This document shows, piece by piece, positions 1-64,000 of a DNA stretch of 64,000 nt. The notes below the pieces were generated by a model, which was given only the letters and a program-made list of their open reading frames with translations, was not told the DNA's origin and did not search any database. Position 1 is the stretch's first letter; every line of letters starts with the position of its first letter. Source of the DNA: Paraflavitalea soli (lineage in GTDB: Bacteria; Bacteroidota; Bacteroidia; Chitinophagales; Chitinophagaceae); NCBI RefSeq assembly GCF_003555545.1, contig NZ_CP032157.1:2546546-2610545 (forward strand). The letters are read 5' to 3'. The position numbers and the translations under genes were made by a program.

Positions 1-158
1 CTAAAAAACGTTTCATGAGTCCCTGACCCTACCGAGGTTGGCTTATAATAAAAACCGGATCCCGTTCGAGCGGGACCCGGCGAATATTTCAGGTTGACCC
101 CAAAGAACAATCATTCCAGACGACCGCCTTTTCATCAACCCAAAACTTTTGCGAAAGT
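1..158. other. Leader region before the SusC gene, with one hairpin
   Basis: No gene is visible here. Positions 55-80 form an imperfect hairpin (arms CCGGATCCCG and CGGGACCCGG, loop TTCGAG). The run of A bases just before it would give a U tract on the minus-strand transcript, while the + side has only a weak AT-rich tail, so it may end an upstream transcript in either direction. The gene left of the window is not visible; SusC proteins with an STN domain often follow a fecR gene. Confidence 0.5.
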
Positions 159-3100
159 ATGAAAAATACTCCTTGGCACCGTTATGTCGGTACCCGACTC
201 TTTCATGACCGGCAACAGCCGTTTCGGTGCATAACCAAAATGCTGTTAGTAATGAAACTAACGATCTTGCTGCTCACCGTTGCCTTTCTCAATGTAAGTG
301 CTACAGGCCTCTCCCAGAATGTCACCATTTCCGGAAAGGATATGCCACTCAAAAAGGTATTTTCCCTCATCGAACAACAAACAGGCTTTGTTGTTTTTGG
401 GCCAGCCTACCTGTTTGAGAGCAAGAAACCTATTTCGCTGGACGTTCAGAACAGGCCCCTGGCCGATGTGTTGGAAATGGCCCTCAAAGGCCAATCACTG
501 AACTTCCGCATTGACCATACAGGCAAAACCATCTTTCTTTCGCCTGCCCGTTCTCCTGGTACGCCTGCCGATCAACCAAAGGAGGCGATTACGCCACCAG
601 CGCTCATTTCTGGTACTATTCGTAATCCATCCGGTGAGCCACTGGCCGATGTCTCTATCCGTGTAAAGGGCACCAATACCGGTACTTCCACCAATGGGCA
701 GGGCCTGTTTACCTTAGGCAACCTGCCAGACAATGCGGTACTTCAGATATCCAGCATAGGTTATGAGCCCATGGAGGTGGGTATCCAGCATAGCCCCGCC
801 GGTGGTTATACCGCCTATGCAGTTAATAAAACACAGGCGTCACTCATCAAGGCTACTACAGGGGAAACCGTTGTTGTAAACATCACCCTGGAACTTAATA
901 CTTCCAAACTGGATGAGGTGCAGGTGATCGCTTATGGCACGCAAAAAGCCAAATACATGACCAATGCCGTATCCTCTGTCAAAGCCAGGGACATTGCCAA
1001 TGTACCCGTGGCCAGCGTAGATGCCCTGCTACAAGGCAGGACTGCAGGCGTACAGGTAGTACAAAATTCCGGTGCACCCGGTGGGGCCGTAACAGTAAGG
1101 GTAAGAGGTACCACTTCTATCAATGCCGGCAACAATCCCCTATATGTAGTAGACGGCGTACCTACGGAATCGGGTGACCAGTCTCCCCTGTCATTGGGCA
1201 CCACCACCAATAGTATCGCCAGTATCAATCCCAATGATATCGAGTCCATCGAGGTATTAAAAGATGCCAGCGCCTCCTCCCTCTATGGGTCAAGAGCCGC
1301 CAATGGGGTAGTATTGATCACCACCAAACGGGGTAAAAATGGCCCTCCAACGATCAACTTCAATGTTTACAGGGGGCTTCAGAAAGATATCGTCGACAAC
1401 CGCCCTAAAAAACTCAACAATCTCCAATATATCGAGCTGATCGAAGAGCAAAGGGCCAATGCCCTCAGCAGTGGCGTAACATCGCTGTATGCATTTGTGA
1501 TACCTGATAGCGCCACCAATATCAATACCGATTGGCTGGGCGCTGTATTGAGGTCTTCTTCCATCAGCAATTATGACCTGTCCATACGCGGTGGCAATGA
1601 TAAACTTCGGTATGCCCTGAGCGGTGGTTATTTTGACCAGGAAGGTATCGTGGTCAATACCGGTTTTCAACGGTATAACCTGCGTATCAATACAGACTAT
1701 GAAGCTACGCCCCGTTTAAAGATAGGTAATAGCCTCTCGCTGTCCCGGTCTACCTTTCAGCGGCTGCCGGGCGAAGACAATGGCCGTTCAGTGGTCAGGG
1801 TGTCTGTATACAAAGCTGTGGTGCTGCCCGTCTATAATGGCGATGGCAGCTATTATGTGGGCGATCCGGCAGGTTATATCAATCCGGTGATGGTAGCCAA
1901 TGGAGATAAAATGGCTACGGGTGTTAATACGGTTATCGGCAATGTATATGCAGAATACAAGGTTTTGAAAGGATTGAACTTCCGTACTTCCTGGGGCATT
2001 GATTTCAGTGGCCTGAAAGACGATTATTACCAAACCGCCACCAACCTGAGCCAGGCTTCCGGCGCTGCCAATTATGCCCAGCGCCTCACCACCATCAACG
2101 AAAACACCTTGCAATATAAGGGGGCTGTAAAGGACCATCATTTTAATGCACTGGTAGGTTACAGTGTGCAGCAAAGACGCACAGAGACCATGCGCGAAAG
2201 CGCCATGAATTACAGCACGGGCAGGATCACTACGCTCAATGCTGCAGGCACCCTCTCCGGCGCCTATTCCTACAAAAGCGCCAGCGGTATCGAATCCATG
2301 TTTTCGCGTATCGGATACGATTATAATAACAAGTACCTTTTAGAGCTTAGTTTGAGAAATGATGGTTCTTCCAAATTCGGAAAGAACAACAAATATGCGC
2401 TCTTCCCGGCAGCCTCCATCGGCTGGCGATTGTCGGATGAGGCATTTCTGAGAGATGTGAAAATGCTCAGTGACCTGAAGCTCCGGGCAAGTATCGGCAA
2501 AACAGGTAATGACAATATCGGCGATTTTCAATCACAGGGCGTCTATTCCACCAACAGCAATTACAATGGCTATCCGGGTATTGCCCCCAACGACCTGCCC
2601 AATGAAGACCTGAAATGGGAAACGACCACCCAGTATAACGCAGGGTTAGACGCCTCCTTTTTTAATGAACGATTGAGTATTTCAGTAGATGCCTACATTA
2701 AAAAAACAAAAGACCTGCTGCTGAATGTCATATTGCCTTCTTCGGCGGGCATTAAGAACACGCTGCAAAACGTAGGCAGTACGGAAAACAAAGGGATTGA
2801 ACTGAGCATCCATTCCACCAACTTCTCCTCCCGTAAATTCAAATGGACCACCAATTTCAATATCTCCTTTAATAAGAACGTGATCACCGGTCTGGCGGGT
2901 GGCGGACAGGAGATCATCCTGAGCAATGGCACTACCGGCCAGGGTGGAAGTAACCCTCTTAGTATACTGAAAGTAGGCGATGCCATTGGTTCGTTCTATG
3001 GCTGGCATACTTCGGGTGTATATGCTTACTCAACCGACAACAAGAACGGCGTCCGCGACCTCAGCAGCACGGGTTACCTGTTCAGGAGCGGTGATGAGAT

Positions 3101-3668
3101 CTTCCAGGATAGAAACAGCGATAATATTATTGACAATAACGACCGGGATATTATCGGCCGGGCCCTGCCCAAATTCACCGGCGGCTTTGACAACAGCCTC
3201 TCCTATAAAAGATTTGAGCTGAACGTATTTACACAGTTCTCTTATGGCAATGAGTTGTACAATGCCACCAGGGCCATGCTGGAAAACATGTACCAGTTTG
3301 CAGCAGCGGGCACCAGGGTATTGAACCGGTGGCGGAAGGAAGGCGACATTACCGATGTACCCAGGGCCGATCATGGTGACCCCGGCAATAACAGAAGGGC
3401 TTCTGAACGATGGATAGAAGATGGCTCCTACCTGCGTATTAAGACGGTGACCCTGAGCTATAACCTGCCGGTACCCCTTACGAAGAAAATGAAAATACGC
3501 AGCCTGCGGGTGTATGCCACAGCCCGGAATTTGTTAACCCTGACCAGCTACACCGGCTGGGATCCTGAAGTGTCTGCCTTTGGCGCTTCGGTTACCGACC
3601 TGGGTATTGACTATGGCAATTATCCGCAGTACAGGACATTTATCCTGGGCGCTACCCTGGGCTTATAA
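159..3668 (+). CDS. SusC/RagA-type TonB-dependent outer membrane receptor with STN domain
   Basis: TonB-dependent outer membrane transporter that imports glycans or other large nutrients together with its SusD lipoprotein partner. A hydrophobic export signal lies at about residues 28-50, followed by a secretin/TonB short N-terminal (STN) domain (about 53-125), a carboxypeptidase-like regulatory domain (about 148-215), the plug with the typical VDGVP and SIEVLKDASASSLYGSRAANGV signature parts (about 255-390), and the beta barrel to residue 1169. The STN domain implies signalling to a FecR/ECF sigma pair, but none lies beside it in the window. The long N-terminal extension makes Met28 or Met32 possible starts. 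SusD follows after 27 bases, so the two are probably one operon. The substrate cannot be read from sequence. Confidence 0.95.
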   Translation: MKNTPWHRYVGTRLFHDRQQPFRCITKMLLVMKLTILLLTVAFLNVSATGLSQNVTISGKDMPLKKVFSLIEQQTGFVVFGPAYLFESKKPISLDVQNRPLADVLEMALKGQSLNFRIDHTGKTIFLSPARSPGTPADQPKEAITPPALISGTIRNPSGEPLADVSIRVKGTNTGTSTNGQGLFTLGNLPDNAVLQISSIGYEPMEVGIQHSPAGGYTAYAVNKTQASLIKATTGETVVVNITLELNTSKLDEVQVIAYGTQKAKYMTNAVSSVKARDIANVPVASVDALLQGRTAGVQVVQNSGAPGGAVTVRVRGTTSINAGNNPLYVVDGVPTESGDQSPLSLGTTTNSIASINPNDIESIEVLKDASASSLYGSRAANGVVLITTKRGKNGPPTINFNVYRGLQKDIVDNRPKKLNNLQYIELIEEQRANALSSGVTSLYAFVIPDSATNINTDWLGAVLRSSSISNYDLSIRGGNDKLRYALSGGYFDQEGIVVNTGFQRYNLRINTDYEATPRLKIGNSLSLSRSTFQRLPGEDNGRSVVRVSVYKAVVLPVYNGDGSYYVGDPAGYINPVMVANGDKMATGVNTVIGNVYAEYKVLKGLNFRTSWGIDFSGLKDDYYQTATNLSQASGAANYAQRLTTINENTLQYKGAVKDHHFNALVGYSVQQRRTETMRESAMNYSTGRITTLNAAGTLSGAYSYKSASGIESMFSRIGYDYNNKYLLELSLRNDGSSKFGKNNKYALFPAASIGWRLSDEAFLRDVKMLSDLKLRASIGKTGNDNIGDFQSQGVYSTNSNYNGYPGIAPNDLPNEDLKWETTTQYNAGLDASFFNERLSISVDAYIKKTKDLLLNVILPSSAGIKNTLQNVGSTENKGIELSIHSTNFSSRKFKWTTNFNISFNKNVITGLAGGGQEIILSNGTTGQGGSNPLSILKVGDAIGSFYGWHTSGVYAYSTDNKNGVRDLSSTGYLFRSGDEIFQDRNSDNIIDNNDRDIIGRALPKFTGGFDNSLSYKRFELNVFTQFSYGNELYNATRAMLENMYQFAAAGTRVLNRWRKEGDITDVPRADHGDPGNNRRASERWIEDGSYLRIKTVTLSYNLPVPLTKKMKIRSLRVYATARNLLTLTSYTGWDPEVSAFGASVTDLGIDYGNYPQYRTFILGATLGL

Positions 3669-3695
3669 CAGGTCATTCATCACAAAAAACGATTT

Positions 3696-5102
3696 ATGAA
3701 ACGGAAACTAACTTATATATTAATTACCCTCTCCACCATAGGTACCTTCTCCTCCTGTAAGCGTGTCATTGACCTGACACCTGAAAGTGCAATCTCTGCA
3801 GCCAACGCGCTGACCAATGCCGATGCTGCGCAGGCAGCCATCATTGGCTGTTATGACGGATTGCAAAGCCTGCCACGTACCTTTTTGATCTGGGGCGAAG
3901 GCAGGACGGATGTATATGGTCCCAGCGATCTATCGGTAGTGGAACAATTGCAGTTGATCAACGGCAATGTCAATTCCAATAATTCACTGTGCGCCTGGGG
4001 CGATGCTTATACCACCATCAACCGGGTAAACAATGTATTGAAATACGTGCCCAATATTCCTGCCTTTGCCACCAAAGAAAGTATACTGGGCGAAGCCTAT
4101 TTTATCAGGGCTTTATTGTATTTCTATTTGGTAAGGACCTTTGAGCATATACCCCTCATTACAGAACCTTACTATTCCACTTCGCAGGACTATTTCCCCA
4201 AACAGGCTGATCCGGCTGCTGTATATGCCCAGGTATTGTCTGATCTTCTGGCGGCCGAAACCCGCGTACCCGATACCTATTCTCTTTTGATAGATACCAA
4301 GGGCCGGGCTACCAAGGGCGCTGTAAGGGCGGCCCTGGCCGACTACTATATGTGGAAGAAACAATACCAGCAGGCACTGGATATATCTGCTAAGATCATT
4401 ACAGGCAGTCCCGCCAACTATACCCTGGTGCCAGGCGCCAGTTATAGCAACATCTTCCTGACTAAAAACACGACCGAGTCCATCTTTGAACTACAATTCA
4501 GCAATGGCACCAATGAAAATGGGAATACACTGATCGGTTTCTTTCTGCCTGTAGGCCAAACCTCCCCTACTGCCTATCCGGGCGGCAACTGGCTGGTGGC
4601 CCCTTCTCAGAAACTAAAAGATGCTTTCGAACCCGGCGATCTGCGAAAGAATGGCACCTACCTGAATACCGGCAGCCCTGCCACTCCCTGGAGGGATGTC
4701 AACAAAGACTATGGCGCCAAATACGTGGGCACCGTAACAGGCAGCCAGCGGTTTAACGATTGCAATTATATCCTGTACAGACTGGCAGACATCATTTTAC
4801 TGCGGGCAGAGGCTTATAATGAACTGACACAAACAGGCAATGCCATTATTGAACTCAATAAGATACGGACCCGCGCAGGGCTGGGCGCCACCAAGGCTAC
4901 TACCCAAGACGATGTAAGAGTAGCCATTGAGAACGAACGGCTGAAGGAACTGGCTTTTGAAGGCAAACGGTATTTTGACCTGTTACGCAGTGGTCGTTAT
5001 GCCACCGTCACCGGTAATACCAATCCCGATTGGGTAAGGTGGCCCATTGCCAGCAATGAGTTACTGATCAACACCAACCTGGACCAAAACCACGGCTATT
5101 GA
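3696..5102 (+). CDS. SusD/RagB-family nutrient-binding outer membrane lipoprotein
   Basis: Surface lipoprotein that caps the SusC channel and binds the substrate. A type II signal peptide ends in a lipobox (TFSSC, Cys about 21). The body carries the helical TPR-like fold features of the family: the conserved N-terminal segment with AQAAIIGCYDGLQ, the AYFIRALLYFYLVRTF helix near residues 135-150, and the C-terminal segment RLADIILLRAEAYNEL followed by IRTRAGL and NERLKELAFEGKRYFDLLR. The length of 468 residues is typical. It sits 27 bases after susC and 36 bases before a small lipoprotein gene, consistent with one operon. Confidence 0.95.
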   Translation: MKRKLTYILITLSTIGTFSSCKRVIDLTPESAISAANALTNADAAQAAIIGCYDGLQSLPRTFLIWGEGRTDVYGPSDLSVVEQLQLINGNVNSNNSLCAWGDAYTTINRVNNVLKYVPNIPAFATKESILGEAYFIRALLYFYLVRTFEHIPLITEPYYSTSQDYFPKQADPAAVYAQVLSDLLAAETRVPDTYSLLIDTKGRATKGAVRAALADYYMWKKQYQQALDISAKIITGSPANYTLVPGASYSNIFLTKNTTESIFELQFSNGTNENGNTLIGFFLPVGQTSPTAYPGGNWLVAPSQKLKDAFEPGDLRKNGTYLNTGSPATPWRDVNKDYGAKYVGTVTGSQRFNDCNYILYRLADIILLRAEAYNELTQTGNAIIELNKIRTRAGLGATKATTQDDVRVAIENERLKELAFEGKRYFDLLRSGRYATVTGNTNPDWVRWPIASNELLINTNLDQNHGY

Positions 5103-5138
5103 TCTTATTAGCTATTCTTAATTGCCAAACTTAGACAC

Positions 5139-5612
5139 ATGAACAATAAGTTATTTTCTATCATACTATGCTTCCTTACAGGTTGCCTGTTGGCAAGCAC
5201 TTCCTGCAAAAAAGATGATCCCACCTATCCGGATGCACCCAAGCGGGTATATACCGTCAACAAAGTACCGGATGGTACGGTAACGTTTACCAACTCGGCC
5301 GCCGGCAAGAAAAATACCACCGGTGTAGCCAGGGTATATCTAAACCAGTTGTATACCAGTGATGTCAATGTGTCCTTTACATTAACAGGCACTGCAACGG
5401 CTGGCGTGGATTATACCCCTCCGGCCCCGCTCAACGTTACCATTCCCGCCGGCAGCTGGTATGCCGAGATCAATATTGTGGGGTTGAATAATCCCCTGCA
5501 AACCGCTAAAAAGACGGTCATCATTACCTTAACTGCAGCCACAGAAGGATTTGAGATCGGACTGGGCTATGCGAATGCTTATGGTGTCTTTACCTATACT
5601 ATTAACCCCTAA
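5139..5612 (+). CDS. Small lipoprotein with Calx-beta/DUF4843-like fold
   Basis: A 157-residue lipoprotein: signal peptide with Cys at about 23 (ASTSC). The rest is beta-rich, and the stretch with GTATAGVDYTPP, then VTIPAGSWYAEINI and KTVIITLTAA resembles one Calx-beta-type immunoglobulin-like module; DUF4843/DUF1735 lipoproteins in the same operon position look similar. It is probably an accessory surface protein of the SusCD system, with a possible glycan-binding role that is inferred from position only. It lies 36 bases after susD and 18 bases before the FAD oxidoreductase gene. Confidence 0.75.
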   Translation: MNNKLFSIILCFLTGCLLASTSCKKDDPTYPDAPKRVYTVNKVPDGTVTFTNSAAGKKNTTGVARVYLNQLYTSDVNVSFTLTGTATAGVDYTPPAPLNVTIPAGSWYAEINIVGLNNPLQTAKKTVIITLTAATEGFEIGLGYANAYGVFTYTINP

Positions 5613-5630
5613 TTCAAACCCAACGACAAC

Positions 5631-7637
5631 ATGAGATCTTATTTCATTGCTTTATTGTGTGCGCTGGCGGTTGGCAGCATAGGTTTTGCGCAATCAAACA
5701 AAGCCCCGCTTACTGCTGACATTTGCATATATGGCGGAACAGCCGCTGGCGTCATAGCAGCCTATACTGCCCAGCAGATGGGAAAAACTGTTATTTTAAT
5801 TGAGCCGGGAAGACACCTGGGCGGCATGACCTCAGGTGGATTGGGCTATACTGATATCGGCAACAAATATGTAGTAACCGGCCTGGCAAGGGATTTTTAC
5901 CGCCGTATAGGCACGCACTACGGAAAATTTGAGCAGTGGGTCTTTGAGCCCAAAGTGGCAGAAGGCATTCTTAATGACTATGTAAAACGGGCAGGTTTCC
6001 CGGTGCTGTTTGAGAACAGGTTGGTAAAGGTCATCAAGGAAAACAACCGCCTGCAAGCAATCACCCTCGAAAACAGTTACCAACCTGGTACAGTTTCCCA
6101 TCAAACAGTGCGGGCCAAGGTATTTATTGACTGTTCTTATGAAGGCGACCTCATGGCCCGTTCGGGTGTTACGTATACCGTAGGACGGGAAGCCAACAGC
6201 CAGTATGATGAAACCATCAATGGTGTGCAGTTAATGAATGGCCATCAGTTTCCGGATGGTATTGATCCTTACGTGGTACCCGGCAACCCGCAATCGGGTT
6301 TATTATGGGGCATCAGCAAAGAGGTGCCCAGGGACAATGGCATGGGGAATAAAATGGTGCAGGCTTACAACTTCCGTATTACGCTCAGCAATATTCCCGA
6401 AAACCGGGTGACTATTACCAGGCCGCTCAATTATGATCCTGCAAAGTATGAATTGCTGCTTCGCCTCAAGGGAAAACAACCCTGGAAGGCACTTACCGAT
6501 GTATTTATCTGGAGTTTGATGCCCAATGGGAAAACGGACATTAACAACAAGGGCGGTTTTTCTACGGATATGATCGGCATGAATTGGGAATACCCGGATG
6601 CTGATTATAACAAAAGAGCACAGATATGGAAGGCGCATGAAGACTATACCAAGGGGTTACTGTATTTTATTGGCAACGATAGCCGGATACCTGAATTTAT
6701 CCGGAATGAGATGCAACAATGGGGGTATCCCAAAGATGAGTATACGGATAATGGTAACTGGTCTCATCAACTGTACGTGCGTGAGGCCAGGCGCATGGTG
6801 GGTGAGCTGGTAATGACAGAGCACCACTGCCAGGGAAGGGAAAAGGTAAAAGATGGTATAGGAATGGCTGCCTACGGCATGGATTCCCATAATTGTGAAA
6901 GGCTCATCATTAATGGACAGGTAAAAAATGAGGGCAATGTGGAAGTACACGGCTTTGCACCTTATGCCATTTCGTACAGGGCCATTATTCCCCGGCAAAA
7001 AGAAGCCAACAATCTATTTGTACCGGTTTGTTTATCGGCATCCCATATCGCTTATGGTTCTATCCGTATGGAGCCTGTATTCATGGTGCTGGGCCAATCT
7101 GCTGTTGTAGCTGCCTGTCAGGCGATCGATAAAAAAATACCTGTTCAGCAGGTAAATGTCCAGGAGGTCCAGGCCATATTGAAAAACAATCCACTGGCAG
7201 ACAAGAGCACGCCGGAGCTATTGGTAGACAATGACAATAAAGATCTTGTTCAGATAACAGGCAATTGGAAAACAGAAAACCACGGCGGTTATGGTCCAAC
7301 TTACCTGACTACCGATGCCGGCAACAACACCACTGCCTCAGTGAGGTTTACAGCTAAGGTTACCCAAAGTGGCGACTATCGCGTCTATACCTATTTTCCC
7401 AAAGTGTCCAATCCTTCCACTAAAACAAGCATCACCGTTTATGCCGGAGGGAAGGCAACAGAAAAAATCATCAACCAATCAGACCTGCGGGTAGAGGGAC
7501 AAACATCGGGAGAATGGATATTATTGGGCACTTACCAGCTGGCGGCAGGTCAGCAAACATATGTAGAGGTCGCTGCTAAAAACGCCAATGGCGCCATAGT
7601 AGCAGATGCCGTGCTTTATGTACCTGTTCCAAAGTAG
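5631..7637 (+). CDS. Secreted FAD-dependent oxidoreductase with golvesin-like C-terminal domain
   Basis: A 668-residue exported flavoprotein. A signal peptide ends near residue 21 (GFAQ). The dinucleotide-binding segment CIYGGTAAGVIAA starts near residue 31, and EPGRHLGGMTSGGLGYTD follows, both typical of the FAD_oxidored (PF12831) group. The C-terminal part (about 530-668), with LVDNDNKDLVQITGNW and the closing VADAVLYV, matches the golvesin/xanthan-lyase C-terminal-like beta domain. Such proteins recur in SusCD loci and probably oxidise a sugar or sugar-derived substrate in the periplasm; the actual substrate is unknown. The gene lies 18 bases after the lipoprotein gene and 40 bases before the MFS gene. 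Confidence 0.85.
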   Translation: MRSYFIALLCALAVGSIGFAQSNKAPLTADICIYGGTAAGVIAAYTAQQMGKTVILIEPGRHLGGMTSGGLGYTDIGNKYVVTGLARDFYRRIGTHYGKFEQWVFEPKVAEGILNDYVKRAGFPVLFENRLVKVIKENNRLQAITLENSYQPGTVSHQTVRAKVFIDCSYEGDLMARSGVTYTVGREANSQYDETINGVQLMNGHQFPDGIDPYVVPGNPQSGLLWGISKEVPRDNGMGNKMVQAYNFRITLSNIPENRVTITRPLNYDPAKYELLLRLKGKQPWKALTDVFIWSLMPNGKTDINNKGGFSTDMIGMNWEYPDADYNKRAQIWKAHEDYTKGLLYFIGNDSRIPEFIRNEMQQWGYPKDEYTDNGNWSHQLYVREARRMVGELVMTEHHCQGREKVKDGIGMAAYGMDSHNCERLIINGQVKNEGNVEVHGFAPYAISYRAIIPRQKEANNLFVPVCLSASHIAYGSIRMEPVFMVLGQSAVVAACQAIDKKIPVQQVNVQEVQAILKNNPLADKSTPELLVDNDNKDLVQITGNWKTENHGGYGPTYLTTDAGNNTTASVRFTAKVTQSGDYRVYTYFPKVSNPSTKTSITVYAGGKATEKIINQSDLRVEGQTSGEWILLGTYQLAAGQQTYVEVAAKNANGAIVADAVLYVPVPK

Positions 7638-7677
7638 TACTTTAATCCTGCTCACCTAAACCAGTTCTATCACTTCC

Positions 7678-8901
7678 ATGGAAAATAAAACGAAGCTATT
7701 AAGTGCTGCTGTCATTGTAGCATCCTTAGGCTATTTTGTAGACATTTATGACCTGTTGTTATTTAGTATTGTTCGCGTACCGAGTTTGCAATCGTTGGGG
7801 CTGACTGGTGAGGATATAACAAAGAATGGCATCTTTCTTCTGAATGTTCAAATGATCGGGTTGCTGGCAGGAGGTATATGCTGGGGTATTTTAGGAGATA
7901 AGAAGGGACGTTTATCGGTATTATTCGGATCGATCTTTCTGTATTCCATTGCCAATATTGCGAATGGGCTTGCTTACTCGGTAGGCAGCTATGCTGTATG
8001 GCGTTTCATTGCAGGGTTTGGTCTGGCAGGAGAACTGGGTGCGGGCATTACGCTGGTAGCCGAGATCATGCCCAAAGCCAAACGTGGATATGCTACCACT
8101 ATTGTGGCCACCGTAGGCGTGAGCGGAGCAGTTGCGGCCTTCTTTATTGCACGGTGTTTCGACTGGCGCACCTCTTACTTTATCGGCGGTGGTTTGGGGC
8201 TATCATTATTGCTGCTACGCGTGGGCGTTGTCGAGTCGGGTATGTTTGGAAAGGCCAGGCATAGCCAGGGTCGCCGGGGTGATTTCTTCTCGCTGTTCAC
8301 CAACAAAAGCCGTTTTTATAAATACCTCCAATGCATCACCATAGGTATTCCCCTGTGGTTTGTAGTTGGTATATTGATCACCCTTTCTCCGGAATTTGGC
8401 AAAGTGTTGGGCATACAGGAGGCGGTCGATGCGGGCGTTGCTGTGGCCTGTTGTTATGGCGGCCTCGTGGCAGGCGATATTGTAAGTGGGTTACTTAGCC
8501 AATACCTGAAAAGCAGGATCAAGGTGGTTTATGCCTATCTTTTTTTATCGATTGTTTTTATAGCAGCTTACTTTTTACTACATGGCATCAGCCTGTTTGG
8601 ATTTTATACGATCTGTTTCCTCCTCGGTTTTTCAGTAGGCTACTGGGTCATTTTTATGACGATCGCCACCGAACAATTTGGCACCAATATACGGGCAACA
8701 GTCACCACTACTGTACCCAATTTCGTGCGGGGGTCGGTAGTGCCGCTCTCCCTGCTTTTTCAGTATTTCAAACAGCTATTCAATGATTCCCTGATCTATG
8801 CAGGTATTGCCGTAGGCCTGATATGCCTTGGATTGGCATTCTGGGCTTTAAGCAAAATGCAGGACACTTTTTCTAAGGACCTCGATTATCTGGAAGAATA
8901 A
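7678..8901 (+). CDS. Major facilitator superfamily transporter
   Basis: An inner-membrane transporter of 407 residues with about twelve hydrophobic segments. The loop between segments 2 and 3 carries the MFS signature GDKKGRLSV, and the fourth and fifth segments include RFIAGFGLAGELGAGI, similar to sugar-acid and aromatic-acid/proton symporters. By position it would move the product released by the neighbouring enzymes into the cytoplasm. The gap is 40 bases from the oxidoreductase and 19 bases to the hydrolase gene, so it is very likely cotranscribed. The substrate is not determinable by eye. Confidence 0.88.
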   Translation: MENKTKLLSAAVIVASLGYFVDIYDLLLFSIVRVPSLQSLGLTGEDITKNGIFLLNVQMIGLLAGGICWGILGDKKGRLSVLFGSIFLYSIANIANGLAYSVGSYAVWRFIAGFGLAGELGAGITLVAEIMPKAKRGYATTIVATVGVSGAVAAFFIARCFDWRTSYFIGGGLGLSLLLLRVGVVESGMFGKARHSQGRRGDFFSLFTNKSRFYKYLQCITIGIPLWFVVGILITLSPEFGKVLGIQEAVDAGVAVACCYGGLVAGDIVSGLLSQYLKSRIKVVYAYLFLSIVFIAAYFLLHGISLFGFYTICFLLGFSVGYWVIFMTIATEQFGTNIRATVTTTVPNFVRGSVVPLSLLFQYFKQLFNDSLIYAGIAVGLICLGLAFWALSKMQDTFSKDLDYLEE

Positions 8902-8920
8902 CCTCAATAAAAATTAAACC

Positions 8921-10516
8921 ATGAACATAATCATACGCCTTTTCCTCCTGGTTGTAATTTGTAATTTGTCAACCATTCCTGTGGCTCTTTGCGGGCCAGC
9001 CCATACAAAAACAGCAATCAAAAAAGATACCGGGGATATATTAACTATTGTGCAAACCGTTACCGGGAATATTTTTTATGCACAGGAGCAAAAAACGTTT
9101 GTCATCAATACCAATGCAGATTCGATCGTATGGTCGTATGCTGATTACTGGAATCGTCCGGTATCCGCTGGCAGGAGTGTCGTTGTGAACAATACGGTTA
9201 GACTTACGCTCAACCCCAGTAAACCAGGCTGGTACAAGCTGGTCATTAAATCAAGAAAAAACGGGAATACGCCTCTCACCAAAGAAACATCTTTTGCTAT
9301 TGTTTCGGCTTTCGACCTGAGTACCGTCACTGAATCACCTTTTATGGTGCAAACCCATGCCTGGCAATCGACCGATACGCTGATACCTATTGCTAAAAGA
9401 ATGGGCGTTAAATATGTGAGGGATGTGATACGGTGGGAATGGATAGAGCTTGCCAAACAGGTGTATACATTTGGTGCAAAACAGGACAGCTTCGTTGCAC
9501 AGCTGGCAAGCAACCACCTGAAGTCTTATCTTACCCTGGCATTGTACAATCCGCTCTATGACAGCGGCAACGCACCGGTAAGCCCGGAAGCAAGGCTCGC
9601 CTTTGCACAATATTGCCAACAGGTGTTGACCAGGTATCCTGCTATACAGCAGGTAGAGATCTGGAACGAGCCGGATATAGGCACTTTTTCAAAGGGACTC
9701 ACAACAGAAGCGCAGAAGGCCAATTTTTATTTCAATTTGCTAAAAGCTTCGTATGAGCTGCTCCACCCGCTGTTCCCGCAGGTTAAAATAACCGGGTTTG
9801 TAGTAAGTGACGTGGCATCCAACGCATTCCTGGATTCTATTTATAAACAGGGTGCTGTGAATTATATGGATGAATACGCCTTTCATTATTATAATGCTGT
9901 TCCCGAAAATATAGGGAACGAAATTACCCGGCATCGAAACATCATGAAATCCTGGAACAATGATCAAACGGTCCCTTTGAACCTCTCCGAAACAGGGTTT
10001 ACTACTGCCAGCACCTCTGAAAAAGACCAGGCAAATTACCTGCCCAGGAGGATCGTGCATGCTTTGGCCAATGGTATCAGCAAGGTAAGTGTTTATAATT
10101 TGCAGAATAAGAATACACTCAATGATTCCGAAGGATCTTATGGGCTGATCAGGCATCCTGCTGACAGCAAAGGGGCCTATGTGCCCAAGCCGGCCTTTGT
10201 TGCTTATGCCGTATTAACCCGCCAGTTGACAGGCGCCCAATTTGAACAGCAGGAACCCTTTTCCCCGGACAGTGTTTATTCCTTTAAATTCACGAAAGGT
10301 AGTGAAGAAATAAGGTGCATGTATTCGATCGCCGGCGCCCGGGTGAAGCTCCATACTTCCGCCAGCATAACGGTCACTGATCTGATGGGTAATCAGCAAA
10401 CCTATCAGCCTGTCGATGGCGTTGTGTATATTAATCTCGATAAGGACCTGGTGTATGTACACGGCAACCTGACAGCTCCTTATTGGGCCCTTGCCCCCAA
10501 TAACACGTTCCTTTAG
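8921..10516 (+). CDS. Exported clan GH-A glycoside hydrolase, GH39/GH5-like
   Basis: A 531-residue secreted protein with a signal peptide (cleavage near residue 25). A beta-rich N-terminal domain (about 40-130) precedes a TIM barrel. The WNEPD motif places the acid/base at Glu250, and LNLSETGF places the nucleophile at Glu357; the acid on an NEP motif and a later Glu at a strand end are the hallmarks of clan A retaining glycosidases. The C-terminal 90 residues form a small beta domain. The family (GH39, GH5 or related) and substrate are uncertain. It ends the + strand uptake cluster and is followed by about 500 bases without a clear gene. Confidence 0.8.
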   Translation: MNIIIRLFLLVVICNLSTIPVALCGPAHTKTAIKKDTGDILTIVQTVTGNIFYAQEQKTFVINTNADSIVWSYADYWNRPVSAGRSVVVNNTVRLTLNPSKPGWYKLVIKSRKNGNTPLTKETSFAIVSAFDLSTVTESPFMVQTHAWQSTDTLIPIAKRMGVKYVRDVIRWEWIELAKQVYTFGAKQDSFVAQLASNHLKSYLTLALYNPLYDSGNAPVSPEARLAFAQYCQQVLTRYPAIQQVEIWNEPDIGTFSKGLTTEAQKANFYFNLLKASYELLHPLFPQVKITGFVVSDVASNAFLDSIYKQGAVNYMDEYAFHYYNAVPENIGNEITRHRNIMKSWNNDQTVPLNLSETGFTTASTSEKDQANYLPRRIVHALANGISKVSVYNLQNKNTLNDSEGSYGLIRHPADSKGAYVPKPAFVAYAVLTRQLTGAQFEQQEPFSPDSVYSFKFTKGSEEIRCMYSIAGARVKLHTSASITVTDLMGNQQTYQPVDGVVYINLDKDLVYVHGNLTAPYWALAPNNTFL

Positions 10517-10523
10517 CCTGGAT

Positions 10524-10627
10524 ACCCTGTATCAAAAGCGCACAATAGCTGTAGCAATAACGCACAGCTTCGTAAGCAACATCTTTATGCCATGCTATAT
10601 ATCAACCAGATAATGCATGGCATAGGG
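10524..10627 (+). repeat. Copy A of a 104-base dispersed repeat
   Basis: This block aligns without gaps to 30507-30610, with about 15 mismatches in 104 positions by hand count (about 86 percent identity). The most conserved part is the end, from GCTATATATCAACCAGATAA to GCATGGCATAGGG. Copy B lies just upstream of an FtsX-type permease gene, whereas copy A follows the glycoside hydrolase stop and has no permease gene after it. Confidence 0.85.
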
Positions 10628-10807
10628 AGAAGTACTACCATAACCTGACCATTCTCATACAAACCACTGACAACAGTCCTGTATTCCGGCTCCTGTGAGG
10701 GAGTATATTTGATTATTCCATTTGGTATTTAATAAATGTTTCTGTCCAGAAATGTGCTTGCATAAAGGATAGAACGGGAATCAAGGCAAAGTTTAGCGGA
10801 AAAAATC

Positions 10808-10838
10808 GAAGCCGGATATTTATCCGGCTTCCTTGTTT
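10808..10838 (+). terminator. Intrinsic terminator after the uptake operon
   Basis: A perfect 11-base stem (GAAGCCGGATA, loop TT, TATCCGGCTTC; 10808-10831) is followed by CTTGTTTT. It lies about 290 bases after the hydrolase stop, so the operon would have a long 3' region or the signal may end a separate short transcript that contains the dispersed repeat. Confidence 0.85.
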
Positions 10839-10935
10839 TCGAATGTGAGGCGGGTACTATTTAATGAACTGACCAATTTTCCCCAAAATACCTGTACTTC
10901 AAGGGAAAAACTATGACATGGATTAGTCCGGACGG

Positions 10936-10947
10936 TGATGGTTGTCA
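10936..10947. promoter_or_regulatory. Predicted Crp/FNR-type operator (TGA-N6-TCA), baeRF gene
   Basis: TGATGGTTGTCA, centred 72 bases before the ATG at 11014. It is one of thirteen matching palindromes in the 10.9-30.5 kb island. Confidence 0.6.
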
Positions 10948-11013
10948 AAATAAGGATTTACTAAAAGATCCAGGCTTACAGTCAGCCGGAATGATGACCA
11001 CCATCATTGCCAA

Positions 11014-12183
11014 ATGGCAAAGCAGCTGTTACATTTGGCAAAACTTCCTTACATGAAACAAACAATGATAGGGGGAGAAATAGTTGCTTTAATAGAAAAG
11101 AAAAAGGGAATTTGTATATCGATCATCGTTCCCGCACACCGCTTCTCCCCCGAAAAAAGGTCCGATAAAGAACGGCTGGATAAAAGTATTCAACGGGCAA
11201 TCAAACATTTATTGGATAACTATCCTCCGGAGCAAGTCATTCCCCTGATAGAAGCGATGGATGAGTTGTACCAACAGGTGGACTTTACTCATACTGAGGC
11301 AGGTATTGGCTTGTTTGTCAGCCCGGATATTCACCAGCTGGTCTATTTCATTTATCCTGTGAAGGAAAAAATGATGATCGGTGAATCATTTGATATCAGG
11401 GATCTGCTGTACCAGGATTATTATTCCCGGGTTTATTTTGTTTTGATGCTTTCGGAACAAGGAGCTAAACTATTCCAGGCACGGTTAAATAAACTGGAGG
11501 AGGTACACGATAGTCATTTCCCGCTTACCAACGAGGATGAATATGAGTACCAGCGGCCTATCTATGGATCAGCAGGGGGAAAGACCACTTTTATCAAAGC
11601 GATTGAAAGGGACAAATCGCAGCTGGAAGAGATACGATATACTCAATTCTTAAAAAAGGTAGTTGAAGGTTTGGATAACAACCTGACCCTGGATACGCCA
11701 ATGATCGTAACCGGTACAAAAAAGGATCTGGGATACTATAGTAAAGTGACTCATCATACTGATCATGTGTTCGGCCTTTTACCTGGAAACTTTTCACATC
11801 TTTCTCTCAACGAGTTGGGAGCACTGACCTGGCCAATTATGAAATCGTTCCTGGATGATTGGAAACAACAACAGGTCATAGCTTTGCAGGAAACACATGG
11901 TAAAGCACATGTACTTACCACCTTACAAGATATCTGGAAGGCGGTACAGGAAGGAAGGGGAGCAAGATTATTGGTAGAAAAAGATCTTTCCATACCCGCC
12001 TACCTTTCTAATGATAATGGTTATCAATTACATTTGCATCCTCCCAAGGGAAGACACCGGATATTGCCAGATGTAATTAACAGTCTGATGGAGACTGTAC
12101 TGGCAAAACATGGAGAGGTTATTATGCTGGAAAACGGGTTCCTGGAAAACTTTCAACGAATGCTCCTGGTTACCCGGTATTAG
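11014..12183 (+). CDS. baeRF-type (archaeo-eukaryotic release factor-like) stress protein
   Basis: A soluble protein of 389 residues. The region after residue 23 (EIVALIEKKKGICISIIVPAHR), the central YFVLMLSEQGAKLF with ARLNKLEEV, and the C-terminal half with a release-factor/L7Ae-like layout resemble the bacterial baeRF families, now often called ribosome hibernation factors. Family knowledge suggests binding to ribosomes or tRNA under stress; this is inference here. The start at 11014 is kept because the upstream operator then has the same 72-base spacing as at other genes in the island, but Met14 (11053) or Met18 (11065) fit the domain start better. The stop overlaps the stop of the convergent downstream gene by four bases. 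Confidence 0.7.
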   Translation: MAKQLLHLAKLPYMKQTMIGGEIVALIEKKKGICISIIVPAHRFSPEKRSDKERLDKSIQRAIKHLLDNYPPEQVIPLIEAMDELYQQVDFTHTEAGIGLFVSPDIHQLVYFIYPVKEKMMIGESFDIRDLLYQDYYSRVYFVLMLSEQGAKLFQARLNKLEEVHDSHFPLTNEDEYEYQRPIYGSAGGKTTFIKAIERDKSQLEEIRYTQFLKKVVEGLDNNLTLDTPMIVTGTKKDLGYYSKVTHHTDHVFGLLPGNFSHLSLNELGALTWPIMKSFLDDWKQQQVIALQETHGKAHVLTTLQDIWKAVQEGRGARLLVEKDLSIPAYLSNDNGYQLHLHPPKGRHRILPDVINSLMETVLAKHGEVIMLENGFLENFQRMLLVTRY

Positions 12184-13343
12184 GTTCGTCTGCGCCACCT
12201 GATATTGATCAAAACAGCGCCTGAGGTCAGGCATACAGACATTATCAAGAGGAGCCAGCCGAAGAAGGGAGAAAAGCTCAGGATCTTTAGCACCATAAAG
12301 GCGACCAATGCGGTAAAAACCATCCTCCAATAGCCCCAATTACTTTTAGCCCGGGCATTTAACCAGTTGGCTCCCACTACGGCAGTAATAACGGTGGCCA
12401 GGAGGACACATAATAAATATACTCCAATAAGAATGATTCCAACTGGTACACCTATTACTGAGGCAAAAGCCAGGAGAGCAGCAACCGGAACACCGATCCA
12501 AAAACCGATGCCAAAGCCTATTGCTTTCCAAGGTGTTAACCAAACGGTATTGCCAGCTCGCACCATTGTGGAAGAAAACAAATATTGAAGGATCATGATC
12601 ATTAATAATACCATGCCTGTATACCAAATTAACCCGGCAATGGTGGAGAACCCCAGAAAATACCACCGTCCGACCTGAATGCGCAGCGATGGGTCGAACA
12701 CCGCTTTCCCACCCCGCAACGCGTGTTTGAAGTCAACATCGTTGTCATTTGCCAACCAATAGCGCACCGAACTCCGGAAAATAGCCTGGTTACCAATAAG
12801 TATCCTGTTACCGGAAACGAGGACAGCCGGGCCGCCAATCTCTCCATTTACTTGTATTTTTTCGGCACGGCAATCAATGCCTTTGGCTACCGAACCATTG
12901 ATCACCAGGAGGCCGGAGGTACTTTGAACTGTTCCGGCCACCTGCCCGTTCAGGATCACATCTCCTCCGGCAGCCAATATATTGCCCACGGAGGCCCCTT
13001 GATCTATCGTAATGGTCCCTCCTGTTACTGCCACATCGCCAATAACCTGTTTTAGCACATGGATCTCGCCACCAGCACACCGGATATCATCCCCAACCGG
13101 TCCTTCAAAAACAACTTTGCCACCCAACACCAGTACATCACCGGTCACCGAATCGGTTAAATGAACAGTACCTCCGGCAACCACCAGGTCACCATGTACA
13201 GGCGCTTCCACCAGGACATTTCCGCCGGCTATATAGGTATCCTGCCAAACAGGGGCTTTCACCGTTACCGACCTGCCCAGGTACGTTTGCGCTGTTGCCG
13301 GTACGCTAGCCAATGCCAGCATGATCCCCAACAATTGTTTCAT
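12180..13343 (-). CDS. Exported bactofilin-like polymer-forming protein with membrane tail
   Basis: A 387-residue protein. After a signal peptide (cleavage near Ala18) comes a repetitive right-handed beta-helix-like region (about 25-180) with regular short turns such as GDLVVAGGTV, GDVLVLGGKV and GNILAAGGDV, as in polymer-forming (bactofilin/DUF583-like) proteins. The second half has several hydrophobic helices (about 225-385) and ends in RWRRRT. It is probably an envelope scaffold or membrane-stress protein; the exact function is unknown. It converges with the baeRF gene with a four-base overlap. A near-miss operator, TGATAATTGTCC, lies at 13461. Confidence 0.7.
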   Translation of the reverse strand: MKQLLGIMLALASVPATAQTYLGRSVTVKAPVWQDTYIAGGNVLVEAPVHGDLVVAGGTVHLTDSVTGDVLVLGGKVVFEGPVGDDIRCAGGEIHVLKQVIGDVAVTGGTITIDQGASVGNILAAGGDVILNGQVAGTVQSTSGLLVINGSVAKGIDCRAEKIQVNGEIGGPAVLVSGNRILIGNQAIFRSSVRYWLANDNDVDFKHALRGGKAVFDPSLRIQVGRWYFLGFSTIAGLIWYTGMVLLMIMILQYLFSSTMVRAGNTVWLTPWKAIGFGIGFWIGVPVAALLAFASVIGVPVGIILIGVYLLCVLLATVITAVVGANWLNARAKSNWGYWRMVFTALVAFMVLKILSFSPFFGWLLLIMSVCLTSGAVLINIRWRRRT

Positions 13344-13493
13344 GGAAAAAAGTTTTAGTGTATTGAAATACAGAGGCTATTGATACTGAATGAAGACAGG
13401 CCGGGGCTAGAGCTACACGCCAGCGGAGCCATAAACTATAACGTCCATCAACCACCGGATTGATAATTGTCCAGCCCGGCATATTAAAAGGAA

Positions 13494-13519
13494 GGGGCAG
13501 TAATTACTTAAGCTGCCCC
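13494..13519 (-). terminator. Terminator after the BON gene
   Basis: Read on the minus strand, the arms GGGGCAG and CTGCCCC enclose a 12-base AT-rich loop and are followed by TTCCTTTT. It starts 38 bases after the BON stop codon. Confidence 0.7.
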
Positions 13520-13556
13520 ATTCCACTCCTGCAATAAACCCTGATCCAGGCTTGCC

Positions 13557-14231
13557 TTAATCTTCAAAAGAATACTCCGGCAACCTGATTTCCAGTTTAC
13601 TCTCAACCCGTGTAATACCGCCGGCATTCCAGGCAGCAGTTTCTGCATCCTCCTTTTCACTTAAGGAACGGACATACCCATTAAGCGTCACGCGGTGGTC
13701 GTTTATTTGTACTGCAATATGGCTGGCATCTATAGTGGCGCTGCGTTGAAATGAGTCCTTGATCTTTTGTTCTATGTCCTTTGCAGTTACGGCAGGTTGT
13801 ACAGTTATTGAATTCATAACAGAACGAACGCCCATCAGGTTTTCAACGGCCATGCGGGCACTGGTTTTCTGGTATTCCCAATCAACGGTACCTTCCAGTT
13901 TGACATGACCTTTTTCCACACTGACCTTAATCTTTTCTTCCTGTACCGCGCTGTGCCATTTCAATGCATTCAGTACGGCTTCAGCCAGTTCGCTATCTGT
14001 TTTCTGGTAGGAATGAGGCAGGCTAACCTGTATTTCTTCAGCCAGGGCTTTTACACCCGCCACTTTTTTGGCAGCCCGTTCTGCTTCCAGTTTCTGACCA
14101 AAGGTAACCACTGTACCGCTCAAGGTTACCACGCCATTTTTAGCAGCCACACCAATCTGGGCTGCCTGAAGGTATGGATGCCATTTCAATTCGTCCATCA
14201 CATCCTTCTGTAATTGAGCATCTGTTTTCAT
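13557..14231 (-). CDS. Triple-BON-domain protein
   Basis: A protein of 224 residues made almost only of three BON domains (about 3-70, 78-145 and 152-222). Each has the usual alternation of a short helix, a VKNGVVTLSGTV-type hairpin (here VAAKNGVVTLSGTV, VEKGHVKLEGTVD, INDHRVTLNGYV) and a helix with AERAAKKVAGV-like spacing. BON domains bind phospholipids and protect envelopes, as in OsmY, but no signal peptide is seen with this start. The start at 14231 (MKTDAQLQKD) was chosen because the longer frame adds 33 residues that do not look like protein. A TGA-N6-TCA palindrome lies 150 bases upstream. Confidence 0.88.
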   Translation of the reverse strand: MKTDAQLQKDVMDELKWHPYLQAAQIGVAAKNGVVTLSGTVVTFGQKLEAERAAKKVAGVKALAEEIQVSLPHSYQKTDSELAEAVLNALKWHSAVQEEKIKVSVEKGHVKLEGTVDWEYQKTSARMAVENLMGVRSVMNSITVQPAVTAKDIEQKIKDSFQRSATIDASHIAVQINDHRVTLNGYVRSLSEKEDAETAAWNAGGITRVESKLEIRLPEYSFED

Positions 14232-14380
14232 GATTGATATTTTTTTTGAGTAATTGAAAACAATTCTATGATATACTGGTGAACAGCTTTCGACAAGGCA
14301 CATGAATGATCTGTGATTATTCGATAACAAATATATTTTGACTGATACGCCTGATCAATGATGGCCATTACGGCATCAGC

Positions 14381-14392
14381 TGATCATGATCA
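14381..14392. promoter_or_regulatory. Predicted Crp/FNR-type operator, BON gene
   Basis: TGATCATGATCA, a perfect palindrome with the TGA-N6-TCA layout, centred 155 bases before the BON start. It borders a decayed alcohol dehydrogenase fragment. Confidence 0.45.
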
Positions 14393-14394
14393 TA

Positions 14395-14545
14395 CAGGGA
14401 GGGACAGATCAAGTACGTAAATCCCATCCAGGATATGCCCACCTGCTCCCCTATCAAATTTGTTACTCCTGCTCCTGTTTGCATCACCTCACCCACGATC
14501 TCATGCCCGGTATCAGGGCAACCTGGGCATGAAGGTCAGTACCCT
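14395..14545 (-). pseudogene. Remnant of a zinc-dependent alcohol dehydrogenase
   Basis: On the minus strand this stretch reads GTDLHAQVALIP, then after a one-base frameshift in a run of G bases, GHEIVGEVMQTGAGV and IGEQVGISWMG, ending at TYLICP. That is the catalytic-domain segment of zinc alcohol dehydrogenases, with the zinc-ligand region GHE and the later VGDRVGIPW-type turn. A stop codon precedes the GTDLH part and no N- or C-terminal gene body is left. The remnant therefore covers about 50 residues of a family that normally has about 340. Zinc alcohol dehydrogenases often accompany Usp/Hsp20 stress clusters, so the loss may be recent. Confidence 0.7.
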
Positions 14546-14705
14546 AGCTGATGTACATCATTGCTTGCAGGCTGGCCAGCGTGTAGCTTTAATCTATAAT
14601 ATTCATACGCCTATGATCGACCGGATTACGGGAAAGGAAAATGAAGTAGAAAAACAATGTGAAAGGTATCTATTGGATATGGAAGAAAAGAAAAGCAGTA
14701 AATAG
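14529..14705 (+). CDS. Possible small protein of 58 residues, unrecognised
   Basis: An open frame from ATG 14529 encodes 58 residues, with a hydrophobic middle (QRVALIYNIHTP) and a charged C-terminal helix (VEKQCERYLLDMEEKKSSK). A longer frame from 14460 exists, but its first 23 codons lie antisense to the alcohol dehydrogenase remnant and have no protein character. No family is recognised. It may be a real small gene of the stress island or another decayed fragment. It lies 44 bases before a polysaccharide deacetylase gene on the same strand. Confidence 0.35.
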   Translation: MKVSTLADVHHCLQAGQRVALIYNIHTPMIDRITGKENEVEKQCERYLLDMEEKKSSK

Positions 14706-14749
14706 ATGGTCTTAACGGAATTCCGGTCCCAACTGTAAACCCCTTTTTT

Positions 14750-15502
14750 GTGAAGTCAATAATTCATCTACTGTTGATCATGGGTTGCCTGGGGGCAGGA
14801 CGGCAGCCCCGCAAGCTTCCTCCACAGGTTCCCATACTTTGCTATCACAATATCAGGAGTTCACTGGAAGGACATCAGCCCGATTATACCATTGACCGGC
14901 AGCAGTTTCGCCAACACTTAAAGGTGCTTTCCGACAGCGGCTACCATAGCATTACACCCGACCAGCTTTACCAATACCTTACCCGGGGTATTCCCCTGCC
15001 CGAAAAACCAGTCATGATCACTTTTGATGATAACAGACTGGAACATTATACGATAGCAGCTCCTATGCTGCGCCAATATGGATTTACAGGGGTGTTCTTT
15101 ATCATGACAGTCACCATCGGCAAGCCAGGGTACATGAGTGCTGAGCAGCTAAAAAAGTTATCTGACGATGGGCACTGTATTGGCAATCATACCTGGGACC
15201 ATCCCGATATGCGAAAGCTCACCCTTCAAGAATGGCGCATACAGGTAGACATGCCCCGGCAATACCTTGAAAAAATAACCGGCCGGCCGGTGCAAGGCCT
15301 GGCCTATCCTTATGGAGCCTGGAATGAGGCCGCTATAAAAGAGGTAAAGGCAAGGAATGTGCAAATGGCTTTTCAACTGATGGGTAAAATGAGCAATGCC
15401 AATCCCTTGTATTCGATCCGGCGTCTCCAGGTGTCTGGCAACCTGCCAGCCACGGAGTTGCTGGAAGTAATGCGTTCCACCTTTCGCGAAGAAAGGCGGT
15501 AA
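14750..15502 (+). CDS. Polysaccharide deacetylase (NodB-type), probable lipoprotein
   Basis: A metal-dependent carbohydrate esterase of family 4 type, 250 residues, predicted to deacetylate cell-wall or capsule sugars outside the cytoplasm. Motif 1 reads TFDDN, with Asn where most members have Gly; motif 2 is GNHTWDHPD, supplying the two metal-binding His; motif 3 is YPYGAW. The start is a GTG codon; the encoded MKSIIHLLLIMGC looks like a lipoprotein signal with Cys12. The next gene starts inside the stop codon (one shared base), so the two deacetylases are translationally coupled. Confidence 0.85.
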   Translation: MKSIIHLLLIMGCLGAGRQPRKLPPQVPILCYHNIRSSLEGHQPDYTIDRQQFRQHLKVLSDSGYHSITPDQLYQYLTRGIPLPEKPVMITFDDNRLEHYTIAAPMLRQYGFTGVFFIMTVTIGKPGYMSAEQLKKLSDDGHCIGNHTWDHPDMRKLTLQEWRIQVDMPRQYLEKITGRPVQGLAYPYGAWNEAAIKEVKARNVQMAFQLMGKMSNANPLYSIRRLQVSGNLPATELLEVMRSTFREERR

Positions 15503-16347
15503 TGAAGATCACGCAGCCTTCTTGCAATGACATAAAAATGATCAATTTCGTTATGAGCCACTCTACCATTTCCCTTTTTTCGCGTAAACAAACCATCCTG
15601 TTGTTTGGAGCAGCCTGGGCACTCCTGGCTATGAGTGTTTCGCTGCCACCAGCCCATTCCCTGCAGCAAACAAAGCCGGCGCTTACGGATTCCACTACCT
15701 TGTACCTGACCTTCGACGATGGTATTATTCCGGAAAGTGAAGCACTGGACAGTTTGGTACGGACGGAAGAAGTACCGGTAACCGTTTTCTGGATCGGGAA
15801 ATTTGTGCTCTGGAATGATACCACGCGGCGGATCTGGCAATTGATGCGGAACAATCCCTGGATCGAACCGGGCAATCATAGTTATAGTCATGCCAATAAC
15901 CGGTACTTTAAATACTACCAGGATCCGCAGCAGGTAGTACATGATTTTCAACTGAATGCCGACAGTCTGCAGTTTACCGGCAAGCTGGCGCGCTTGCCGG
16001 GACGCAATGCCTGGCGTATCAACAACCGCAAACGGGAGGACCTGGAGGATTGTAAGGCCGTGGCCGATTCGTTGGCAGCAGCCGGCTATTCGCTGTTTGG
16101 CTGGGATATTGAATGGAACTACTCCTCTTCCACCAACCAATTGGAACCGGCGGAAGACCTGTTGTTCCGCATCGGCCAGGTACTGAAGTTTCACCGGTCC
16201 TTTATGCCCAGGCATATTGTGATCCTCTGCCACGATCCGGCCATGAGCAGTTCATTTAGTATCACCACCTTACAGCATTTCATTCAACAGGCACGTACCC
16301 AATATCCCTACCGGTTCCGCTTCCTGAGCCAGTATCCCGCGCTCTGA
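15502..16347 (+). CDS. Second polysaccharide deacetylase family protein
   Basis: A 281-residue paralogous deacetylase. A hydrophobic export or anchor segment lies at about residues 30-48. Motif 1 is the standard TFDDG (near residue 71), motif 2 is GNHSYSHANN, and a later RLPGRNAW fits the motif 3 region. Met18 (MSHSTISLF) is an alternative start closer to the signal. It overlaps the previous deacetylase gene by one base. Having two different deacetylases in one coupled unit suggests joint action on one polymer, perhaps peptidoglycan or an exopolysaccharide; this is inference from order only. Confidence 0.85.
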   Translation: MKITQPSCNDIKMINFVMSHSTISLFSRKQTILLFGAAWALLAMSVSLPPAHSLQQTKPALTDSTTLYLTFDDGIIPESEALDSLVRTEEVPVTVFWIGKFVLWNDTTRRIWQLMRNNPWIEPGNHSYSHANNRYFKYYQDPQQVVHDFQLNADSLQFTGKLARLPGRNAWRINNRKREDLEDCKAVADSLAAAGYSLFGWDIEWNYSSSTNQLEPAEDLLFRIGQVLKFHRSFMPRHIVILCHDPAMSSSFSITTLQHFIQQARTQYPYRFRFLSQYPAL

Positions 16348-16351
16348 CCGC

Positions 16352-16363
16352 TGATGTGAATCA
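16352..16363. promoter_or_regulatory. Predicted Crp/FNR-type operator, hsp20 gene
   Basis: TGATGTGAATCA, extended to the palindrome CTGAT-GTGA-ATCAG, centred about 94 bases before the hsp20 start. It is the best match in the window to an FNR-like TGAT-N4-ATCA site. Confidence 0.65.
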
Positions 16364-16440
16364 GGGTCTTTACTGACAAGCATCCTTTTAACCCACCCCT
16401 TTGCCAACGTAATTTTATTACAATCCAAACATAAAAAACA

Positions 16441-16447
16441 AGGAGGT
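16441..16447 (+). promoter_or_regulatory. Unusually strong Shine-Dalgarno sequence for hsp20
   Basis: AGGAGGT lies four bases before the ATG at 16452 and is fully complementary to the canonical anti-Shine-Dalgarno sequence. Genes of Bacteroidota seldom use such sites and none of the neighbouring genes has one. Confidence 0.75.
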
Positions 16448-16451
16448 TAAC

Positions 16452-16898
16452 ATGTCTTCTAAAGAATTAACTAAAAGATCTGGCCAGTTCCCAGCCGTAT
16501 GGGACGATTTTTTCAAACCCTGGAACGATTGGTTTTCCAATGGGTTTTCGCAAATGAAACCAGTTACCATACCAGCGGTCAACATTACCGATTCGAACGA
16601 CGAATACAAACTATCGCTGGCTGCACCCGGGCTTAAAAAAGGCGATTTTCACATCGATGTAGATGGTAACATGCTCACCATCAGTTGTGAAAAAGAAGAG
16701 AACAAAGAAGAAAAAGACAGCCGGCATACGCGTAAGGAATACAACTATCAATCGTTCAGCCGCACCTTTACCATACCCGAAGAAGTTAGCAAAGAAAAGA
16801 TCGAGGCCAGTTATGATGATGGCATTTTGAAGGTAAAGCTGCCCAAAAAAGAAGAAGCCAAACGTATGGCCATCACAAAAAACATTCAGGTTAAATAG
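16452..16898 (+). CDS. Small heat shock protein Hsp20/alpha-crystallin
   Basis: A 148-residue ATP-independent holdase chaperone. The alpha-crystallin domain runs from about 45 to 138 and shows VNITDSNDEYKLSLAAPGLKK at the start, SRTFTIPEEV in the middle and the family hallmark DDGILKVKLPKKE near the end, followed by a short tail with an IxI-like NIQVK. The N-terminal arm is rich in Trp and Phe (WDDFFKPWNDWF), as in other bacterial class A members. It has its own predicted operator, a perfect Shine-Dalgarno sequence and its own terminator, so it is probably a monocistronic, strongly expressed stress gene. Confidence 0.95.
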   Translation: MSSKELTKRSGQFPAVWDDFFKPWNDWFSNGFSQMKPVTIPAVNITDSNDEYKLSLAAPGLKKGDFHIDVDGNMLTISCEKEENKEEKDSRHTRKEYNYQSFSRTFTIPEEVSKEKIEASYDDGILKVKLPKKEEAKRMAITKNIQVK

Positions 16899-16923
16899 GT
16901 TGCTGTGTTTTTTTTAGTGTAGC

Positions 16924-16950
16924 ACCCGCCGGTTACCGGCGGGTCTTTAT
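16924..16950 (+). terminator. Terminator of hsp20
   Basis: A perfect nine-base stem (ACCCGCCGG, loop TTA, CCGGCGGGT) is followed by CTTTAT. It lies 26 bases after the stop codon. Confidence 0.9.
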
Positions 16951-17071
16951 TATCAGCAAACTAAAAACAGTCCCTATGCATGGCGCCATGAAATTATTTA
17001 CTTACCGGGGCATTTGCGTGCGATGGTTCATGCTCTAATAACCATGAGTAAAGCTGTTGTTGGAGCATCGT

Positions 17072-17770
17072 TTAGTTTAACAATTGCTGCTCTTCCCGGT
17101 CAGCCAATACTTTTTTCCAGGCGGCCAGTCCAACCAGCAGGTCATCTTCCAGGAGGATAGATCTTTCGGCCAGCAGCAGTACATTGGCCAACAGCTCATT
17201 CAAATGCATACTCTCCTCTCCGTTTTTTACCAATTTTTCCCCGCCATAAAACACGGTGTCCATTTCTTCATAAAACCGATGCAATTCATCCTTAAAATAG
17301 GTCATCAGGGTCATCACTGCATCGATTTCTTCGGTGGTAATATAAAGGGCGCCGCAACAGCAGGATTCTGCTTCCATCGCCTGCAGGTTCCACAAGAATC
17401 TGCTGTATACCTGCCGCCTGAAACTACTGAGCACCTCCTGAAAATTATCCAAGGTCACCAACAAAACATTACCCGGTATATTTGCCTGCCCGTCTTTAAT
17501 TTGCCCTGCCAATAGCACATTCATTTGTTGCAGGCAGGCCAACAGCTTTTGATGTTGATCGCGGTGCTGATATCCAAAAATCAAAATGAATTGTTTGATA
17601 ACGGGCAGGTCGCTGATACGCAAAGCCGCCGTCTCAGCCACCGCCGCGGTTCTATCAGTTGACTGATAAGACCTTATGAATATGTCCTCATACTTCTGCT
17701 CTCCTGGCAGGAAGCAATGGGCATCCCGCCGGAAAGGCGCTGTCAGTTCCTTTAATCGATGCAGGTTCAT
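17072..17770 (-). CDS. Hypothetical helical protein of the stress island
   Basis: A soluble 232-residue protein that is mostly alpha-helical by composition. I recognise no family. Notable features are a CCCG cluster near residue 137, an HRDQHQKLL segment near 69, and an acidic EELHRFYEEMD-like region near 165-172, which together suggest a four-helix-bundle type protein, though no complete hemerythrin or ferritin motif is visible. It has a predicted operator (TGACCGGGGTCA) centred 77 bases upstream of its start, the same spacing as at other genes of the island, so it is probably under the same control. It converges with the hsp20 gene. Confidence 0.7.
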   Translation of the reverse strand: MNLHRLKELTAPFRRDAHCFLPGEQKYEDIFIRSYQSTDRTAAVAETAALRISDLPVIKQFILIFGYQHRDQHQKLLACLQQMNVLLAGQIKDGQANIPGNVLLVTLDNFQEVLSSFRRQVYSRFLWNLQAMEAESCCCGALYITTEEIDAVMTLMTYFKDELHRFYEEMDTVFYGGEKLVKNGEESMHLNELLANVLLLAERSILLEDDLLVGLAAWKKVLADREEQQLLN

Positions 17771-17841
17771 ATACTTGTATATGCTATAATATACTATGAT
17801 AAATCTTATCTGAAGTTAACCTGATCGATTGTCCGAATAAA

Positions 17842-17853
17842 TGACCGGGGTCA
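17842..17853. promoter_or_regulatory. Predicted Crp/FNR-type operator, gene 17072-17770
   Basis: TGACCGGGGTCA, centred 77 bases before the start codon. Its last bases overlap a second inverted repeat, GTCAGTC-N6-CTGAC, at 17850-17867. Confidence 0.6.
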
Positions 17854-18042
17854 GTCACCAGGCTGACACCTCCCCGGTTGCACCATCCCTCCATAAAAGA
17901 GCTGATAACAGGTGCTTAACAAATTGACAACAATTGGTAAATATTAATCAATGGATCAAATTGGGAATACATAATTTAATTACCTTTAGTAAGGATCAAA
18001 CGCGTCTTCCCGGATGCGTTCTTACATCAAAAGGGTAACAGC

Positions 18043-19287
18043 ATGGAAGCCATACAAATTCCATCAGCACTCAACATTGATGAAAAACATCTTGTTGAAG
18101 CACTTTTTGTGCATGCATCCATTGGCATTATTGTAGCCAATGAAAACGGCGATATCATACTGGCCAATCCCTTTTTACTGGAACTTTTTGATTACCAGCC
18201 CAGCGAGCTATTGGGCAAGAAAATAGAGACGCTGATCCCTACCAGGTTTCATGATCGCCATGTAGGTCACCGGCAAAAGTTCATTGACCATTTACAGAAT
18301 CGCCCCATGGGCGCAGGTATGGACCTGTTTGGTTTGCGGAAAGATGGTGCCGAGTTCCCGGTAGAAGTGAGTCTTTGCCACTACAGTAATAAGGCAGGCA
18401 AATTTGTGGTAGCTTTCATTAACGACATCACCATCAGGAAATCGGCCGAACAGGAGATCCGGCGCCTGAATGACGAATTGGAGGTCATCGTTGAAGAGCG
18501 CACGCACCAGCTAAAAGAAACGCTGCATGAGCTCGAAGCCTCGAAAGAAGAGCTGACGCGGGCCCTGGGTAAAGAAATAGAATTGAATGAATTGAAATCC
18601 CGGTTTGTATCCCTGGCCTCTCATGAATTCAGAACACCGTTGAGTACGGTACTATCGTCGACCTATCTTATCCAGCAATACCATACCACCGAAGAACAGT
18701 CGAAAAGGCAAAAGCATATCGACCGGGTGATCTCCTCGGTGAGCACATTAACCGATATACTCAATGATTTCCTGTCGGTAGGCAAGATCGAAGAAGGAAA
18801 GATCACGGTAAAACTGGCTACCTTCAATTTCAAGGAGCTGGTATCCCGTATCCTCGATGAGATCCGCAATATCCAGAAGCCGGGACAAATGATCCGGTAC
18901 CAACATGAAGGCCCTGAACTGGTATTACTTGATTCCACCCTCCTGAAACATATTATCCTTAACCTGTTATCCAACGCCATCAAATTTTCTCCGGAGCATT
19001 CGGTGATTGCTGTAAACAGTCAGTTGCTTGGTGATCAATTGACCCTTTCGGTCAAAGACCAGGGCATTGGTATCCCGCAGGAAGACCAGCAACATTTGTT
19101 TGAGCGTTTTTTCAGGGCTACCAATGTTACCAATATCCAGGGAACCGGTCTGGGCCTGCACATTGTAGCCAAGTACGCCGAATTGATGAACGGCTGCATT
19201 CATTGTGAAAGCCAGGAAAACCTGGGCACCGACATGAAGGTCACCTTTACTATTCCTGGTGATACGGAAGATCCAGCCGAAGATTAA
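18043..19287 (+). CDS. Soluble PAS-domain sensor histidine kinase
   Basis: A 414-residue cytoplasmic sensor kinase without membrane segments. A PAS domain spans about 15-130 and carries the RPMGAGMDLFGLRKDGAEFPVEVSL turn found in many redox or small-molecule-sensing PAS domains; the haem-binding His of FixL is not at the equivalent place. A coiled coil (about 132-180) leads to the dimerisation helix with SHEFRTPLS, where His194 should be phosphorylated, and to an HATPase_c domain with N-box NLLSNAIKFS and G-boxes DQGIGIP and GTGLGLHI. The response regulator gene starts 35 bases after its stop, so the pair forms a two-component system. It probably senses the signal that controls the stress island. 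Confidence 0.92.
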   Translation: MEAIQIPSALNIDEKHLVEALFVHASIGIIVANENGDIILANPFLLELFDYQPSELLGKKIETLIPTRFHDRHVGHRQKFIDHLQNRPMGAGMDLFGLRKDGAEFPVEVSLCHYSNKAGKFVVAFINDITIRKSAEQEIRRLNDELEVIVEERTHQLKETLHELEASKEELTRALGKEIELNELKSRFVSLASHEFRTPLSTVLSSTYLIQQYHTTEEQSKRQKHIDRVISSVSTLTDILNDFLSVGKIEEGKITVKLATFNFKELVSRILDEIRNIQKPGQMIRYQHEGPELVLLDSTLLKHIILNLLSNAIKFSPEHSVIAVNSQLLGDQLTLSVKDQGIGIPQEDQQHLFERFFRATNVTNIQGTGLGLHIVAKYAELMNGCIHCESQENLGTDMKVTFTIPGDTEDPAED

Positions 19288-19322
19288 ACTATCAGTAAAT
19301 CATCCTCTAAAATTCATGTACC

Positions 19323-20369
19323 ATGGGCATGAAGAAAATCCTGCTGATCGAAGACAACCAGCATATCCGCGAAAATACAGCAGAGATACTGGAATTGGCC
19401 AACTATACGGTGCATGTAGCCGAAAACGGGAAAACCGGGGTCGAGATCGCCCTACAGGAAAAACCCGACCTGATCGTTTGCGACATCATGATGCCGGTAC
19501 TCGATGGTTATGGGGTTTTGCATTTGTTGCATAAAAACGCGGACCTGCGCAATACTCCTTTTATTTTCCTCACTGCCAAGGCCGAGCGAACGGATATGCG
19601 CAAGGCCATGGAAATGGGTGCCGACGATTACCTTACCAAACCTTTTGAGGCCACCGAACTGCTCAATGCGATCGAAACCCGGTTAAGAAAAACTGACATG
19701 TTAAGGCAGGTCGATGGCACCGGACTGGCAGGGATGGACGCGCTTATGCAAATCGCCAAAGGAGCCACCACCCTGGAAAGTTTTGCATCGGACCGGGATA
19801 CGATGCTTTATCGTAAAAAACATACCATTTACCAGGAAGGCAACCGGCCTTCCAGGCTCTATTTTGTACAAAAAGGGAAGGTAAAAACGTACAAGACCAA
19901 TGAAGATGGAAAAGAATTCATTGTAGGGCTTTACCAGGAAGGTGATTTTTTGGGCCATGTGGCTCTCCTGGAAGGCAGCAATTATAAGGAAACGGCTGCA
20001 GCCCTGGAAGATGCCGAGCTGGCCCTGATACCCCGGCATGACTTCGAGGAATTGATGTCGTCGAACCGGGAAATAGCCCAAAAATTCATTACCCTCCTGG
20101 CCAAAAATATTACAGATATGGAGGAGCAGCTGGTCCGTGTAGCCTATTACTCTTTAAGAAAAAAGGTAGCCCATGCCCTTACTACGCTATTCCAAAAGTA
20201 CAAAGGAGACATTAAGATAAGCCGTGAGAACCTGGCTACCCTGGCAGGTACTGCTACCGAATCATTAATCAGGACCCTGAGTGACTTTAAAAGTGAGCAT
20301 CTGATCGATATACAGGATGGGACCATAAAGATTCTGAATGAATCGAAACTGCAGAACCTGACGATGTAG
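19323..20369 (+). CDS. Response regulator fused to a Crp/FNR-type DNA-binding module
   Basis: A 348-residue protein that joins an N-terminal receiver domain (about 3-120; phospho-acceptor Asp54 in VCDIMMP, Lys in TKPFEA) to a cyclic-nucleotide-binding-like domain (about 150-265) and a C-terminal Crp-type winged helix (about 270-340). The recognition helix GTATESLIRTL keeps Glu313 and Arg317 with the spacing by which CRP and FNR read a TGA half site. No Cys cluster for an iron-sulphur centre is seen, so the input is probably phosphorylation by the PAS kinase encoded just upstream. Met3 is an alternative start. This is the best candidate regulator for the TGA-N6-TCA sites around it. Confidence 0.92.
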   Translation: MGMKKILLIEDNQHIRENTAEILELANYTVHVAENGKTGVEIALQEKPDLIVCDIMMPVLDGYGVLHLLHKNADLRNTPFIFLTAKAERTDMRKAMEMGADDYLTKPFEATELLNAIETRLRKTDMLRQVDGTGLAGMDALMQIAKGATTLESFASDRDTMLYRKKHTIYQEGNRPSRLYFVQKGKVKTYKTNEDGKEFIVGLYQEGDFLGHVALLEGSNYKETAAALEDAELALIPRHDFEELMSSNREIAQKFITLLAKNITDMEEQLVRVAYYSLRKKVAHALTTLFQKYKGDIKISRENLATLAGTATESLIRTLSDFKSEHLIDIQDGTIKILNESKLQNLTM

Positions 20370-20385
20370 GAAAAAAATAGCCCCT

Positions 20386-20766
20386 TCAATAAAGGGTTTC
20401 GATAAAACCATTGAACTTCACCCGCAGATCACTGAAAGCAATAGCCAGCAACTTCAGGTCTTTACGCAGCTTTTTTTGTTTATGTAGGATCATCTTCATC
20501 GTCCCCTCATCGTGCATGTATTTGATCAACAACTTTTCCAGGCTGGCCGCTTCCTGCCGCATAATACCGATCACATCATCTTTTTGCAACAGCCATTCCT
20601 GGTATTGCTCTACCGTGTTCATCTGGTCAGCGGAAAAAACTGTTTCCTGCAGGGCTTCGGCCAGTCTTGTTTTTAAGATGACGTTCTCCTGCAAAAGAAA
20701 TTCCAGTAAGCGTTGCGCTGCCTCGTTCTCATATTGAAGTTGCCTGATCTTTATTCTATTTTTCAT
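20386..20766 (-). CDS. Small coiled-coil protein, unknown function
   Basis: A 126-residue protein that is almost entirely helical with heptad-like Leu, Ile and Val spacing (ENEAAQRLLEFLLQENVILKTRL and later KKLRKDLKLLAIAF), so probably a coiled coil. No family is recognised. The start at 20766 (MKNRIKIRQL) was preferred over 20844 because the extra 26 residues cover the predicted operator at 20832-20843 and look non-coding. With this start the operator centre is 71 bases upstream, matching other genes in the island. It converges with the regulator gene. Confidence 0.65.
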   Translation of the reverse strand: MKNRIKIRQLQYENEAAQRLLEFLLQENVILKTRLAEALQETVFSADQMNTVEQYQEWLLQKDDVIGIMRQEAASLEKLLIKYMHDEGTMKMILHKQKKLRKDLKLLAIAFSDLRVKFNGFIETLY

Positions 20767-20831
20767 ACCAGATACTTCGCAACGTACCCTACCTCCGGAA
20801 TTGAATAAAGGAGATAAATCAGTAACGGATA

Positions 20832-20843
20832 TGATCTTTATCA
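20832..20843. promoter_or_regulatory. Predicted Crp/FNR-type operator, gene 20386-20766
   Basis: TGATCTTTATCA, centred about 71 bases before the chosen start. It also lies just beyond the stop codon of the small proline-rich gene (20853-21026). Confidence 0.6.
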
Positions 20844-20852
20844 TAAGGCGAT

Positions 20853-21026
20853 TCAGCTATCACCGCCAGGAGGAAGTTCCCCGGGTTTGGGGCCTGGGGT
20901 TTCTTCGGGGGGTATGGCAGGCTCTTCTTCCGGCACTTCCGGCACTTCCGGGGTCGCATCGGGCGGCATTTCGGGAGGTATGGGCGGCCATTCCGCCGGC
21001 TGGCCTGCGCGCTTTTTCTTTTTCAT
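20853..21026 (-). CDS. Proline-rich 57-residue microprotein
   Basis: A short open frame read directly from the minus strand. It starts MKKKKRAGQPAEWPPIPPEM, continues with repeated PEVPE and PPEE units and ends PPGGDS before TGA. About one third of the residues are Pro and many others Glu, with a basic N-terminus, so it is probably disordered. The GC-rich stretch has no plausible alternative frame, and the downstream gene begins after a predicted operator. The gene lies 32 bases after the zinc-ribbon gene on the same strand and could be cotranscribed with it. Function unknown. Confidence 0.6.
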   Translation of the reverse strand: MKKKKRAGQPAEWPPIPPEMPPDATPEVPEVPEEEPAIPPEETPGPKPGELPPGGDS

Positions 21027-21058
21027 ATACTGGTTTTAAATATCAGGGATCAGGCTGC

Positions 21059-21328
21059 CTAGGAGGAAATATGCCGCTGCCAGCGTTTGAGATCGGGCAA
21101 ACGGGCTACCGCAGCTTCAATGATGTCGTTGGGTATTCTTTGTTCTTCCATTTTTTCCATGATAAGGTTGGTCATTTCTTCCAGTGTCATGGACGGCTGG
21201 ATGAACATCCCATGTGCATAGCAATACTTGCAATACTCCTCGCTGGGCGAACCATCGAATTCTGTTCCGCGAAGTGCTACCTCGTCAATGGGCATACTAC
21301 AGCTTTGACAAAAATGCTTCGGTTCCAT
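21059..21328 (-). CDS. Small putative zinc-ribbon protein
   Basis: An 89-residue protein. CQSCSMPI near residue 8 and YCKYCYAHG near 32 form a four-Cys zinc ribbon of the type found in the putative zinc-ribbon family PF12674; a helical tail follows (TLEEMTNLIMEKMEE). Family members are small and their role is unknown; some may be transcription accessory factors. It stands between the ZIP transporter gene and the proline-rich microprotein gene, all on the minus strand. A TGA-N6-TCA palindrome lies about 145 bases upstream. Confidence 0.8.
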   Translation of the reverse strand: MEPKHFCQSCSMPIDEVALRGTEFDGSPSEEYCKYCYAHGMFIQPSMTLEEMTNLIMEKMEEQRIPNDIIEAAVARLPDLKRWQRHISS

Positions 21329-21421
21329 ATAGTTGATTAAATAGATTGAAAAGGAATTAAATACCTGTATCCTGACTGACCTAAAAATACGCTGCCAGCT
21401 TACCCTGCAGCAATGATGCCC

Positions 21422-21439
21422 GTCAGTCTTTCACCTGAC
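21422..21439. repeat. Inverted repeat GTCAGTC-N6-CTGAC, copy 2
   Basis: GTCAG and CTGAC arms separated by eight bases. The same layout, with the same first seven bases GTCAGTC, occurs at 17850-17867. Both lie upstream of minus-strand genes in the stress island. Confidence 0.4.
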
Positions 21440-21472
21440 ATTACTTGCCTTCGGCCCCATCAATGCCGGCGC

Positions 21473-21484
21473 TGACCACCGTCA
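21473..21484. promoter_or_regulatory. Predicted Crp/FNR-type operator, zinc-ribbon gene
   Basis: TGACCACCGTCA, centred about 150 bases before the zinc-ribbon start. It is farther upstream than most of the other sites. Confidence 0.4.
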
Positions 21485-21521
21485 TAGAATCGCCGCTCAA
21501 TGCATCCTACTTTGGTCAACA

Positions 21522-22235
21522 TCAGTAACTGAACAAACGACTGGCGCCAAACATGATGGCCATGCCCAATATGGTTACAGCCGTATTCAGCCAGGATGGA
21601 TGTGTGTGCTGGCTTTCCGGCAAAAGGTCACTGGCTCCCAGGTAGAGAAAGAACCCGGCAAACAAGGCGATCAATAAGGCCAGCCTCTCCTGAGCAGGGT
21701 GATAAAAAAAGCTCACTGCTAAGCCCGCCAGCGGCATCATCGAATTCACCAGCAACCAGATGAGCGAAGTTTTACGCAATCCTCTCTTTTGTATCACTAC
21801 AGCTACAGTATTTAACCCATCAGAGATCGCATGGATAATGATTGCCAGGCCAAGCAGCAACCCGACATAACGGGAAATATGAAAAGCCATACCAACGGCC
21901 AATCCGTCAAAAAGTCCATGCAGGGAAAAGCTGCCCGCAGCCAGGCTGGCACGCAGGGGCGTTGCAGTTGCTTTTTTTGTAGTATGCAGCCAGGCCAGGC
22001 GGTCGAATACCAGGTAGGCTACAAAGCCCAGTGCCACGATAGTCATCACGAACATATTGCTGTAATGATCAGCAGCCAGGGATAATGCCTCAGGCAACAG
22101 GTCAAAAAAGAACACACCAGTAACCAGGCCTGCACTGAAAGCCGTGATAAGGCCATGGTTGTCCTTGTAATAAAAAGCGATCAGTCCACCCAGGAAGGTA
22201 GCACAACAGATGAATATAATAACAGCGATCATCAT
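21522..22235 (-). CDS. ZIP-family metal transporter
   Basis: An inner-membrane protein of about 237 residues with seven to eight hydrophobic segments. Features of ZIP zinc/iron permeases include FSAGLVTGVFFFDLLPEA in the early part, LHGLFDGLAVG in the fourth segment and HAISDGLNTVAV in the fifth, where the His and Asp residues form the metal path. The start at 22235 (MMIAVIIF) was chosen over 22286 because the extra residues interrupt the first membrane helix. It likely imports zinc or another divalent metal, possibly to feed the FtsH metalloprotease or the zinc-ribbon protein nearby; that link is speculation. Confidence 0.85.
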   Translation of the reverse strand: MMIAVIIFICCATFLGGLIAFYYKDNHGLITAFSAGLVTGVFFFDLLPEALSLAADHYSNMFVMTIVALGFVAYLVFDRLAWLHTTKKATATPLRASLAAGSFSLHGLFDGLAVGMAFHISRYVGLLLGLAIIIHAISDGLNTVAVVIQKRGLRKTSLIWLLVNSMMPLAGLAVSFFYHPAQERLALLIALFAGFFLYLGASDLLPESQHTHPSWLNTAVTILGMAIMFGASRLFSY

Positions 22236-22339
22236 CGGTAATAGTTTTTTTCCCAAGCTTTTTTCCTGAAACTCACAACACTGCACTAAAGCTACTCAGG
22301 CGCCATCCTTACAGGAAGCTGCGTATATAATATCCTGTC

Positions 22340-23179
22340 TTACCATCCATTACGATTTTGAGGTACATGCATTGCCATCAACGGCACATGGTTGTGCAAT
22401 ACAAACTGGCGGGTATGGCTACGGTGCAGCAGGGCTTCCAGGAAACGATGCCTTTTGGGCAGTATAATGAGCAGGTCCAGCGCATGCTGTTGTACAAAAT
22501 CAAGAATGCCTTCATCTATATCTTCCTGTTGAATAAAATGGAATTGTGGTTTCACTGTTTTCAGGTGGTCGAGCAGGGAACCGGCGCCCGATAAGGCAGC
22601 CCTGTTGATTGATTCTTCCCTGCCAATATGCAGCACGTGGAGTTCGGCATTAAAATCTTTGATGAGGTGTTCTATCTCCTGAAAAGGCACTGTTCTGACT
22701 ACCTGTTCAAAATCGCAGGCCAGGCCAATCCTGCGGATAATATTAAAGTGTGCCTCCGGGGGTACACAGATCACCGGCCAGGACAGCTGCTTCATGGTAA
22801 TGATGGCATGGCTGCCAAAAAGCACTCTTTCTGCCCCGGTAGTACCCGTTGCACCAATCACCACAGAATAAGGATTCAACCGGGCACAGGCGCCTTTCAA
22901 TTCGGTAAGGTAGATACCTACCCTCACTTCCCATCTTACATGGATGGGGCGCATCGATTGCCGCATAACCATCCGTTTCAAGGCCACCATTTCCAGTTCG
23001 GCCTCTTTTTTCCAGGTGTCATACATCAGGGGCACCATGATGTCGCCCATATTTACGGGCGGAACATATACGTGCAGGAGAAACAATTCGGCATGAACGG
23101 CTGCCGCCATGTCGGCCGCATACAGGGCGGCATTCCTCGCTATCTGCGACAGATCGGTAGCTACAATAATTGTACTCAT
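22340..23179 (-). CDS. Universal stress protein with two Usp domains
   Basis: A 279-residue cytoplasmic protein with tandem UspA domains (about 1-145 and 150-275). The first starts with TIIVATDLSQIARNAALYAADMA, and GATGTTGAERVLFGSHA corresponds to the ATP-binding loop G-2x-G-9x-G-S. The second half is more divergent. It is a close paralogue of the gene at 29525-30364, sharing for example LLIxLPKRxxxxxALLHxSHTRQFVLHxHVPLMAxHxP at the C-terminus. Two predicted operators lie 75 and 97 bases upstream. It is divergent from ftsH, so the region between could drive both. Confidence 0.92.
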   Translation of the reverse strand: MSTIIVATDLSQIARNAALYAADMAAAVHAELFLLHVYVPPVNMGDIMVPLMYDTWKKEAELEMVALKRMVMRQSMRPIHVRWEVRVGIYLTELKGACARLNPYSVVIGATGTTGAERVLFGSHAIITMKQLSWPVICVPPEAHFNIIRRIGLACDFEQVVRTVPFQEIEHLIKDFNAELHVLHIGREESINRAALSGAGSLLDHLKTVKPQFHFIQQEDIDEGILDFVQQHALDLLIILPKRHRFLEALLHRSHTRQFVLHNHVPLMAMHVPQNRNGW

Positions 23180-23248
23180 TCCATTTTTTTTGAATCGCTG
23201 ACCCCATCGTCAGTATCCAAATCTACTTTCCGGCGGGCCCAATTTCAC

Positions 23249-23260
23249 TGATGACGCTCA
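23249..23260. promoter_or_regulatory. Predicted Crp/FNR-type operator, usp/ftsH region
   Basis: TGATGACGCTCA, centred 75 bases before the Usp start at 23179. Confidence 0.5.
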
Positions 23261-23270
23261 AACGATATAC

Positions 23271-23282
23271 TGATTTGGGTCA
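23271..23282. promoter_or_regulatory. Predicted Crp/FNR-type operator, usp/ftsH region
   Basis: TGATTTGGGTCA, ten bases beyond the previous site, centred 97 bases before the Usp start. Confidence 0.5.
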
Positions 23283-23415
23283 AACAGTTGTATTCCGGAT
23301 TGGCGTTCCGCTTGCCTGCAACAAAAAAGGCGGACCTTGCGATCCGCGTCAGCTTTTTGTATTTTTTAGCCAACAGTTGTCTACGGACCCCAACCATGGA
23401 CCAGCATTCTTCCCC

Positions 23416-23427
23416 TGACAGGAGTCA
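23416..23427. promoter_or_regulatory. Predicted Crp/FNR-type operator, ftsH
   Basis: TGACAGGAGTCA, extended to the palindrome CTGAC-AGGA-GTCAG, centred 118 bases before the chosen ftsH start. Confidence 0.55.
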
Positions 23428-23539
23428 GCAGGCTCTTTGACCGTCCTCATTGATTATGGAAAAGATCTGGTGTTCTTTTGAGTTATCAATCATACCTGAA
23501 ACGAACCCGTATTTATATCCTTCAGTAGCTCTTAAAATA

Positions 23540-25504
23540 ATGACTATGCCATTGGATAAACAGCCAGAACAACCAGCACAACAACCAGGACAACCCAACC
23601 GGTTCAGGTTTTTCTGGTGGATATTTACCCTTACCGGTATTCTCCTGTTGCCCTTGCTGGTGAATACTGTTTTCCGTAATCCCGCTGAAATTTCCTGGTC
23701 TGATTTCGAACAACGGCTATTGAGCAGGAATGTAGTGGACCGGATAACGGTAGTAAATGGAGATTATGCAGAGATATACATTAAAAGATCCTTCGGCCAG
23801 GATCCTCTCTTTAAGGAAGCTTTTAAACCGCTGATCGGCAAAGAACCTTATGAAGGCCCGCATTACAAACTCAATATAGGCTCAGTGGAAAGCTTCGACC
23901 GGAAACTGGAGGCGGCACAACAAAAATATCATACGGCCGGGGTGGCGGTAAGCTATGAAAAAAGATCCGGCTGGTTTTGGGGCTTACTTGGCTGGACAAT
24001 CCCCTTACTGGTAATGTTCTTCTGGTGGCAATACATGGTCAGGCGATCGGGCGGCGGTTCTTCTGCATTCAACTTTGGTAAGTCTACTGCTACGCTGCTG
24101 GATAAGGCCAATAAAAGCACGGTCACGTTTGAACAGGTGGCCGGCCTTGAGGAAGCCAAAATGGAAGTACGGGAGATCGTTGACTTTCTTAAAAGCCCGC
24201 AGGCCTTTACACGCCTGGGCGCGAAGATACCCAAGGGGGTGATATTGGTAGGCCCTCCCGGTACGGGCAAAACGCTGCTGGCCCGGGCAGTGGCGGGAGA
24301 AGCGCAGGTTCCTTTTTTTACGATCTCCGGATCAGAGTTTGTTGAAATGTTTGTAGGAGTGGGTGCCTCCCGCGTACGCGACTTGTTCAAAAGAGCCAAG
24401 GAAAAAGCGCCTTGTATCGTTTTTATTGATGAGATCGATGCCATTGGACGGTCAAGAGGCAGGAATGCCCTGTTCACCGGGGCCAGTGACGAACGTGAAA
24501 GTACCCTCAATCAACTGTTGACGGAAATGGATGGGTTTGGCACCAATACGGGGGTTATTGTACTGGCAGCTACCAATCGTGCTGATATGCTGGACCCGGC
24601 ATTATTGCGCCCGGGCAGGTTCGACAGGCATATCTATCTCGAACTGCCCAACCTGACGGAAAGGGAGGCTATCTTTAAAGTACACCAGCGTCCATTGGTC
24701 ATGGACGATAGCATCGATACAAAAGTGCTGGCAGGGCAAACACCTGGTTTTTCGGGCGCCGACATTGCCAACATCTGTAATGAAGCAGCGCTGATCGCGG
24801 CCCGGCATAAGGAAGAGAAGATCAGCCGGCAGGATTTTTTCGATGCGATCGACCGCATCGTGGCGGGCCTTGAAAAGAAAAGCAAGATCATTTCGCCCGA
24901 AGAGAAAAGGGTGATCGCTTTCCACGAAGCCGGACATGCAGTAGCCAGTTGGCTGCTCACACATATCGATCCGCTGGTAAAAGTTTCTATCATACCCAGG
25001 GGCAAATCGCTGGGCGCCGCCTGGTACCTGCCCGAAGAAAAACAATTACGCACACGCACTTCTTTTTATGAGCACCTCAGTGCTACCCTGGCTGGCCGGG
25101 CGGCAGAAGAAATTATATTCGGAGAGATCTCATCCGGCGCCCTTGACGATCTGGAAAAAGCAACCAAAGAAGCCTATATGATGGTGGCCTGTTATGGATT
25201 CAGCAAAAAGATAGGCCACATTAGTTTTTATGATTCTACCGGTCAGCACGACAGTTCTATTCAAAAGCCCTATAGTGAGGAGACAGGCAGGCTCATCGAT
25301 GAGGAAGTGCGCAACCTGATCAGCGAAGCTTATACGCAGGCCAACAACCTGCTGGTGCAGCATAAGCCAGTGCTGATCAGGCTGGCCGACAAACTGTTGG
25401 AAAAAGAAGTATTGTTGAAAGAAGACCTGGAAAAGATACTGGGAGAGCGAGCCAGGAATACTGAATATGATCAAACGGCTTTAGAGGCGGTGTATACCAC
25501 CTGA
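23540..25504 (+). CDS. ftsH: ATP-dependent zinc metalloprotease FtsH
   Basis: A 654-residue membrane-bound AAA protease that extracts and degrades membrane and damaged proteins. Two membrane helices (about 18-38 and 148-168) flank a periplasmic domain. The AAA module has Walker A GPPGTGKT (238-245), Walker B IVFIDEID and the second region of homology with [20 protein letters not shown]. The zinc site HEAGH lies at 462-466. The start at 23540 was preferred because the longer frame from 23450 covers upstream control sequence and adds 30 residues without family support. A genome usually has a housekeeping ftsH as well; a stress-island copy with its own operator may be a specialised paralogue. 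Confidence 0.95.
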
Positions 25505-25527
25505 TAGCTCTTGCTTGCCGCCTTAGT

Positions 25528-25539
25528 TGACCGGGTTCA
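25528..25539. promoter_or_regulatory. Predicted Crp/FNR-type operator, gene 25661-26173
   Basis: TGACCGGGTTCA, centred about 127 bases before the start at 25661 and only 24 bases after the ftsH stop. Confidence 0.45.
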
Positions 25540-25660
25540 TACTTGCTATTGATCACCATCATTGTTTCGCGGTTCGGGTCAGTATTAGATTTACGGAAAT
25601 ACTTATTGTTGGAAAATTCCATGACAACAAACATTATCAATCATTCAAAATTGCAGGAAC

Positions 25661-26173
25661 ATGAAATCAATGAAATTACTCACGCTGTTGGGTATACTGG
25701 TGTCCGGGATTACCACCGACACTTTTGCACAAATTGACACTTTGCCGGCCGTTACTGTTTTGGCAAGGAATTACAAATACCTAAGGTCGGTCAATAACAA
25801 GGAGGCGGCGCCCCCTGTAAAAGTGCTTCAAAACAGGGTTGCCTCATTTGATGTAAAAAATTCTGAATATTATGAAGATGATTATGACAACTATTTTGTG
25901 TCTTTTTATCTTCCCCAAGGTTATGTACTGGCCGTTTATGACTCATCGGGAACGCTTCTTCGTACTGCGGAAAGATTCAGGAATGTGGCGATTCCGCCGG
26001 TTGTAAACCGGGCAGTAGTACAAAGGTTTCCCAACTGGGGCATCTCGAATGATGTATACCGCATCAGTTATGAAAAGGATGGAGGGCAGCAAATGATGTA
26101 CAAACTCCTTTTGATGAATGGTTCCAAACGCATGCGTGTGAAGATCAATGAAAAAGGGGAGTTCATGGATTAA
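25661..26173 (+). CDS. Exported protein of unknown function
   Basis: A 170-residue protein with a clear signal peptide (cleavage near residue 24, TFAQ). The mature part shows an acidic, Tyr-rich segment (SEYYEDDYDNYFVSFYLPQGYVLAVYD), then RTAERFRNVAIPPVVNRAV and RISYEKDGGQQMMYKLLL, a pattern reminiscent of PepSY-like periplasmic proteins of Bacteroidota, but I cannot assign the family firmly. It follows ftsH with its own predicted operator and ends at a terminator, so it is probably transcribed alone. Confidence 0.7.
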   Translation: MKSMKLLTLLGILVSGITTDTFAQIDTLPAVTVLARNYKYLRSVNNKEAAPPVKVLQNRVASFDVKNSEYYEDDYDNYFVSFYLPQGYVLAVYDSSGTLLRTAERFRNVAIPPVVNRAVVQRFPNWGISNDVYRISYEKDGGQQMMYKLLLMNGSKRMRVKINEKGEFMD

Positions 26174-26203
26174 AAAGCTTTACTGTCGGTATGCATCAAA
26201 CAC

Positions 26204-26230
26204 GGGGTACAGGCCAGCCTGGCCCCTTTT
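26204..26230 (+). terminator. Terminator after the exported-protein gene
   Basis: GGGG and CCCC outer arms with an inner CAGG/CCTG pairing form a hairpin (26204-26226), followed by TTTTCTTT. Confidence 0.7.
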
Positions 26231-26268
26231 CTTTGGCCGGTGATCATGGCCACTATCATCAAAGATCA

Positions 26269-26280
26269 TGATCGTTATCA
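26269..26280. promoter_or_regulatory. Predicted Crp/FNR-type operator, usp gene 26328-27227
   Basis: TGATCGTTATCA, centred about 53 bases before the chosen ATG; it is closer to the gene than the other sites. Confidence 0.5.
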
Positions 26281-26327
26281 GCCAAAAAAACCTGGCGGGA
26301 GCATAATTTTAATACAATACATTGTAT

Positions 26328-27227
26328 ATGAAAAACATCCTCATGGCCACTGATTTTTCGCAAGCAGCCAGTAATGCGGCAGCTTATGGTGTTGAACTGG
26401 CCAAAACAATGAATGCCCGGCCAATACTGTTCAGTGCCTGCGAACATGCACTGGTACCTGCTTCGGAAATAGCCGTAGTAATACGGCGGGAGGAATTACA
26501 GGACCAGGTGCAACAACAACTGGCCGAAGATGCCCGTATGCTTGCAGCTATTCATGATCAGCCTGTATTTACGTGCTGCCATACAGGACCGGCCCATACT
26601 GCGTTGCTGGCGGCAATCAGGGAGCAACAGGCAGATATCCTCATTGCAGGCATGAAAAACAAGCGGAAAGTAAAGCACCGGCTGATAGGCAGTACCGTAA
26701 GCAGCTGGATAGGGAAGCTACCCATTCCCATGATCATTGTGCCTGAAAATATACCCTTTGCTTATATTGCCAAAATAGCCCTGGCGCAGGCCATCAATAA
26801 AAATAACACGGCTGAAGCCGATGAACATGTACTCATTGCGCTGCGCGAATTGGGTGAACGGTTTCATGCGCAATTGTACTTTGTAAGGATAGGTGCTAAT
26901 AACCTGCCCGGCGCCGATGAGCTGATCCGGCCGCCTGCCAGCCTGGCTTCCCTGCTAGAAACACCGGCACCTCATTTCGAATATATAACAGGTACTGACG
27001 TGGCTGCATCCCTGACGCAATACATCGAAGACAATAACATCAATCTCCTCGCCATCATGCCACACCGGCATGGCTGGTTCGAAAGAATGTTTATACAAAG
27101 TACTACCCGATCGATGGTCCTGGATTGCCCCGTTCCCTTATTGATCCTGCCACCCTCGCAAAGCAGTCCTGCACACCGCCATGCTACCAACATGGTACAA
27201 GAACAACTGGAAAACTCAATTGCTTAA
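26328..27227 (+). CDS. Universal stress protein with two Usp domains, divergent member
   Basis: A 299-residue tandem Usp protein. MKNILMATDFSQAASNAAAYGVELA is a typical first strand and helix, and the ATP-loop region is partly changed (AGMKNKRKVKHRLIGSTVS). The second half ends in LAIMPHRHGWFERMFIQSTTRSMVLDCPVPLLIL, similar in layout to the other two Usp proteins here but clearly more distant. ATG 26328 is used; the frame also has a TTG six bases earlier. It faces the lipoprotein gene 27342-28076 convergently. Confidence 0.88.
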   Translation: MKNILMATDFSQAASNAAAYGVELAKTMNARPILFSACEHALVPASEIAVVIRREELQDQVQQQLAEDARMLAAIHDQPVFTCCHTGPAHTALLAAIREQQADILIAGMKNKRKVKHRLIGSTVSSWIGKLPIPMIIVPENIPFAYIAKIALAQAINKNNTAEADEHVLIALRELGERFHAQLYFVRIGANNLPGADELIRPPASLASLLETPAPHFEYITGTDVAASLTQYIEDNNINLLAIMPHRHGWFERMFIQSTTRSMVLDCPVPLLILPPSQSSPAHRHATNMVQEQLENSIA

Positions 27228-27341
27228 TCTCCGGCTTGACGATACTGACTCCCTTATACACAAGGCTGTTGAACAGCATACTGTAGCACTTCAGAACGAA
27301 AAACTAATAGGAAGGGGGAAATAGGGGCTGGTTCTTATGGT

Positions 27342-28076
27342 TCAATAACGTTGAACAAACTGAAACAGGCGCCGGTTGGGATTCCCTACTACACCTGCAG
27401 ACTCCATTCTCTTTTTCAAAACTTCAGACCTGAAATAAGCAAAAGCTTTGGAGGTATCTTCAATGGCTGAAACAATACTGACCTTGGTAAGATCATCCGG
27501 ATCGTGCCCTACCAACCTCGCCTTAATGCCATTCTCAATCCTTTCCTGTGCTCCCTCCTGGAAATTCTTCAGCCAACTATTCCAGTCTTTAACTTTCAGT
27601 GTGGTCATCGACCGTGGCAACCGCCCCACTTCCGATGTATCCTGCCAGGTAGCCAGTACAAAATAAGTTTCAGGGGTTCCTGTAACACCAGCCCGGTGCA
27701 TGACATTTTTCAGGTCGGCGCTGGCGGCAAATGCTTTTGCTTTCGCCATATCATCTGCCTTCAGAGCAACCATCACGGTGTTGCTGTCGAAAAGACTGCG
27801 CCCAATTACATAATTGTGCAGGCCATGTGCCAATCGGAAAGAATCATGTGCATCATAGGCAATTTTCCACTTGTTGTAATTGCCCACCTTGTGTACAAAT
27901 ACCACCATGTTTGCAGGAGTGGTAACGATGGTGGATTCCATCACGGGCGTTGTAGATTGCGTGGAATCGACGGGGTGTTGTTCGTTGGTTTGCTTTTTTT
28001 CGCGGCACCCTGCGGTGGCAGTGATAAAAACAAACGTAGCCCAGATAAGCGGGCAGCCTACTGTACTTTGTTTCAT
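27342..28076 (-). CDS. Lipoprotein with two ABM-like repeats
   Basis: A 244-residue lipoprotein; the signal peptide ends at a lipobox (TAGC, Cys about 24). After a Thr/Ser-rich linker come two similar halves of about 85 residues, each beginning with a short beta strand and ending with AGVxGxP and an aromatic strand (AGVTGTPETYFV and AGVVGNPNRRLFQFV). This suggests an internally duplicated dimeric alpha-beta barrel of the antibiotic-biosynthesis-monooxygenase type, probably without enzyme activity. The function is unknown. A TGA-N6-TCA palindrome is centred 84 bases upstream. Confidence 0.7.
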   Translation of the reverse strand: MKQSTVGCPLIWATFVFITATAGCREKKQTNEQHPVDSTQSTTPVMESTIVTTPANMVVFVHKVGNYNKWKIAYDAHDSFRLAHGLHNYVIGRSLFDSNTVMVALKADDMAKAKAFAASADLKNVMHRAGVTGTPETYFVLATWQDTSEVGRLPRSMTTLKVKDWNSWLKNFQEGAQERIENGIKARLVGHDPDDLTKVSIVSAIEDTSKAFAYFRSEVLKKRMESAGVVGNPNRRLFQFVQRY

Positions 28077-28154
28077 TGGTTTATTTTTTTAGTTAAATAC
28101 CTGATCTATTGACCAAATACGTGTAAGCTACTGCCTGCCAGCGGGGAAATCCAA

Positions 28155-28166
28155 TGACCGCAATCA
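28155..28166. promoter_or_regulatory. Predicted Crp/FNR-type operator, lipoprotein gene
   Basis: TGACCGCAATCA, centred 84 bases before the start at 28076. Its end overlaps the stop codon of the upstream flippase-like gene. Confidence 0.5.
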
Positions 28167-29240
28167 GTAGTGACTGTGATGGAGAACACCAGCATCCGGC
28201 CGGTCTGCCTGTTTTTTCCACCGGCGGAACAAGACCAATCCAATCGGTATCGGAAGCCAGAAGGACAATAACCTGTACAACAGGGTAATGACAACAGCAT
28301 GAGTAGCCGGCACACCCAATGCGATTAGAAAATAACCCATGGTTCCTTCGTACAATAGCAAACCACCGGGCAGAAAAGGCATCAAGGTCGCAATCCTTCC
28401 CCCTGCCAAGGCAAGCAAACAGTAGATGGGGTGAACAGGCATACCCAATCCGACTGACAGGGTATAAATGGTAGCAGCATCAGCGGCCACTACCAGCAAT
28501 TGCCACCAATAGGACAGGACCACTGCCCGGCGATGGATCTGTAAAAGATAATGGATGTCAAATACACCTGTACTGCCATGACGTAACATAGGAGTGAACT
28601 GGCTGTTTTTTTGCCAATGCCGCAGCATGCGCCATTTTTTCAACTTTGCCAGTATCGATTGCATCCAGTGGCCCTTGCCTGCCATGACCACGCCAATACC
28701 AAACAATAGATATACGCCCATACCCACCAGTAGGATAATGGCTACTTTATTGTCCACACGATATAGGAAATTGTTGCCGGCCAGTAGTAGCAGGAAAAAA
28801 GATTCCATAGCAGCATAGAAGATTATAAGCTCGGAAAGGATCAGGGAAAACACGGTCTGCGAATCAAGTCCAAAGCGTTCCAGCAGGCGGTACATAAAGG
28901 CATTACCACTGATCCCTGCACTGGGCACGGTTTCGTTGAAGAACAGGGAAATAATGCAGGACTTTGTCATGGTCCACTGATCCGGTACCCTGGCCCTGAC
29001 ATCGGTATGTAAAAGAGTAAGGTATACCTGTGCATTAAGCCAATAAGTTAAGCTTTGAGCGGCAATAGCCAATAACAGCCACCAAGCATTTACTTTCCGC
29101 AATAAGCGCAACTCCTGCCCGATTGCCGGCAGGTTATAAAAAACTATAATGGCTACTAATACAAATAGTACAAACCACCCCAACAATTTGACTCCAGACA
29201 GGGGCAATCCTGCATGTTGATCATCGGCCATAATTATCAA
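28164..29240 (-). CDS. Flippase-like (LPG synthase membrane-domain) integral membrane protein
   Basis: A 358-residue protein with about eight hydrophobic segments. It shows features of the UPF0104/lysylphosphatidylglycerol synthase transmembrane family: NAWWLLLAIAAQSLTYWLNAQVY near the second segment, FNETVPSAGISGNAFMYRLL in the middle and a late ALAGGRIATLMPFLPGGLLLYEGTM motif. Such proteins are thought to move lipids or glycolipids across the membrane; there is no synthase domain here. Met4 is an alternative start. It is the last gene of a probable operon with the DUF2892 and Usp genes upstream (gaps 39 and 29 bases). Confidence 0.85.
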   Translation of the reverse strand: MIIMADDQHAGLPLSGVKLLGWFVLFVLVAIIVFYNLPAIGQELRLLRKVNAWWLLLAIAAQSLTYWLNAQVYLTLLHTDVRARVPDQWTMTKSCIISLFFNETVPSAGISGNAFMYRLLERFGLDSQTVFSLILSELIIFYAAMESFFLLLLAGNNFLYRVDNKVAIILLVGMGVYLLFGIGVVMAGKGHWMQSILAKLKKWRMLRHWQKNSQFTPMLRHGSTGVFDIHYLLQIHRRAVVLSYWWQLLVVAADAATIYTLSVGLGMPVHPIYCLLALAGGRIATLMPFLPGGLLLYEGTMGYFLIALGVPATHAVVITLLYRLLSFWLPIPIGLVLFRRWKKQADRPDAGVLHHSHY

Positions 29241-29279
29241 TTACGGGTAGAACTTGCACCCAAAACAGCTCCTGAACAA

Positions 29280-29495
29280 CTAACTGTGTTGCTTCCTGAT
29301 CCGGCAGGAATTGATGCCAAGCAAGCTATATAGTGGACACAAGCCTATCAAGCTGGTCAATACAAACACCATGCTTACCACCAGCAAAACAATGCCCCAA
29401 ATGCCGGTTACCACCTGGTTGTAATACAGATAAACCATCAAGGCGGCCAACAATAGACGAACTATGCGGTCCGCTGCTCCCATATTCTTTTTCAT
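29280..29495 (-). CDS. DUF2892 (YgaP-like) small membrane protein
   Basis: A 71-residue protein with two hydrophobic segments. The start MKKNMGAADRIVRLLLAALM and the late LTSLIGLCPLYSLLGINSC fit the DUF2892/YgaP transmembrane family, whose conserved GxCPLYxLLGINTC end is clearly present. In YgaP this segment anchors a rhodanese, but here it stands alone. It lies 29 bases after a Usp gene and 39 bases before the flippase-like gene, so an operon is likely. Confidence 0.9.
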   Translation of the reverse strand: MKKNMGAADRIVRLLLAALMVYLYYNQVVTGIWGIVLLVVSMVFVLTSLIGLCPLYSLLGINSCRIRKQHS

Positions 29496-29524
29496 ATCAT
29501 TTTTTTAAAGTATTGTATAAAAAA

Positions 29525-30364
29525 TTATAGCCCGGTCCTTATTCTTGGTGCATGCAATGCCATCAGGGGCACATGGCTGTGCAATACAAACTGCCGGGTG
29601 TGGCTCTTGTGCAGTAAAGCATTGATCAGGCTTTTCCGTTTGGGTAAAACGATCAGGAGGTCGACATGGATCTTCTCGGCAAAGTCGAGAATACCCTGGT
29701 CTACATCATCAGTGCTTAAAAAATGAAATTTTAAGGATTGTGGTTTCAGCTTTTCCTGAAGCAATTGTGAAGCTGCTTTTACCTCAGGATCATAGATGGT
29801 TTTGCTGCCAACATTCAATATGTGCAACCCGGCCTTAAAATCCTTGAGGAGCGTAGCTATTTCCTGGAAGGGGACAGTTTCGCGTACCAATTCCAGGTCG
29901 CAGGCCAGTCCAACTTGTTGAATACCACTAAAGGTGGTATCGGCGGGCACGGTAAGAACCGGCCATTCCAGGTGCTTTAAGGTATGCACCGCATTGCTAC
30001 CGAACAGTATGCGCCCGGCGGCCGTTTTTCCGGTACAACCGATCACCACCGCATAAGGTTTTTTCTCTTCACACACCCTTTCGAGGGTACTGAAATAACT
30101 TCCCATGTATACCTGACCACGGATGGATAACTTTCCTTTCGTCTCCTGTTCGAGCTGAACACGCAACTTTAACAAAGCAGCTTCCGCATCCTCCTGCCAT
30201 CGGCCAATATCCACCGGCAGGCTGATATCGCCATAGCTGGCGGGTAGTTCATACGCATGCATCAGGTAAAGTTCTGCCTGTACAACCAAAGCCATCGAAG
30301 CGGCATAGGAAGCAGCATGGGCAGCAACAGTTGAAAAATCCGTAGCTACAACGATCGTTCCCAT
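29525..30364 (-). CDS. Universal stress protein with two Usp domains
   Basis: A 279-residue tandem Usp protein, close paralogue of the gene at 22340-23179 and equal in length. It starts MGTIVVATDFSTVAAHAASY, and GCTGKTAAGRILFGSNA forms the nucleotide loop of the first domain. The second domain ends in LPKRKSLINALLHKSHTRQ. The gene is the first of a probable three-gene operon with DUF2892 and the flippase-like protein. The operator TGATAAAGATCA is centred 74 bases upstream of its start. Confidence 0.92.
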   Translation of the reverse strand: MGTIVVATDFSTVAAHAASYAASMALVVQAELYLMHAYELPASYGDISLPVDIGRWQEDAEAALLKLRVQLEQETKGKLSIRGQVYMGSYFSTLERVCEEKKPYAVVIGCTGKTAAGRILFGSNAVHTLKHLEWPVLTVPADTTFSGIQQVGLACDLELVRETVPFQEIATLLKDFKAGLHILNVGSKTIYDPEVKAASQLLQEKLKPQSLKFHFLSTDDVDQGILDFAEKIHVDLLIVLPKRKSLINALLHKSHTRQFVLHSHVPLMALHAPRIRTGL

Positions 30365-30432
30365 AATATTGATTTCCCATAAAGCTACCAGCAGTACAAT
30401 ATCTACCCAATGATTACCGGCAGCGTATTACC

Positions 30433-30444
30433 TGATAAAGATCA
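30433..30444. promoter_or_regulatory. Predicted Crp/FNR-type operator, usp-DUF2892-flippase operon
   Basis: TGATAAAGATCA, centred 74 bases before the Usp start at 30364. It is the last site of the series on the right side of the island. Confidence 0.6.
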
Positions 30445-30506
30445 TCGTCGCTTTGCTTACCCGGAGAATTGCCCAGGTTTGTATGAAGACAAACTCAACA
30501 CCCTGC

Positions 30507-30610
30507 ACCCTGTATCAAAATCGCACAATGGCTGTAGCAGAAACGAACAGATTCGTATGTTACACCTTTCTACTACGCTATATATCAACCAGATAACGCA
30601 TGGCATAGGG
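30507..30610 (+). repeat. Copy B of the 104-base dispersed repeat, upstream of a permease gene
   Basis: Gap-free match to 10524-10627 (about 86 percent identity by hand count). It ends 45 bases before the start codon of the FtsX-type permease. The position suggests a promoter or leader element of this gene family, or a mobile non-coding repeat. Confidence 0.85.
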
Positions 30611-30654
30611 TTCGCAATGCTAAGCCCGGTTGTTTCACCCAAAACAAATGCGCT

Positions 30655-33027
30655 ATGCTGAAGAATTATTTTAAAACAATTTTCCGCAACCTGTGGAAGA
30701 ACAAGGCTTATAGTTTTCTAAATATCGCAGGGCTTGCCATCGGTATCACCAGCGCCGCGCTGATCGGTATCTGGGTGGAAGATGAGACCAGCTTCAACCA
30801 CAATTTTGAAAAGCATGATCACCTGTACCGGGTGATGCAAAACCGGAAAAACGATGCCGGCATCAACACCAGCGGCGCTACACCCGGGCCGTTGGCGGCA
30901 GCGTTGAAGAATGATATACCGGGCATCAGGAACAGCGGCCGCCTTAGCTGGTCCATGGACCAAAAGGTAGTAGTGGGCGACCTATCCACCAAGGAAAAAG
31001 GCATCTATGCCGATCCCTCTGTTCTTACCATGTGCTCCCTGAAATTTAAATATGGCAAGGCCGATGGCGCCCTGAAAGACCCTAACAATATCGTGATCAG
31101 TGAAACGTTGGCCGGGAAGTTTTTTGGCAAGGAAAACCCTGTTGGCAAAACCCTGAAAATGGATGCCAATGGCGCTTATAGCGTAGATGGTCTTTATACG
31201 GTAACAGGTGTCTTTGCCGATCTGCCTGCCAACTGTTCCTATCATTTTCAATGGGTATCGCCTTATGAAACCTGGGAGAATGCCAATGACTGGCTGAAGC
31301 CCTGGAGCAATGCGGTGATAGAAACCATGGTGGAGTTGAATGATCCGGCTGATGCCGCTTCCATCAATAGAAAGCTGATTGATTACCTTGGCACCAAAGT
31401 GGACGGCGCCAAAAACCAGTTGTTCCTTTTTAGCATGGATGATTGGAACCTGCGCAACCACTTTGAGAATGGCGTGCAAACAGGCGGCACCATACAATAT
31501 GTGCGTTTATTTACTTTAATCGGGATCATCATATTGCTCATTGCCTGCATCAACTTTATGAACCTGGCCACGGCCCGCAGTGAGCAGCGCGCCAAAGAAG
31601 TAGGGGTACTAAAAGTAATGGGGGCCGGTAAGGGCCGGCTGATCGGCAAGTTCATGGGCGAATCGGTGATCATGTCGTTGATGGCCGTATTGCTTGCCAT
31701 CGTATTGCTGTACCTGCTGATGCCAGCTTTCAACAGCCTGGTGGAAAAGCAACTGTCACTTAATTTGTTTACCCCCTCCCATATCACCGCCTTGACCGGT
31801 ATAGCCGTGCTGGCAGGATTGGTGGCTGGCAGCTATCCCGCCTTTTTCCTGTCTTCCTTTAACCCCGTAAAGGTCTTGAAAGGCATGCGGATAAAAAGCA
31901 ACAGGGCGGTTGTATTCATACGCAAAGGGCTTGTCATTGCACAATTCAGTGCCTCTGTTATCCTCATCATCGGCACCGTTATTATTTATCAGCAGGTGCA
32001 GCATATCAAGAACCGCGACATCGGCTACAATAAAGACAGACTGGTGTATATGAACCTCCAGGGCAACATGAAAGCCCATTTTGGGGTGATCAAAAACAAA
32101 TTGATCGCTACCGGGTATGTTGAAAATGCAGCGACCAGTCTGCATGACGCCTTGCATATTCATAGCTTTGGGGATGCCTGGTCATGGCAAGGGAAGAACC
32201 CCAACCTCAAAATACCCATCCACTCCAATGTAGTGAGTCCGGGATATATGTCCACCATGCATTTAAAGCTGGTAAGCGGCAGGGACTTTTATGAAGGCGG
32301 TGCAGACACGAATAAGGTGGTCATCAATGAAAGTCTGGCCAGGCTGATGGGCAATGAAGGGAAGGTAGGCAGTATGTTAAAGACCAGCCGGTTTGACCTG
32401 GAGATAGTGGGTGTTGTAAAAGATTTTATCTACAACGATGTATATGGCAGCAGCGCACCGCTCATCCTGATCGGTGGATACTATGGAGCTACCGTGATGG
32501 CCCTTCGGTTTAAACCCCAGGTGGACCTGGCACAGGCCCTGGCAAAAACAGAAGCGGTGATGAAAGCAGAGAACCCCGGCTCTCCCTTTGAATACAAATT
32601 TGCCGATGAAGATTTCAATGCCCTGTTTGTATCGGAAACATTGATCGGCAAGCTGGCCGGCATTTTTGCCAGCCTGGCTATCTTCATATCCTGTCTTGGT
32701 TTGTTTGGCCTCGCAGCTTATACGGCAGAACGCCGCACCAAAGAGATTGGCATACGCAAGGTGCTGGGTGCATCGGTAACAGGAGTAGTTGGGCTGCTGT
32801 CTAAGGAGTTTGTTCAATTGGTGGCTTTGTCCTGCCTCATTGCTTTCCCCGTGGGGCAATGGGCTATGCACAACTGGTTGCAGGGCTATGAGTACAGAAT
32901 TACGATCCATTGGTGGGTATTTGCCTTTGCCGGTGTAGCTGCGCTGGCAATAGCCCTGATCACCGTCAGTTTCCAGGCCATCAAAGCAGCCATTGTAAAC
33001 CCTGTTAAGAGTTTGAAGGAGCAATAA
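30655..33027 (+). CDS. MacB/FtsX-type ABC transporter permease
   Basis: A 790-residue inner-membrane protein. It has an N-terminal membrane helix (about 20-42), a MacB-like periplasmic domain (about 45-270), three helices with ARSEQRAKEVGVLKVMGAGKGRLIGKF in the first FtsX domain, a second periplasmic domain (about 440-650) and a closing FtsX domain with RRTKEIGIRKVLGASVTGVV. This double-FtsX layout is common in Bacteroidota and acts in envelope export or mechanotransmission with a separate ATPase. No ATPase gene is adjacent. The start codon follows repeat copy B. Confidence 0.93.
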   Translation: MLKNYFKTIFRNLWKNKAYSFLNIAGLAIGITSAALIGIWVEDETSFNHNFEKHDHLYRVMQNRKNDAGINTSGATPGPLAAALKNDIPGIRNSGRLSWSMDQKVVVGDLSTKEKGIYADPSVLTMCSLKFKYGKADGALKDPNNIVISETLAGKFFGKENPVGKTLKMDANGAYSVDGLYTVTGVFADLPANCSYHFQWVSPYETWENANDWLKPWSNAVIETMVELNDPADAASINRKLIDYLGTKVDGAKNQLFLFSMDDWNLRNHFENGVQTGGTIQYVRLFTLIGIIILLIACINFMNLATARSEQRAKEVGVLKVMGAGKGRLIGKFMGESVIMSLMAVLLAIVLLYLLMPAFNSLVEKQLSLNLFTPSHITALTGIAVLAGLVAGSYPAFFLSSFNPVKVLKGMRIKSNRAVVFIRKGLVIAQFSASVILIIGTVIIYQQVQHIKNRDIGYNKDRLVYMNLQGNMKAHFGVIKNKLIATGYVENAATSLHDALHIHSFGDAWSWQGKNPNLKIPIHSNVVSPGYMSTMHLKLVSGRDFYEGGADTNKVVINESLARLMGNEGKVGSMLKTSRFDLEIVGVVKDFIYNDVYGSSAPLILIGGYYGATVMALRFKPQVDLAQALAKTEAVMKAENPGSPFEYKFADEDFNALFVSETLIGKLAGIFASLAIFISCLGLFGLAAYTAERRTKEIGIRKVLGASVTGVVGLLSKEFVQLVALSCLIAFPVGQWAMHNWLQGYEYRITIHWWVFAFAGVAALAIALITVSFQAIKAAIVNPVKSLKEQ

Positions 33028-33054
33028 GATTCCAATAGATACGATAGTGCTGAC

Positions 33055-33975
33055 TCAATTAAAAGACCGCCTGAACTCAAGTGGAGAAAGGGTGGTCTTT
33101 GTTTTAAACAGCTTACTGAAAGACTGCGGATGTTCGAAGCCCAGCCCATAGGCGATCTCACTCACCGATAAGGTGGTAGTAGACAGCTGCTCCTTGGCCC
33201 TTTCGATCAGCTTGTCGTGAATATGCTGCTGGGCATTCTGACCGGTCAGCGCACGCAGCATATCGCTCAAATAACTGGGAGACAAATGCAGCTGGCCGGC
33301 CAGGTACTGAACGGTGGGAATGCCTTTGTCTAAACTATCTTCCTGACTGAAGTAATCTGTGAGGAGTGTTTCCAGCCTTTGCAGCAGATCATGACTGACC
33401 ACCTTACGGGTAATGAACTGGCGTTTATAAAAGCGATTGGCATAACTCAGCAACAACTCGATCTGCGATATCACCACATCCTGGCTGAAATCATCGATCC
33501 GGCCATTCAGCTCCTCCTCCATGATCCTGAAAACAGCCATGATGGTCGCCTTCTCCTGCTCCGACAAGTGCAGGGTTTCGTTGGTGGCATAAGAAAAGAA
33601 TCCGTACTGCCCGATCTTTTTTGCCAGGGGATAACCCAGGAAGAAATCCGGATGGACCAGCAAGGTATACTCGGAACATACCACGTCTTCATTGTCTGCG
33701 GCGCCCATCACCTGGCCGGGCGCGGCGAACAGCAAACCCCCTTCATCAAAATCATAGTAGCCCTGACCATACTTTAATTTACCGCCCAGCCTGGGCTTGT
33801 ACGACATTTTATAGAACCCCAGTACGTGCTGGTGTGTAGGATCATGAACATCTGACCAGGAGGGTGCTCCATGGAGCAAACTGATCAAGGGATGTTTAGG
33901 CTGCGGCATGCCGAAAGCACGATGTGCATCGGACAGTGTCTCAAACCTGATCGGGGATCTCTCGTCTTTTCTCAT
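33055..33975 (-). CDS. AraC-family transcriptional regulator
   Basis: A 306-residue regulator. The C-terminal 100 residues carry the double helix-turn-helix of the AraC family: VQYLAGQLHLSPSYLSDMLRALTGQNAQ and VSEIAYGLGFEHPQSFSKLFKTKTTLSPLEFR. The N-terminal part is a ligand-binding cupin-like region with YDFDEGGLLFAAPGQV. The start at 33975 (MRKDERSPIRF) was chosen because the longer frame has no family support. It lies 61 bases after the SDR gene on the same strand and may regulate it; AraC/SDR pairs of this kind are frequent in Bacteroidota. Confidence 0.92.
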   Translation of the reverse strand: MRKDERSPIRFETLSDAHRAFGMPQPKHPLISLLHGAPSWSDVHDPTHQHVLGFYKMSYKPRLGGKLKYGQGYYDFDEGGLLFAAPGQVMGAADNEDVVCSEYTLLVHPDFFLGYPLAKKIGQYGFFSYATNETLHLSEQEKATIMAVFRIMEEELNGRIDDFSQDVVISQIELLLSYANRFYKRQFITRKVVSHDLLQRLETLLTDYFSQEDSLDKGIPTVQYLAGQLHLSPSYLSDMLRALTGQNAQQHIHDKLIERAKEQLSTTTLSVSEIAYGLGFEHPQSFSKLFKTKTTLSPLEFRRSFN

Positions 33976-34036
33976 GTAAAAAGAATTATGATCATAACCG
34001 GCAACCGTTTCGATCACCGGTTATGATCCGTTATAA

Positions 34037-34879
34037 TTATTGAGCCAGGGCCTGGGCAGACCTTGCCACGGTATCCCACTCTTCCCACAGGGCCAGTCGC
34101 TGTTCATAGACACCCCGCACCCAGGGCAAGGCCTGACTGCCCAAGTGAATCCGCAGCGGTGGATTTTCCGCATCCACCACCTGGAAGAGTGCTGCTGGCG
34201 TAGCATTGGGATCACCTTTGTCCAGGTCTTTCAATTGCTCAAAAAACCGGGTTTTATAATCCGTGTAAATGTCCATGCCCGCCGCAAATTTCAAAGAATG
34301 CTCACTGCCAAATTCCGTAGCGTAGGCGCCCGGTTCGATAATGGTCACTTTGATGCCAAAGGGGGCCACTTCTTCGGCCAGGCTTTCGTGGATGGCCTCA
34401 AAGGCCCATTTCGACGAAGCGTAGTAGCCGACCACCGGCAATGTCACATGGCCCAGGTTGCTGGAAGTGCCCAGGATATGGCCACTCCCCTGCTTCCGCA
34501 GCAATGGCAGAGCCGCCTGAATAACAGCCAATGCGCCAAAAATGTTCGTTTCGTACATGGCCTTCACCTCTTCCAGGCTCGCTTCTTCGATAGTGCCCAC
34601 CATGGCATAACCGGCATTGTTGAGCACTATGTCCAACCGTCCGAAATGGGCATGCGCCTGGGCTACGGCTGTAGCTGCCTGGCCGGGCCTGGTCACGTCT
34701 AATTCGAGGGTCAATACATTGGCGCCATACTTTTCCTTCAGTGCGGCTAAACTATCCACATTACGGGCTGTCGCGGCTACCTTATCACCACGTTTCAGCG
34801 CCGCCTCGGCCCACACGCGGCCAAAGCCACGTGATGCCCCGGTAATGAACCAAACTTTACTATGCTGTTGCTTTTTCAT
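34037..34879 (-). CDS. Short-chain dehydrogenase/reductase
   Basis: A 280-residue classical SDR. The cofactor loop is TGASRGFG (near residue 14), followed by NNAGYA, the catalytic Ser in GTSSNLG, and YYASSKWAF with the Tyr and Lys of the active site. ATARNVDSL after the second strand suggests NADP preference. The substrate is unknown. It is likely cotranscribed with the AraC regulator gene downstream. Confidence 0.92.
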   Translation of the reverse strand: MKKQQHSKVWFITGASRGFGRVWAEAALKRGDKVAATARNVDSLAALKEKYGANVLTLELDVTRPGQAATAVAQAHAHFGRLDIVLNNAGYAMVGTIEEASLEEVKAMYETNIFGALAVIQAALPLLRKQGSGHILGTSSNLGHVTLPVVGYYASSKWAFEAIHESLAEEVAPFGIKVTIIEPGAYATEFGSEHSLKFAAGMDIYTDYKTRFFEQLKDLDKGDPNATPAALFQVVDAENPPLRIHLGSQALPWVRGVYEQRLALWEEWDTVARSAQALAQ

Positions 34880-34963
34880 ACTCCTTGTTTTTGCATTTAT
34901 TGATCCTGCAAAATTCAGGAGGCGCCGCCTGTGCGATGTAGCCTGATTGCGGGCATTTGTAGT

Positions 34964-35722
34964 CTAATTGCGGATGAGGTTATTCAATGTCATTAGATTC
35001 CTGATCGCATCGCCGATGGTATTGTTGAAGTAAACATATACATCTTTACCTTCCCGGCGCCAATGGGAGATCTGTGCTGCCTGGAGCTGTAGATAGTCGT
35101 CGGAATAACCACCCCGGTAATCACCGGCAGGACCATGAAAGCGGAGGTATACAAAGGCTGCCTGCTTATTGAGCCGCTTGTTGGCCGACTTTGGTATATC
35201 ATGCAATACGATGCTGCAGGCATACTCATCGGCCATTTCATAGACCTCGCCAATATACCAGGAGGGATGCCTGAATTCGAGGGCCAGTTTCCAGCCATGG
35301 GCCGGTACAATACTTTGCAGGATGCCCAGCAGGTCTTCTACGGGCCCATACTTGTCTACGGTTATGGAAGGAGGGAATTGTATAAGCAGGCATCCTTTCT
35401 TCGTGCCTGCCTGGTCTATAACGTCCATAAACCGCAACACATCCTCCTGCTTGTACGCCAAGCCTTTTATATGGGTAATTTCCTGCCAGAGTTTAAACGT
35501 GAAGACAAAATCGTCTGGCACCATTTCCGCCCATTTCCTAACGGTGGCTGCCTGGGGTACTTTATAAAACGAACTGTTTACCTCCAGGCTATTGAACATG
35601 GAGCTATAATAAGTAAGCCGGCTCTTATCCCTGAATGCCGGGGGAAAAGCCTGTTTATTGGGTACAGGCAATACAAGTCCGCTGGTGCCCGCGCTATATG
35701 ATCCGATCCGTGATCCCGCCAT
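34964..35722 (-). CDS. DUF72 family protein
   Basis: A 252-residue soluble protein of the DUF72 (YecE-like) TIM-barrel family. The start region with YSAGTSGLVLP, the segment FNSLEVNSSFYKVPQ near residue 47, FTFKLWQEITH, LLIQFPPSI and the late YLRFHGPAGDYRGGYSDDYL are typical. Its biochemical role is not known. Its start is divergent to nothing on the right; about 250 bases without a clear gene separate it from the acyltransferase. Confidence 0.9.
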   Translation of the reverse strand: MAGSRIGSYSAGTSGLVLPVPNKQAFPPAFRDKSRLTYYSSMFNSLEVNSSFYKVPQAATVRKWAEMVPDDFVFTFKLWQEITHIKGLAYKQEDVLRFMDVIDQAGTKKGCLLIQFPPSITVDKYGPVEDLLGILQSIVPAHGWKLALEFRHPSWYIGEVYEMADEYACSIVLHDIPKSANKRLNKQAAFVYLRFHGPAGDYRGGYSDDYLQLQAAQISHWRREGKDVYVYFNNTIGDAIRNLMTLNNLIRN

Positions 35723-35968
35723 TCCAATGCTTTATGCCATTACCTGCAAAAATGCCACCAGCCCCTGCCATCCACATTTTTATTATCTTCCGATAGCCAA
35801 ACTGCATTACCATGATCAACTGATGCAAAATACCTGTACCAGTATACCGGTGCCAGGGAAAAAGGAGATATGGTGTGCTGGCTGCAAACCTTGCCACATG
35901 CCGCCAGTGCCAATCATTCCGACATGCCCTGGTTTGTTCAGTACATTAGTTTCTCGAAACTGGCAGGA

Positions 35969-37030
35969 CTATAGACCTTTCCTATTCTTCAACCCAAACA
36001 AGGGCCTGATCACCCCTACCCTTCTGATGACAAATTCATAGCACAAAAAACAGCCTGCTACGGTACCTGCCAGGACCAACAGAAACTTCAGGTGTACATC
36101 GATATTTAACGGGAATATCAGCAACGATGAGAGGTAGAGAAATACCATATGGATAATGTAGACCGGGTAAGCGGCCTCACTCAGGTAACGCAAGGCCTTG
36201 CCGGAATGGTTCAGATATTTGTGCCCAAACGCAAAAACGGAAAAGATCCAGCAATTCGACTCGATGACCAACAGGATATTGGATACCGTCATATTAGGCT
36301 GTAATAGCCGCCAGGTATACAATGACGCCGCAGCCACTACAAACAGCCAGCGCCATTTCAACAACATGTTCCAGTAAGCAGTACCAGCCAACACAAAACA
36401 AAACCCAAACAGGAAGGCGACCAACCCCAGGAAGAAGCCATGCCAGGTCATCGCATACAACTCGTAAGGCATGGGATCAACCAATAATACTTCTGCTACA
36501 AAAACCGCTATCACCACCAGCAGCCAGCCGGGATGACCGGATAGCTTTTTTATCCAGCCAACGATCTTACCTTGTTCATGCCTTTTCAAATAATAAAGAA
36601 CGGGACACAGCACAACCACATAAATAAAGATATTCCCCAAAAACCAGAGGTGGCCGGGGCCGGGCTGGTAACTCAGCTCCCAGTGATAATAATGTTGCAG
36701 GAGGAGCATGTGGAGCGGTACGATCGCAAACAGGCCAAACACAAACGGGATCAGTATCCTCCTTGAACGCTCCAGGAGCAACTGTTTCCAGCTCCTATGC
36801 TGCATAGCAAAGTAAACGCCCATACCCGACACAAAGAACAACAACGGTATTCTCCATACATTGAGCATGGCCATGATCGGCCATAATGATCCCAGGGGCT
36901 TGTCATTGGTAATAAACCCGATCATCATACCCCAGGGCTGAAAGCCAATGGCCACATGATACAGTAAGAGCAGGCCAATGGCCATCACCCTCAACCAATC
37001 AATATCATACCTTCTGTTGATAGCTGACAT
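35969..37030 (-). CDS. Acyltransferase-3 family membrane protein
   Basis: A 353-residue integral membrane protein with about ten helices. The N-terminal RRYDIDWLRVMAIGLLLLYHVAIGF contains the conserved Arg and catalytic His of acyltransferase-3 proteins, and LLFFVSGMGVYF plus RSRRILIPFVFG follow as expected. Such enzymes transfer acyl groups to surface polysaccharides or glucans (OpgC-like). The gene lies 27 bases before the ankyrin lipoprotein gene's end on the same strand. Confidence 0.88.
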   Translation of the reverse strand: MSAINRRYDIDWLRVMAIGLLLLYHVAIGFQPWGMMIGFITNDKPLGSLWPIMAMLNVWRIPLLFFVSGMGVYFAMQHRSWKQLLLERSRRILIPFVFGLFAIVPLHMLLLQHYYHWELSYQPGPGHLWFLGNIFIYVVVLCPVLYYLKRHEQGKIVGWIKKLSGHPGWLLVVIAVFVAEVLLVDPMPYELYAMTWHGFFLGLVAFLFGFCFVLAGTAYWNMLLKWRWLFVVAAASLYTWRLLQPNMTVSNILLVIESNCWIFSVFAFGHKYLNHSGKALRYLSEAAYPVYIIHMVFLYLSSLLIFPLNIDVHLKFLLVLAGTVAGCFLCYEFVIRRVGVIRPLFGLKNRKGL

Positions 37031-37057
37031 GTCGTGTACGCATTTATGTGTAATAAC

Positions 37058-37645
37058 TTATTTCAGCAGAACTGCAATTTCCGGCCGGGTCTTTTCGAGG
37101 TAGGCATAGTCCAGCTTCAGGCCCATGGGACCAAGCATTTTACCCAGCATATCGTAGACTTTTTTAGCATCGGCAAACGACCCAATCACGGTCTCATAGG
37201 CTGTTTGGCCATATTTGTTTTTGATGGCCTTATCGGCTCCTTTTTTCAACAACAGGGATACCAGTTCCGGCCGGCAAAAGAAAGCAGCGGTATGGAGCGC
37301 AGTAGAACCATCGTTATTCCGGAAGTTCAGATCGGCGCCGGCATTGATAAGCAAGGTGGCGATATCCGTTTTCCCGAATAAGCAGGCGCTGATCAAGGGA
37401 CTTGATCCGCCAAAAGGATCTTTCACATTGATATCTGTACCCGCTGCCAGGTGTTGTTTTACCACTTCCATATTACCATTGACAACAGCCGTATGGATAT
37501 CCATGTCCGGTACTTTGGCCTTCGATGGGGTGGTGTTCTTTTGGGCAGTGGCACTATTGTCCTTGCAGCTTCCCAATACCAGTAAAAAGACAATAACAGC
37601 CACCTGCAGGGCGCTTACGCCTGCATCTTTAAATGATCGTATCAT
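37058..37645 (-). CDS. Exported ankyrin-repeat lipoprotein
   Basis: A 195-residue protein with a long N-terminal region and lipobox (LGSC, Cys about 27). About four ankyrin repeats follow (about 50-160), with DIHTAVVNGNMEVVKQHLAAGTDIN, SPLISACLFGKTDIATLLINAGAD and TALHTAAFFCRPELVSLLLKKGAD. In bacteria such periplasmic ankyrin proteins are often partners of catalase or phospholipase enzymes, but no such gene is next to it. Function unknown. Confidence 0.88.
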   Translation of the reverse strand: MIRSFKDAGVSALQVAVIVFLLVLGSCKDNSATAQKNTTPSKAKVPDMDIHTAVVNGNMEVVKQHLAAGTDINVKDPFGGSSPLISACLFGKTDIATLLINAGADLNFRNNDGSTALHTAAFFCRPELVSLLLKKGADKAIKNKYGQTAYETVIGSFADAKKVYDMLGKMLGPMGLKLDYAYLEKTRPEIAVLLK

Positions 37646-37748
37646 ACTATAGGTAAATTTTATGATGACATATTCAGAACAGGCAGCACAATACCTGTCC
37701 CCTTATTATTCGCAGCAAGGAGCGAAACATCACAGTCTTGGTAAAAAA

Positions 37749-37955
37749 TTATTCTTTCCGGTATTCCAGTATATCACCGGGCTGACAGTCAAGCACCTTA
37801 CAAATAGATTCCAGGGTGCTGAAACGGATGGCTTTGGCTTTGCCGGTCTTTAGGATAGAAAGGTTGGGCAGGGTTAAACCCACCTTTTCCGATAGTTCAT
37901 TCAATGAGATCTTTCTTTTGGCCATCATTACATCCAGGTTCACTATGATCGGCAT
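37749..37955 (-). CDS. Small XRE-type helix-turn-helix regulator (YozG-like)
   Basis: A 68-residue DNA-binding protein, nearly all a Cro/C1-type fold. MAKRKISLNELSEKVGLTLPNLSILKTGKAKAI covers helices 1-3, and FSTLESICKVLDCQPGDILEY the rest. The start at 37955 is chosen because it gives the usual YozG length; the longer frame runs backwards into the DUF2975 gene. It starts two bases after the DUF2975 stop, so the two are translationally coupled, a common regulator/membrane-protein pair. Confidence 0.9.
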   Translation of the reverse strand: MPIIVNLDVMMAKRKISLNELSEKVGLTLPNLSILKTGKAKAIRFSTLESICKVLDCQPGDILEYRKE

Positions 37956-37957
37956 GG

Positions 37958-38500
37958 CTATACGGTTAAATCGTTTTCTGACTGTATTTCTATTCCTCTT
38001 TTGAAAATATGTGCTATGACCAATAAGATGACACCCATAAACAACCAAACGTCGGCCCCACCTAACCGTAACTGTTGGGTGTCTGGCATTTGCACGCCCT
38101 GCTTTGCCAGCCACTGCGCGTATTTCATGCCCCAATGGGTGAATACGCCAATCCCCAAAGCCAGGAAGGACATGCTAAAAATAAAGCGCCCCATTTCTTT
38201 ATTGAACGGTTGTGCCATATCCAGCTTTTTGTCCTTGAGTATTTTCACGATCAGGTAAAACATGATCGCCTTCAACACGCCTTGTATACCCATTAATAAA
38301 AGCTGCACTGCGAAATGCCCTTGGTCGTATTGATAAAGCGCCGATAAATGGAAATAGTCAGCAGCATACTTATTGAAGACCAGGGAATAAACGGCATTGA
38401 AAAAGAAACTGCCGGCATCAATGCACACGCCGATAAAGATGATCCAGGAAATAATGTATAGCACGGTAAGTATCTGCCTGGTGGTAATAGTAATTTGCAT
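37958..38500 (-). CDS. DUF2975 membrane protein
   Basis: A 180-residue inner-membrane protein with four hydrophobic segments, matching DUF2975 in size and in the late FSMSFLALGIGVF segment. The start at 38500 (MQITITTRQIL) was chosen over 38557, whose extra residues are polar and lie upstream of the first helix. DUF2975 is normally paired with a YozG-type regulator, as here. Function is unknown; it may be a sensor or antagonist of the regulator. Confidence 0.85.
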   Translation of the reverse strand: MQITITTRQILTVLYIISWIIFIGVCIDAGSFFFNAVYSLVFNKYAADYFHLSALYQYDQGHFAVQLLLMGIQGVLKAIMFYLIVKILKDKKLDMAQPFNKEMGRFIFSMSFLALGIGVFTHWGMKYAQWLAKQGVQMPDTQQLRLGGADVWLFMGVILLVIAHIFKRGIEIQSENDLTV

Positions 38501-38706
38501 GATCGTCCATTTTGAGGTTGACGATGTGAAATTAGATAAATATTTATCGATAATCAATAAATATTTTGCGAATTGAGCTAAATACTACGCACCATCGCAG
38601 CGCCTAGGGGCGCCTAACCTATTACAAGCCAATGCCCTAAAACGCCCCTTCCGGGCACAAAAAAAAACCGTAGACCGTAAGATCGACGAGGCTTTTGCGG
38701 CACTCA

Positions 38707-39420
38707 TTACAACAGGGGAACAAAGTTAAAATAACGAATGATGGTCACCCGGGTGATCCCTTTTGTGGGATAGAGGGTTTTGTATTGCACGGTGAGATCC
38801 TGTTCAAGGCCCATTTTACGAGGCCCATCGGGACGGATGGTGAACTCTTCGGTAGTATTATTGCGCGTTAAGGTGAGCTTAAGGTTGTGATAAGAATAAG
38901 TGCCCTGGCTCCTGGCGCCGCCAAACCTGGCTTCTTCATAGGCAGCAGAATAGTCGGCAAAAGTGAGTCCGTAGAGCATGTCTGCCTTAATGACTTCCTC
39001 CTTTAGCTCATCTTTTAATGTCTGGGTCAATAGCGCGTCAGCACAATCGACGGTGACGTTGTTCTGCAGTGTCCCGTTTACCACCCTTCTGCGCCATATG
39101 CCCGCCACGGAGATCGCTTCCAGCCGGAAACTGTCGGTGTGATGGGCCTGGTCGGTAATGTGAATGGTGGTGGTACCGGGTATATCGGTAGTAATGTGAA
39201 GACGGTTATCCTGCAGGGCAACCCTGGCTATGTCGGTATTACCTGAAACAACGGTATACTGCGCGGACGCGCCTGCGAGGGTGATCACCGTATCCTGTCC
39301 GGCCCAGAGGGTAATTTTATTGGCATCGGGTCTGGGGGCGGCTTCTTCTTTATCTTTCTTACATGATAACAATACAAGGGAACAAAGGATACAAGCAAGG
39401 AAAGGTTGGGAAAAAAGCAT
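38707..39420 (-). CDS. Lipoprotein of unknown function
   Basis: A 237-residue lipoprotein (signal peptide with lipobox LLSC, Cys about 20, then KKDKEE). The N-terminal part has a bacterial Ig-like pattern (ITLWAGQDTVITLAGASAQYTVVSGNTDIARV). The C-terminal half looks beta-rich and is not recognised. The start at 39420 (MLFSQPFLA) gives a proper signal peptide, which the longer frame from 39486 does not. Confidence 0.7.
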   Translation of the reverse strand: MLFSQPFLACILCSLVLLSCKKDKEEAAPRPDANKITLWAGQDTVITLAGASAQYTVVSGNTDIARVALQDNRLHITTDIPGTTTIHITDQAHHTDSFRLEAISVAGIWRRRVVNGTLQNNVTVDCADALLTQTLKDELKEEVIKADMLYGLTFADYSAAYEEARFGGARSQGTYSYHNLKLTLTRNNTTEEFTIRPDGPRKMGLEQDLTVQYKTLYPTKGITRVTIIRYFNFVPLL

Positions 39421-39542
39421 ACAGATTAAATTATTGAGGATGATGGTACGGAGTGCCTGACAGCATAAAGGCTGCTTACGTTGCACGGCGGCTACGCATA
39501 GCTGTATACAATTTTTCCTGAGGGTAAGTGTAAGCTGGGAAA

Positions 39543-40097
39543 TTAATGCTGGAGATTTCTTGGCATGGGCGTATTTCCATTATTGCCTGGCGCATAAAAA
39601 GGTGAATAGCCATTGTAGGAATGCCTGCCTACGCCAATGCTGCCTGAAATGGAGAATGTTTTGTCGTTGTTGATATACATGAGTCCCATATGGGCAGCTG
39701 AATAAGTGCCAAAGTTGTTGTTGGGGTTCATTAAACCATAGTTCTTGATAGCGCCCGGTTGGTAGAACGGACTATTGTAATGGGCAAAAACAGGCGCCAC
39801 AGAAACGCCTGCGAAGGCGTATACATTATTGGTCAGCTGGCGGTTGATCTGCAATCCCATCGGCGCGGATAAAAAGGAGGCACTACCTCCACTAAAACCA
39901 GCAAATCCTGCGGAAATGCCGGCATATTTGGTGAGGAACCATTTCTTTTGAAGGTGATTGGTATCCGCCCCGTGGTTAAACTGCCTGTAGGAAGGCAGCA
40001 TGCCATTCATAGACCCCAAAAATAAAGGGGACTGGGCCTTTACAAACACAGCGGATAGTAAGATCGCGGCAAAAAGGATTATCCGTTTCATCTCCAT
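39543..40097 (-). CDS. Small exported protein, possible outer-membrane beta-barrel
   Basis: A 184-residue protein with a signal peptide (MKRIILFAAILLSAVFVKAQ within the first 22 residues). Many Gly, aromatic and alternating residues (NNVYAFAGVSVAPVF, TFSISGSIGVGRHSYNGYSPF) suggest a small beta-barrel or beta-sheet protein. No family is recognised. Starts at 40097 or 40091 are both possible. It is divergent from the ABM gene. Confidence 0.6.
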   Translation of the reverse strand: MEMKRIILFAAILLSAVFVKAQSPLFLGSMNGMLPSYRQFNHGADTNHLQKKWFLTKYAGISAGFAGFSGGSASFLSAPMGLQINRQLTNNVYAFAGVSVAPVFAHYNSPFYQPGAIKNYGLMNPNNNFGTYSAAHMGLMYINNDKTFSISGSIGVGRHSYNGYSPFYAPGNNGNTPMPRNLQH

Positions 40098-40200
40098 AAA
40101 GGTAAGCTTCCTTTTTAATAAATACCAGGCCGGCAGAATAAACCACCCGCAGATGCAGGGACCTTGTACCTTTACGGACTGATTCGCTAAACGTTCAACT

Positions 40201-40611
40201 ATGAAAAGAAGCAGGCAGCTACTCCCCCACACCTTACTAATTATTGTTATGGGTATGTTAACAGCTTCTTCGGGCAAACTTTTGGCCCAGGAGAATACCC
40301 CTTATGTACGGATTGCCACCATAGTGGTTGACTCAACGCAGCTGGAAAGCTACAAGGCTGCCCTGCAAGAACAGGCGGCAGCCGCCATTAGTAAAGAGCC
40401 AGGCGTATTGACTTTGTACGCCGTGTACGACAAAGAACATCCGGCTCATGTAACGGTATTTGAGATCTATGCCAGTGTTACTGCCTACCAATCACATATT
40501 AAGACACCCCATTTCCTAAAATATAAGTCTACTGTAGAGAAAATGGTGAAGTCGCTTGTCCTGACGGATGTAGTTCCTATTGCCCTTGCCACGAAGCCAG
40601 GACAACCATGA
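40201..40611 (+). CDS. Exported antibiotic-biosynthesis-monooxygenase (ABM) domain protein
   Basis: A 136-residue protein with a signal peptide (cleavage near residue 30, LLAQ). The mature part is one ABM domain: VRIATIVVDSTQLESYKAALQEQ, SKEPGVLTLYAVYDKEHPAHVTVFEIYAS and YQSHIKTPHFLKYKSTVEKMV. The family breaks down or oxidises small molecules without metal, but periplasmic members are poorly known. A cupin-like gene remnant follows 26 bases after the stop. Confidence 0.85.
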   Translation: MKRSRQLLPHTLLIIVMGMLTASSGKLLAQENTPYVRIATIVVDSTQLESYKAALQEQAAAAISKEPGVLTLYAVYDKEHPAHVTVFEIYASVTAYQSHIKTPHFLKYKSTVEKMVKSLVLTDVVPIALATKPGQP

Positions 40612-40637
40612 ACCCGGCAGGGAGTGAACGGATTTAA

Positions 40638-40748
40638 TTACTTTTTAACCACCTATTATGGCATACTGCCATACATGAACACCTCAACGGGAAAGTGGTA
40701 GACTGGATGGAGCAGGTGACGGAGGAACAATACCAGCTCATTAAATAA
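40638..40748 (+). pseudogene. Remnant of a cupin-type protein C-terminus
   Basis: A frame without a start codon reads WHTAIHEHLNGKVVDW and MEQVTEEQYQLIK before TAA. It resembles the C-terminal end of cupin-domain proteins of the mandelonitrile-lyase/carboxymuconolactone-associated group, which end in a similar W-EPVTDEQY motif. An in-frame stop lies directly upstream, so only about 36 codons remain. The position after an ABM gene fits, as cupin and ABM genes often neighbour each other. The family assignment is tentative. Confidence 0.45.
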
Positions 40749-40839
40749 TACACGAGAAGAATAAGATCAAAGAAACTGTCCTCCTGATCTGATAAACCAG
40801 GAAGTCAGTCTCTTTGAAGATCAGTAATCCTAACAACAG

Positions 40840-41454
40840 CTACTTCAATAGTCGCCTGGTATCAATTATCAGTTGTTTAATACCAAGACTATCGGTAGCA
40901 TCATAAAATCCACGGATACGGCGCTCTCCATCGAGCAAGGCGACCTTCTCCGTATGGATAAAGTCTTCTGCTGTTCCGCTCAGGCGGGCATCTTCCACCG
41001 CCAGTAAATATTCCTGCCTGGCTGCTTTGTATAGTTCATCCTTATTGCCTGTTAAGAACTCCCAGGCAGGCGCCTCAGCCTTTAACTGTTTTGCATAAGC
41101 AGCCAGTACGGGCACAGAATCGGTTTCCGGATCAACGGTATGGGATAAGATCATGAACTGCGGTTCTCCCTTAAAAGTTTGATACACGCTGGTGAGGTTC
41201 TTATTCATGATCTTACAAATGCCGGGGCAGGTAGTAAAGAAATACTCTACAACGGTCACTTTTCCTGTGACGTCCTTTTCGGTGATCGTTTTGCCCTCCT
41301 GGTTGGTAAAGGAAAAACTGCCGGCCACATGATCCGGTTCTCCCAATATGGGCAGGGAATTCTTTTTTACAATACCGGCGCCAATGAAAAAAAACAATCC
41401 TATTATGGAAACGGTTACGATCAATAAGGTGACTATCCTTGAAAGTGGTGTCAT
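40840..41454 (-). CDS. SCO1/SenC-family copper chaperone-like protein
   Basis: A 204-residue membrane-anchored periplasmic protein with a thioredoxin fold. An N-terminal helix (about 5-27) is followed by SFTNQEGKTITEKDVTGKVTVVEYFF and the copper-binding motif TTCPGIC (C-x3-C). The conserved His expected in the family corresponds to DFIHTEKVALLD late in the protein. SCO proteins deliver copper to cytochrome oxidase or act as thiol reductases. Here it is the last gene of an operon with MbnP and a dihaem protein, suggesting copper handling. Confidence 0.92.
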   Translation of the reverse strand: MTPLSRIVTLLIVTVSIIGLFFFIGAGIVKKNSLPILGEPDHVAGSFSFTNQEGKTITEKDVTGKVTVVEYFFTTCPGICKIMNKNLTSVYQTFKGEPQFMILSHTVDPETDSVPVLAAYAKQLKAEAPAWEFLTGNKDELYKAARQEYLLAVEDARLSGTAEDFIHTEKVALLDGERRIRGFYDATDSLGIKQLIIDTRRLLK

Positions 41455-41480
41455 GGTACATCATTAAATAGTGAATGTTT

Positions 41481-42122
41481 TTATTTCGCTGATGCAGGCA
41501 GGGTGATCCTGATCTTTTCCCATTCCATATTGATGGAACCAGACGTATCAGACAGTTTGGTCACGGTATAATTGAGCCGCTGAACAACTTTGTCAGATAC
41601 GGTGGGAACTACTTCAAACCTCGCCACATCTTCCTGTTGGTTGTACTGGTCGGCCAGGTGCTGGTCGAACCGGGTATTTAAGATCACGATCCATTTGTCT
41701 TTTCCGGGAACGGTGAAGAAAGCATAGGTGCCTGCCTTAATGGGCTGTCCCTGGATATGGATGTCCTTCGAGAAGTTGATGGTAGTGGCACTGTGCGCGC
41801 CGGTAACCCATACGGTACCATAGGGCACCAGGCCTCCCCATATGACCCTGTCTTTGGTGCCGGGAGAACTGTATTCAATATGCACATGAGATCTGCCGAT
41901 ATTGGCCATAGCCATCCTGGCAGGGCTTCCCTTCAGGGTGTCCTTGACGATGTAGCCTGCATTCACACTGTCTGCATAATCCGGCTTTCCCTCCATCGGC
42001 TGCATGGCCGTCTCTCCATGGTGCTCGTGGCCACCGGCATTCGCAGTTTCCTGCTTTGCATCCTGACCGCCACAGGAGGCAAGTATTGTTAAAGCCAGGA
42101 CGGTTCTTACAAGTTGTTTCAT
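41481..42122 (-). CDS. DUF2911 lipoprotein
   Basis: A 213-residue lipoprotein (lipobox LASC, Cys about 18). The DUF2911 signature lies in the middle: SHVHIEYSSPGTKDRVIWGGLVPYGTVWVTGAHSATTI and later PIKAGTYAFFTVPGKDKWIVILN. Many HHGE-type His residues occur in the linker after the signal peptide. DUF2911 proteins are common in Bacteroidota and their function is unknown. Gaps of nine bases to the dihaem gene and 26 bases to the SCO gene support one operon. Confidence 0.9.
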   Translation of the reverse strand: MKQLVRTVLALTILASCGGQDAKQETANAGGHEHHGETAMQPMEGKPDYADSVNAGYIVKDTLKGSPARMAMANIGRSHVHIEYSSPGTKDRVIWGGLVPYGTVWVTGAHSATTINFSKDIHIQGQPIKAGTYAFFTVPGKDKWIVILNTRFDQHLADQYNQQEDVARFEVVPTVSDKVVQRLNYTVTKLSDTSGSINMEWEKIRITLPASAK

Positions 42123-42131
42123 GATCCTGTT

Positions 42132-43160
42132 TTATTGTTCAGAAAATCGTTTGTCGGCAATAAACGCCTTGTCGTTGAGTGTTTGCAGAAAGGCCAGGAG
42201 TTGTGCCCGGTCTTTTGCGGTCAATGGTATACCCAATTTATTTTCCTTCTTTAGTTGCGCATCGAGGTTGGGTGTAGCCTGCACCCTTTGGGCATAATGC
42301 TCCAACACGGCCTCCAGGGTAATAAAACGGCCATCGTGCATATAGGGAGCCGTATACCCCAGGTTGCGCAAGGAAGGCACTTTAAAGGTATACCTGTCGG
42401 CCTCATTGAGCGTTATAGTATACCTGCCTTCATCTTTATTGCTGCCAATGCTGATGCCATTGTTGCGAAAGGAATCGTCGGTAAAGAGCGGCTCCTGGTG
42501 GCAGGAATTGCAATGCTGTTTAAAGATAACATAGCCGGCCTGCTCCTCCGTTGTAAAGGACTCCCCTTCTTTACGCATCACCTTGTCATATTTTGCATTG
42601 GCGCTTACCAGCATGACCATAAACTGCGACAAAGCCTTCATCATTCTTTCGGTATTGATCTCTGCTGTACCAAAGGCCTTTTCAAACAAGGCGGGATAGG
42701 CAGGATGCGCCCGCAATTTATTCAATACATTGGTCATGGTCTCATCCATTTCTACGGGGTTGGTGATCGGCACCAGGGGCTGCAGATCCAGGTCAAATAC
42801 GCCTCCATCCCAGAAGAAAGTTTTGCTCCAGGCCAGGTTGACGATCGCGGGTGAGTTGCGGCTGCCGAGGCGGTCGTCGATGCCATGACTCACATCATGG
42901 CCATGCTGGGTAAAACCGGATGACTGGATATGACAGCTGCCGCAGCTTACCGTATTGTCTCTTGACAAGCGGGGCTCGTAAAACAATTTCCTGCCCAGTT
43001 CAAACTTTGCCTGGGTGAGCTGGTTGGTGGAAAAGTGATAGACCGGTGCAGGAAAATTGGCCGGTGTTGTAAACCCTGTGAATGCATTAATAAGGCCGCT
43101 ACTACTGGCCAACAATGTGACGCCCAGGAGTAGGATGGTCATCCAGTGTTTGCTGCCCAT
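42132..43160 (-). CDS. Dihaem cytochrome c peroxidase/MauG family protein, MbnH-like
   Basis: A 342-residue exported dihaem protein. Haem-binding motifs are CGSCH (73-77) and CNSCH (217-221); the surrounding RKLFYEPRLSRDNTVSC, DDRLGSRNSPAIVNLAW and YTAPYMHDGRFITLEAVLEHY are typical of bacterial cytochrome c peroxidases and MauG. Because MbnP is encoded four bases upstream, it is best seen as MbnH-like: MbnH converts a Trp of MbnP to kynurenine to create a copper site. The start at 43160 (MGSKHWMTI) gives a signal segment and avoids overlap with the mbnP-like gene. Confidence 0.88.
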   Translation of the reverse strand: MGSKHWMTILLLGVTLLASSSGLINAFTGFTTPANFPAPVYHFSTNQLTQAKFELGRKLFYEPRLSRDNTVSCGSCHIQSSGFTQHGHDVSHGIDDRLGSRNSPAIVNLAWSKTFFWDGGVFDLDLQPLVPITNPVEMDETMTNVLNKLRAHPAYPALFEKAFGTAEINTERMMKALSQFMVMLVSANAKYDKVMRKEGESFTTEEQAGYVIFKQHCNSCHQEPLFTDDSFRNNGISIGSNKDEGRYTITLNEADRYTFKVPSLRNLGYTAPYMHDGRFITLEAVLEHYAQRVQATPNLDAQLKKENKLGIPLTAKDRAQLLAFLQTLNDKAFIADKRFSEQ

Positions 43161-43164
43161 GCTG

Positions 43165-43965
43165 TTAATTTTCGGTGTGGTCGTGATGGAACATGGCAGT
43201 ATAATTATTGGCCACCCTGGCACTGAATGCGCTAAACATCACGGTACTATTGGCAGCAATGCTCACGTTGGTGTCGCCGGCAAATGCTTTGGCGATATCG
43301 ACCAGCAGGTGGATATTGGTTTTACGGTCATTGCTTACTTTGGCGATGCCGCCATTGGTAAGGTCGATGGTAACCGTCCTGATATTGTTGATCGTGGGTG
43401 CTGAGTAACCGCCAAATCCACCGATATGGTACCGGAACTTATGTTGCCCGCCGGGATCGAGGGGCGCCTGTGGTGAAATGCCTTCCATCTTAAAGAAGAT
43501 ATAACCGCTGTTCCACCCCCAGTACATGCCATCCATTCCGCCGGAAGGATCGAGTACACCTTTACGCTGGCTGATGTCCATGGTGCTGCGCAGGCTGTCG
43601 ACGCCCAACACGAAACTGAGGGAAGTATACTCCCCTTCCGGCACATTGACCCTGGCAAACCTGGCTTGCGGGTCACCTTCTTTGATCAGGAAATAACTGC
43701 TGTCCTGCGGCACGACGTATGCTGTACCATTGGCTGTTGTTAATTGGATATTGCTGACAAAGTATTGCAGGAGCGATACGGAGAAGGTATCTCCGGCAGC
43801 ATTGGTATAAGAACCCGTATTCAGTTGTAAATTTTGTCCACCGACGATGTGGTCAAATTCTATGGAGAGCGGCGCTTTATTTTCCAGGCTGGCCTTTTTA
43901 GCGACACCACTGTTATCAGCGGTTGCCAGCATGATCATCATTATAATGACAGGTATTCCGAACAT
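43165..43965 (-). CDS. MbnP-family copper-binding protein
   Basis: A 266-residue exported protein with an N-terminal helix (about 2-18). It has the MbnP pattern: IEFDHIVGGQNLQLNTGSYTNAAGDTFSVSLLQYFVSNIQL, SYFLIKEGD, the conserved aromatic segment GMYWGWNSGYIFFKMEG and a late RYHIGGF. The Trp residues in YWGW are candidates for the kynurenine-forming residue known for this family. It is directly followed by the dihaem (MbnH-like) gene. The start at 43965 was chosen because it begins at the signal helix and leaves a 19-base gap after the small membrane gene. Confidence 0.88.
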   Translation of the reverse strand: MFGIPVIIMMIMLATADNSGVAKKASLENKAPLSIEFDHIVGGQNLQLNTGSYTNAAGDTFSVSLLQYFVSNIQLTTANGTAYVVPQDSSYFLIKEGDPQARFARVNVPEGEYTSLSFVLGVDSLRSTMDISQRKGVLDPSGGMDGMYWGWNSGYIFFKMEGISPQAPLDPGGQHKFRYHIGGFGGYSAPTINNIRTVTIDLTNGGIAKVSNDRKTNIHLLVDIAKAFAGDTNVSIAANSTVMFSAFSARVANNYTAMFHHDHTEN

Positions 43966-43984
43966 GATCAATAGTTTTATTGGC

Positions 43985-44131
43985 TTAATTAAAAAGATAG
44001 CTGAGGGCACGCAGGATGGTCTCGTGCTGCAGGTATACCATAGCAAGCGCTACCAGCCACAGGGCTATAGTAACGCGCAGGCGTACCTTTTTCAGCACAG
44101 ACGGATCGTGCCAGTTTTGATGGCGAACCAT
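43985..44131 (-). CDS. Single-pass membrane microprotein of the copper operon
   Basis: A 48-residue frame read directly from the minus strand: MVRHQNWHDPSVLKKVRLRV, then a hydrophobic stretch (about 20-34, TIALWLVALAMVYL) and a short tail ending in SYLFN. It stands between the Cys-rich membrane protein gene and the MbnP gene, with 19 bases to the latter, and its codon use matches the neighbours. It may anchor or assist the periplasmic copper proteins. No family is recognised. Confidence 0.65.
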   Translation of the reverse strand: MVRHQNWHDPSVLKKVRLRVTIALWLVALAMVYLQHETILRALSYLFN

Positions 44132-44178
44132 TTGTGTAGTTTAAAATGTAGCATAGTAACAAGGCGGCTGTGACAACC

Positions 44179-44193
44179 CTTCGACAAGCTCAG
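44179..44193. repeat. REP-like element, copy 1 (CTTCGACAAGCTCAG)
   Basis: The 15-base core is identical to 58553-58567. Here it forms the loop side of a short CCCT/AGGG hairpin. Such intergenic palindromic elements are widespread in Bacteroidota genomes. Confidence 0.6.
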
Positions 44194-44227
44194 GGTGACA
44201 TCACCTTCATTCAACGACCTGGATATG

Positions 44228-44617
44228 TTATACGAGGGAAGCGGGGGGATGAAAGACATTACCCTTATAACCGGCCGGAAAAGAGGCGGCCTGGTATGTT
44301 ACAAAGGAAGGAGATACAGGTATTTGTAATGAAATTTGGTATTGCTTGAGTTCTTCGCAATAATCGGCGGGCGGCATGGAAGTAGCGCCTTTTTGATTTT
44401 GTGCGTCACCTGTTTCACTGGCTTTGGCCAATTGCTTGCTTAAATGGCATTTACCATTACAATGCATGGCCGGCTTGTTCTTGTTCTCGCAAAGGCTGGT
44501 AGCTATATATTCTTTGTTCAACACATAGGCCAGGTATACCACTGGCATGGCCAGCATCTTGGCCAGCATCAGCACAGCGATATAGGCTACTGCAATATGT
44601 TGAACGAGCTTCTGCAT
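44228..44617 (-). CDS. Conserved Cys-containing membrane protein, first gene of the copper operon
   Basis: A 129-residue protein with an N-terminal hydrophobic segment (about 8-30) and the conserved block SLCENKNKPAMHCNGKCHLSKQL. I know this pattern from small Bacteroidota proteins encoded near metal-uptake genes, but it has no established function. The His and three Cys residues could bind copper or iron. The C-terminal third is less conserved. It is the first minus-strand gene of the group that continues with the microprotein, MbnP, the dihaem protein, DUF2911 and SCO. Confidence 0.8.
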   Translation of the reverse strand: MQKLVQHIAVAYIAVLMLAKMLAMPVVYLAYVLNKEYIATSLCENKNKPAMHCNGKCHLSKQLAKASETGDAQNQKGATSMPPADYCEELKQYQISLQIPVSPSFVTYQAASFPAGYKGNVFHPPASLV

Positions 44618-44634
44618 GATCGCAGCAAAGGTAC

Positions 44635-44847
44635 ATGCGAGAGAATAAAATAGTACAAAAACTTACTCTTTTCTGCAAAAAAACCGCCAGCAATTCATAC
44701 GGCGGTAAGCTATCGGATGTAATGATGCAAGTGATAAATAAAATCCAGGCAGCCAGTGAAGGTGAGGCGAAACGTTACAAATACAGGCTGCTTATCCAAT
44801 ATTTTGCGCGGGTTGCCAGCTTTCTGTATCAGTATAATTACGCATAA
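44635..44847 (+). CDS. Possible 70-residue protein, uncertain
   Basis: An open frame divergent from the Cys-rich membrane gene. The residues VINKIQAASEGEAKRYKYRLLIQYFARVASFLYQY could form an amphipathic helix, and codon use is acceptable. However, the first part overlaps the likely promoter of the divergent gene and contains a hairpin (CCGCC/GGCGG near 44686-44705). No family is recognised, so this may be a spurious frame. Confidence 0.35.
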   Translation: MRENKIVQKLTLFCKKTASNSYGGKLSDVMMQVINKIQAASEGEAKRYKYRLLIQYFARVASFLYQYNYA

Positions 44848-44927
44848 AGATAATAGTCACTGATAGCACGCTTAAATAAAATCCGGGCATTGGTTATTTA
44901 CGTAATTCAGCGTTAAACTATTCTGCC

Positions 44928-46997
44928 ATGGGAGTCTTCCATTATCCTCGTATTAATGTTAATGGCCTGCTTCAGATAAATGTTGGAACGGCCAATAACG
45001 GCGACTATTTTAATCTTGTTTTTGGTCCTGATTCGCCTTATGCGCCCGGCAAGCCGGTGATGCTGGCCGATTCGGTCAACGTGCAACCTTATACCTATGG
45101 CATGTCGGATGCCGACTGGACAAAGTGGGCGATAACACCCTTACAGGTAGCAAACCCACCCCAACAAAAACAACAGACCATGCTCAGTAAGGGAGAAGGC
45201 GTGAGGGCTACCAGGGCGAATGAAAATCCTGTAGTAATTCCAGGCGAATGGAATGTTTATGGCGATATGGGCCTCACCATGATCGATGTGAAGGTAACGG
45301 GCATTACTGACCCTGGCGGCCTGCTCCCTCCTACACTTAAAACCTCCCTGCAGCAAAGCATACTGAGCTTCAATAACCGCCCGGGCGGCAACGTTCCTAA
45401 CCCGGCACCGGGCGCGGGCCGAACCACGGGCGTGATCACGGATGTAAACCCGGAGGATGTTAACAGCTCACAGATATTTGCCGACTTCCTGTCGCTGGAA
45501 ACCGATGGGGCCTTCCTCTTTTCGGGCAAACCTACCAAGTCGATCATACGCTGGGTCAACTTTCAACGCAATACCAACCTCAAGGGCTCCAATGGTGCTG
45601 CGGCTACCTTCCAGATGTGTGTGCCGCTTTCGGAACTGCAGGGACAACCGATCCTGCAAGGCCTGCCGCCCACCTCACCGGAAGGGGCCAAACTAAAAGG
45701 CATTGTTTTTCGCTATACACTGTACCGGGGGCTTCAGGAGATCAATGTATATAAATACGATCCTGCAGCATGGATAACTCAAATGGCAGCGCTCTACGCC
45801 AAACAAGGATTGAACCCGGATTATTGCCAGTTGCAAGGCACCATTGCACCCTGGTTTGAAGGAGAACCGGAATCCTGTCCGGTTGGCCGTTTTCTTATTC
45901 CGCCGGCAACTGGCGGCACCATTCCCATGCCGCCTAATGCTAATGGCAATGGCCCGGTATTTAATCTTGCCCCTGCCATAGTCTATGTCAATCCCCAAAC
46001 CAGCACCGTATCGGTTGACTTCTCCGCTACCTTTCCGGAACAATACACGGGGAATTATGATCCCAAGAAAACCGATAACAATTACAAATGGGATTTTGGA
46101 CCTATATCGCTTATGTTACAGGATGCAAATGGGAATGCACCCTACATAAAGCCCATTCCCTACATTTACGCGCCCAATGACCGGCAGGGGTGGATATTCG
46201 ATTTCCCCATCGACCTCAGCAACTCAGATATACAAAAGTGTCTGCAAGAAGGCAGTTTCGCCGTTTTTGATGATGCAAGCCAAACCTATTTGCAGGAAAC
46301 ACCTTATTTCATTGTATCCGATCAATCGGGCGTCTTTGCAGAGCAGGACGCTTCGCATACGCCCAATAATAAATTCCGCAATGACGGGCCTGATCTTGTC
46401 ACCACTTCCTTCCTGGTATATAAACGCGGTAAGCTCTTAACGGCTGCTGACCCGGAAAGATTCACGTTGTACTTTTATGATACGACCCCCGCACCGTCGG
46501 AAAATGTGCTGAATCCATCACCCTTAATGACCAATTACCAGTCTGGCCAGCCCATCAGCATACCCGTCGGTACGCCAGGCAACCGGCTCATTACCGCTAC
46601 ACTGTCTACTGACCCTCCTCCTCCGACGAGCTACAATGATTTCCAACACGCCACCTCTCCCATCATCAATATCCGTATTCTGCCGACCATCAATTACGAA
46701 AAATACTATCAGCCACAGCAAAACCCTGGCGATCCGCGTGTAGGCAACAGCCTGCTTACTTTTGATGTGATCTATAATGAAGTGCTGCGCAACTATTACC
46801 TGCTGTACCCTGCTATGAGCCAGCGCATACCGCTCAATGATCCGGAAGAGTGGAAGGATGCAGAAATGGCGGGCCGGCTGATGAAACGCATCAGTCTGGA
46901 GAACTGGGGCACGGCCATGACGATGCCCAGAACGAGAGACCTTTCGCAATCGCGCCGGGAACTGCTCACAGCCTGGTGCTTAACATTTTTCCAATAA
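44928..46997 (+). CDS. Large protein of unknown function
   Basis: A 689-residue protein without signal peptide or membrane segments. It starts MGVFHYPRINVNGLLQINVG, a long beta-rich protein with many Pro, Asn and Gly. Several blocks look conserved in character (PGEWNVYGDMGLTMIDVKV, SETDGAFLF-like LSLETDGAFLFSGKPTKSIIRWVNFQRN, and WIFDFPIDLSNSDIQKCL). I do not recognise the family. The next gene starts 17 bases after its stop and encodes a kelch-like secreted protein, so the two may be a functional pair. Confidence 0.7.
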   Translation: MGVFHYPRINVNGLLQINVGTANNGDYFNLVFGPDSPYAPGKPVMLADSVNVQPYTYGMSDADWTKWAITPLQVANPPQQKQQTMLSKGEGVRATRANENPVVIPGEWNVYGDMGLTMIDVKVTGITDPGGLLPPTLKTSLQQSILSFNNRPGGNVPNPAPGAGRTTGVITDVNPEDVNSSQIFADFLSLETDGAFLFSGKPTKSIIRWVNFQRNTNLKGSNGAAATFQMCVPLSELQGQPILQGLPPTSPEGAKLKGIVFRYTLYRGLQEINVYKYDPAAWITQMAALYAKQGLNPDYCQLQGTIAPWFEGEPESCPVGRFLIPPATGGTIPMPPNANGNGPVFNLAPAIVYVNPQTSTVSVDFSATFPEQYTGNYDPKKTDNNYKWDFGPISLMLQDANGNAPYIKPIPYIYAPNDRQGWIFDFPIDLSNSDIQKCLQEGSFAVFDDASQTYLQETPYFIVSDQSGVFAEQDASHTPNNKFRNDGPDLVTTSFLVYKRGKLLTAADPERFTLYFYDTTPAPSENVLNPSPLMTNYQSGQPISIPVGTPGNRLITATLSTDPPPPTSYNDFQHATSPIINIRILPTINYEKYYQPQQNPGDPRVGNSLLTFDVIYNEVLRNYYLLYPAMSQRIPLNDPEEWKDAEMAGRLMKRISLENWGTAMTMPRTRDLSQSRRELLTAWCLTFFQ

Positions 46998-47014
46998 CCA
47001 TAATCAATTGCTTT

Positions 47015-48427
47015 ATGTTGACGATACGCACATATGTACTTTTTCTGGTAGTTAGCCTGGCTATCAGTGGCGCCTGCGCGCAGGCTCCTTATACAGTAAC
47101 CGTAAAGCCCTGGGACACCGTTAAGTTCTTCAACGGCTTGCAATCCTTTGCCTGGGGGCAATACCAGGGCAAAATACTCATCGTAGGCGGGCGTACAAAT
47201 GGCTTTCACCGCACGTCGGACAAAGAACGCACTTTCCCTACGCAATACGACAATCTGCATTTAAGGGTGATCGATCTGGCAAACAAGAAAACCTATAGTG
47301 CACCTATTCCCGCTACTTTCCTGCTGCCGCTGAGAACAACCAATACAGCATTTTGCCAGGATGGCAATACCCTTTATATTGTTGGAGGATATGGTTCTAC
47401 CTGCGATGCTGATTCGGCCTCCTGCTACCAAACCTTTCCCAATCTATCTGCGCTGAATGTATCAGGGCTGATCAATGCCATTGTATCCTATCAAACCGAT
47501 GGCCTTGACCAATACATCAGCACTATGCAGGATGAACGGATGCGGGTAACGGGTGGATCGTTGGAAAAAATAGGTGATTATTTCTTCCTCGTATTTGGCC
47601 AGAACTACAATAGTATTTACAAAGGAGGCATAACCGGTGCTTATACGGAGCAGATCCGCCAGTTTAAGATCAATAATAACGGAGGTAGTTTGTCCATCAG
47701 CAATTATGGCGCTATCGCAACACCACTGAAATACCAGGGCCTTTCGCAATTTCATCGCCGTGACCTGAACGTTTTTCCCACCATCCTGTCGGATGGCACA
47801 CTGGGTATCGGCGCTTTGGGTGGTGTATTTACCAATCAGGCAGGGCCTTTTCCCAACCCGGTAGCCATCTCTTCCAGAAACGGCGGGCTGACGGCAGTTA
47901 TTGATACCACCTTCCAACAGAAATTCTGTCTATATGATTGTGCCCGCATGCTGATGTATAATCCTTATGCCAGAAGTATGTACACCACCCTGTTTGGCGG
48001 CATCACTGATAACTATTTTGATGACAAGGGCAACATCGTACCATCGGACCTGAACAATTTTATGCCCTTCTTTAACCACGTGAGCACAGTGGTCAGGACC
48101 AGTACAGGTGGCTATTCAGAATACCCACAATACTCACCAGCCCTGCCGGGGTTTATTGGTTCCAATGCAGCTTTTATACCAATCGCGCGCAGCACAACCT
48201 ATATGAATTCGCCCAATATCATCGACTATACAAGCCTGCCGCCCTACCGACTTATGCAAGTTGGATGGCTCGTTGGCGGAATTACGGCTACAGCTCCGCA
48301 ATCCAGCGAAATGAATCCCACTTATTCCAATAAAGTGATCTATGCGGTTTTCGTCACTTCGAACGGGAACAGGTCTGTAAAAGCGGCGAAGCCAGCAAAG
48401 AAAGCAATCAAAGGGAAGAGGAAATAG
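47015..48427 (+). CDS. Exported kelch-like beta-propeller protein
   Basis: A 470-residue protein with a signal peptide (cleavage near residue 23, ACAQ). Recurrent GG-type turns such as ILIVGGRTNGF, LYIVGGYGSTC, IGALGGVFTNQ and TTLFGGITDNYF suggest a kelch-type propeller of several blades. The C-terminus is unusually basic (KAAKPAKKAIKGKRK), which is odd for an exported protein. The start at 47015 was chosen because it gives the signal peptide; the longer frame from 46850 overlaps the previous gene. It converges with the giant gene and shares a strong terminator with it. Confidence 0.7.
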   Translation: MLTIRTYVLFLVVSLAISGACAQAPYTVTVKPWDTVKFFNGLQSFAWGQYQGKILIVGGRTNGFHRTSDKERTFPTQYDNLHLRVIDLANKKTYSAPIPATFLLPLRTTNTAFCQDGNTLYIVGGYGSTCDADSASCYQTFPNLSALNVSGLINAIVSYQTDGLDQYISTMQDERMRVTGGSLEKIGDYFFLVFGQNYNSIYKGGITGAYTEQIRQFKINNNGGSLSISNYGAIATPLKYQGLSQFHRRDLNVFPTILSDGTLGIGALGGVFTNQAGPFPNPVAISSRNGGLTAVIDTTFQQKFCLYDCARMLMYNPYARSMYTTLFGGITDNYFDDKGNIVPSDLNNFMPFFNHVSTVVRTSTGGYSEYPQYSPALPGFIGSNAAFIPIARSTTYMNSPNIIDYTSLPPYRLMQVGWLVGGITATAPQSSEMNPTYSNKVIYAVFVTSNGNRSVKAAKPAKKAIKGKRK

Positions 48428-48431
48428 CGAT

Positions 48432-48478
48432 TTAGCCTTTAGCGGTTAGGTATTAGCTGTTAGCGATTAGAATTTAGT
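48432..48478. repeat. Degenerate TTAG-rich direct repeat
   Basis: Six to seven TTAG or TTTAG units spaced 7-8 bases apart, for example TTAGCGGTTAGGTATTAGC. It lies directly after the kelch-like gene. Low-complexity tracts of this type occur between genes in Bacteroidota. Confidence 0.5.
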
Positions 48479-48488
48479 GATATATATC

Positions 48489-48535
48489 AGCAACTAAAAA
48501 CCTTGTAAGAAAAGCTTACAAGGTTTTTAGTTGCT
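48489..48535. terminator. Bidirectional terminator with a 21-base perfect stem
   Basis: Arms 48489-48509 and 48515-48535 are perfect inverted copies with a five-base loop. The A/T tract inside the stem gives U-rich ends on both strands. It sits between two convergent genes and can serve both. Confidence 0.9.
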
Positions 48536-48559
48536 GCGGCTTTATAGTTTCCGATTGCT

Positions 48560-51500
48560 TTATTGCTTCATGAACTTTATTTGTCTGTTGGCGCCGGACT
48601 TGCTTCTTAATACCGCCACATACATTCCTTTGGATAGCTGGCCAACTGGTATATTAACACTTGTTTGATTGAGCACGCTGCGTACGATAAACTTATTACC
48701 GCTGCTTACACTGGCGATCTCTACAGTCTCCCAGTTATCGCTCAATTGCAATTGATCAATATGGAGCATGCTTTGCACCGGATTGGGCGCTATCCTGCCA
48801 CCAGTGAGCCCGTTGACCACAAAGGATACAGGCGTACTAAAGACAGTCAAAGTACCTGTACATGGAAAATTACCTGAATAGCGCACCTTGAGCATGTCTC
48901 CGGTTTCAGCCGGTGTATAGATTAATGAGTAACCTGTTGCTCCGGGTATATTCTGCCAACCGTGCGTGGCCGTACTATCCTGCCACTGATACGCTGGTGT
49001 ACTGCCGCCGTTGGGGGTGGCGGCAATGATCATTGTACTGCTGCCTTGATCCACCGTTGTATTGCCACTAAGCACTACCAATGGTGTAACCGAAGCGTAT
49101 ACAGTAACAGTTATTGCATTACTGGTTACTGAAGCGCCAGGTGCACAGGAAGCATTGGGGGTTAATATCACCCTGACTATTGAGCCATTCGTAAGGGAGC
49201 TGGTAGTAAAGGTGCTTGAATTTTGTCCTGCATTTACTCCATTGACCTGCCACTGGTAAGTGGGCGCACTGCCACCATTGACGGATGTTGCCGTAAAGGT
49301 GACATTGGAACCGGCACAGATAGTAGTGGCGGAGGCTGTAATGCTTACAGATGGGGTAATACCTGTAGTAACAGTTACCGGAATACTATTGCTGGCAGCC
49401 GTAGCAGATGAAACACAACCGGCATTGCTGGTCATGATCACCTTTACAACATCCGCATTGGCGAGACTATTGCTGGTAAAGGTATTCGAGTTCTGTCCTG
49501 CATTGACACCATTCACCTGCCACTGGTAATTAGGTACGCTGCCACCGTTGACGGGTGTTGCCGTAAAGGTGACATTGGAACCGGCACAGATGGTAGTGGC
49601 GGAGGCTGTAATGCTTACAGATGGAGTTACTCCTGTGGTGACAGTCACCGAAATACTATTACTGGTAGCTGTAGCAGATGACACACAACCGGCATTGCTG
49701 GTCATGATCACTTTTACTACATCCGCACTGGTGAGGCTATTGCTGGTAAAGGTATTGGCGTTCTGTCCTGCATTGACACCATTGACCTGCCACTGGTAAG
49801 TGGGCGCACTGCCACCATTGACGGGGGTTGCCGTAAAGGTGACATTGGAACCGGCACAGATAGAGGTGGCGGACGCTGCAACGGACACAGAAGCCGTGAG
49901 GGATGTACCGACAGAAACAGGGACGATATTACTTTTTGTAAGCATATCTGTTACACAGCTCTGCGTAGTAAACATGGTAGCATAAACCTTATCGCCATCC
50001 GCAAGGGTAGAGGAACTGAAGGTATTGCCATTGGCGGAAGCTCCCATATCATTGACAAACCAAAAATAGGATGGATTCGTAATGCTGGTGGGGGTAGTGG
50101 CTGTAAAAGAAACTTTTGTACCGGGGCATATAGATGTGGCTGAGGCCGTTACCGTAACCACGGGAGTAATATTGGGTGTAACTGCGGCAGTGATCGTGTT
50201 ACTAATGACAGAAGGCGTTGTTGCACAGGCAGCACTGGTGATAAGGGATACGGTCACTTTGTCCCCATCATTAAGCGCAGTGGTCGTAAAAGTATTTATA
50301 TTCTGTCCCACATTTACGCCATTGACCTGCCATTGATAAGCAGGAGTATTACCTCCATTGACAGGCGTGGCTGTATATGTTACGGCTGTGCCGGCACAGA
50401 AAAGGGCTTCAGAAGCTGTTATGCTTACTGATGGAGTAACCGGTGCACCACCTGTTAAGGTTATAACATTACTTGTAACTGAAGGCTCCACTGTACAGGG
50501 TGCATTGCCGGTCATGATCACTTTTATGGCATCGCCGCCAGTCAGGGTGCTAGATGTAAAGGTAGGGCTGTTTTGACCTACGTTGATGCCATTGACCTGC
50601 CATTGATATACCGGTGTGATGCCGCCATCTTTCGGTGTGGCCGTAAAGGTAACCGTGCCGCCGGTGCACACATTGGTGGAGGAAGCGGTAATGCTTACTG
50701 AAGGCGTTACAGGCATCTTAGGATCGCCGGGAGCACTACCTCCTATAGTGATCACATTGCTAAAGACCTTATAAACGGAGGAACACCCATTACTGGAATT
50801 TAAATCCAGTAAAACTTTGACCGTATCGCCATTCCTGAGGCTGTGCTCATCGGATGAAAAGGTGCTTTTGTTTTCTCCAGCTCCCGAGGTATTAACTACC
50901 CATTGGAACATAGGTGTAAGTCCTGCATTAACTGGTGTTGCAATAAAGCTGATCTTCCCATCTGAACAACCAATGTCGGGTGAGGCTTTTATGGTAACAG
51001 ATGCATCGAGTATTGATCTGACTGTTACGGGAATGATATTGCTGACAACCGTTGGTGTGGATGCACAGGCGGCATTGCTGGTCATGACCACTTTTACTTC
51101 ATCACCGTCATTGAGGGTATTGGTACCAAAAGTACTGGCGTTCTGCCCTGCTGCTATCCCATTCACCTGCCACTGGTAAGTGGGCGTACCGCCACCGTTG
51201 ACCGGTGTAGCTTCAAATGTTATATTTGAGCCAGCACAGAGGGTGTCGTGAAGGGTAGCGATCACTACTGATGGCAGCACGCCTGTATTGCTGATATTGA
51301 GCTTGTAGACCCTGACCGTCTGCAAATTATTATCCAGGCAACGGTACTTATAGTTGTTCCAGGAGGCTGGAACATCAATCAGTCGAAGTTTGTCGGAAGT
51401 AGCGCCGGAGAAATTACTATTGTCTTGAATATTTACGAAACCATTGCCATTATCCTGCTGCCATTGATAGGTGAAAGCTGTAAGGCCGGCGAGTAAGGTA

Positions 51501-54500
51501 GTATCAGCCTGCTGGCAAAGTTCTACCACTACTGTATCTTTTGCCATTTTGTTGAGTTCTACACTTCCCCCACCGCTGATCATATCCAATGCACCATCGC
51601 CATCCATGTCTACAAACTTAGTACCATCTATCCCAGGCTTGATTTTCACTTTTTCTTTCAATGTTATATTGCCTGGCGTACTTATATTTTTATATATAAA
51701 ATTTCCCAAATTCGCCCAACTAAAAGAACCAACTACAACCTCCGGTCTGCCATCGCCATCCAAATCCCCTACCCCCACTTTTGTGCTACTAACGTCCTGC
51801 ATCCACATGTAAATTTTCGTAGAAAAGGAGTAATTTTCAGTGGCTGTTACATTTCGCCCAATGGAAATAGTGGCAGGCCCAGTACTACCAAGGGATATAT
51901 CTGTCCTTCCATCTCCATCGAGGTCACCATATGCCATTGTTATTGCCGATCCGGCCATACCAACCCCGGGAGTCAGGGTCATATCAATTGTTCCGGGAGC
52001 TCCTGTATTTTTAAATACTACAACTCCTTCACCTGTATTGTAGAAACCTGAGGCACGTAGCATTACTTCGGCCCTTCCATCATTATCTACATCCTCGCAA
52101 GTAACTCCATAGGGGAATCCATTATATGCATACTCAAGGGGGTCTGCAAAACTGATCTTTCCCGGTGTGCTCAGGTTTTTCAGGACGGTAAACCGTAAAG
52201 CATTTGAGGTGGAGAAAATGACATCCGGCCTTCCATCGCCATCAACATCGCCGATGGCGATATCAGTGCCTGGCCGTAAGTCATCAACGGCTTTAAAGGT
52301 AATTCCTGCTGCAAAGGTGATAGCTGCAGTGGTAGTATTTCTAAAGGCCTGGAAAGTGTTGGTGGTAGCGCTCAGGGCAACCACATCGATGAGACCATCC
52401 CCATCCAGATCGCCGGCAGCAGTGGTGATAGCTCTCTCCACCATACCGAGATCAATTGGTGCCCCCAGGCTCACGGTGCCTATTGTACTGGTGTTCCTGT
52501 TTACAAAAACACCCTGTTGGTAATGAACTGACATAAGATCGTTTTTCCCATCCCTGTCCAGGTCGGCAAGACTAGTCAATGCACCGGGCATCGACACCTG
52601 AATGTTTACAAAAGAGGTATCCGAAAAGCCGGCCTGATTGCCCGGGAAAGTAACGACAAAATGTTTCCCGGCATAAGCAGTACGGCTATTGGTAGTAACG
52701 GAGATCCAATCGGGGGCTGCTCCCGCAGGAACAGTAATGGTAAGAGATGTACTGGTAGCTGAGACCACGTTGGTCTTTACGCCGCCGAAAAATACAATGT
52801 TATTAGTGGGTACAGGATCGAAACCTGACCCGGTAAGCACCACCTGAGCCCCTACAGGACCAGCAGCTGGGGAAAAGGAAGTGATCTTTGGAATGGCACC
52901 AAAGACAAAACCATCCATTTCGGCGGTGCCAAATTGATTGGTGATCGCCAGGTTGCCGGTAGCACCAGTTCCTACAGTTGCCCGGATAGTAGTATCGTTG
53001 ACAACGGTAAATGCAGCAGCTACTCCTCCAAAGTTTACCGCAGTAACGCCTGTAAAATTGCGGCCTTTAATAGTCACCACCTCATCTTTCGATGCATTGG
53101 CGGGCGTAAACTCACGGATATATGGTTTTGCAATGGTCTGATTGGTATAAATGGAAAGCCGGGCTCTTTCTGGCTTATCAATGATAACCGGATCGGGTCG
53201 GCCATCGCTATTGAGGTCGCCTATAGAAATCCTGAACCTGAAATCCCTAAAACTATAGGTACCAGGAAAGTGGTTAACAGATGGTTCAAATTCAATATTG
53301 CCTGTCGTTGAAATATTGGTGAAGGTTACAAAGTGGAATTTATCAGTAGAAGCCGCTATTTCCGGTTTGCCATCGCCATTTAGATCGGCCAGGGTAAGGT
53401 CATAGGTTATTCCTGGCATGGCATATTCCTTTGCATTGGCAAAAGCGATCGTATTGCCGGTGCTGGTGTTCCTGAATACTTCTATTTTACTGCCACTCTG
53501 TGAGCCTGCCAGGATATCGGGCAAGCCATCACCATCCACATCGCCAGTAGTTAGTGTATAAGGTGTGTTGGCAGGCAGGGTGATAGCAGGAGTAAAGCCA
53601 ACTTGGCCTTTTGTACTGGTGTTTTTATACACCGTTATGCTTCCGGTAGCAGGATTATACTGTATGATATCAGGCCGGCCATCGAGGTCAATATCAGCCA
53701 GGGCCAGATCGTATCCGCCGTAGGGTAAAGAAATCAGTTCAAAAGCCAGGCGACCGGGATCGCCTATATTCCTGTATACAAACATCACATCCTGGCAAGC
53801 AAATACCACATCTGTTTTTCCATCTTTATCTATATCATTCACTGCTACGGTATGGTAACTTCTTGCTTCGACGCCAGCACTAAAAGTAATACGTTCATTA
53901 TCAAATAGGGAGGGTGCGCCAGGAGTAGAAGTATTCCTGTGGATCTCAATGGCACTTCCGGCTGATATGAATTCAGACTTTCCATCTCCATCCAGGTCAG
54001 CTAAAGTAAAAGAGGAGGTTAATGGGGCTGCTTTCAGAAAGGGGTCAAAAGACAAAGTATTACCAGTGCTTGTATTGACTAAAACATCGGTCTTAGCGTC
54101 GCCAAACCATCCATCGGTTATTAACAGATCCTCTTTGCCATCGTCATCTATATCAGCCACCGCCTTCTCATAATACTCACGCCATACGCCCGGTCCTTCT
54201 GTAGTAATATTGGTCTTTACAAAGGAAGCAGGTGTGATAGCGCCGCCACCTGCGAAAGTGGTTTGGAAAGTACGGGATGAAAAAGCCGTAAGGCCATTCG
54301 TCGTTACAGTAATATTGTGTGCAGTTGCGCCAGCGGGAACAGTAACGATCAGGGATGTGGAACTGGCAGCCGTTACTGTAGCGCGCAGGGAACCAAACAT
54401 GACAATATTCTCTCCAGTCACGGGACGAAAATTCGTTCCAATAATCGTAACCGAGGTACCAATGGGTCCGGATGAGGGTGTAAAGGAGGTAATGGCAGGC

Positions 54501-56518
54501 GGATCAGCATAGGTAAAGCCTGCCCTTGAGGCCGTATTGCCCGGCGCTGATACCACAACACTGCCAGTAGCACCCAGGCCTACCTGGGCTGTCATGCTAT
54601 CGGCCGTGATAACGGTAAAGGATACAGCTGGCATACCCCCAATGGTAACTCCTGTAACATCCAGGAGCGAAGTTCCTTTTATTTTAAGGATCGTACCCTG
54701 TGTACCTATTGCGGGTGAAAAAGTTGCAATGGCGGGAATAGCCGTATAACCGGACAACTGTGCGATACCGCCTTTAGTTCTGACCTCAACAACACCTGCT
54801 TTTCCTGAAGGTGCAATGACAGTTATAATAGTAGATGAAACGACTGTATAGGTAGCTTGTATACCTCCAATGGTAACGCTTTCAACTGCCAGAAAGTTGG
54901 AACCTGTAATCGTGATCACAGTACCGGCTGTGGCAGCAACCGGTGCAAAAGATGTTATTGCGGGAGGTGGCAAATAAGTAAATCCCGGCAAGGAGGCTAT
55001 GCCTCTAAAGGGAGTAACCACTGCTATATTACCAGAGCTTCCGGTTCCCACAACAGCAGTAATGGTGTTATCGTCAACAACGGTAAATGAGCTGGCCGGT
55101 GTTCCTCCAAAAGATACGGCAGTGGCCCCGGTAAAATGCGCACCATTGATGGTTACAATGGTTGCCGGTTTGGCTGCCGGCGGTGTAAAGGAGGAAATGT
55201 AGGCGGGTTCATTATAGTCCTGGTACTGTATGGCGGTATCTGTATTAATTCCATTAGAAGCTACCAGCATAATGGTATCGCGCAAGGGATATGCTGACCG
55301 GATATATGATGCGTGATAAGTATTTGTTATCAGGGTATCATTCTTAAACCATTTAAAACTATAGCTGGTTTTGGAATGGTTGGTCAGGTTGACCGTTCCT
55401 GTGGTATACAGACCCGTCGTGTCTTTACTGAAGAATGCTTTGGGCAAGGGGGTGCCGCCGCCATTGGTGGAAAGCTCCAAAAAGCCATGTCCGCCACCGG
55501 CCCACAACTGGTTACTATTGTAACAGAAAAGATCATCCAGTCCAAACTGATCATAAGAAAAATTGTTATCCCTTGGCAAAGGCTCCCAGATCTTTCCTGC
55601 GTCGGTAGTTTTATACACAGTATAGGAAGTACCCAGGGAGTAGCCTGTTTGGTTGTCAGTAAAAATAAACTTTGGACTGAAAAAAAGAACGGCTGGATCG
55701 TTTTGCTTTGTCCAGGAAGCACCTCCGTTCACAGTCTGGTAGAATCCCTCCTTTGTACTTAACCACCCTGTGGTGGCTGTTAAAAAGTAAGCGCTGTATA
55801 AACTACCTGTTGGCAGGGTAACAGGCTGCCAGCTGGCGCCTCCATTGGTAGTCTTATACATATTGTTGGTGCCGTCACCGCCGATAGAAGTGGCACTAAA
55901 AATAAAAACATTGTTAGCGTCTATGGCCTGTACGTGATCCAGATCGCCGCCGGATGTTTGATTGTAAACAACTGACCAGGATTGACCACTATTCACCGTT
56001 TTCGTGACATGTTTTCGATCAATAGCGTATCCTACAGTACCGTTTTGCGGGAAGCTCATTGCTTCTATACCTGAGCCTATATTATTGGCATCTATAGGAC
56101 GAAAATAAGCCACCCGAAAAGTGTTTCCACCATCAGTTGAACGAAATATGATTGCATCCCCAACCCTTTGGCCATACATAAGGATGGTTTGCTGATCAAG
56201 TGCCTGCATCCCATTGTTTACATATCCCAATAAACCGATGAGGGGGGATCCGGTGAAATCTATATTTCCGTTGGTAAGGTATTTCCGGGTAAAGCTGCGT
56301 CCGGAATCGGTTGTATATCCAATCCAGTCGTGAAAAGCTACATATCCTGCGGATGGAGAATAAAAACTAATGCTCTTTATGGGGTTATGCTCTGGGGAAT
56401 CATCCAGGTACACCTGCCGCATCTGAGCATCGGCAACGGCTGTAATAAATTGGATAGCAAGGAATAATACACAAAAAAAGGGTACTCTTCCGCGAAAGAG
56501 TATGGATTTAGGGGGCAT
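48560..56518 (-). CDS. Giant T9SS-secreted multidomain surface protein
   Basis: A 2652-residue protein with a signal peptide (about 1-31). The domains in order are BNR/Ycf48-like repeats with TTNGGASW motifs (about 35-370), a PKD/Ig-like part (about 385-435), four IPT/TIG domains (440-755), FG-GAP/VCBS repeats with DLDGDGK Ca-binding loops (755-1125), two more TIG domains (1128-1290), a second FG-GAP block (1300-1640), and Ig-like repeats of 90 residues (about 1740-2500) with ATPVNGGSxPxYQWQVNGVNAGQN. A C-terminal type IX sorting domain (about 2577-2652) starts with APNPVQSMLHI and ends QIKFMKQ. It is probably a large adhesin exported by the type IX system and anchored or released at the surface. 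The function is inferred from domain types only. Confidence 0.93.
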   Translation of the reverse strand: MPPKSILFRGRVPFFCVLFLAIQFITAVADAQMRQVYLDDSPEHNPIKSISFYSPSAGYVAFHDWIGYTTDSGRSFTRKYLTNGNIDFTGSPLIGLLGYVNNGMQALDQQTILMYGQRVGDAIIFRSTDGGNTFRVAYFRPIDANNIGSGIEAMSFPQNGTVGYAIDRKHVTKTVNSGQSWSVVYNQTSGGDLDHVQAIDANNVFIFSATSIGGDGTNNMYKTTNGGASWQPVTLPTGSLYSAYFLTATTGWLSTKEGFYQTVNGGASWTKQNDPAVLFFSPKFIFTDNQTGYSLGTSYTVYKTTDAGKIWEPLPRDNNFSYDQFGLDDLFCYNSNQLWAGGGHGFLELSTNGGGTPLPKAFFSKDTTGLYTTGTVNLTNHSKTSYSFKWFKNDTLITNTYHASYIRSAYPLRDTIMLVASNGINTDTAIQYQDYNEPAYISSFTPPAAKPATIVTINGAHFTGATAVSFGGTPASSFTVVDDNTITAVVGTGSSGNIAVVTPFRGIASLPGFTYLPPPAITSFAPVAATAGTVITITGSNFLAVESVTIGGIQATYTVVSSTIITVIAPSGKAGVVEVRTKGGIAQLSGYTAIPAIATFSPAIGTQGTILKIKGTSLLDVTGVTIGGMPAVSFTVITADSMTAQVGLGATGSVVVSAPGNTASRAGFTYADPPAITSFTPSSGPIGTSVTIIGTNFRPVTGENIVMFGSLRATVTAASSTSLIVTVPAGATAHNITVTTNGLTAFSSRTFQTTFAGGGAITPASFVKTNITTEGPGVWREYYEKAVADIDDDGKEDLLITDGWFGDAKTDVLVNTSTGNTLSFDPFLKAAPLTSSFTLADLDGDGKSEFISAGSAIEIHRNTSTPGAPSLFDNERITFSAGVEARSYHTVAVNDIDKDGKTDVVFACQDVMFVYRNIGDPGRLAFELISLPYGGYDLALADIDLDGRPDIIQYNPATGSITVYKNTSTKGQVGFTPAITLPANTPYTLTTGDVDGDGLPDILAGSQSGSKIEVFRNTSTGNTIAFANAKEYAMPGITYDLTLADLNGDGKPEIAASTDKFHFVTFTNISTTGNIEFEPSVNHFPGTYSFRDFRFRISIGDLNSDGRPDPVIIDKPERARLSIYTNQTIAKPYIREFTPANASKDEVVTIKGRNFTGVTAVNFGGVAAAFTVVNDTTIRATVGTGATGNLAITNQFGTAEMDGFVFGAIPKITSFSPAAGPVGAQVVLTGSGFDPVPTNNIVFFGGVKTNVVSATSTSLTITVPAGAAPDWISVTTNSRTAYAGKHFVVTFPGNQAGFSDTSFVNIQVSMPGALTSLADLDRDGKNDLMSVHYQQGVFVNRNTSTIGTVSLGAPIDLGMVERAITTAAGDLDGDGLIDVVALSATTNTFQAFRNTTTAAITFAAGITFKAVDDLRPGTDIAIGDVDGDGRPDVIFSTSNALRFTVLKNLSTPGKISFADPLEYAYNGFPYGVTCEDVDNDGRAEVMLRASGFYNTGEGVVVFKNTGAPGTIDMTLTPGVGMAGSAITMAYGDLDGDGRTDISLGSTGPATISIGRNVTATENYSFSTKIYMWMQDVSSTKVGVGDLDGDGRPEVVVGSFSWANLGNFIYKNISTPGNITLKEKVKIKPGIDGTKFVDMDGDGALDMISGGGSVELNKMAKDTVVVELCQQADTTLLAGLTAFTYQWQQDNGNGFVNIQDNSNFSGATSDKLRLIDVPASWNNYKYRCLDNNLQTVRVYKLNISNTGVLPSVVIATLHDTLCAGSNITFEATPVNGGGTPTYQWQVNGIAAGQNASTFGTNTLNDGDEVKVVMTSNAACASTPTVVSNIIPVTVRSILDASVTIKASPDIGCSDGKISFIATPVNAGLTPMFQWVVNTSGAGENKSTFSSDEHSLRNGDTVKVLLDLNSSNGCSSVYKVFSNVITIGGSAPGDPKMPVTPSVSITASSTNVCTGGTVTFTATPKDGGITPVYQWQVNGINVGQNSPTFTSSTLTGGDAIKVIMTGNAPCTVEPSVTSNVITLTGGAPVTPSVSITASEALFCAGTAVTYTATPVNGGNTPAYQWQVNGVNVGQNINTFTTTALNDGDKVTVSLITSAACATTPSVISNTITAAVTPNITPVVTVTASATSICPGTKVSFTATTPTSITNPSYFWFVNDMGASANGNTFSSSTLADGDKVYATMFTTQSCVTDMLTKSNIVPVSVGTSLTASVSVAASATSICAGSNVTFTATPVNGGSAPTYQWQVNGVNAGQNANTFTSNSLTSADVVKVIMTSNAGCVSSATATSNSISVTVTTGVTPSVSITASATTICAGSNVTFTATPVNGGSVPNYQWQVNGVNAGQNSNTFTSNSLANADVVKVIMTSNAGCVSSATAASNSIPVTVTTGITPSVSITASATTICAGSNVTFTATSVNGGSAPTYQWQVNGVNAGQNSSTFTTSSLTNGSIVRVILTPNASCAPGASVTSNAITVTVYASVTPLVVLSGNTTVDQGSSTMIIAATPNGGSTPAYQWQDSTATHGWQNIPGATGYSLIYTPAETGDMLKVRYSGNFPCTGTLTVFSTPVSFVVNGLTGGRIAPNPVQSMLHIDQLQLSDNWETVEIASVSSGNKFIVRSVLNQTSVNIPVGQLSKGMYVAVLRSKSGANRQIKFMKQ
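49041..51250 (-). repeat. Tandem 270-base DNA repeats inside the giant gene
   Basis: The landmark CCGGCACAGA or a close variant recurs at 49311, 49581, 49851, 50121, 50391, 50661, 50961 and 51231, at 270-base steps with one step of 300. Units starting near 49311, 49581 and 49851 are nearly identical, while others have diverged. Each unit encodes one 90-residue Ig-like domain. The similarity suggests recent duplication or gene conversion. Confidence 0.9.
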
Positions 56519-56614
56519 AAACAGGGAGTTTCGGGGTCCAAAAATAGCCGATCGCCTGTGATTGCAGAAATATTAAATATCCCTATCCGTTACCCTTCGC
56601 GGAAAAGTGGTTTC

Positions 56615-57295
56615 CTACCCCTTAGTTTTTTTAAATACCAGGTCCAGGCGAATGGGTACCAGGTCGGAAATAGCATCGTCCTTGAGATTGAGGAATATAT
56701 TGCCCGACTTATAATTGACGCCCCATTTGGTACGGTCGATGATCATAGAGGCACGGGCCCTGATAAGTTCTCCGGTGGCCTGGAGGGTAGCCGGGAAGGT
56801 GATCTCGCGGACAATATTCTTAAGGTTGAGCTGACCGGTGATGGTAAAGCTGCTGTCGTTGGCGCCGGGCGTTGCTTTCAGCATCGTAAAATAAGCTTTG
56901 GGAAATCTTGGCACATCAAAGAAGTCGGGATCTTTTAAATGCTTTACCAGGCCATCTTCCGCTCCTCTGTTGTCCGGGTCGGTAGACAGGATGGTATTCA
57001 TGTCGATCACAAAATAGCCACCCACCCATTTGCCACCGGCATCGGCTGCGAGGTTGCCCGATACAGGCCTCAAGGTACCTGCATGCCCACCTCCGGTAAC
57101 AGTGTTGCCTTTCCAATATATAAAGCTTTCTTTTGGCTGCAGCTCATAACCTGTTGCCGCAGCAATGGGTTCAGGAGCTGCCACGGCTGCTGTAACCAGT
57201 TTGGCGGGGATGGCTTTTTCTGTCTCCCGGCAGGCGGTGAAATGATAAATACCGAACAGGCATAAGGCTGATAAAAGGAACTGTTGTGTACGCAT
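56615..57295 (-). CDS. YceI-family lipoprotein
   Basis: A 226-residue lipoprotein (lipobox FTAC, Cys about 22). The mature part is a YceI lipocalin-like barrel: SFIYWKGNTVTGGGHAGTLRPVSG, DPDFFDVPRFPKAYFTML, FTITGQLNLKNIVREITFPA and RTKWGVNYKSGNIF. YceI proteins bind isoprenoid or other lipids in the periplasm. It is divergent from the membrane regulator gene at 57456, which may control it. The distance between starts is 160 bases. Confidence 0.93.
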   Translation of the reverse strand: MRTQQFLLSALCLFGIYHFTACRETEKAIPAKLVTAAVAAPEPIAAATGYELQPKESFIYWKGNTVTGGGHAGTLRPVSGNLAADAGGKWVGGYFVIDMNTILSTDPDNRGAEDGLVKHLKDPDFFDVPRFPKAYFTMLKATPGANDSSFTITGQLNLKNIVREITFPATLQATGELIRARASMIIDRTKWGVNYKSGNIFLNLKDDAISDLVPIRLDLVFKKTKG

Positions 57296-57455
57296 AGTGC
57301 ATTAAGTTTTAGGTGCAGACCAGGCGGAGGGCCTGTACTGCAAACCTAGCGGCACACCTGTGCAGGAGTGGTAAAAGGGTAGTAAATTCTATGTAAACGA
57401 CTGTAAAATCTGTGCAAAGCCGGATCCTGGCGGCGTAAATACGCTATTTTTACGT

Positions 57456-58403
57456 ATGCGATGGAAGACCCTGCTGGCTATGGCTGTAGCCCTTGTGCTG
57501 ATCATTTCCTGGACCGCTACGCGGGAGGGGAAATCAATACCGGCTTATGACAAAGCGAATGAAATGATCATGATGCGGAATATCGGGCACCAGCTGCTCC
57601 TGCATGTGGGCGACTCCACTTCCCGCGTACTGCCTGTTCAACAGACCGGGGAACATGAATACGTATTGCGTTTTGCCAGCCCCTTCACTTTTGTTCCCGA
57701 TTCGCTGGTAAAAGCCATCGACCGGGTGGTCAAAAAACACCGGCTCCCTCCTACCTACCTGGTGGAAGTGATCACCTGCCTCAACGATGATGTGGTATTT
57801 GGCTACTCTATTTTCAAGGATAGCACCAATAATATTGTGCCCTGTAGAGGCAGAGCCCAGGTAATGGGTTGCTATAAGATCAAACTGCAATTCCCTGCTA
57901 CAGCTGAGGCCGCTGTCCCTGATTACTTCCTACCCGGCAGCCTGGCAGCCATCTGCTTATCCTTGCTGGTAAGATTCCTGTATAAAAAAAGGAACAACAC
58001 CCATAGCGGAGGCGCGTCCATTGCATTCGCAACAGCGCCCGCCCCTGCAACGGCTACTACCGATCCCGATCCGGAACCAACGCTGGAAGTACCGGCTAAT
58101 TTTATCCCACTGGGGCGCTACCGCTTTTATACAGGCAGGCAACAACTGCAATTTGACCAGGAGACGATACCGCTTACAGCCAAAGAATCGAAGTTGCTAC
58201 AGGTTTTTGCCGCCAGTCCTAATGTAGTGATCGACCGCGACAGGTTGTTGAAAGAAGTGTGGGAAGATGAAGGGGTCATTACGGGACGCAGCCTAGACAT
58301 GTTTGTGTCGAAGCTACGCAAGCGATTGCAATTGGATGCCGGTATCAGCATCATTAATGTACATGGCAAGGGATACAAACTGGCCATTGATGATTCAAAA
58401 TAA
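57456..58403 (+). CDS. Membrane-bound one-component winged-helix regulator
   Basis: A 315-residue protein with two hydrophobic helices (about 5-22 and 153-170) enclosing a periplasmic sensor region, followed by a Pro/Ala-rich linker and a C-terminal OmpR/PhoB-type winged helix (about 215-312) with LTAKESKLLQVFAASPNVVIDRDRLLKEVW and GRSLDMFVSKLRKRL. This is the reverse order of CadC/ToxR, in which the DNA-binding domain is N-terminal. The periplasmic part has Cys residues (VITCLND, VPCRGRAQVMGC) that might sense redox or metal state. The target is unknown, with the divergent yceI-like gene as a candidate. Confidence 0.88.
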   Translation: MRWKTLLAMAVALVLIISWTATREGKSIPAYDKANEMIMMRNIGHQLLLHVGDSTSRVLPVQQTGEHEYVLRFASPFTFVPDSLVKAIDRVVKKHRLPPTYLVEVITCLNDDVVFGYSIFKDSTNNIVPCRGRAQVMGCYKIKLQFPATAEAAVPDYFLPGSLAAICLSLLVRFLYKKRNNTHSGGASIAFATAPAPATATTDPDPEPTLEVPANFIPLGRYRFYTGRQQLQFDQETIPLTAKESKLLQVFAASPNVVIDRDRLLKEVWEDEGVITGRSLDMFVSKLRKRLQLDAGISIINVHGKGYKLAIDDSK

Positions 58404-58435
58404 AAAACCCTTCCCGATGGTTAGTCAGGGAAGGG
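58402..58435 (-). terminator. Hairpin terminator between convergent genes
   Basis: The arms CCCTTCCC and GGGAAGGG (58408-58435) are followed on the minus strand by a TTTTTT tract (58407-58402). It can end the minus-strand transcript of the GNAT gene; on the + strand it lies right after the regulator stop codon. Confidence 0.7.
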
Positions 58436-58500
58436 ATGTAAGGATAGAATAAGGCTCAAGGCTAACAGAAAAGAAGGTTTAATATCTTGAGTCGGAAAGT

Positions 58501-58580
58501 CCGTCCCGATAGCTATCGGGACGGAAGACCGAAAGAAAAACTTTTTAGGCGGCTTCGACAAGCTCAGCCCCGCTAAGGCG
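58501..58580. repeat. Cluster of intergenic palindromes, REP-like copy 2
   Basis: A perfect 11-base hairpin (CCGTCCCGATA, loop GC, TATCGGGACGG; 58501-58524) is followed by the 15-base core CTTCGACAAGCTCAG (58553-58567), shared with 44179-44193, and by a small CCCCGC/GCGGGG hairpin. Such mosaics are typical of Bacteroidota intergenic repeats. Confidence 0.65.
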
Positions 58581-58601
58581 GGGTAAACTCTGGCAATTAG
58601 A

Positions 58602-59300
58602 TCAGCCGGTCACTGTAGGCACATGGTCGTGCCGGTATATATTTATTTTACCCGGATAATCTCTCACTGTTTTATTCAGCACAAACCCGGCTTCCTGCAG
58701 GAGGTGATTGGACCTTCTGTCGGTAGCTGCTGCTTTACAAAATACCCGTTTGATGCCCGGAAAGGAAAAGAAACTATACAGGCAACTATTGAGTGCACTG
58801 GCAAAGTAACTCATAGGTGCATCAAAGTGGGGCGAAAACAAAAAGTGAATGCAATAGTCGCCCGATTGAATATCTTCTTTAAGGCTTATTTCATCCTGGT
58901 CGGCCCGTATGATATCAATTTGCAAAATGGGTGTACCATCTACTTCTGCCAGCAATGACTGACTGTAATCGGCAGTGAGGAGATCATGGTATGCTTCGAG
59001 CAATTGCTGCACAGGCGAAAAAGGATTTTTGCCGGGTGCGGTACAATATTCCTGGATCCAGTTATAAATAACCGGCAGGTCGAGTGGTATACAAAAAGGC
59101 CTTAAAGCGAATACGCGGTGGTCACCCGGCAGCCGCCCATAAAAGAAGGGCGTGTACCGGATACCCGGATCGAGGGGACTGCACAATAGTTTCTCAGTAA
59201 ATGGACGCATAGCAATAAGGTTCACATCACGATATAGGAACTGCTCAACAAGGCGGCGAACTCCGTCATGTGTAAGCATTAACTGTCTGGTGTTGTCCAT
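58602..59300 (-). CDS. GNAT-family acetyltransferase, siderophore-type (Acetyltransf_8-like)
   Basis: A 232-residue soluble protein. The middle segment SLLAEVDGTPILQIDIIRADQDEISLKEDIQSGDYCIHFLF resembles the core of acetyltransferase-8 proteins that act in siderophore synthesis (AlcB/MbtK-like), and FFSFPGIKRVFCKAAATDRRSNHLLQEAGFVLNKTV fits the C-terminal GNAT strands. The N-terminal 80 residues are not recognised. The catalytic detail and substrate are unknown, and no siderophore synthetase lies nearby. Confidence 0.65.
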   Translation of the reverse strand: MDNTRQLMLTHDGVRRLVEQFLYRDVNLIAMRPFTEKLLCSPLDPGIRYTPFFYGRLPGDHRVFALRPFCIPLDLPVIYNWIQEYCTAPGKNPFSPVQQLLEAYHDLLTADYSQSLLAEVDGTPILQIDIIRADQDEISLKEDIQSGDYCIHFLFSPHFDAPMSYFASALNSCLYSFFSFPGIKRVFCKAAATDRRSNHLLQEAGFVLNKTVRDYPGKINIYRHDHVPTVTG

Positions 59301-59552
59301 GGTAGCAATATTGAACTGAATTAGTCAAGTATGCTATCAAAGGGTCGGTCATTAGGATGTAGAGTGTTGCTATGGAGAGTCTCCAAATCTAACTTTATAT
59401 ACGAACGTATGAAAAACTATTACCGTAGCGGAACGTTGTTTTTTATTGATTTAGTCACTAATGTTTAAACAACTGTAGGGGAAAACACTTACGAATATAC
59501 GTATGGTGTACCTATACGCTTAAACGATTTGCGCTATACCAGGGAGAGATCG
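59301..59552. other. Gene-free stretch before the orphan FecR-like gene
   Basis: No convincing frame is seen in these 252 AT-rich bases. Two near-palindromic motifs, TATACGAACGTATG (59397-59410) and ACGAATATACGTATGG (near 59491), share the element ACGTATG and may be regulatory sites for the minus-strand GNAT gene. Confidence 0.4.
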
Positions 59553-59831
59553 TTAATTGAGGGGATTACTGGCCGGGGAATTATGTTGTTCTTTGGCAAT
59601 CAGGGTGGCAATCTGTTCCCATGTTTTGTATCTGTTGCCGGCGTAGTCGGCGAGCGCCTGTTTGAGCTGGCCGGACTCGATCAGTTTTTCAAAGAGGGCC
59701 CTATTCTCTCCGGCATCGTTTACCCAGTTGTCGAGTTCGATCTGTTCAATACCTGTGAGCCCATCCCGCATAAATTTGAGGATGAGTTCGGCTTTTCTTT
59801 TGATCATATTGTTCTCCATCGTAGGTTTCAT
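59553..59831 (-). CDS. Orphan FecR-type N-terminal domain protein
   Basis: A 92-residue protein that aligns by eye with the first 75 residues of the FecR protein encoded upstream: KRKAELILKFMRDGLTGIEQIELDNWVNDAGENRALFEKL against KRKADLITRHLKGSLNPMEQQELDDWISESDDNRHLFESL. It ends before the membrane helix and has no FecR domain. FecR uses this cytoplasmic part to bind the sigma factor, so the small protein may be a competing anti-sigma fragment or a decayed duplication. Starts at Met1, Met5 or Met9 are possible. It follows fecR with a 17-base gap. Confidence 0.75.
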   Translation of the reverse strand: MKPTMENNMIKRKAELILKFMRDGLTGIEQIELDNWVNDAGENRALFEKLIESGQLKQALADYAGNRYKTWEQIATLIAKEQHNSPASNPLN

Positions 59832-59848
59832 TGTTGTTAGAACGGGAC

Positions 59849-61090
59849 TTACCGACTGACAATAACTTTATTGCCTATGATGGCAAATTGAACACGACTA
59901 AGCTGCTCGAGGTATCTTAATAACTGTGATAAAGGGGTATTTCTTTCGATAGTGCCGGTAAACAGGTCGCTGATATCATCTTCATAAATAACCTCTATAT
60001 CGTACCACCGCTCCAGCTGTTTCATGACCTGGTCAATATTGGCGTCTTTAAACCTGAATAAGCCTTCTTTCCAGGCAATGGCTTCGGCAGTATGGGCATT
60101 GTTGTATATCGCGAGCTGGCCATTGTTTTCCAACCGGCCCTCCTGGCCGGGTATCAGGGTAAGTTCATTGGCTCCGTGGGTGAGTTGAAGCACGCCCTCC
60201 AGCAAGGTGGCGTGGATATGGGCATCATCGTCATACGCTTTCACATTGAAGCGGGCTCCCAGCGCCCGTATTTCGGCATTTCCTGTATCGAGACTCACGA
60301 CAAAGGGCAGAACGGCGGCGGAGTCTCCGGGGGGCGGCGCAGCATTGCCAGCCAGGGGAGTTGGCAACCTGGTCACTTCAAAATAGGCTTCTCCCTGTAA
60401 TTCCACGCGGCGATCCATGCTTCCAAATACGACGGGATAGCGCAGGGTGGATCCAGCGTTCAACCAAACCCTGCTCCCATCGGGCAATATCACTTTATAT
60501 TGCCCTTTCCGGGGTACGCGGATGGTATTGTAATAGAGACTGTCTCCGGCATACGTGGAATAATAGGAAAGCCATCCGTTCTCTTTGAACACACGGGTAC
60601 GTCCGTTGGCATCGGTAGCGAGTACACCGTTGATGGTATCTACCAGGATAATAACAGACCTATCATCAAGTGTCAGTTTGGCTTGTTCGCAACCTGGCCA
60701 TACCTCATTGCTGAATCGCCTGGGCAGGGCCATGGCCATGTTGCGGGATGTATTATTCATATGTTGCCAGCATATCCAGGCACCTGCCAGCAGGATCACT
60801 GCTATACCGGCGCCGATTATCCGGCGGCGCCAGCGGAACCACCATCCAGACTGCTGGATGTTATTGATGGCTATGGATGCCTGTATCTTATTCAGTATCT
60901 TCTTTCTCTTTTCATCATACCTGTTCAAGGCGCTGCGCAGGTGTTCGGGATTTGTAAGGGATTCAAATAAGTGGCGGTTATCATCGGATTCGCTGATCCA
61001 GTCATCCAGTTCCTGCTGTTCCATTGGATTCAGGGAACCCTTCAGGTGTCTGGTGATGAGATCGGCCTTTCGTTTTGCAATGTTGTCCAT
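59849..61090 (-). CDS. FecR-family anti-sigma factor
   Basis: A 413-residue membrane protein. It has a cytoplasmic N-terminal domain (about 1-75), one membrane helix (about 88-108, IIGAGIAVILLAGAWICW), a periplasmic FecR domain (about 165-280) with LPDGSRVWLNAGSTLRYP and RRVELQGEAYFEVTR, and a C-terminal STN-like DUF4974 domain (about 335-410) with FRFKDANIDQVMKQLERWYDIEVIY. It receives a signal from an outer membrane transducer and controls the ECF sigma factor encoded upstream. No SusC gene lies directly behind it, which is unusual. Confidence 0.93.
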   Translation of the reverse strand: MDNIAKRKADLITRHLKGSLNPMEQQELDDWISESDDNRHLFESLTNPEHLRSALNRYDEKRKKILNKIQASIAINNIQQSGWWFRWRRRIIGAGIAVILLAGAWICWQHMNNTSRNMAMALPRRFSNEVWPGCEQAKLTLDDRSVIILVDTINGVLATDANGRTRVFKENGWLSYYSTYAGDSLYYNTIRVPRKGQYKVILPDGSRVWLNAGSTLRYPVVFGSMDRRVELQGEAYFEVTRLPTPLAGNAAPPPGDSAAVLPFVVSLDTGNAEIRALGARFNVKAYDDDAHIHATLLEGVLQLTHGANELTLIPGQEGRLENNGQLAIYNNAHTAEAIAWKEGLFRFKDANIDQVMKQLERWYDIEVIYEDDISDLFTGTIERNTPLSQLLRYLEQLSRVQFAIIGNKVIVSR

Positions 61091-61404
61091 GGGAAGAGGT
61101 TTTGTCCGGTGCTGATAGTATGTTACTTACAACGAAGAAAATTGGCCTGGATACCAACGCTGCAAAGTATTTTATTTGAATAAAAAATCCCGGCCTAAAC
61201 GGGAAAGGCCGGGATAAGAGAGCCAGACTTGTTTATAGTCCGGATGAGATGTACTGTTCACACATAATAAAATGCATTGATACAGTATAGAAAAAAAATG
61301 AGCGGTAATCACCCAGGGGCCGCCAGACATTGAAGCTTCGGGGGATCGAAGTATAACGAATGAGGTGGGTCAGTGTACCATAGGTAATGACAAAAAAGTT
61401 ATGA
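61091..61404. other. Gene-free stretch between sigma factor and fecR
   Basis: No convincing frame is present in 314 bases. It contains a terminator-like hairpin for the minus strand (61182-61214) and a TGA-N6-TCA match at 61362-61373 that is probably a chance hit. Confidence 0.5.
61182..61214 (-). terminator. Terminator between the ECF sigma gene and fecR
   Basis: On the minus strand the arms TCCCGGCCT and AGGCCGGGA (61188-61214) are followed by a T tract (61187-61182). It lies about 190 bases after the sigma stop and 92 bases before the fecR start, so the two genes may be transcribed separately. Confidence 0.8.
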
Positions 61405-61995
61405 TCAGGCCATTTTTTGGGTCAGCACGGAGAGGCGGAGGAATTTCAGTGCGATGGTCTTTTGGTTTTGTACCGTTTGAATGCTGATGTTTAACTGCGC
61501 TGCTATTTCGCCATTTTTCATGCCATCGAGATAGGACAGTTTAAAGATGATCTTTCGCTGCGGGGGCAGGTTTTCTATTTCCTCGTATATGCGGCTAAGT
61601 AATTCCCCTTCTACCAATCCATTCACAAAACGGGTAGCGGCAGCCATGGGGGAATTGTTGCGGGCCACCATCGATTCATCGTCTTCCATGAGGAGTTGTA
61701 TCAATTGCTGGTGTTTGCCTGCTTTCCATTTTTGGTGGCGCAGGGCATCGATACAGGCGTTGCGGGTGGTAACATGCAGAAAGGTTTTGATCTTATGAAT
61801 ATTATCGAAGTTGGCGCGCAGTTTCCACAGCTTCACAAATGTTTCTGCTGTGATATCCCTGGCCTCCTGGGAATCGGGCACAAAATGCCTGGCGTAATAA
61901 TAGATAGCAGTATAATGCAGGTTGTATATTTCTGCAAAGGCAGTTTCCACTCCTTGCCGGAACAGTTGTATTAATGCGTCTCCCGCTGATTTCAT
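61405..61995 (-). CDS. ECF-type RNA polymerase sigma factor
   Basis: A 196-residue sigma-70 factor of the extracytoplasmic function type. Region 2 is about 10-80 (AFAEIYNLHYTAIYYYARHF, DITAETFVKLW), and region 4 is about 125-185 (EEIENLPPQRKIIFKLSYLDGMKNGEIAAQLNISIQTVQNQ). It directs polymerase to genes controlled by the FecR system, usually a SusC/D locus. The anti-sigma gene lies downstream but is separated by a 314-base gap with a terminator. Confidence 0.95.
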   Translation of the reverse strand: MKSAGDALIQLFRQGVETAFAEIYNLHYTAIYYYARHFVPDSQEARDITAETFVKLWKLRANFDNIHKIKTFLHVTTRNACIDALRHQKWKAGKHQQLIQLLMEDDESMVARNNSPMAAATRFVNGLVEGELLSRIYEEIENLPPQRKIIFKLSYLDGMKNGEIAAQLNISIQTVQNQKTIALKFLRLSVLTQKMA

Positions 61996-62452
61996 GAACA
62001 GGTCATTACAGGTTACCAGTGAATAAAAGAGTTGATCAGACTTGTGCTAATAATAAACCATAACCGGCATTGGGGAATCACTTCAAAAGGACGACGCAGT
62101 GAAGGTTGGGGTTATTTAAAGTCCGGCAGCAGACCTATACAACAGGAGAAGGCCGCGATAACCCCTGGCAGAAAAAAGGATTCCCTATTAAAGATAACAA
62201 ACTAACGGGAATCTGGCATGTGGCTGCGCATTTTTCCGGGTGGAGCTGATCCACCGGAACCTTAACCTGGTGCAATGGAAAACTGGCTTTCCAACTCTTT
62301 TCGTTGCTTTGTGAAGCAGTAAAAAACCCGTTCATTTTTACCATTACAACCTAAACGAAAAGAAGTATTGCGTTTAAAAGTAGGGAAAAAATTGCTTCCG
62401 GCAGGAATAATCGGGAATGTTCTGTGTATTTGGGCTATATATCGGAATAACG
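61996..62452. other. Gene-free stretch upstream of the ECF sigma gene
   Basis: I see no convincing coding frame in these 457 bases. A minus-strand frame at 62135-62344 is open for 69 codons but has no family features. The sigma promoter probably lies in 61996-62100. I see no strong hairpin. Confidence 0.45.
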
Positions 62453-62671
62453 TTATACAATGGCCCAGCGTCCGTCCTTGTCTATCGAGTAATGCAACCC
62501 ATTGCTCATTACATGCACTTCCTTATTTGTTTTCGGATCTGTATGGGAGCTTTTTTCATAGACCCGGATGCCATTGTTTTCCCGGGTGAGGTAAACGATC
62601 AATGCATTCATGGTGGGTGCAATTTCATGCAGCCACTGCTCATCGCTTTCTTTGACAAAGGCCTGACTCAT
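62453..62671 (-). CDS. Small conserved protein of unknown function
   Basis: A 72-residue soluble protein with a strong sense of conservation: QWLHEIAPTMNALIVYLTREN, GIRVYEKSSHTDPKTNKEVHVMSNGL and a closing Trp. I recognise the pattern as a small hypothetical protein widespread in Bacteroidota, usually encoded alone. It may be a housekeeping accessory protein, function unknown. Confidence 0.8.
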   Translation of the reverse strand: MSQAFVKESDEQWLHEIAPTMNALIVYLTRENNGIRVYEKSSHTDPKTNKEVHVMSNGLHYSIDKDGRWAIV

Positions 62672-63060
62672 GCGTTGTATACCACAAAAACAGTGCCCGT
62701 GGATGAGTTGAGGGTTAGGAGGGTCGGGAGTCAGGAGTTGGCAGTCAAGAGTTGGTAAATGAATGATGAAAAGGCAGCTTTTGGAGGCTGCGATAACATT
62801 AAGTTTTTTTTAACCGTATGTAAACTGCCGGAGAAAGGGCTTTCCGCAGGCTGCCGCCTGCCTTTTCCGGGTGCCAGTAACCTCCTGACATTCACTGCCC
62901 TACAAGACAATTAAGAGGAATAACAGGCTGATTGATCGCTCCTGATACATGAGTAATAACTCTTATCCTGCCGGATTGACACGGACTGGCGGGCATTCCC
63001 CTTCAATTTTTCTTTAAAATTTACGTTTAGTTTGCAATAATTAAAGCCCACTACAAATTC
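62672..63060. other. Gene-free stretch before the PAP2 gene
   Basis: No gene is seen in these 389 bases. At 62706-62756 a degenerate direct repeat with units like GGGAGTCAGGAGTTGG and GCAGTCAAGAGTTGG occurs. A small inverted repeat (GCAGGC-TGC-CGCCTGC) lies near 62850. The AT-rich end (63015-63060) may contain the PAP2 promoter. Confidence 0.45.
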
Positions 63061-63867
63061 ATGCATTATCGGTTAAAAGCTATGGCTGTGGTATTGATAA
63101 CATGCCCGGCCCTGACCCCTGTTTGTGCACAATTCGCGGACTCTACCGGCAAGGTGATCCCTGCCGGGGATACGGTATCCAGGAAGATCAACTGGAGTAC
63201 GCCGGTGGCATCCAATGCATTTCCGCTAAAATCATTCATTATCCCGGCGGCCCTGATCTCCTATGGAGTAACTTCCCTGGGCTTTCATGAACTGAAGGAT
63301 TTCAACAAAAATCTCAATGAAGAGATCGCGATGGAACATCCGCACCAAAAACTTTCCATCGATAACTATCTTCAATACGCTCCTGCACTGGCTGTATATG
63401 GTTTAAATGCAGCCGGCATACATGGCAAACATAATTTTAAGGACAGGACCATTCTATATGGTATGTCGATGCTGATCTCGAACAGTGCTGTCTTCTCCAT
63501 CAAAAAGTTCAGCGGAGAACAGCGGCCTGACGGATCTGATAAATATTCCTTCCCTTCGGGCCATACGGCCAATGCTTTTGTAGCTGCGGAGTTCATGCGG
63601 CAGGAGTACAAAGATGTGAGTCCCTGGTATGGTGTAGCGGGATATGCTGTAGCCGTCACCACCGGTTACCTGCGCATGTATAATAACAAACACTGGTTCA
63701 GTGATGTGGTAGCAGGCGCCGGCGTAGGTATCGCCTCTACCCGACTGGCTTACTGGCTATACCCGATCATACAAAGAGGGCTCTTCAAAAACAAGCATCC
63801 CAATACGGCGATCATGCCTACCTACCAGGATGGGGCCGTAGGGCTGGGATTTGTCCATAAGTTTTAG
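63061..63867 (+). CDS. PAP2-family phosphatase
   Basis: A 268-residue exported or membrane-anchored phosphatase. After a signal peptide (cleavage near residue 24) it has the three PAP2 motifs: KKFSGEQRP, FPSGHTANAF with the catalytic His region, and LRMYNNKHWFSDVVAGAGVG with the second His and Asp. Such enzymes remove phosphate from lipid or undecaprenyl pyrophosphates, or act as acid phosphatases. It is a single gene here. Confidence 0.93.
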   Translation: MHYRLKAMAVVLITCPALTPVCAQFADSTGKVIPAGDTVSRKINWSTPVASNAFPLKSFIIPAALISYGVTSLGFHELKDFNKNLNEEIAMEHPHQKLSIDNYLQYAPALAVYGLNAAGIHGKHNFKDRTILYGMSMLISNSAVFSIKKFSGEQRPDGSDKYSFPSGHTANAFVAAEFMRQEYKDVSPWYGVAGYAVAVTTGYLRMYNNKHWFSDVVAGAGVGIASTRLAYWLYPIIQRGLFKNKHPNTAIMPTYQDGAVGLGFVHKF

Positions 63868-64000
63868 ACGGGACCGGCAGCCGGCAATCTGAACCGGCAG
63901 TGGATGTGTATGATTATGCAGAATAAGAAGTATTGTATACTTTTATAGCTGCTGATAATCAAAACCCTCCCCCACTGCTGACCGGTATGAAACATACGAC
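63868..64000. other. Right end of the window, no gene seen
   Basis: These 133 bases follow the PAP2 stop codon. No frame or hairpin of note is visible, and a gene starting beyond the window edge cannot be judged. Confidence 0.4.

Follow-up and report, generated by a model that had tools for sequence, protein, structure and literature searches.

Analysis of a 64,000-nt stretch of the Paraflavitalea soli genome (NZ_CP032157.1, positions 2,546,546-2,610,545, forward strand; hereafter the window) located genes for a sensor histidine kinase (18043) and for a regulator in which a receiver domain is fused to a Crp-type protein (19323; REC-Crp). These genes lie within an island, taken as positions 10400-33100 for density counts, together with the palindromic operators and candidate target genes listed in Table 1.

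Table 1. Features of the island. Mismatches refer to the double operator; all target genes are candidates.
Feature	Position	Strand	Remarks
Double operator, 1 mismatch	10646..10679	+	-7 box TATATTTG; predicted transcription start 10716; no gene behind
Candidate small RNA	predicted 10716 to hairpin 10808-10831	+	behind operator 10646
Double operator, 1 mismatch	10914..10947	.	upstream of baeRF; weak -7 toward baeRF, 3 mismatches
Double operator, 2 mismatches	10973..11006	+	perfect -7 box TACATTTG; baeRF promoter if start is ATG 11053
baeRF family 3 gene	11014..12183	+	candidate target
Weak double operator, 2 mismatches	13439..13472	-	upstream of gene 12180-13343
BON-domain gene	13557..14330	-	candidate target
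Double operator	14359..14392	-	for BON-domain gene; -7 box TATATTTG
Double operator, 2 mismatches	14527..14560	+	before polysaccharide deacetylase gene 14750; -7 box TAGCTTTA
Double operator	16352..16385	+	for hsp20; -7 box TAATTTTA; kept upstream of hsp20 homologues
Hsp20 gene	16452..16898	+	candidate target
Double operator, 2 mismatches	17842..17875	-	for gene 17072-17770
Sensor histidine kinase, PAS-HisKA-HATPase	18043..19287	+	FixL/DosP-type PAS; proximal heme His; Met at FixL distal-Arg position
Regulator REC-Crp, FixJ-FixK-like fusion	19323..20369	+	receiver, cNMP-binding fold, Crp helix-turn-helix
Double operator	20810..20843	-	for gene 20386-20844; within longest frame, suits start ATG 20766
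Double operator, 2 mismatches	21414..21447	-	for zinc-ribbon gene 21059; -7 box TATTTTTA
Double operator, 2 mismatches	21451..21484	+	with -7 box; no + strand gene behind; unexplained
Universal stress protein gene	22340..23179	-	candidate target
Perfect double operator	23249..23282	-	for universal stress protein 22340; -7 box TAGATTTG
Perfect double operator	23416..23449	+	for FtsH; -7 box TTCTTTTG; suits start ATG 23546
FtsH protease gene	23450..25504	+	candidate target
Perfect double operator	25528..25561	+	for gene 25661; -7 box TAGATTTA
Double operator	26247..26280	+	for universal stress protein 26322; -7 box TAATTTTA
Universal stress protein gene	26322..27227	+	candidate target
Double operator	28155..28188	-	for lipoprotein-like gene 27342
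Universal stress protein gene	29525..30364	-	candidate target
Double operator	30411..30444	-	for universal stress protein 29525; -7 box TAGCTTTA; kept in G001 homologue

The initial annotation had listed thirteen palindromes in this island as a candidate Crp/FNR-type regulon. All thirteen were exact TGA-N6-TCA matches at the positions given, two of which (23249 and 25528) lay outside the stricter form TGAY-N4-RTCA, and additional island sites absent from that list included 10646, 10995, 14549, 21414, 23438 and 25550. The window held 37 TGA-N6-TCA sites compared with 15.4 expected, a number reached in 0 of 100 shuffles. Intergenic DNA of the island had 16 sites in 3,836 bp (4.17/kb), whereas the remainder of the window had 2 in 5,401 bp. 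The motif was rare in unrelated intergenic DNA, as had been claimed, with 9 sites in 49,371 bp (0.18/kb) in 20 sampled same-genome stretches of 20 kb (400 kb of 8.44 Mb). The enrichment gave a Poisson P of approximately 8e-17 for an island that was picked post hoc, and five control motifs (reversed, inverted or with other spacers) each had 0-2 sites in the island intergenic DNA. The genome has a second island, with 17 intergenic sites in 4,657 bp. In relatives, 99 sites were found in 40,966 bp from 20 regulator-anchored stretches versus 13 in 41,021 bp taken as controls from the same genomes, and across the whole P. soli genome TGAYN4RTCA occurred 688 times versus 317 for the reversed control.

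Examination of the spacing between sites revealed that the palindromes pair up into operator units of 34 bp, TGAY-N4-RTCA / N10 / TGAY-N4-RTCA. Each of the thirteen listed sites had a partner palindrome exactly 22 bp away with two or fewer mismatches of 6; the 30433 site, for example, is the distal half of the operator at 30411..30444. The sites proposed as single operators were therefore genuine, but the unit is the 22-bp-spaced pair. The same spacing dominated in relatives: the 327 sites of the first set gave 34 such pairs (a maximum of 4 at each other spacing up to 100 bp), the 221 sites of a replicate set gave 24 (next spacing, 3) and the 830 sites of 79 further loci, drawn from the best 80 among 584 related stretches, gave 84 (a maximum of 4 at each other spacing up to 80 bp). 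One locus, L169, was omitted from the 79-locus spacing and -7 counts and from the kinase scans, as its contig is identical to that of L085; beyond these two, the 80-locus set had no overlap of 1 kb at 90% with the earlier stretches. The tblastn tallies for this set were expressed over all 80 loci, two of which (L236 and L239) were alike. In P. soli itself there were 11 exact pairs and none in the reversed control, and 43 pairs with one mismatch or fewer versus 4 in the control, with 22 of the 43 inside the two regulator islands.

The Bacteroidota sigma-A -7 box TANNTTTG begins 23 nt past the operator pair. Of 102 oriented operator-gene pairs, 46 had it at +23 (runner-up offset +24, with 9). 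It was found at +22 to +24 in one orientation in 83 of 112 pairs, compared with 51 of 1784 per orientation in the null. When 147 pairs of the 79 loci (from the best 80 of 584) were scanned both ways, 124 matches fell at +23 and 11 at the next offset. The available text on Flavobacterium places its sigma-A -7 box at -12 to -5 (PMC9723704); together with the +23 offset this predicts palindrome centres at about -41.5, the class II position, and -63.5. A Crp-type activator geometry, which the initial annotation had deduced from sites 71-84 bases before start codons, is strongly supported. The start codon was rejected as the point of reference, as those distances mixed proximal and distal palindromes and the constant distance is that to the -7 element.

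In the regulator stretches that were fetched, the operators were conserved upstream of homologous genes: 10 of 11 hsp20 homologues had a pair (two or fewer mismatches of 12), 8 of these with the -7 box, compared with a single case of pair and -7 box among 592 background genes. Neither this comparison nor that with unrelated intergenic DNA, the two tests proposed for the Crp/FNR-type regulon, went against it. The 81 proteins encoded downstream of pairs (8 of 89 were dropped as short or end-cut) included 9 Cu-ATPases, 9 universal stress proteins (Usp), 7 CcoNO and 7 Hsp20. The second P. soli island has a paralogous regulator next to genes for CcoNO, FixP, FixG, FixH and a FixI-like ATPase with the same operators, and in this genome hemA and ferrochelatase have an exact pair between them; cbb3 oxidase and heme genes carry the operator, as in a FixK regulon. 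The proposal of a shared regulon was supported; the operators at these genes make a low-oxygen (FixK/FNR-like) role most likely for it, ahead of general stress. Exact pairs averaged 6.00 per genome in 40 genomes with a REC-Crp protein (P. soli included) and 0.89 in 19 without (P 2e-6), although in a phylum sample the exact pair was absent from 7 of 32 REC-Crp genomes.

Pfam analysis of the regulator identified Response_reg (1.1e-29), cNMP_binding (3.6e-24) and HTH_Crp_2 (1.4e-12) domains. In two alignments, one of 13 regulators and the other of 30 (the window regulator plus 29 from the best 80 of 584 stretches), D54 and K106 were invariant. So were Glu313 and Arg317 of the recognition helix (13/13 and 30/30), the residues singled out in the initial annotation, which we take to be suited to TGA half sites. 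The predicted structure, used for the domains only, resembled Crp proteins, with the domain arrangement uncertain (pTM 0.40). The output domain is Crp-type and not the LuxR type of FixJ. Direct FNR-type oxygen sensing by this regulator was rejected, as it has no N-terminal cysteine cluster and its single Cys (C53) is in the receiver.

The closest solved relatives of the kinase PAS domain were one multi-sensor kinase, followed by FixL and DosP. The proximal heme-ligand His aligned in the window kinase and was kept in 86 of 99 regulator-adjacent kinases. Among PAS domains that aligned well to FixL it was present in 82 of 83 adjacent and 4 of 4 non-adjacent kinases, indicating that the heme His is not peculiar to kinases next to the regulator. 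The distal Arg of FixL (R214/R220) was Arg in 15 of 30 kinases and Met in the window kinase, which was consequently classed as FixL-like and not as FixL. The kinase of a distant relative matched FixL at 4e-30.

We consider it likely that these genes represent a FixL-FixJ-FixK-type low-oxygen system in which the FixJ and FixK functions are combined in one protein acting at a double operator. Based on its association with the operators, we infer that the REC-Crp protein is their binder. Two dimers, probably of 19323 and its paralogue, would bind next to each other on the same face of the DNA, separated by two helical turns. The proximal dimer near -41.5 (class II) and its distal counterpart near -63.5 would jointly activate RNA polymerase. 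The kinase may sense falling oxygen, or another heme ligand, through its FixL/DosP-like heme PAS and phosphorylate the receiver domain of the regulator. Once activated, the regulator would turn on one set of cbb3 oxidase, copper-ATPase and heme genes, and a second set for protection (Usp, Hsp20, BON and FtsH).

Other explanations were considered. An artefact of composition or coding has next to no chance of being the correct explanation: the pattern is short and occurs at approximately 0.3 per kb across whole control stretches, but such an origin was rejected on the intergenic controls, the reversed motifs and the single 22-bp spacing in three sets, and the promoter distance is fixed. It is also unlikely that the same regulator and operators serve a general stress regulon responding to NO, redox or another PAS ligand. 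The window targets (Usp, Hsp20, BON and FtsH) would be in keeping with that role, as would the distal PAS residue, which is Met here and variable in relatives. However, the same operators occur at cbb3 oxidase, assembly and heme genes, the proximal heme His is conserved and some orthologous kinases have a FixL-type PAS. In addition, the cbb3 and heme genes of Flavobacterium psychrophilum are induced by low oxygen, according to the available text of PMC9723704.

We think it quite improbable that the operators are real and mainly bound by a stand-alone FNR/Crp-type protein encoded elsewhere, with the REC-Crp protein being minor or competing. Two genomes (G035 and G204) had exact pairs at cbb3 loci, whose identity held when tested, and no REC-Crp match at 1e-60. 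In G204 the operators adjoined the gene for a stand-alone Crp protein that carries a cluster of cysteines at its N-terminus, indicating that another Crp/FNR protein can use the operator. P. soli likewise has several other Crp-like proteins, one of which is 51% identical, lacks a receiver and has the recognition-helix motif TATES-IR in common with the G204 protein. Against this, pair counts track the presence of REC-Crp, both REC-Crp genes of P. soli have operators clustered around them and a pair (two or fewer mismatches) precedes 14 of 43 REC-Crp homologues, 5 of those with the -7 box.

Returning to the REC-Crp protein as the binder, we consider a class-wide oxygen response, driven by its phosphorylation, nearly as likely as not. 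The protein would have to bind as two dimers in contact with each other, on a rigid 34-bp double operator at a fixed distance from the -7 box. The operator would be kept while the sensor is swapped between lineages, mostly a FixL-like kinase with REC-Crp and, in G204, a cysteine-bearing FNR-like protein.

Several known systems have features in common with this one. FNR/ANR regulons have TGA-N6-TCA-type half sites, class II positions near -41.5, where the proximal palindrome is predicted to lie here, and micro-oxic targets; in contrast, the regulator here lacks Fe-S cysteines, is probably kinase-controlled and has a second dimer, predicted at -63.5, as a rule. In the mycobacterial DosR dormancy regulon, a two-component system linked to oxygen controls Usp, Hsp20 and baeRF-type genes, although DosR has a NarL-type output domain and an operator unlike the REC-Crp one. 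The FixL-FixJ-FixK (and hFixL-FxkR-FixK) systems of rhizobia and Caulobacter are alike in their FixL-type PAS kinase, their Crp/FNR output without FNR cysteines and their cbb3 and heme targets. They differ in that here receiver and Crp domains are in one protein, so that no transcriptional FixJ-to-FixK step is needed, and in the 22-bp double operator as a rule and the Bacteroidota -7 promoter. The outer T/A of the rhizobial anaerobox, given as TTGAT-N4-ATCAA in the available texts (PMC7888657, PMC4999443), is weak in the operators here, and low-oxygen proteins of Bradyrhizobium include universal stress proteins in the portion available of PMC6515984. HcpR and MalR of Bacteroidales are also Crp-family proteins of Bacteroidota; the available texts give the HcpR2 motif as GTAACnnnnGTTAC, with hcp as target, and describe no receiver domain or double operator for either (PMC1274295, PMC8510549). 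The F. psychrophilum study, in which cbb3 and heme genes were low-oxygen-responsive, does not mention Fnr or Crp in its main text (PMC9723704). A REC-Crp regulon or 22-bp double operator was not found named in literature that covered subscription journals thinly, and this absence is accordingly weak evidence of novelty.

The proposed system offers an oxygen regulon that can be tested in Chitinophagaceae and their relatives, with the double palindrome, N23 and TANNTTTG together forming a genome search pattern. It would also be a clean case in which to study how class II activation works at Bacteroidota promoters, and would show the three-step FixL, FixJ, FixK cascade cut to two proteins.

The candidate RNA behind operator 10646 had a modest fold z of -2.1 and no match in the other fetched loci, G001 stretches included. 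As a point against the proposed system, the kinase-regulator operon itself had no clear operator facing it within the window. With regard to possible mobility of the island, its left-flank gene was not found in four congeners in a search without a positive control. The island is flanked by a 104-nt direct repeat (86%), which occurs in these two copies only.

All thirteen TGA-N6-TCA palindromes that the initial annotation had placed in the stress island were found in position. They are real sites, yet not single ones: each had a partner 22 bp away when up to two mismatches were allowed. Across the window island, the sister island and 20 stretches encoding homologous regulators, this spacing accounted for 34 site pairs, with at most four at any other distance up to 100 bp, and 20 further stretches gave 24 such pairs, with any other spacing up to 60 bp seen three times at most. 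A separate search, whose 79 loci proved on checking not to overlap the earlier stretches, gave 84 pairs, with other distances at four or fewer. We refer to this 34-bp arrangement as a pair or double operator and count mismatches over 12 positions. The window island held three perfect pairs, 12 with at most one mismatch and 20 with at most two; the window outside it had zero at all three levels, and 400 kb of controls had zero, zero and 13. The consensus of 94 intergenic pairs was TGAY-N4-RTCA, N10, TGAY-N4-RTCA, with flanks carrying little information; because the pairs were picked by TGA/TCA, only Y/R and the flanks are informative here.

The crowding of the motif also held against the background of the same genome. 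With intergenic DNA delimited everywhere by one simple gene caller, the island had 16 TGA-N6-TCA sites in 3,836 bp, the window outside it two in 5,401 bp and 20 control stretches of this 8.44-Mb genome nine in 49,371 bp, an approximately 23-fold higher density in the island than in those controls. In the island intergenic DNA, each of five control motifs had between 0 and 2 sites.

The double operator has a fixed place relative to a promoter element. When pairs were oriented to the next gene (divergent cases scored both ways, at most one mismatch in the -7 match), 46 of 102 operator-gene pairs had the Bacteroidota -7 element TANNTTTG starting 23 nt past the double operator, and the runner-up offset (+24) had nine. 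In the better orientation the box lay at +22 to +24 in 83 of 112 pairs; tests at other offsets, counted per orientation, found it in 51 of 1784. The 147 pairs of the further loci had 124 -7 matches at +23, spread over 62 of 79 loci, and no other offset exceeded 11. As the sigma-A box TAnnTTTG of Flavobacterium psychrophilum is described at -12 to -5 (PMC9723704), the palindromes would be centered near -41.5 (proximal) and -63.5 (distal). Placement of the predicted promoters would imply that baeRF, FtsH and gene 20386 are each translated from an ATG inside the longest frame. The window scan revealed no clear operator facing the operon of the sensor kinase (HK) and the receiver-Crp fusion regulator (REC-Crp).

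Pairs were kept upstream of homologous genes, in 10 of 11 cases for hsp20; the Table gives the counts for the others.

Table. Predicted promoters (-7 box with at most two mismatches), homologues with an upstream pair (at most two mismatches, fetched stretches only) and other features.
Feature	Position	Predicted promoter	Homologues with pair
baeRF (homologues 22-25% identical)	11014	yes	2/2
Gene 12180	12180	yes	no homologue found
BON	13557	yes	2/3
Deacetylase	14750	yes	2/3
Deacetylase	15502		0/2
hsp20	16452	yes	10/11
Gene 17072	17072	yes	1/1
HK	18043		6/33
REC-Crp	19323		14/43
Gene 20386	20386	yes	4/5
Zinc ribbon (gene 21059)	21059	yes	2/3
Zip			no homologue found
usp	22340	yes	3/5
FtsH	23450	yes	no homologue found
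Gene 25661	25661	yes	1/1
usp	26322	yes	2/4
Lipoprotein	27342	yes	0/1
usp	29525	yes	2/3
LPG-synthase-like			no homologue found
Operator aimed at Zip gene (pair at 21451)	21451-21520		
Operator with gene-free stretch	10646-10831		
104-nt direct repeat	10524-10627, 30507-30610		
Second island, same genome	2.29-2.34 Mb		
Exact pair, second island	2321105		
HTH-like stretch, locus L028	~10271-10423 (G000:C1:7740271-7740423)		
Stand-alone Crp gene, locus L162	11994-12704		

In the whole genome there were 11 exact pairs (reversed control, 0) and 43 with at most one mismatch versus four in the control. Of these 43, the window island has 12 and a second island has 10; the remaining 21 are scattered and, three exact ones apart, may largely be noise. 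The combination TGAYN4RTCA-N23-TANNTT had 14 matches versus two in the control, 10 of them inside or edging the two islands. The second island encodes a regulator paralogue (55% identical to the 19323 product), a cytochrome cbb3 oxidase (COX1-FixO fusion, FixP, FixG, FixH), a FixI-like ATPase, acetyl-CoA hydrolase, a pyridoxamine oxidase-like protein, Usp and a cation ATPase. Exact pairs precede the FixI-like and acetyl-CoA hydrolase genes, and the oxidase gene has a one-mismatch pair and a perfect -7 box, with a predicted transcription start 209 nt upstream; the exact pair at 2321105 has no -7 box within one mismatch. Outside this island, one exact pair separates the divergent genes for hemA and ferrochelatase; it has a -7 match towards ferrochelatase only, at +24, 169 nt from the ferrochelatase start. 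Elsewhere, at L028, a short stretch resembles the HTH of the regulator (57% identity) and contains an internal stop; an exact double operator lies approximately 500 bp away. This stretch may be what is left of a third regulator copy.

Exact pairs were associated with REC-Crp (E at most 1e-60). The 40 genomes with it, including this one, averaged 6.00 (240 in total, reversed control 8), versus 0.89 in 19 genomes without it (17, control 4; P 2e-6 over 59 genomes, uncorrected for relatedness). In a draw of 198 genomes from the phylum, REC-Crp was present in 32, each within the window's class or nearer; these averaged 4.03 pairs, the 17 genomes of the same class that lack it averaged 0.71, and 149 more distant genomes had 0 to 3 apiece. 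Among the best 80 of 584 related stretches, the nearest named loci were from Chitinophagaceae, many of them Chitinophaga. An exact pair was not found in 7 of the 32 REC-Crp genomes of the draw. REC-Crp without an exact 22-bp pair occurs in G107, G157, G161, G172, G184, G188 and G236 (family f24); the operator of these genomes may differ. The cbb3 loci of G035 and G204, two genomes without a REC-Crp match, had exact pairs, and their CcoNO proteins share 75 and 81% identity with that of this genome. In G204 the place of REC-Crp at the cbb3 locus is taken by a stand-alone Crp protein that has cysteines at its N-terminus, so a different Crp/FNR protein can make use of the double operator. At L162, a cbb3 locus with double operators adjoins the gene of a stand-alone Crp protein whose N-terminus has a cysteine cluster, possibly an exchange of oxygen sensor on the same operator.

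The 19323 product comprises a receiver, a cNMP-binding fold and a Crp HTH, and lacks the FNR cysteine cluster. Glu313 and Arg317, proposed in the initial annotation to suit TGA half sites, were invariant in 13 and 30 homologues, as were D54 and K106. The best solved relatives of the kinase PAS domain were a multi-sensor kinase, FixL (2e-10) and DosP. Of 30 first-look kinases, 25 had a His aligned with the proximal heme His of FixL, as did 59 of 72 from the further loci (drawn from the best 80 of 584 stretches). Overall it was kept in 86 of 99 adjacent kinases versus 5 of 14 non-adjacent ones, but among PAS domains aligning well both groups have it, in 82 of 83 and 4 of 4, respectively. The distal Arg of FixL was not general (Met in the window kinase; R, M or L in others). 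Three distant kinases had the FixL signature, and one distant kinase matched FixL at 4e-30. Based on these relatives and the aligned His, heme binding by the PAS domain is likely.

The sequence analysis shows the layout, spacing and conservation of the double operator; its binder, signal and activation are inferred. The system would be a low-oxygen switch like FixL-FixJ-FixK, as that biology is outlined in PMC7888657, PMC4999443 and PMC6515984, with phosphorylation acting directly on the Crp-type activator. Two dimers would sit side by side, the proximal one in a class II position. Speaking against too simple a version of this model are the exact pairs of G035 and G204, the lack of a clear operator in front of the HK/REC-Crp operon and the pair at 21451.

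Two window operators had other surroundings. The pair at 21451 has no gene in front of it, and with its -7 box it is directed towards the Zip 3' end, possibly giving an antisense transcript. The operator at 10646 is followed by a perfect -7 box and approximately 115 gene-free nt ending in a bidirectional terminator-like hairpin, a candidate low-oxygen small RNA. A 104-nt direct repeat (86% identical), present in only two genome copies, lies at either end of the stress island and looks like the mark of an insertion or duplication.
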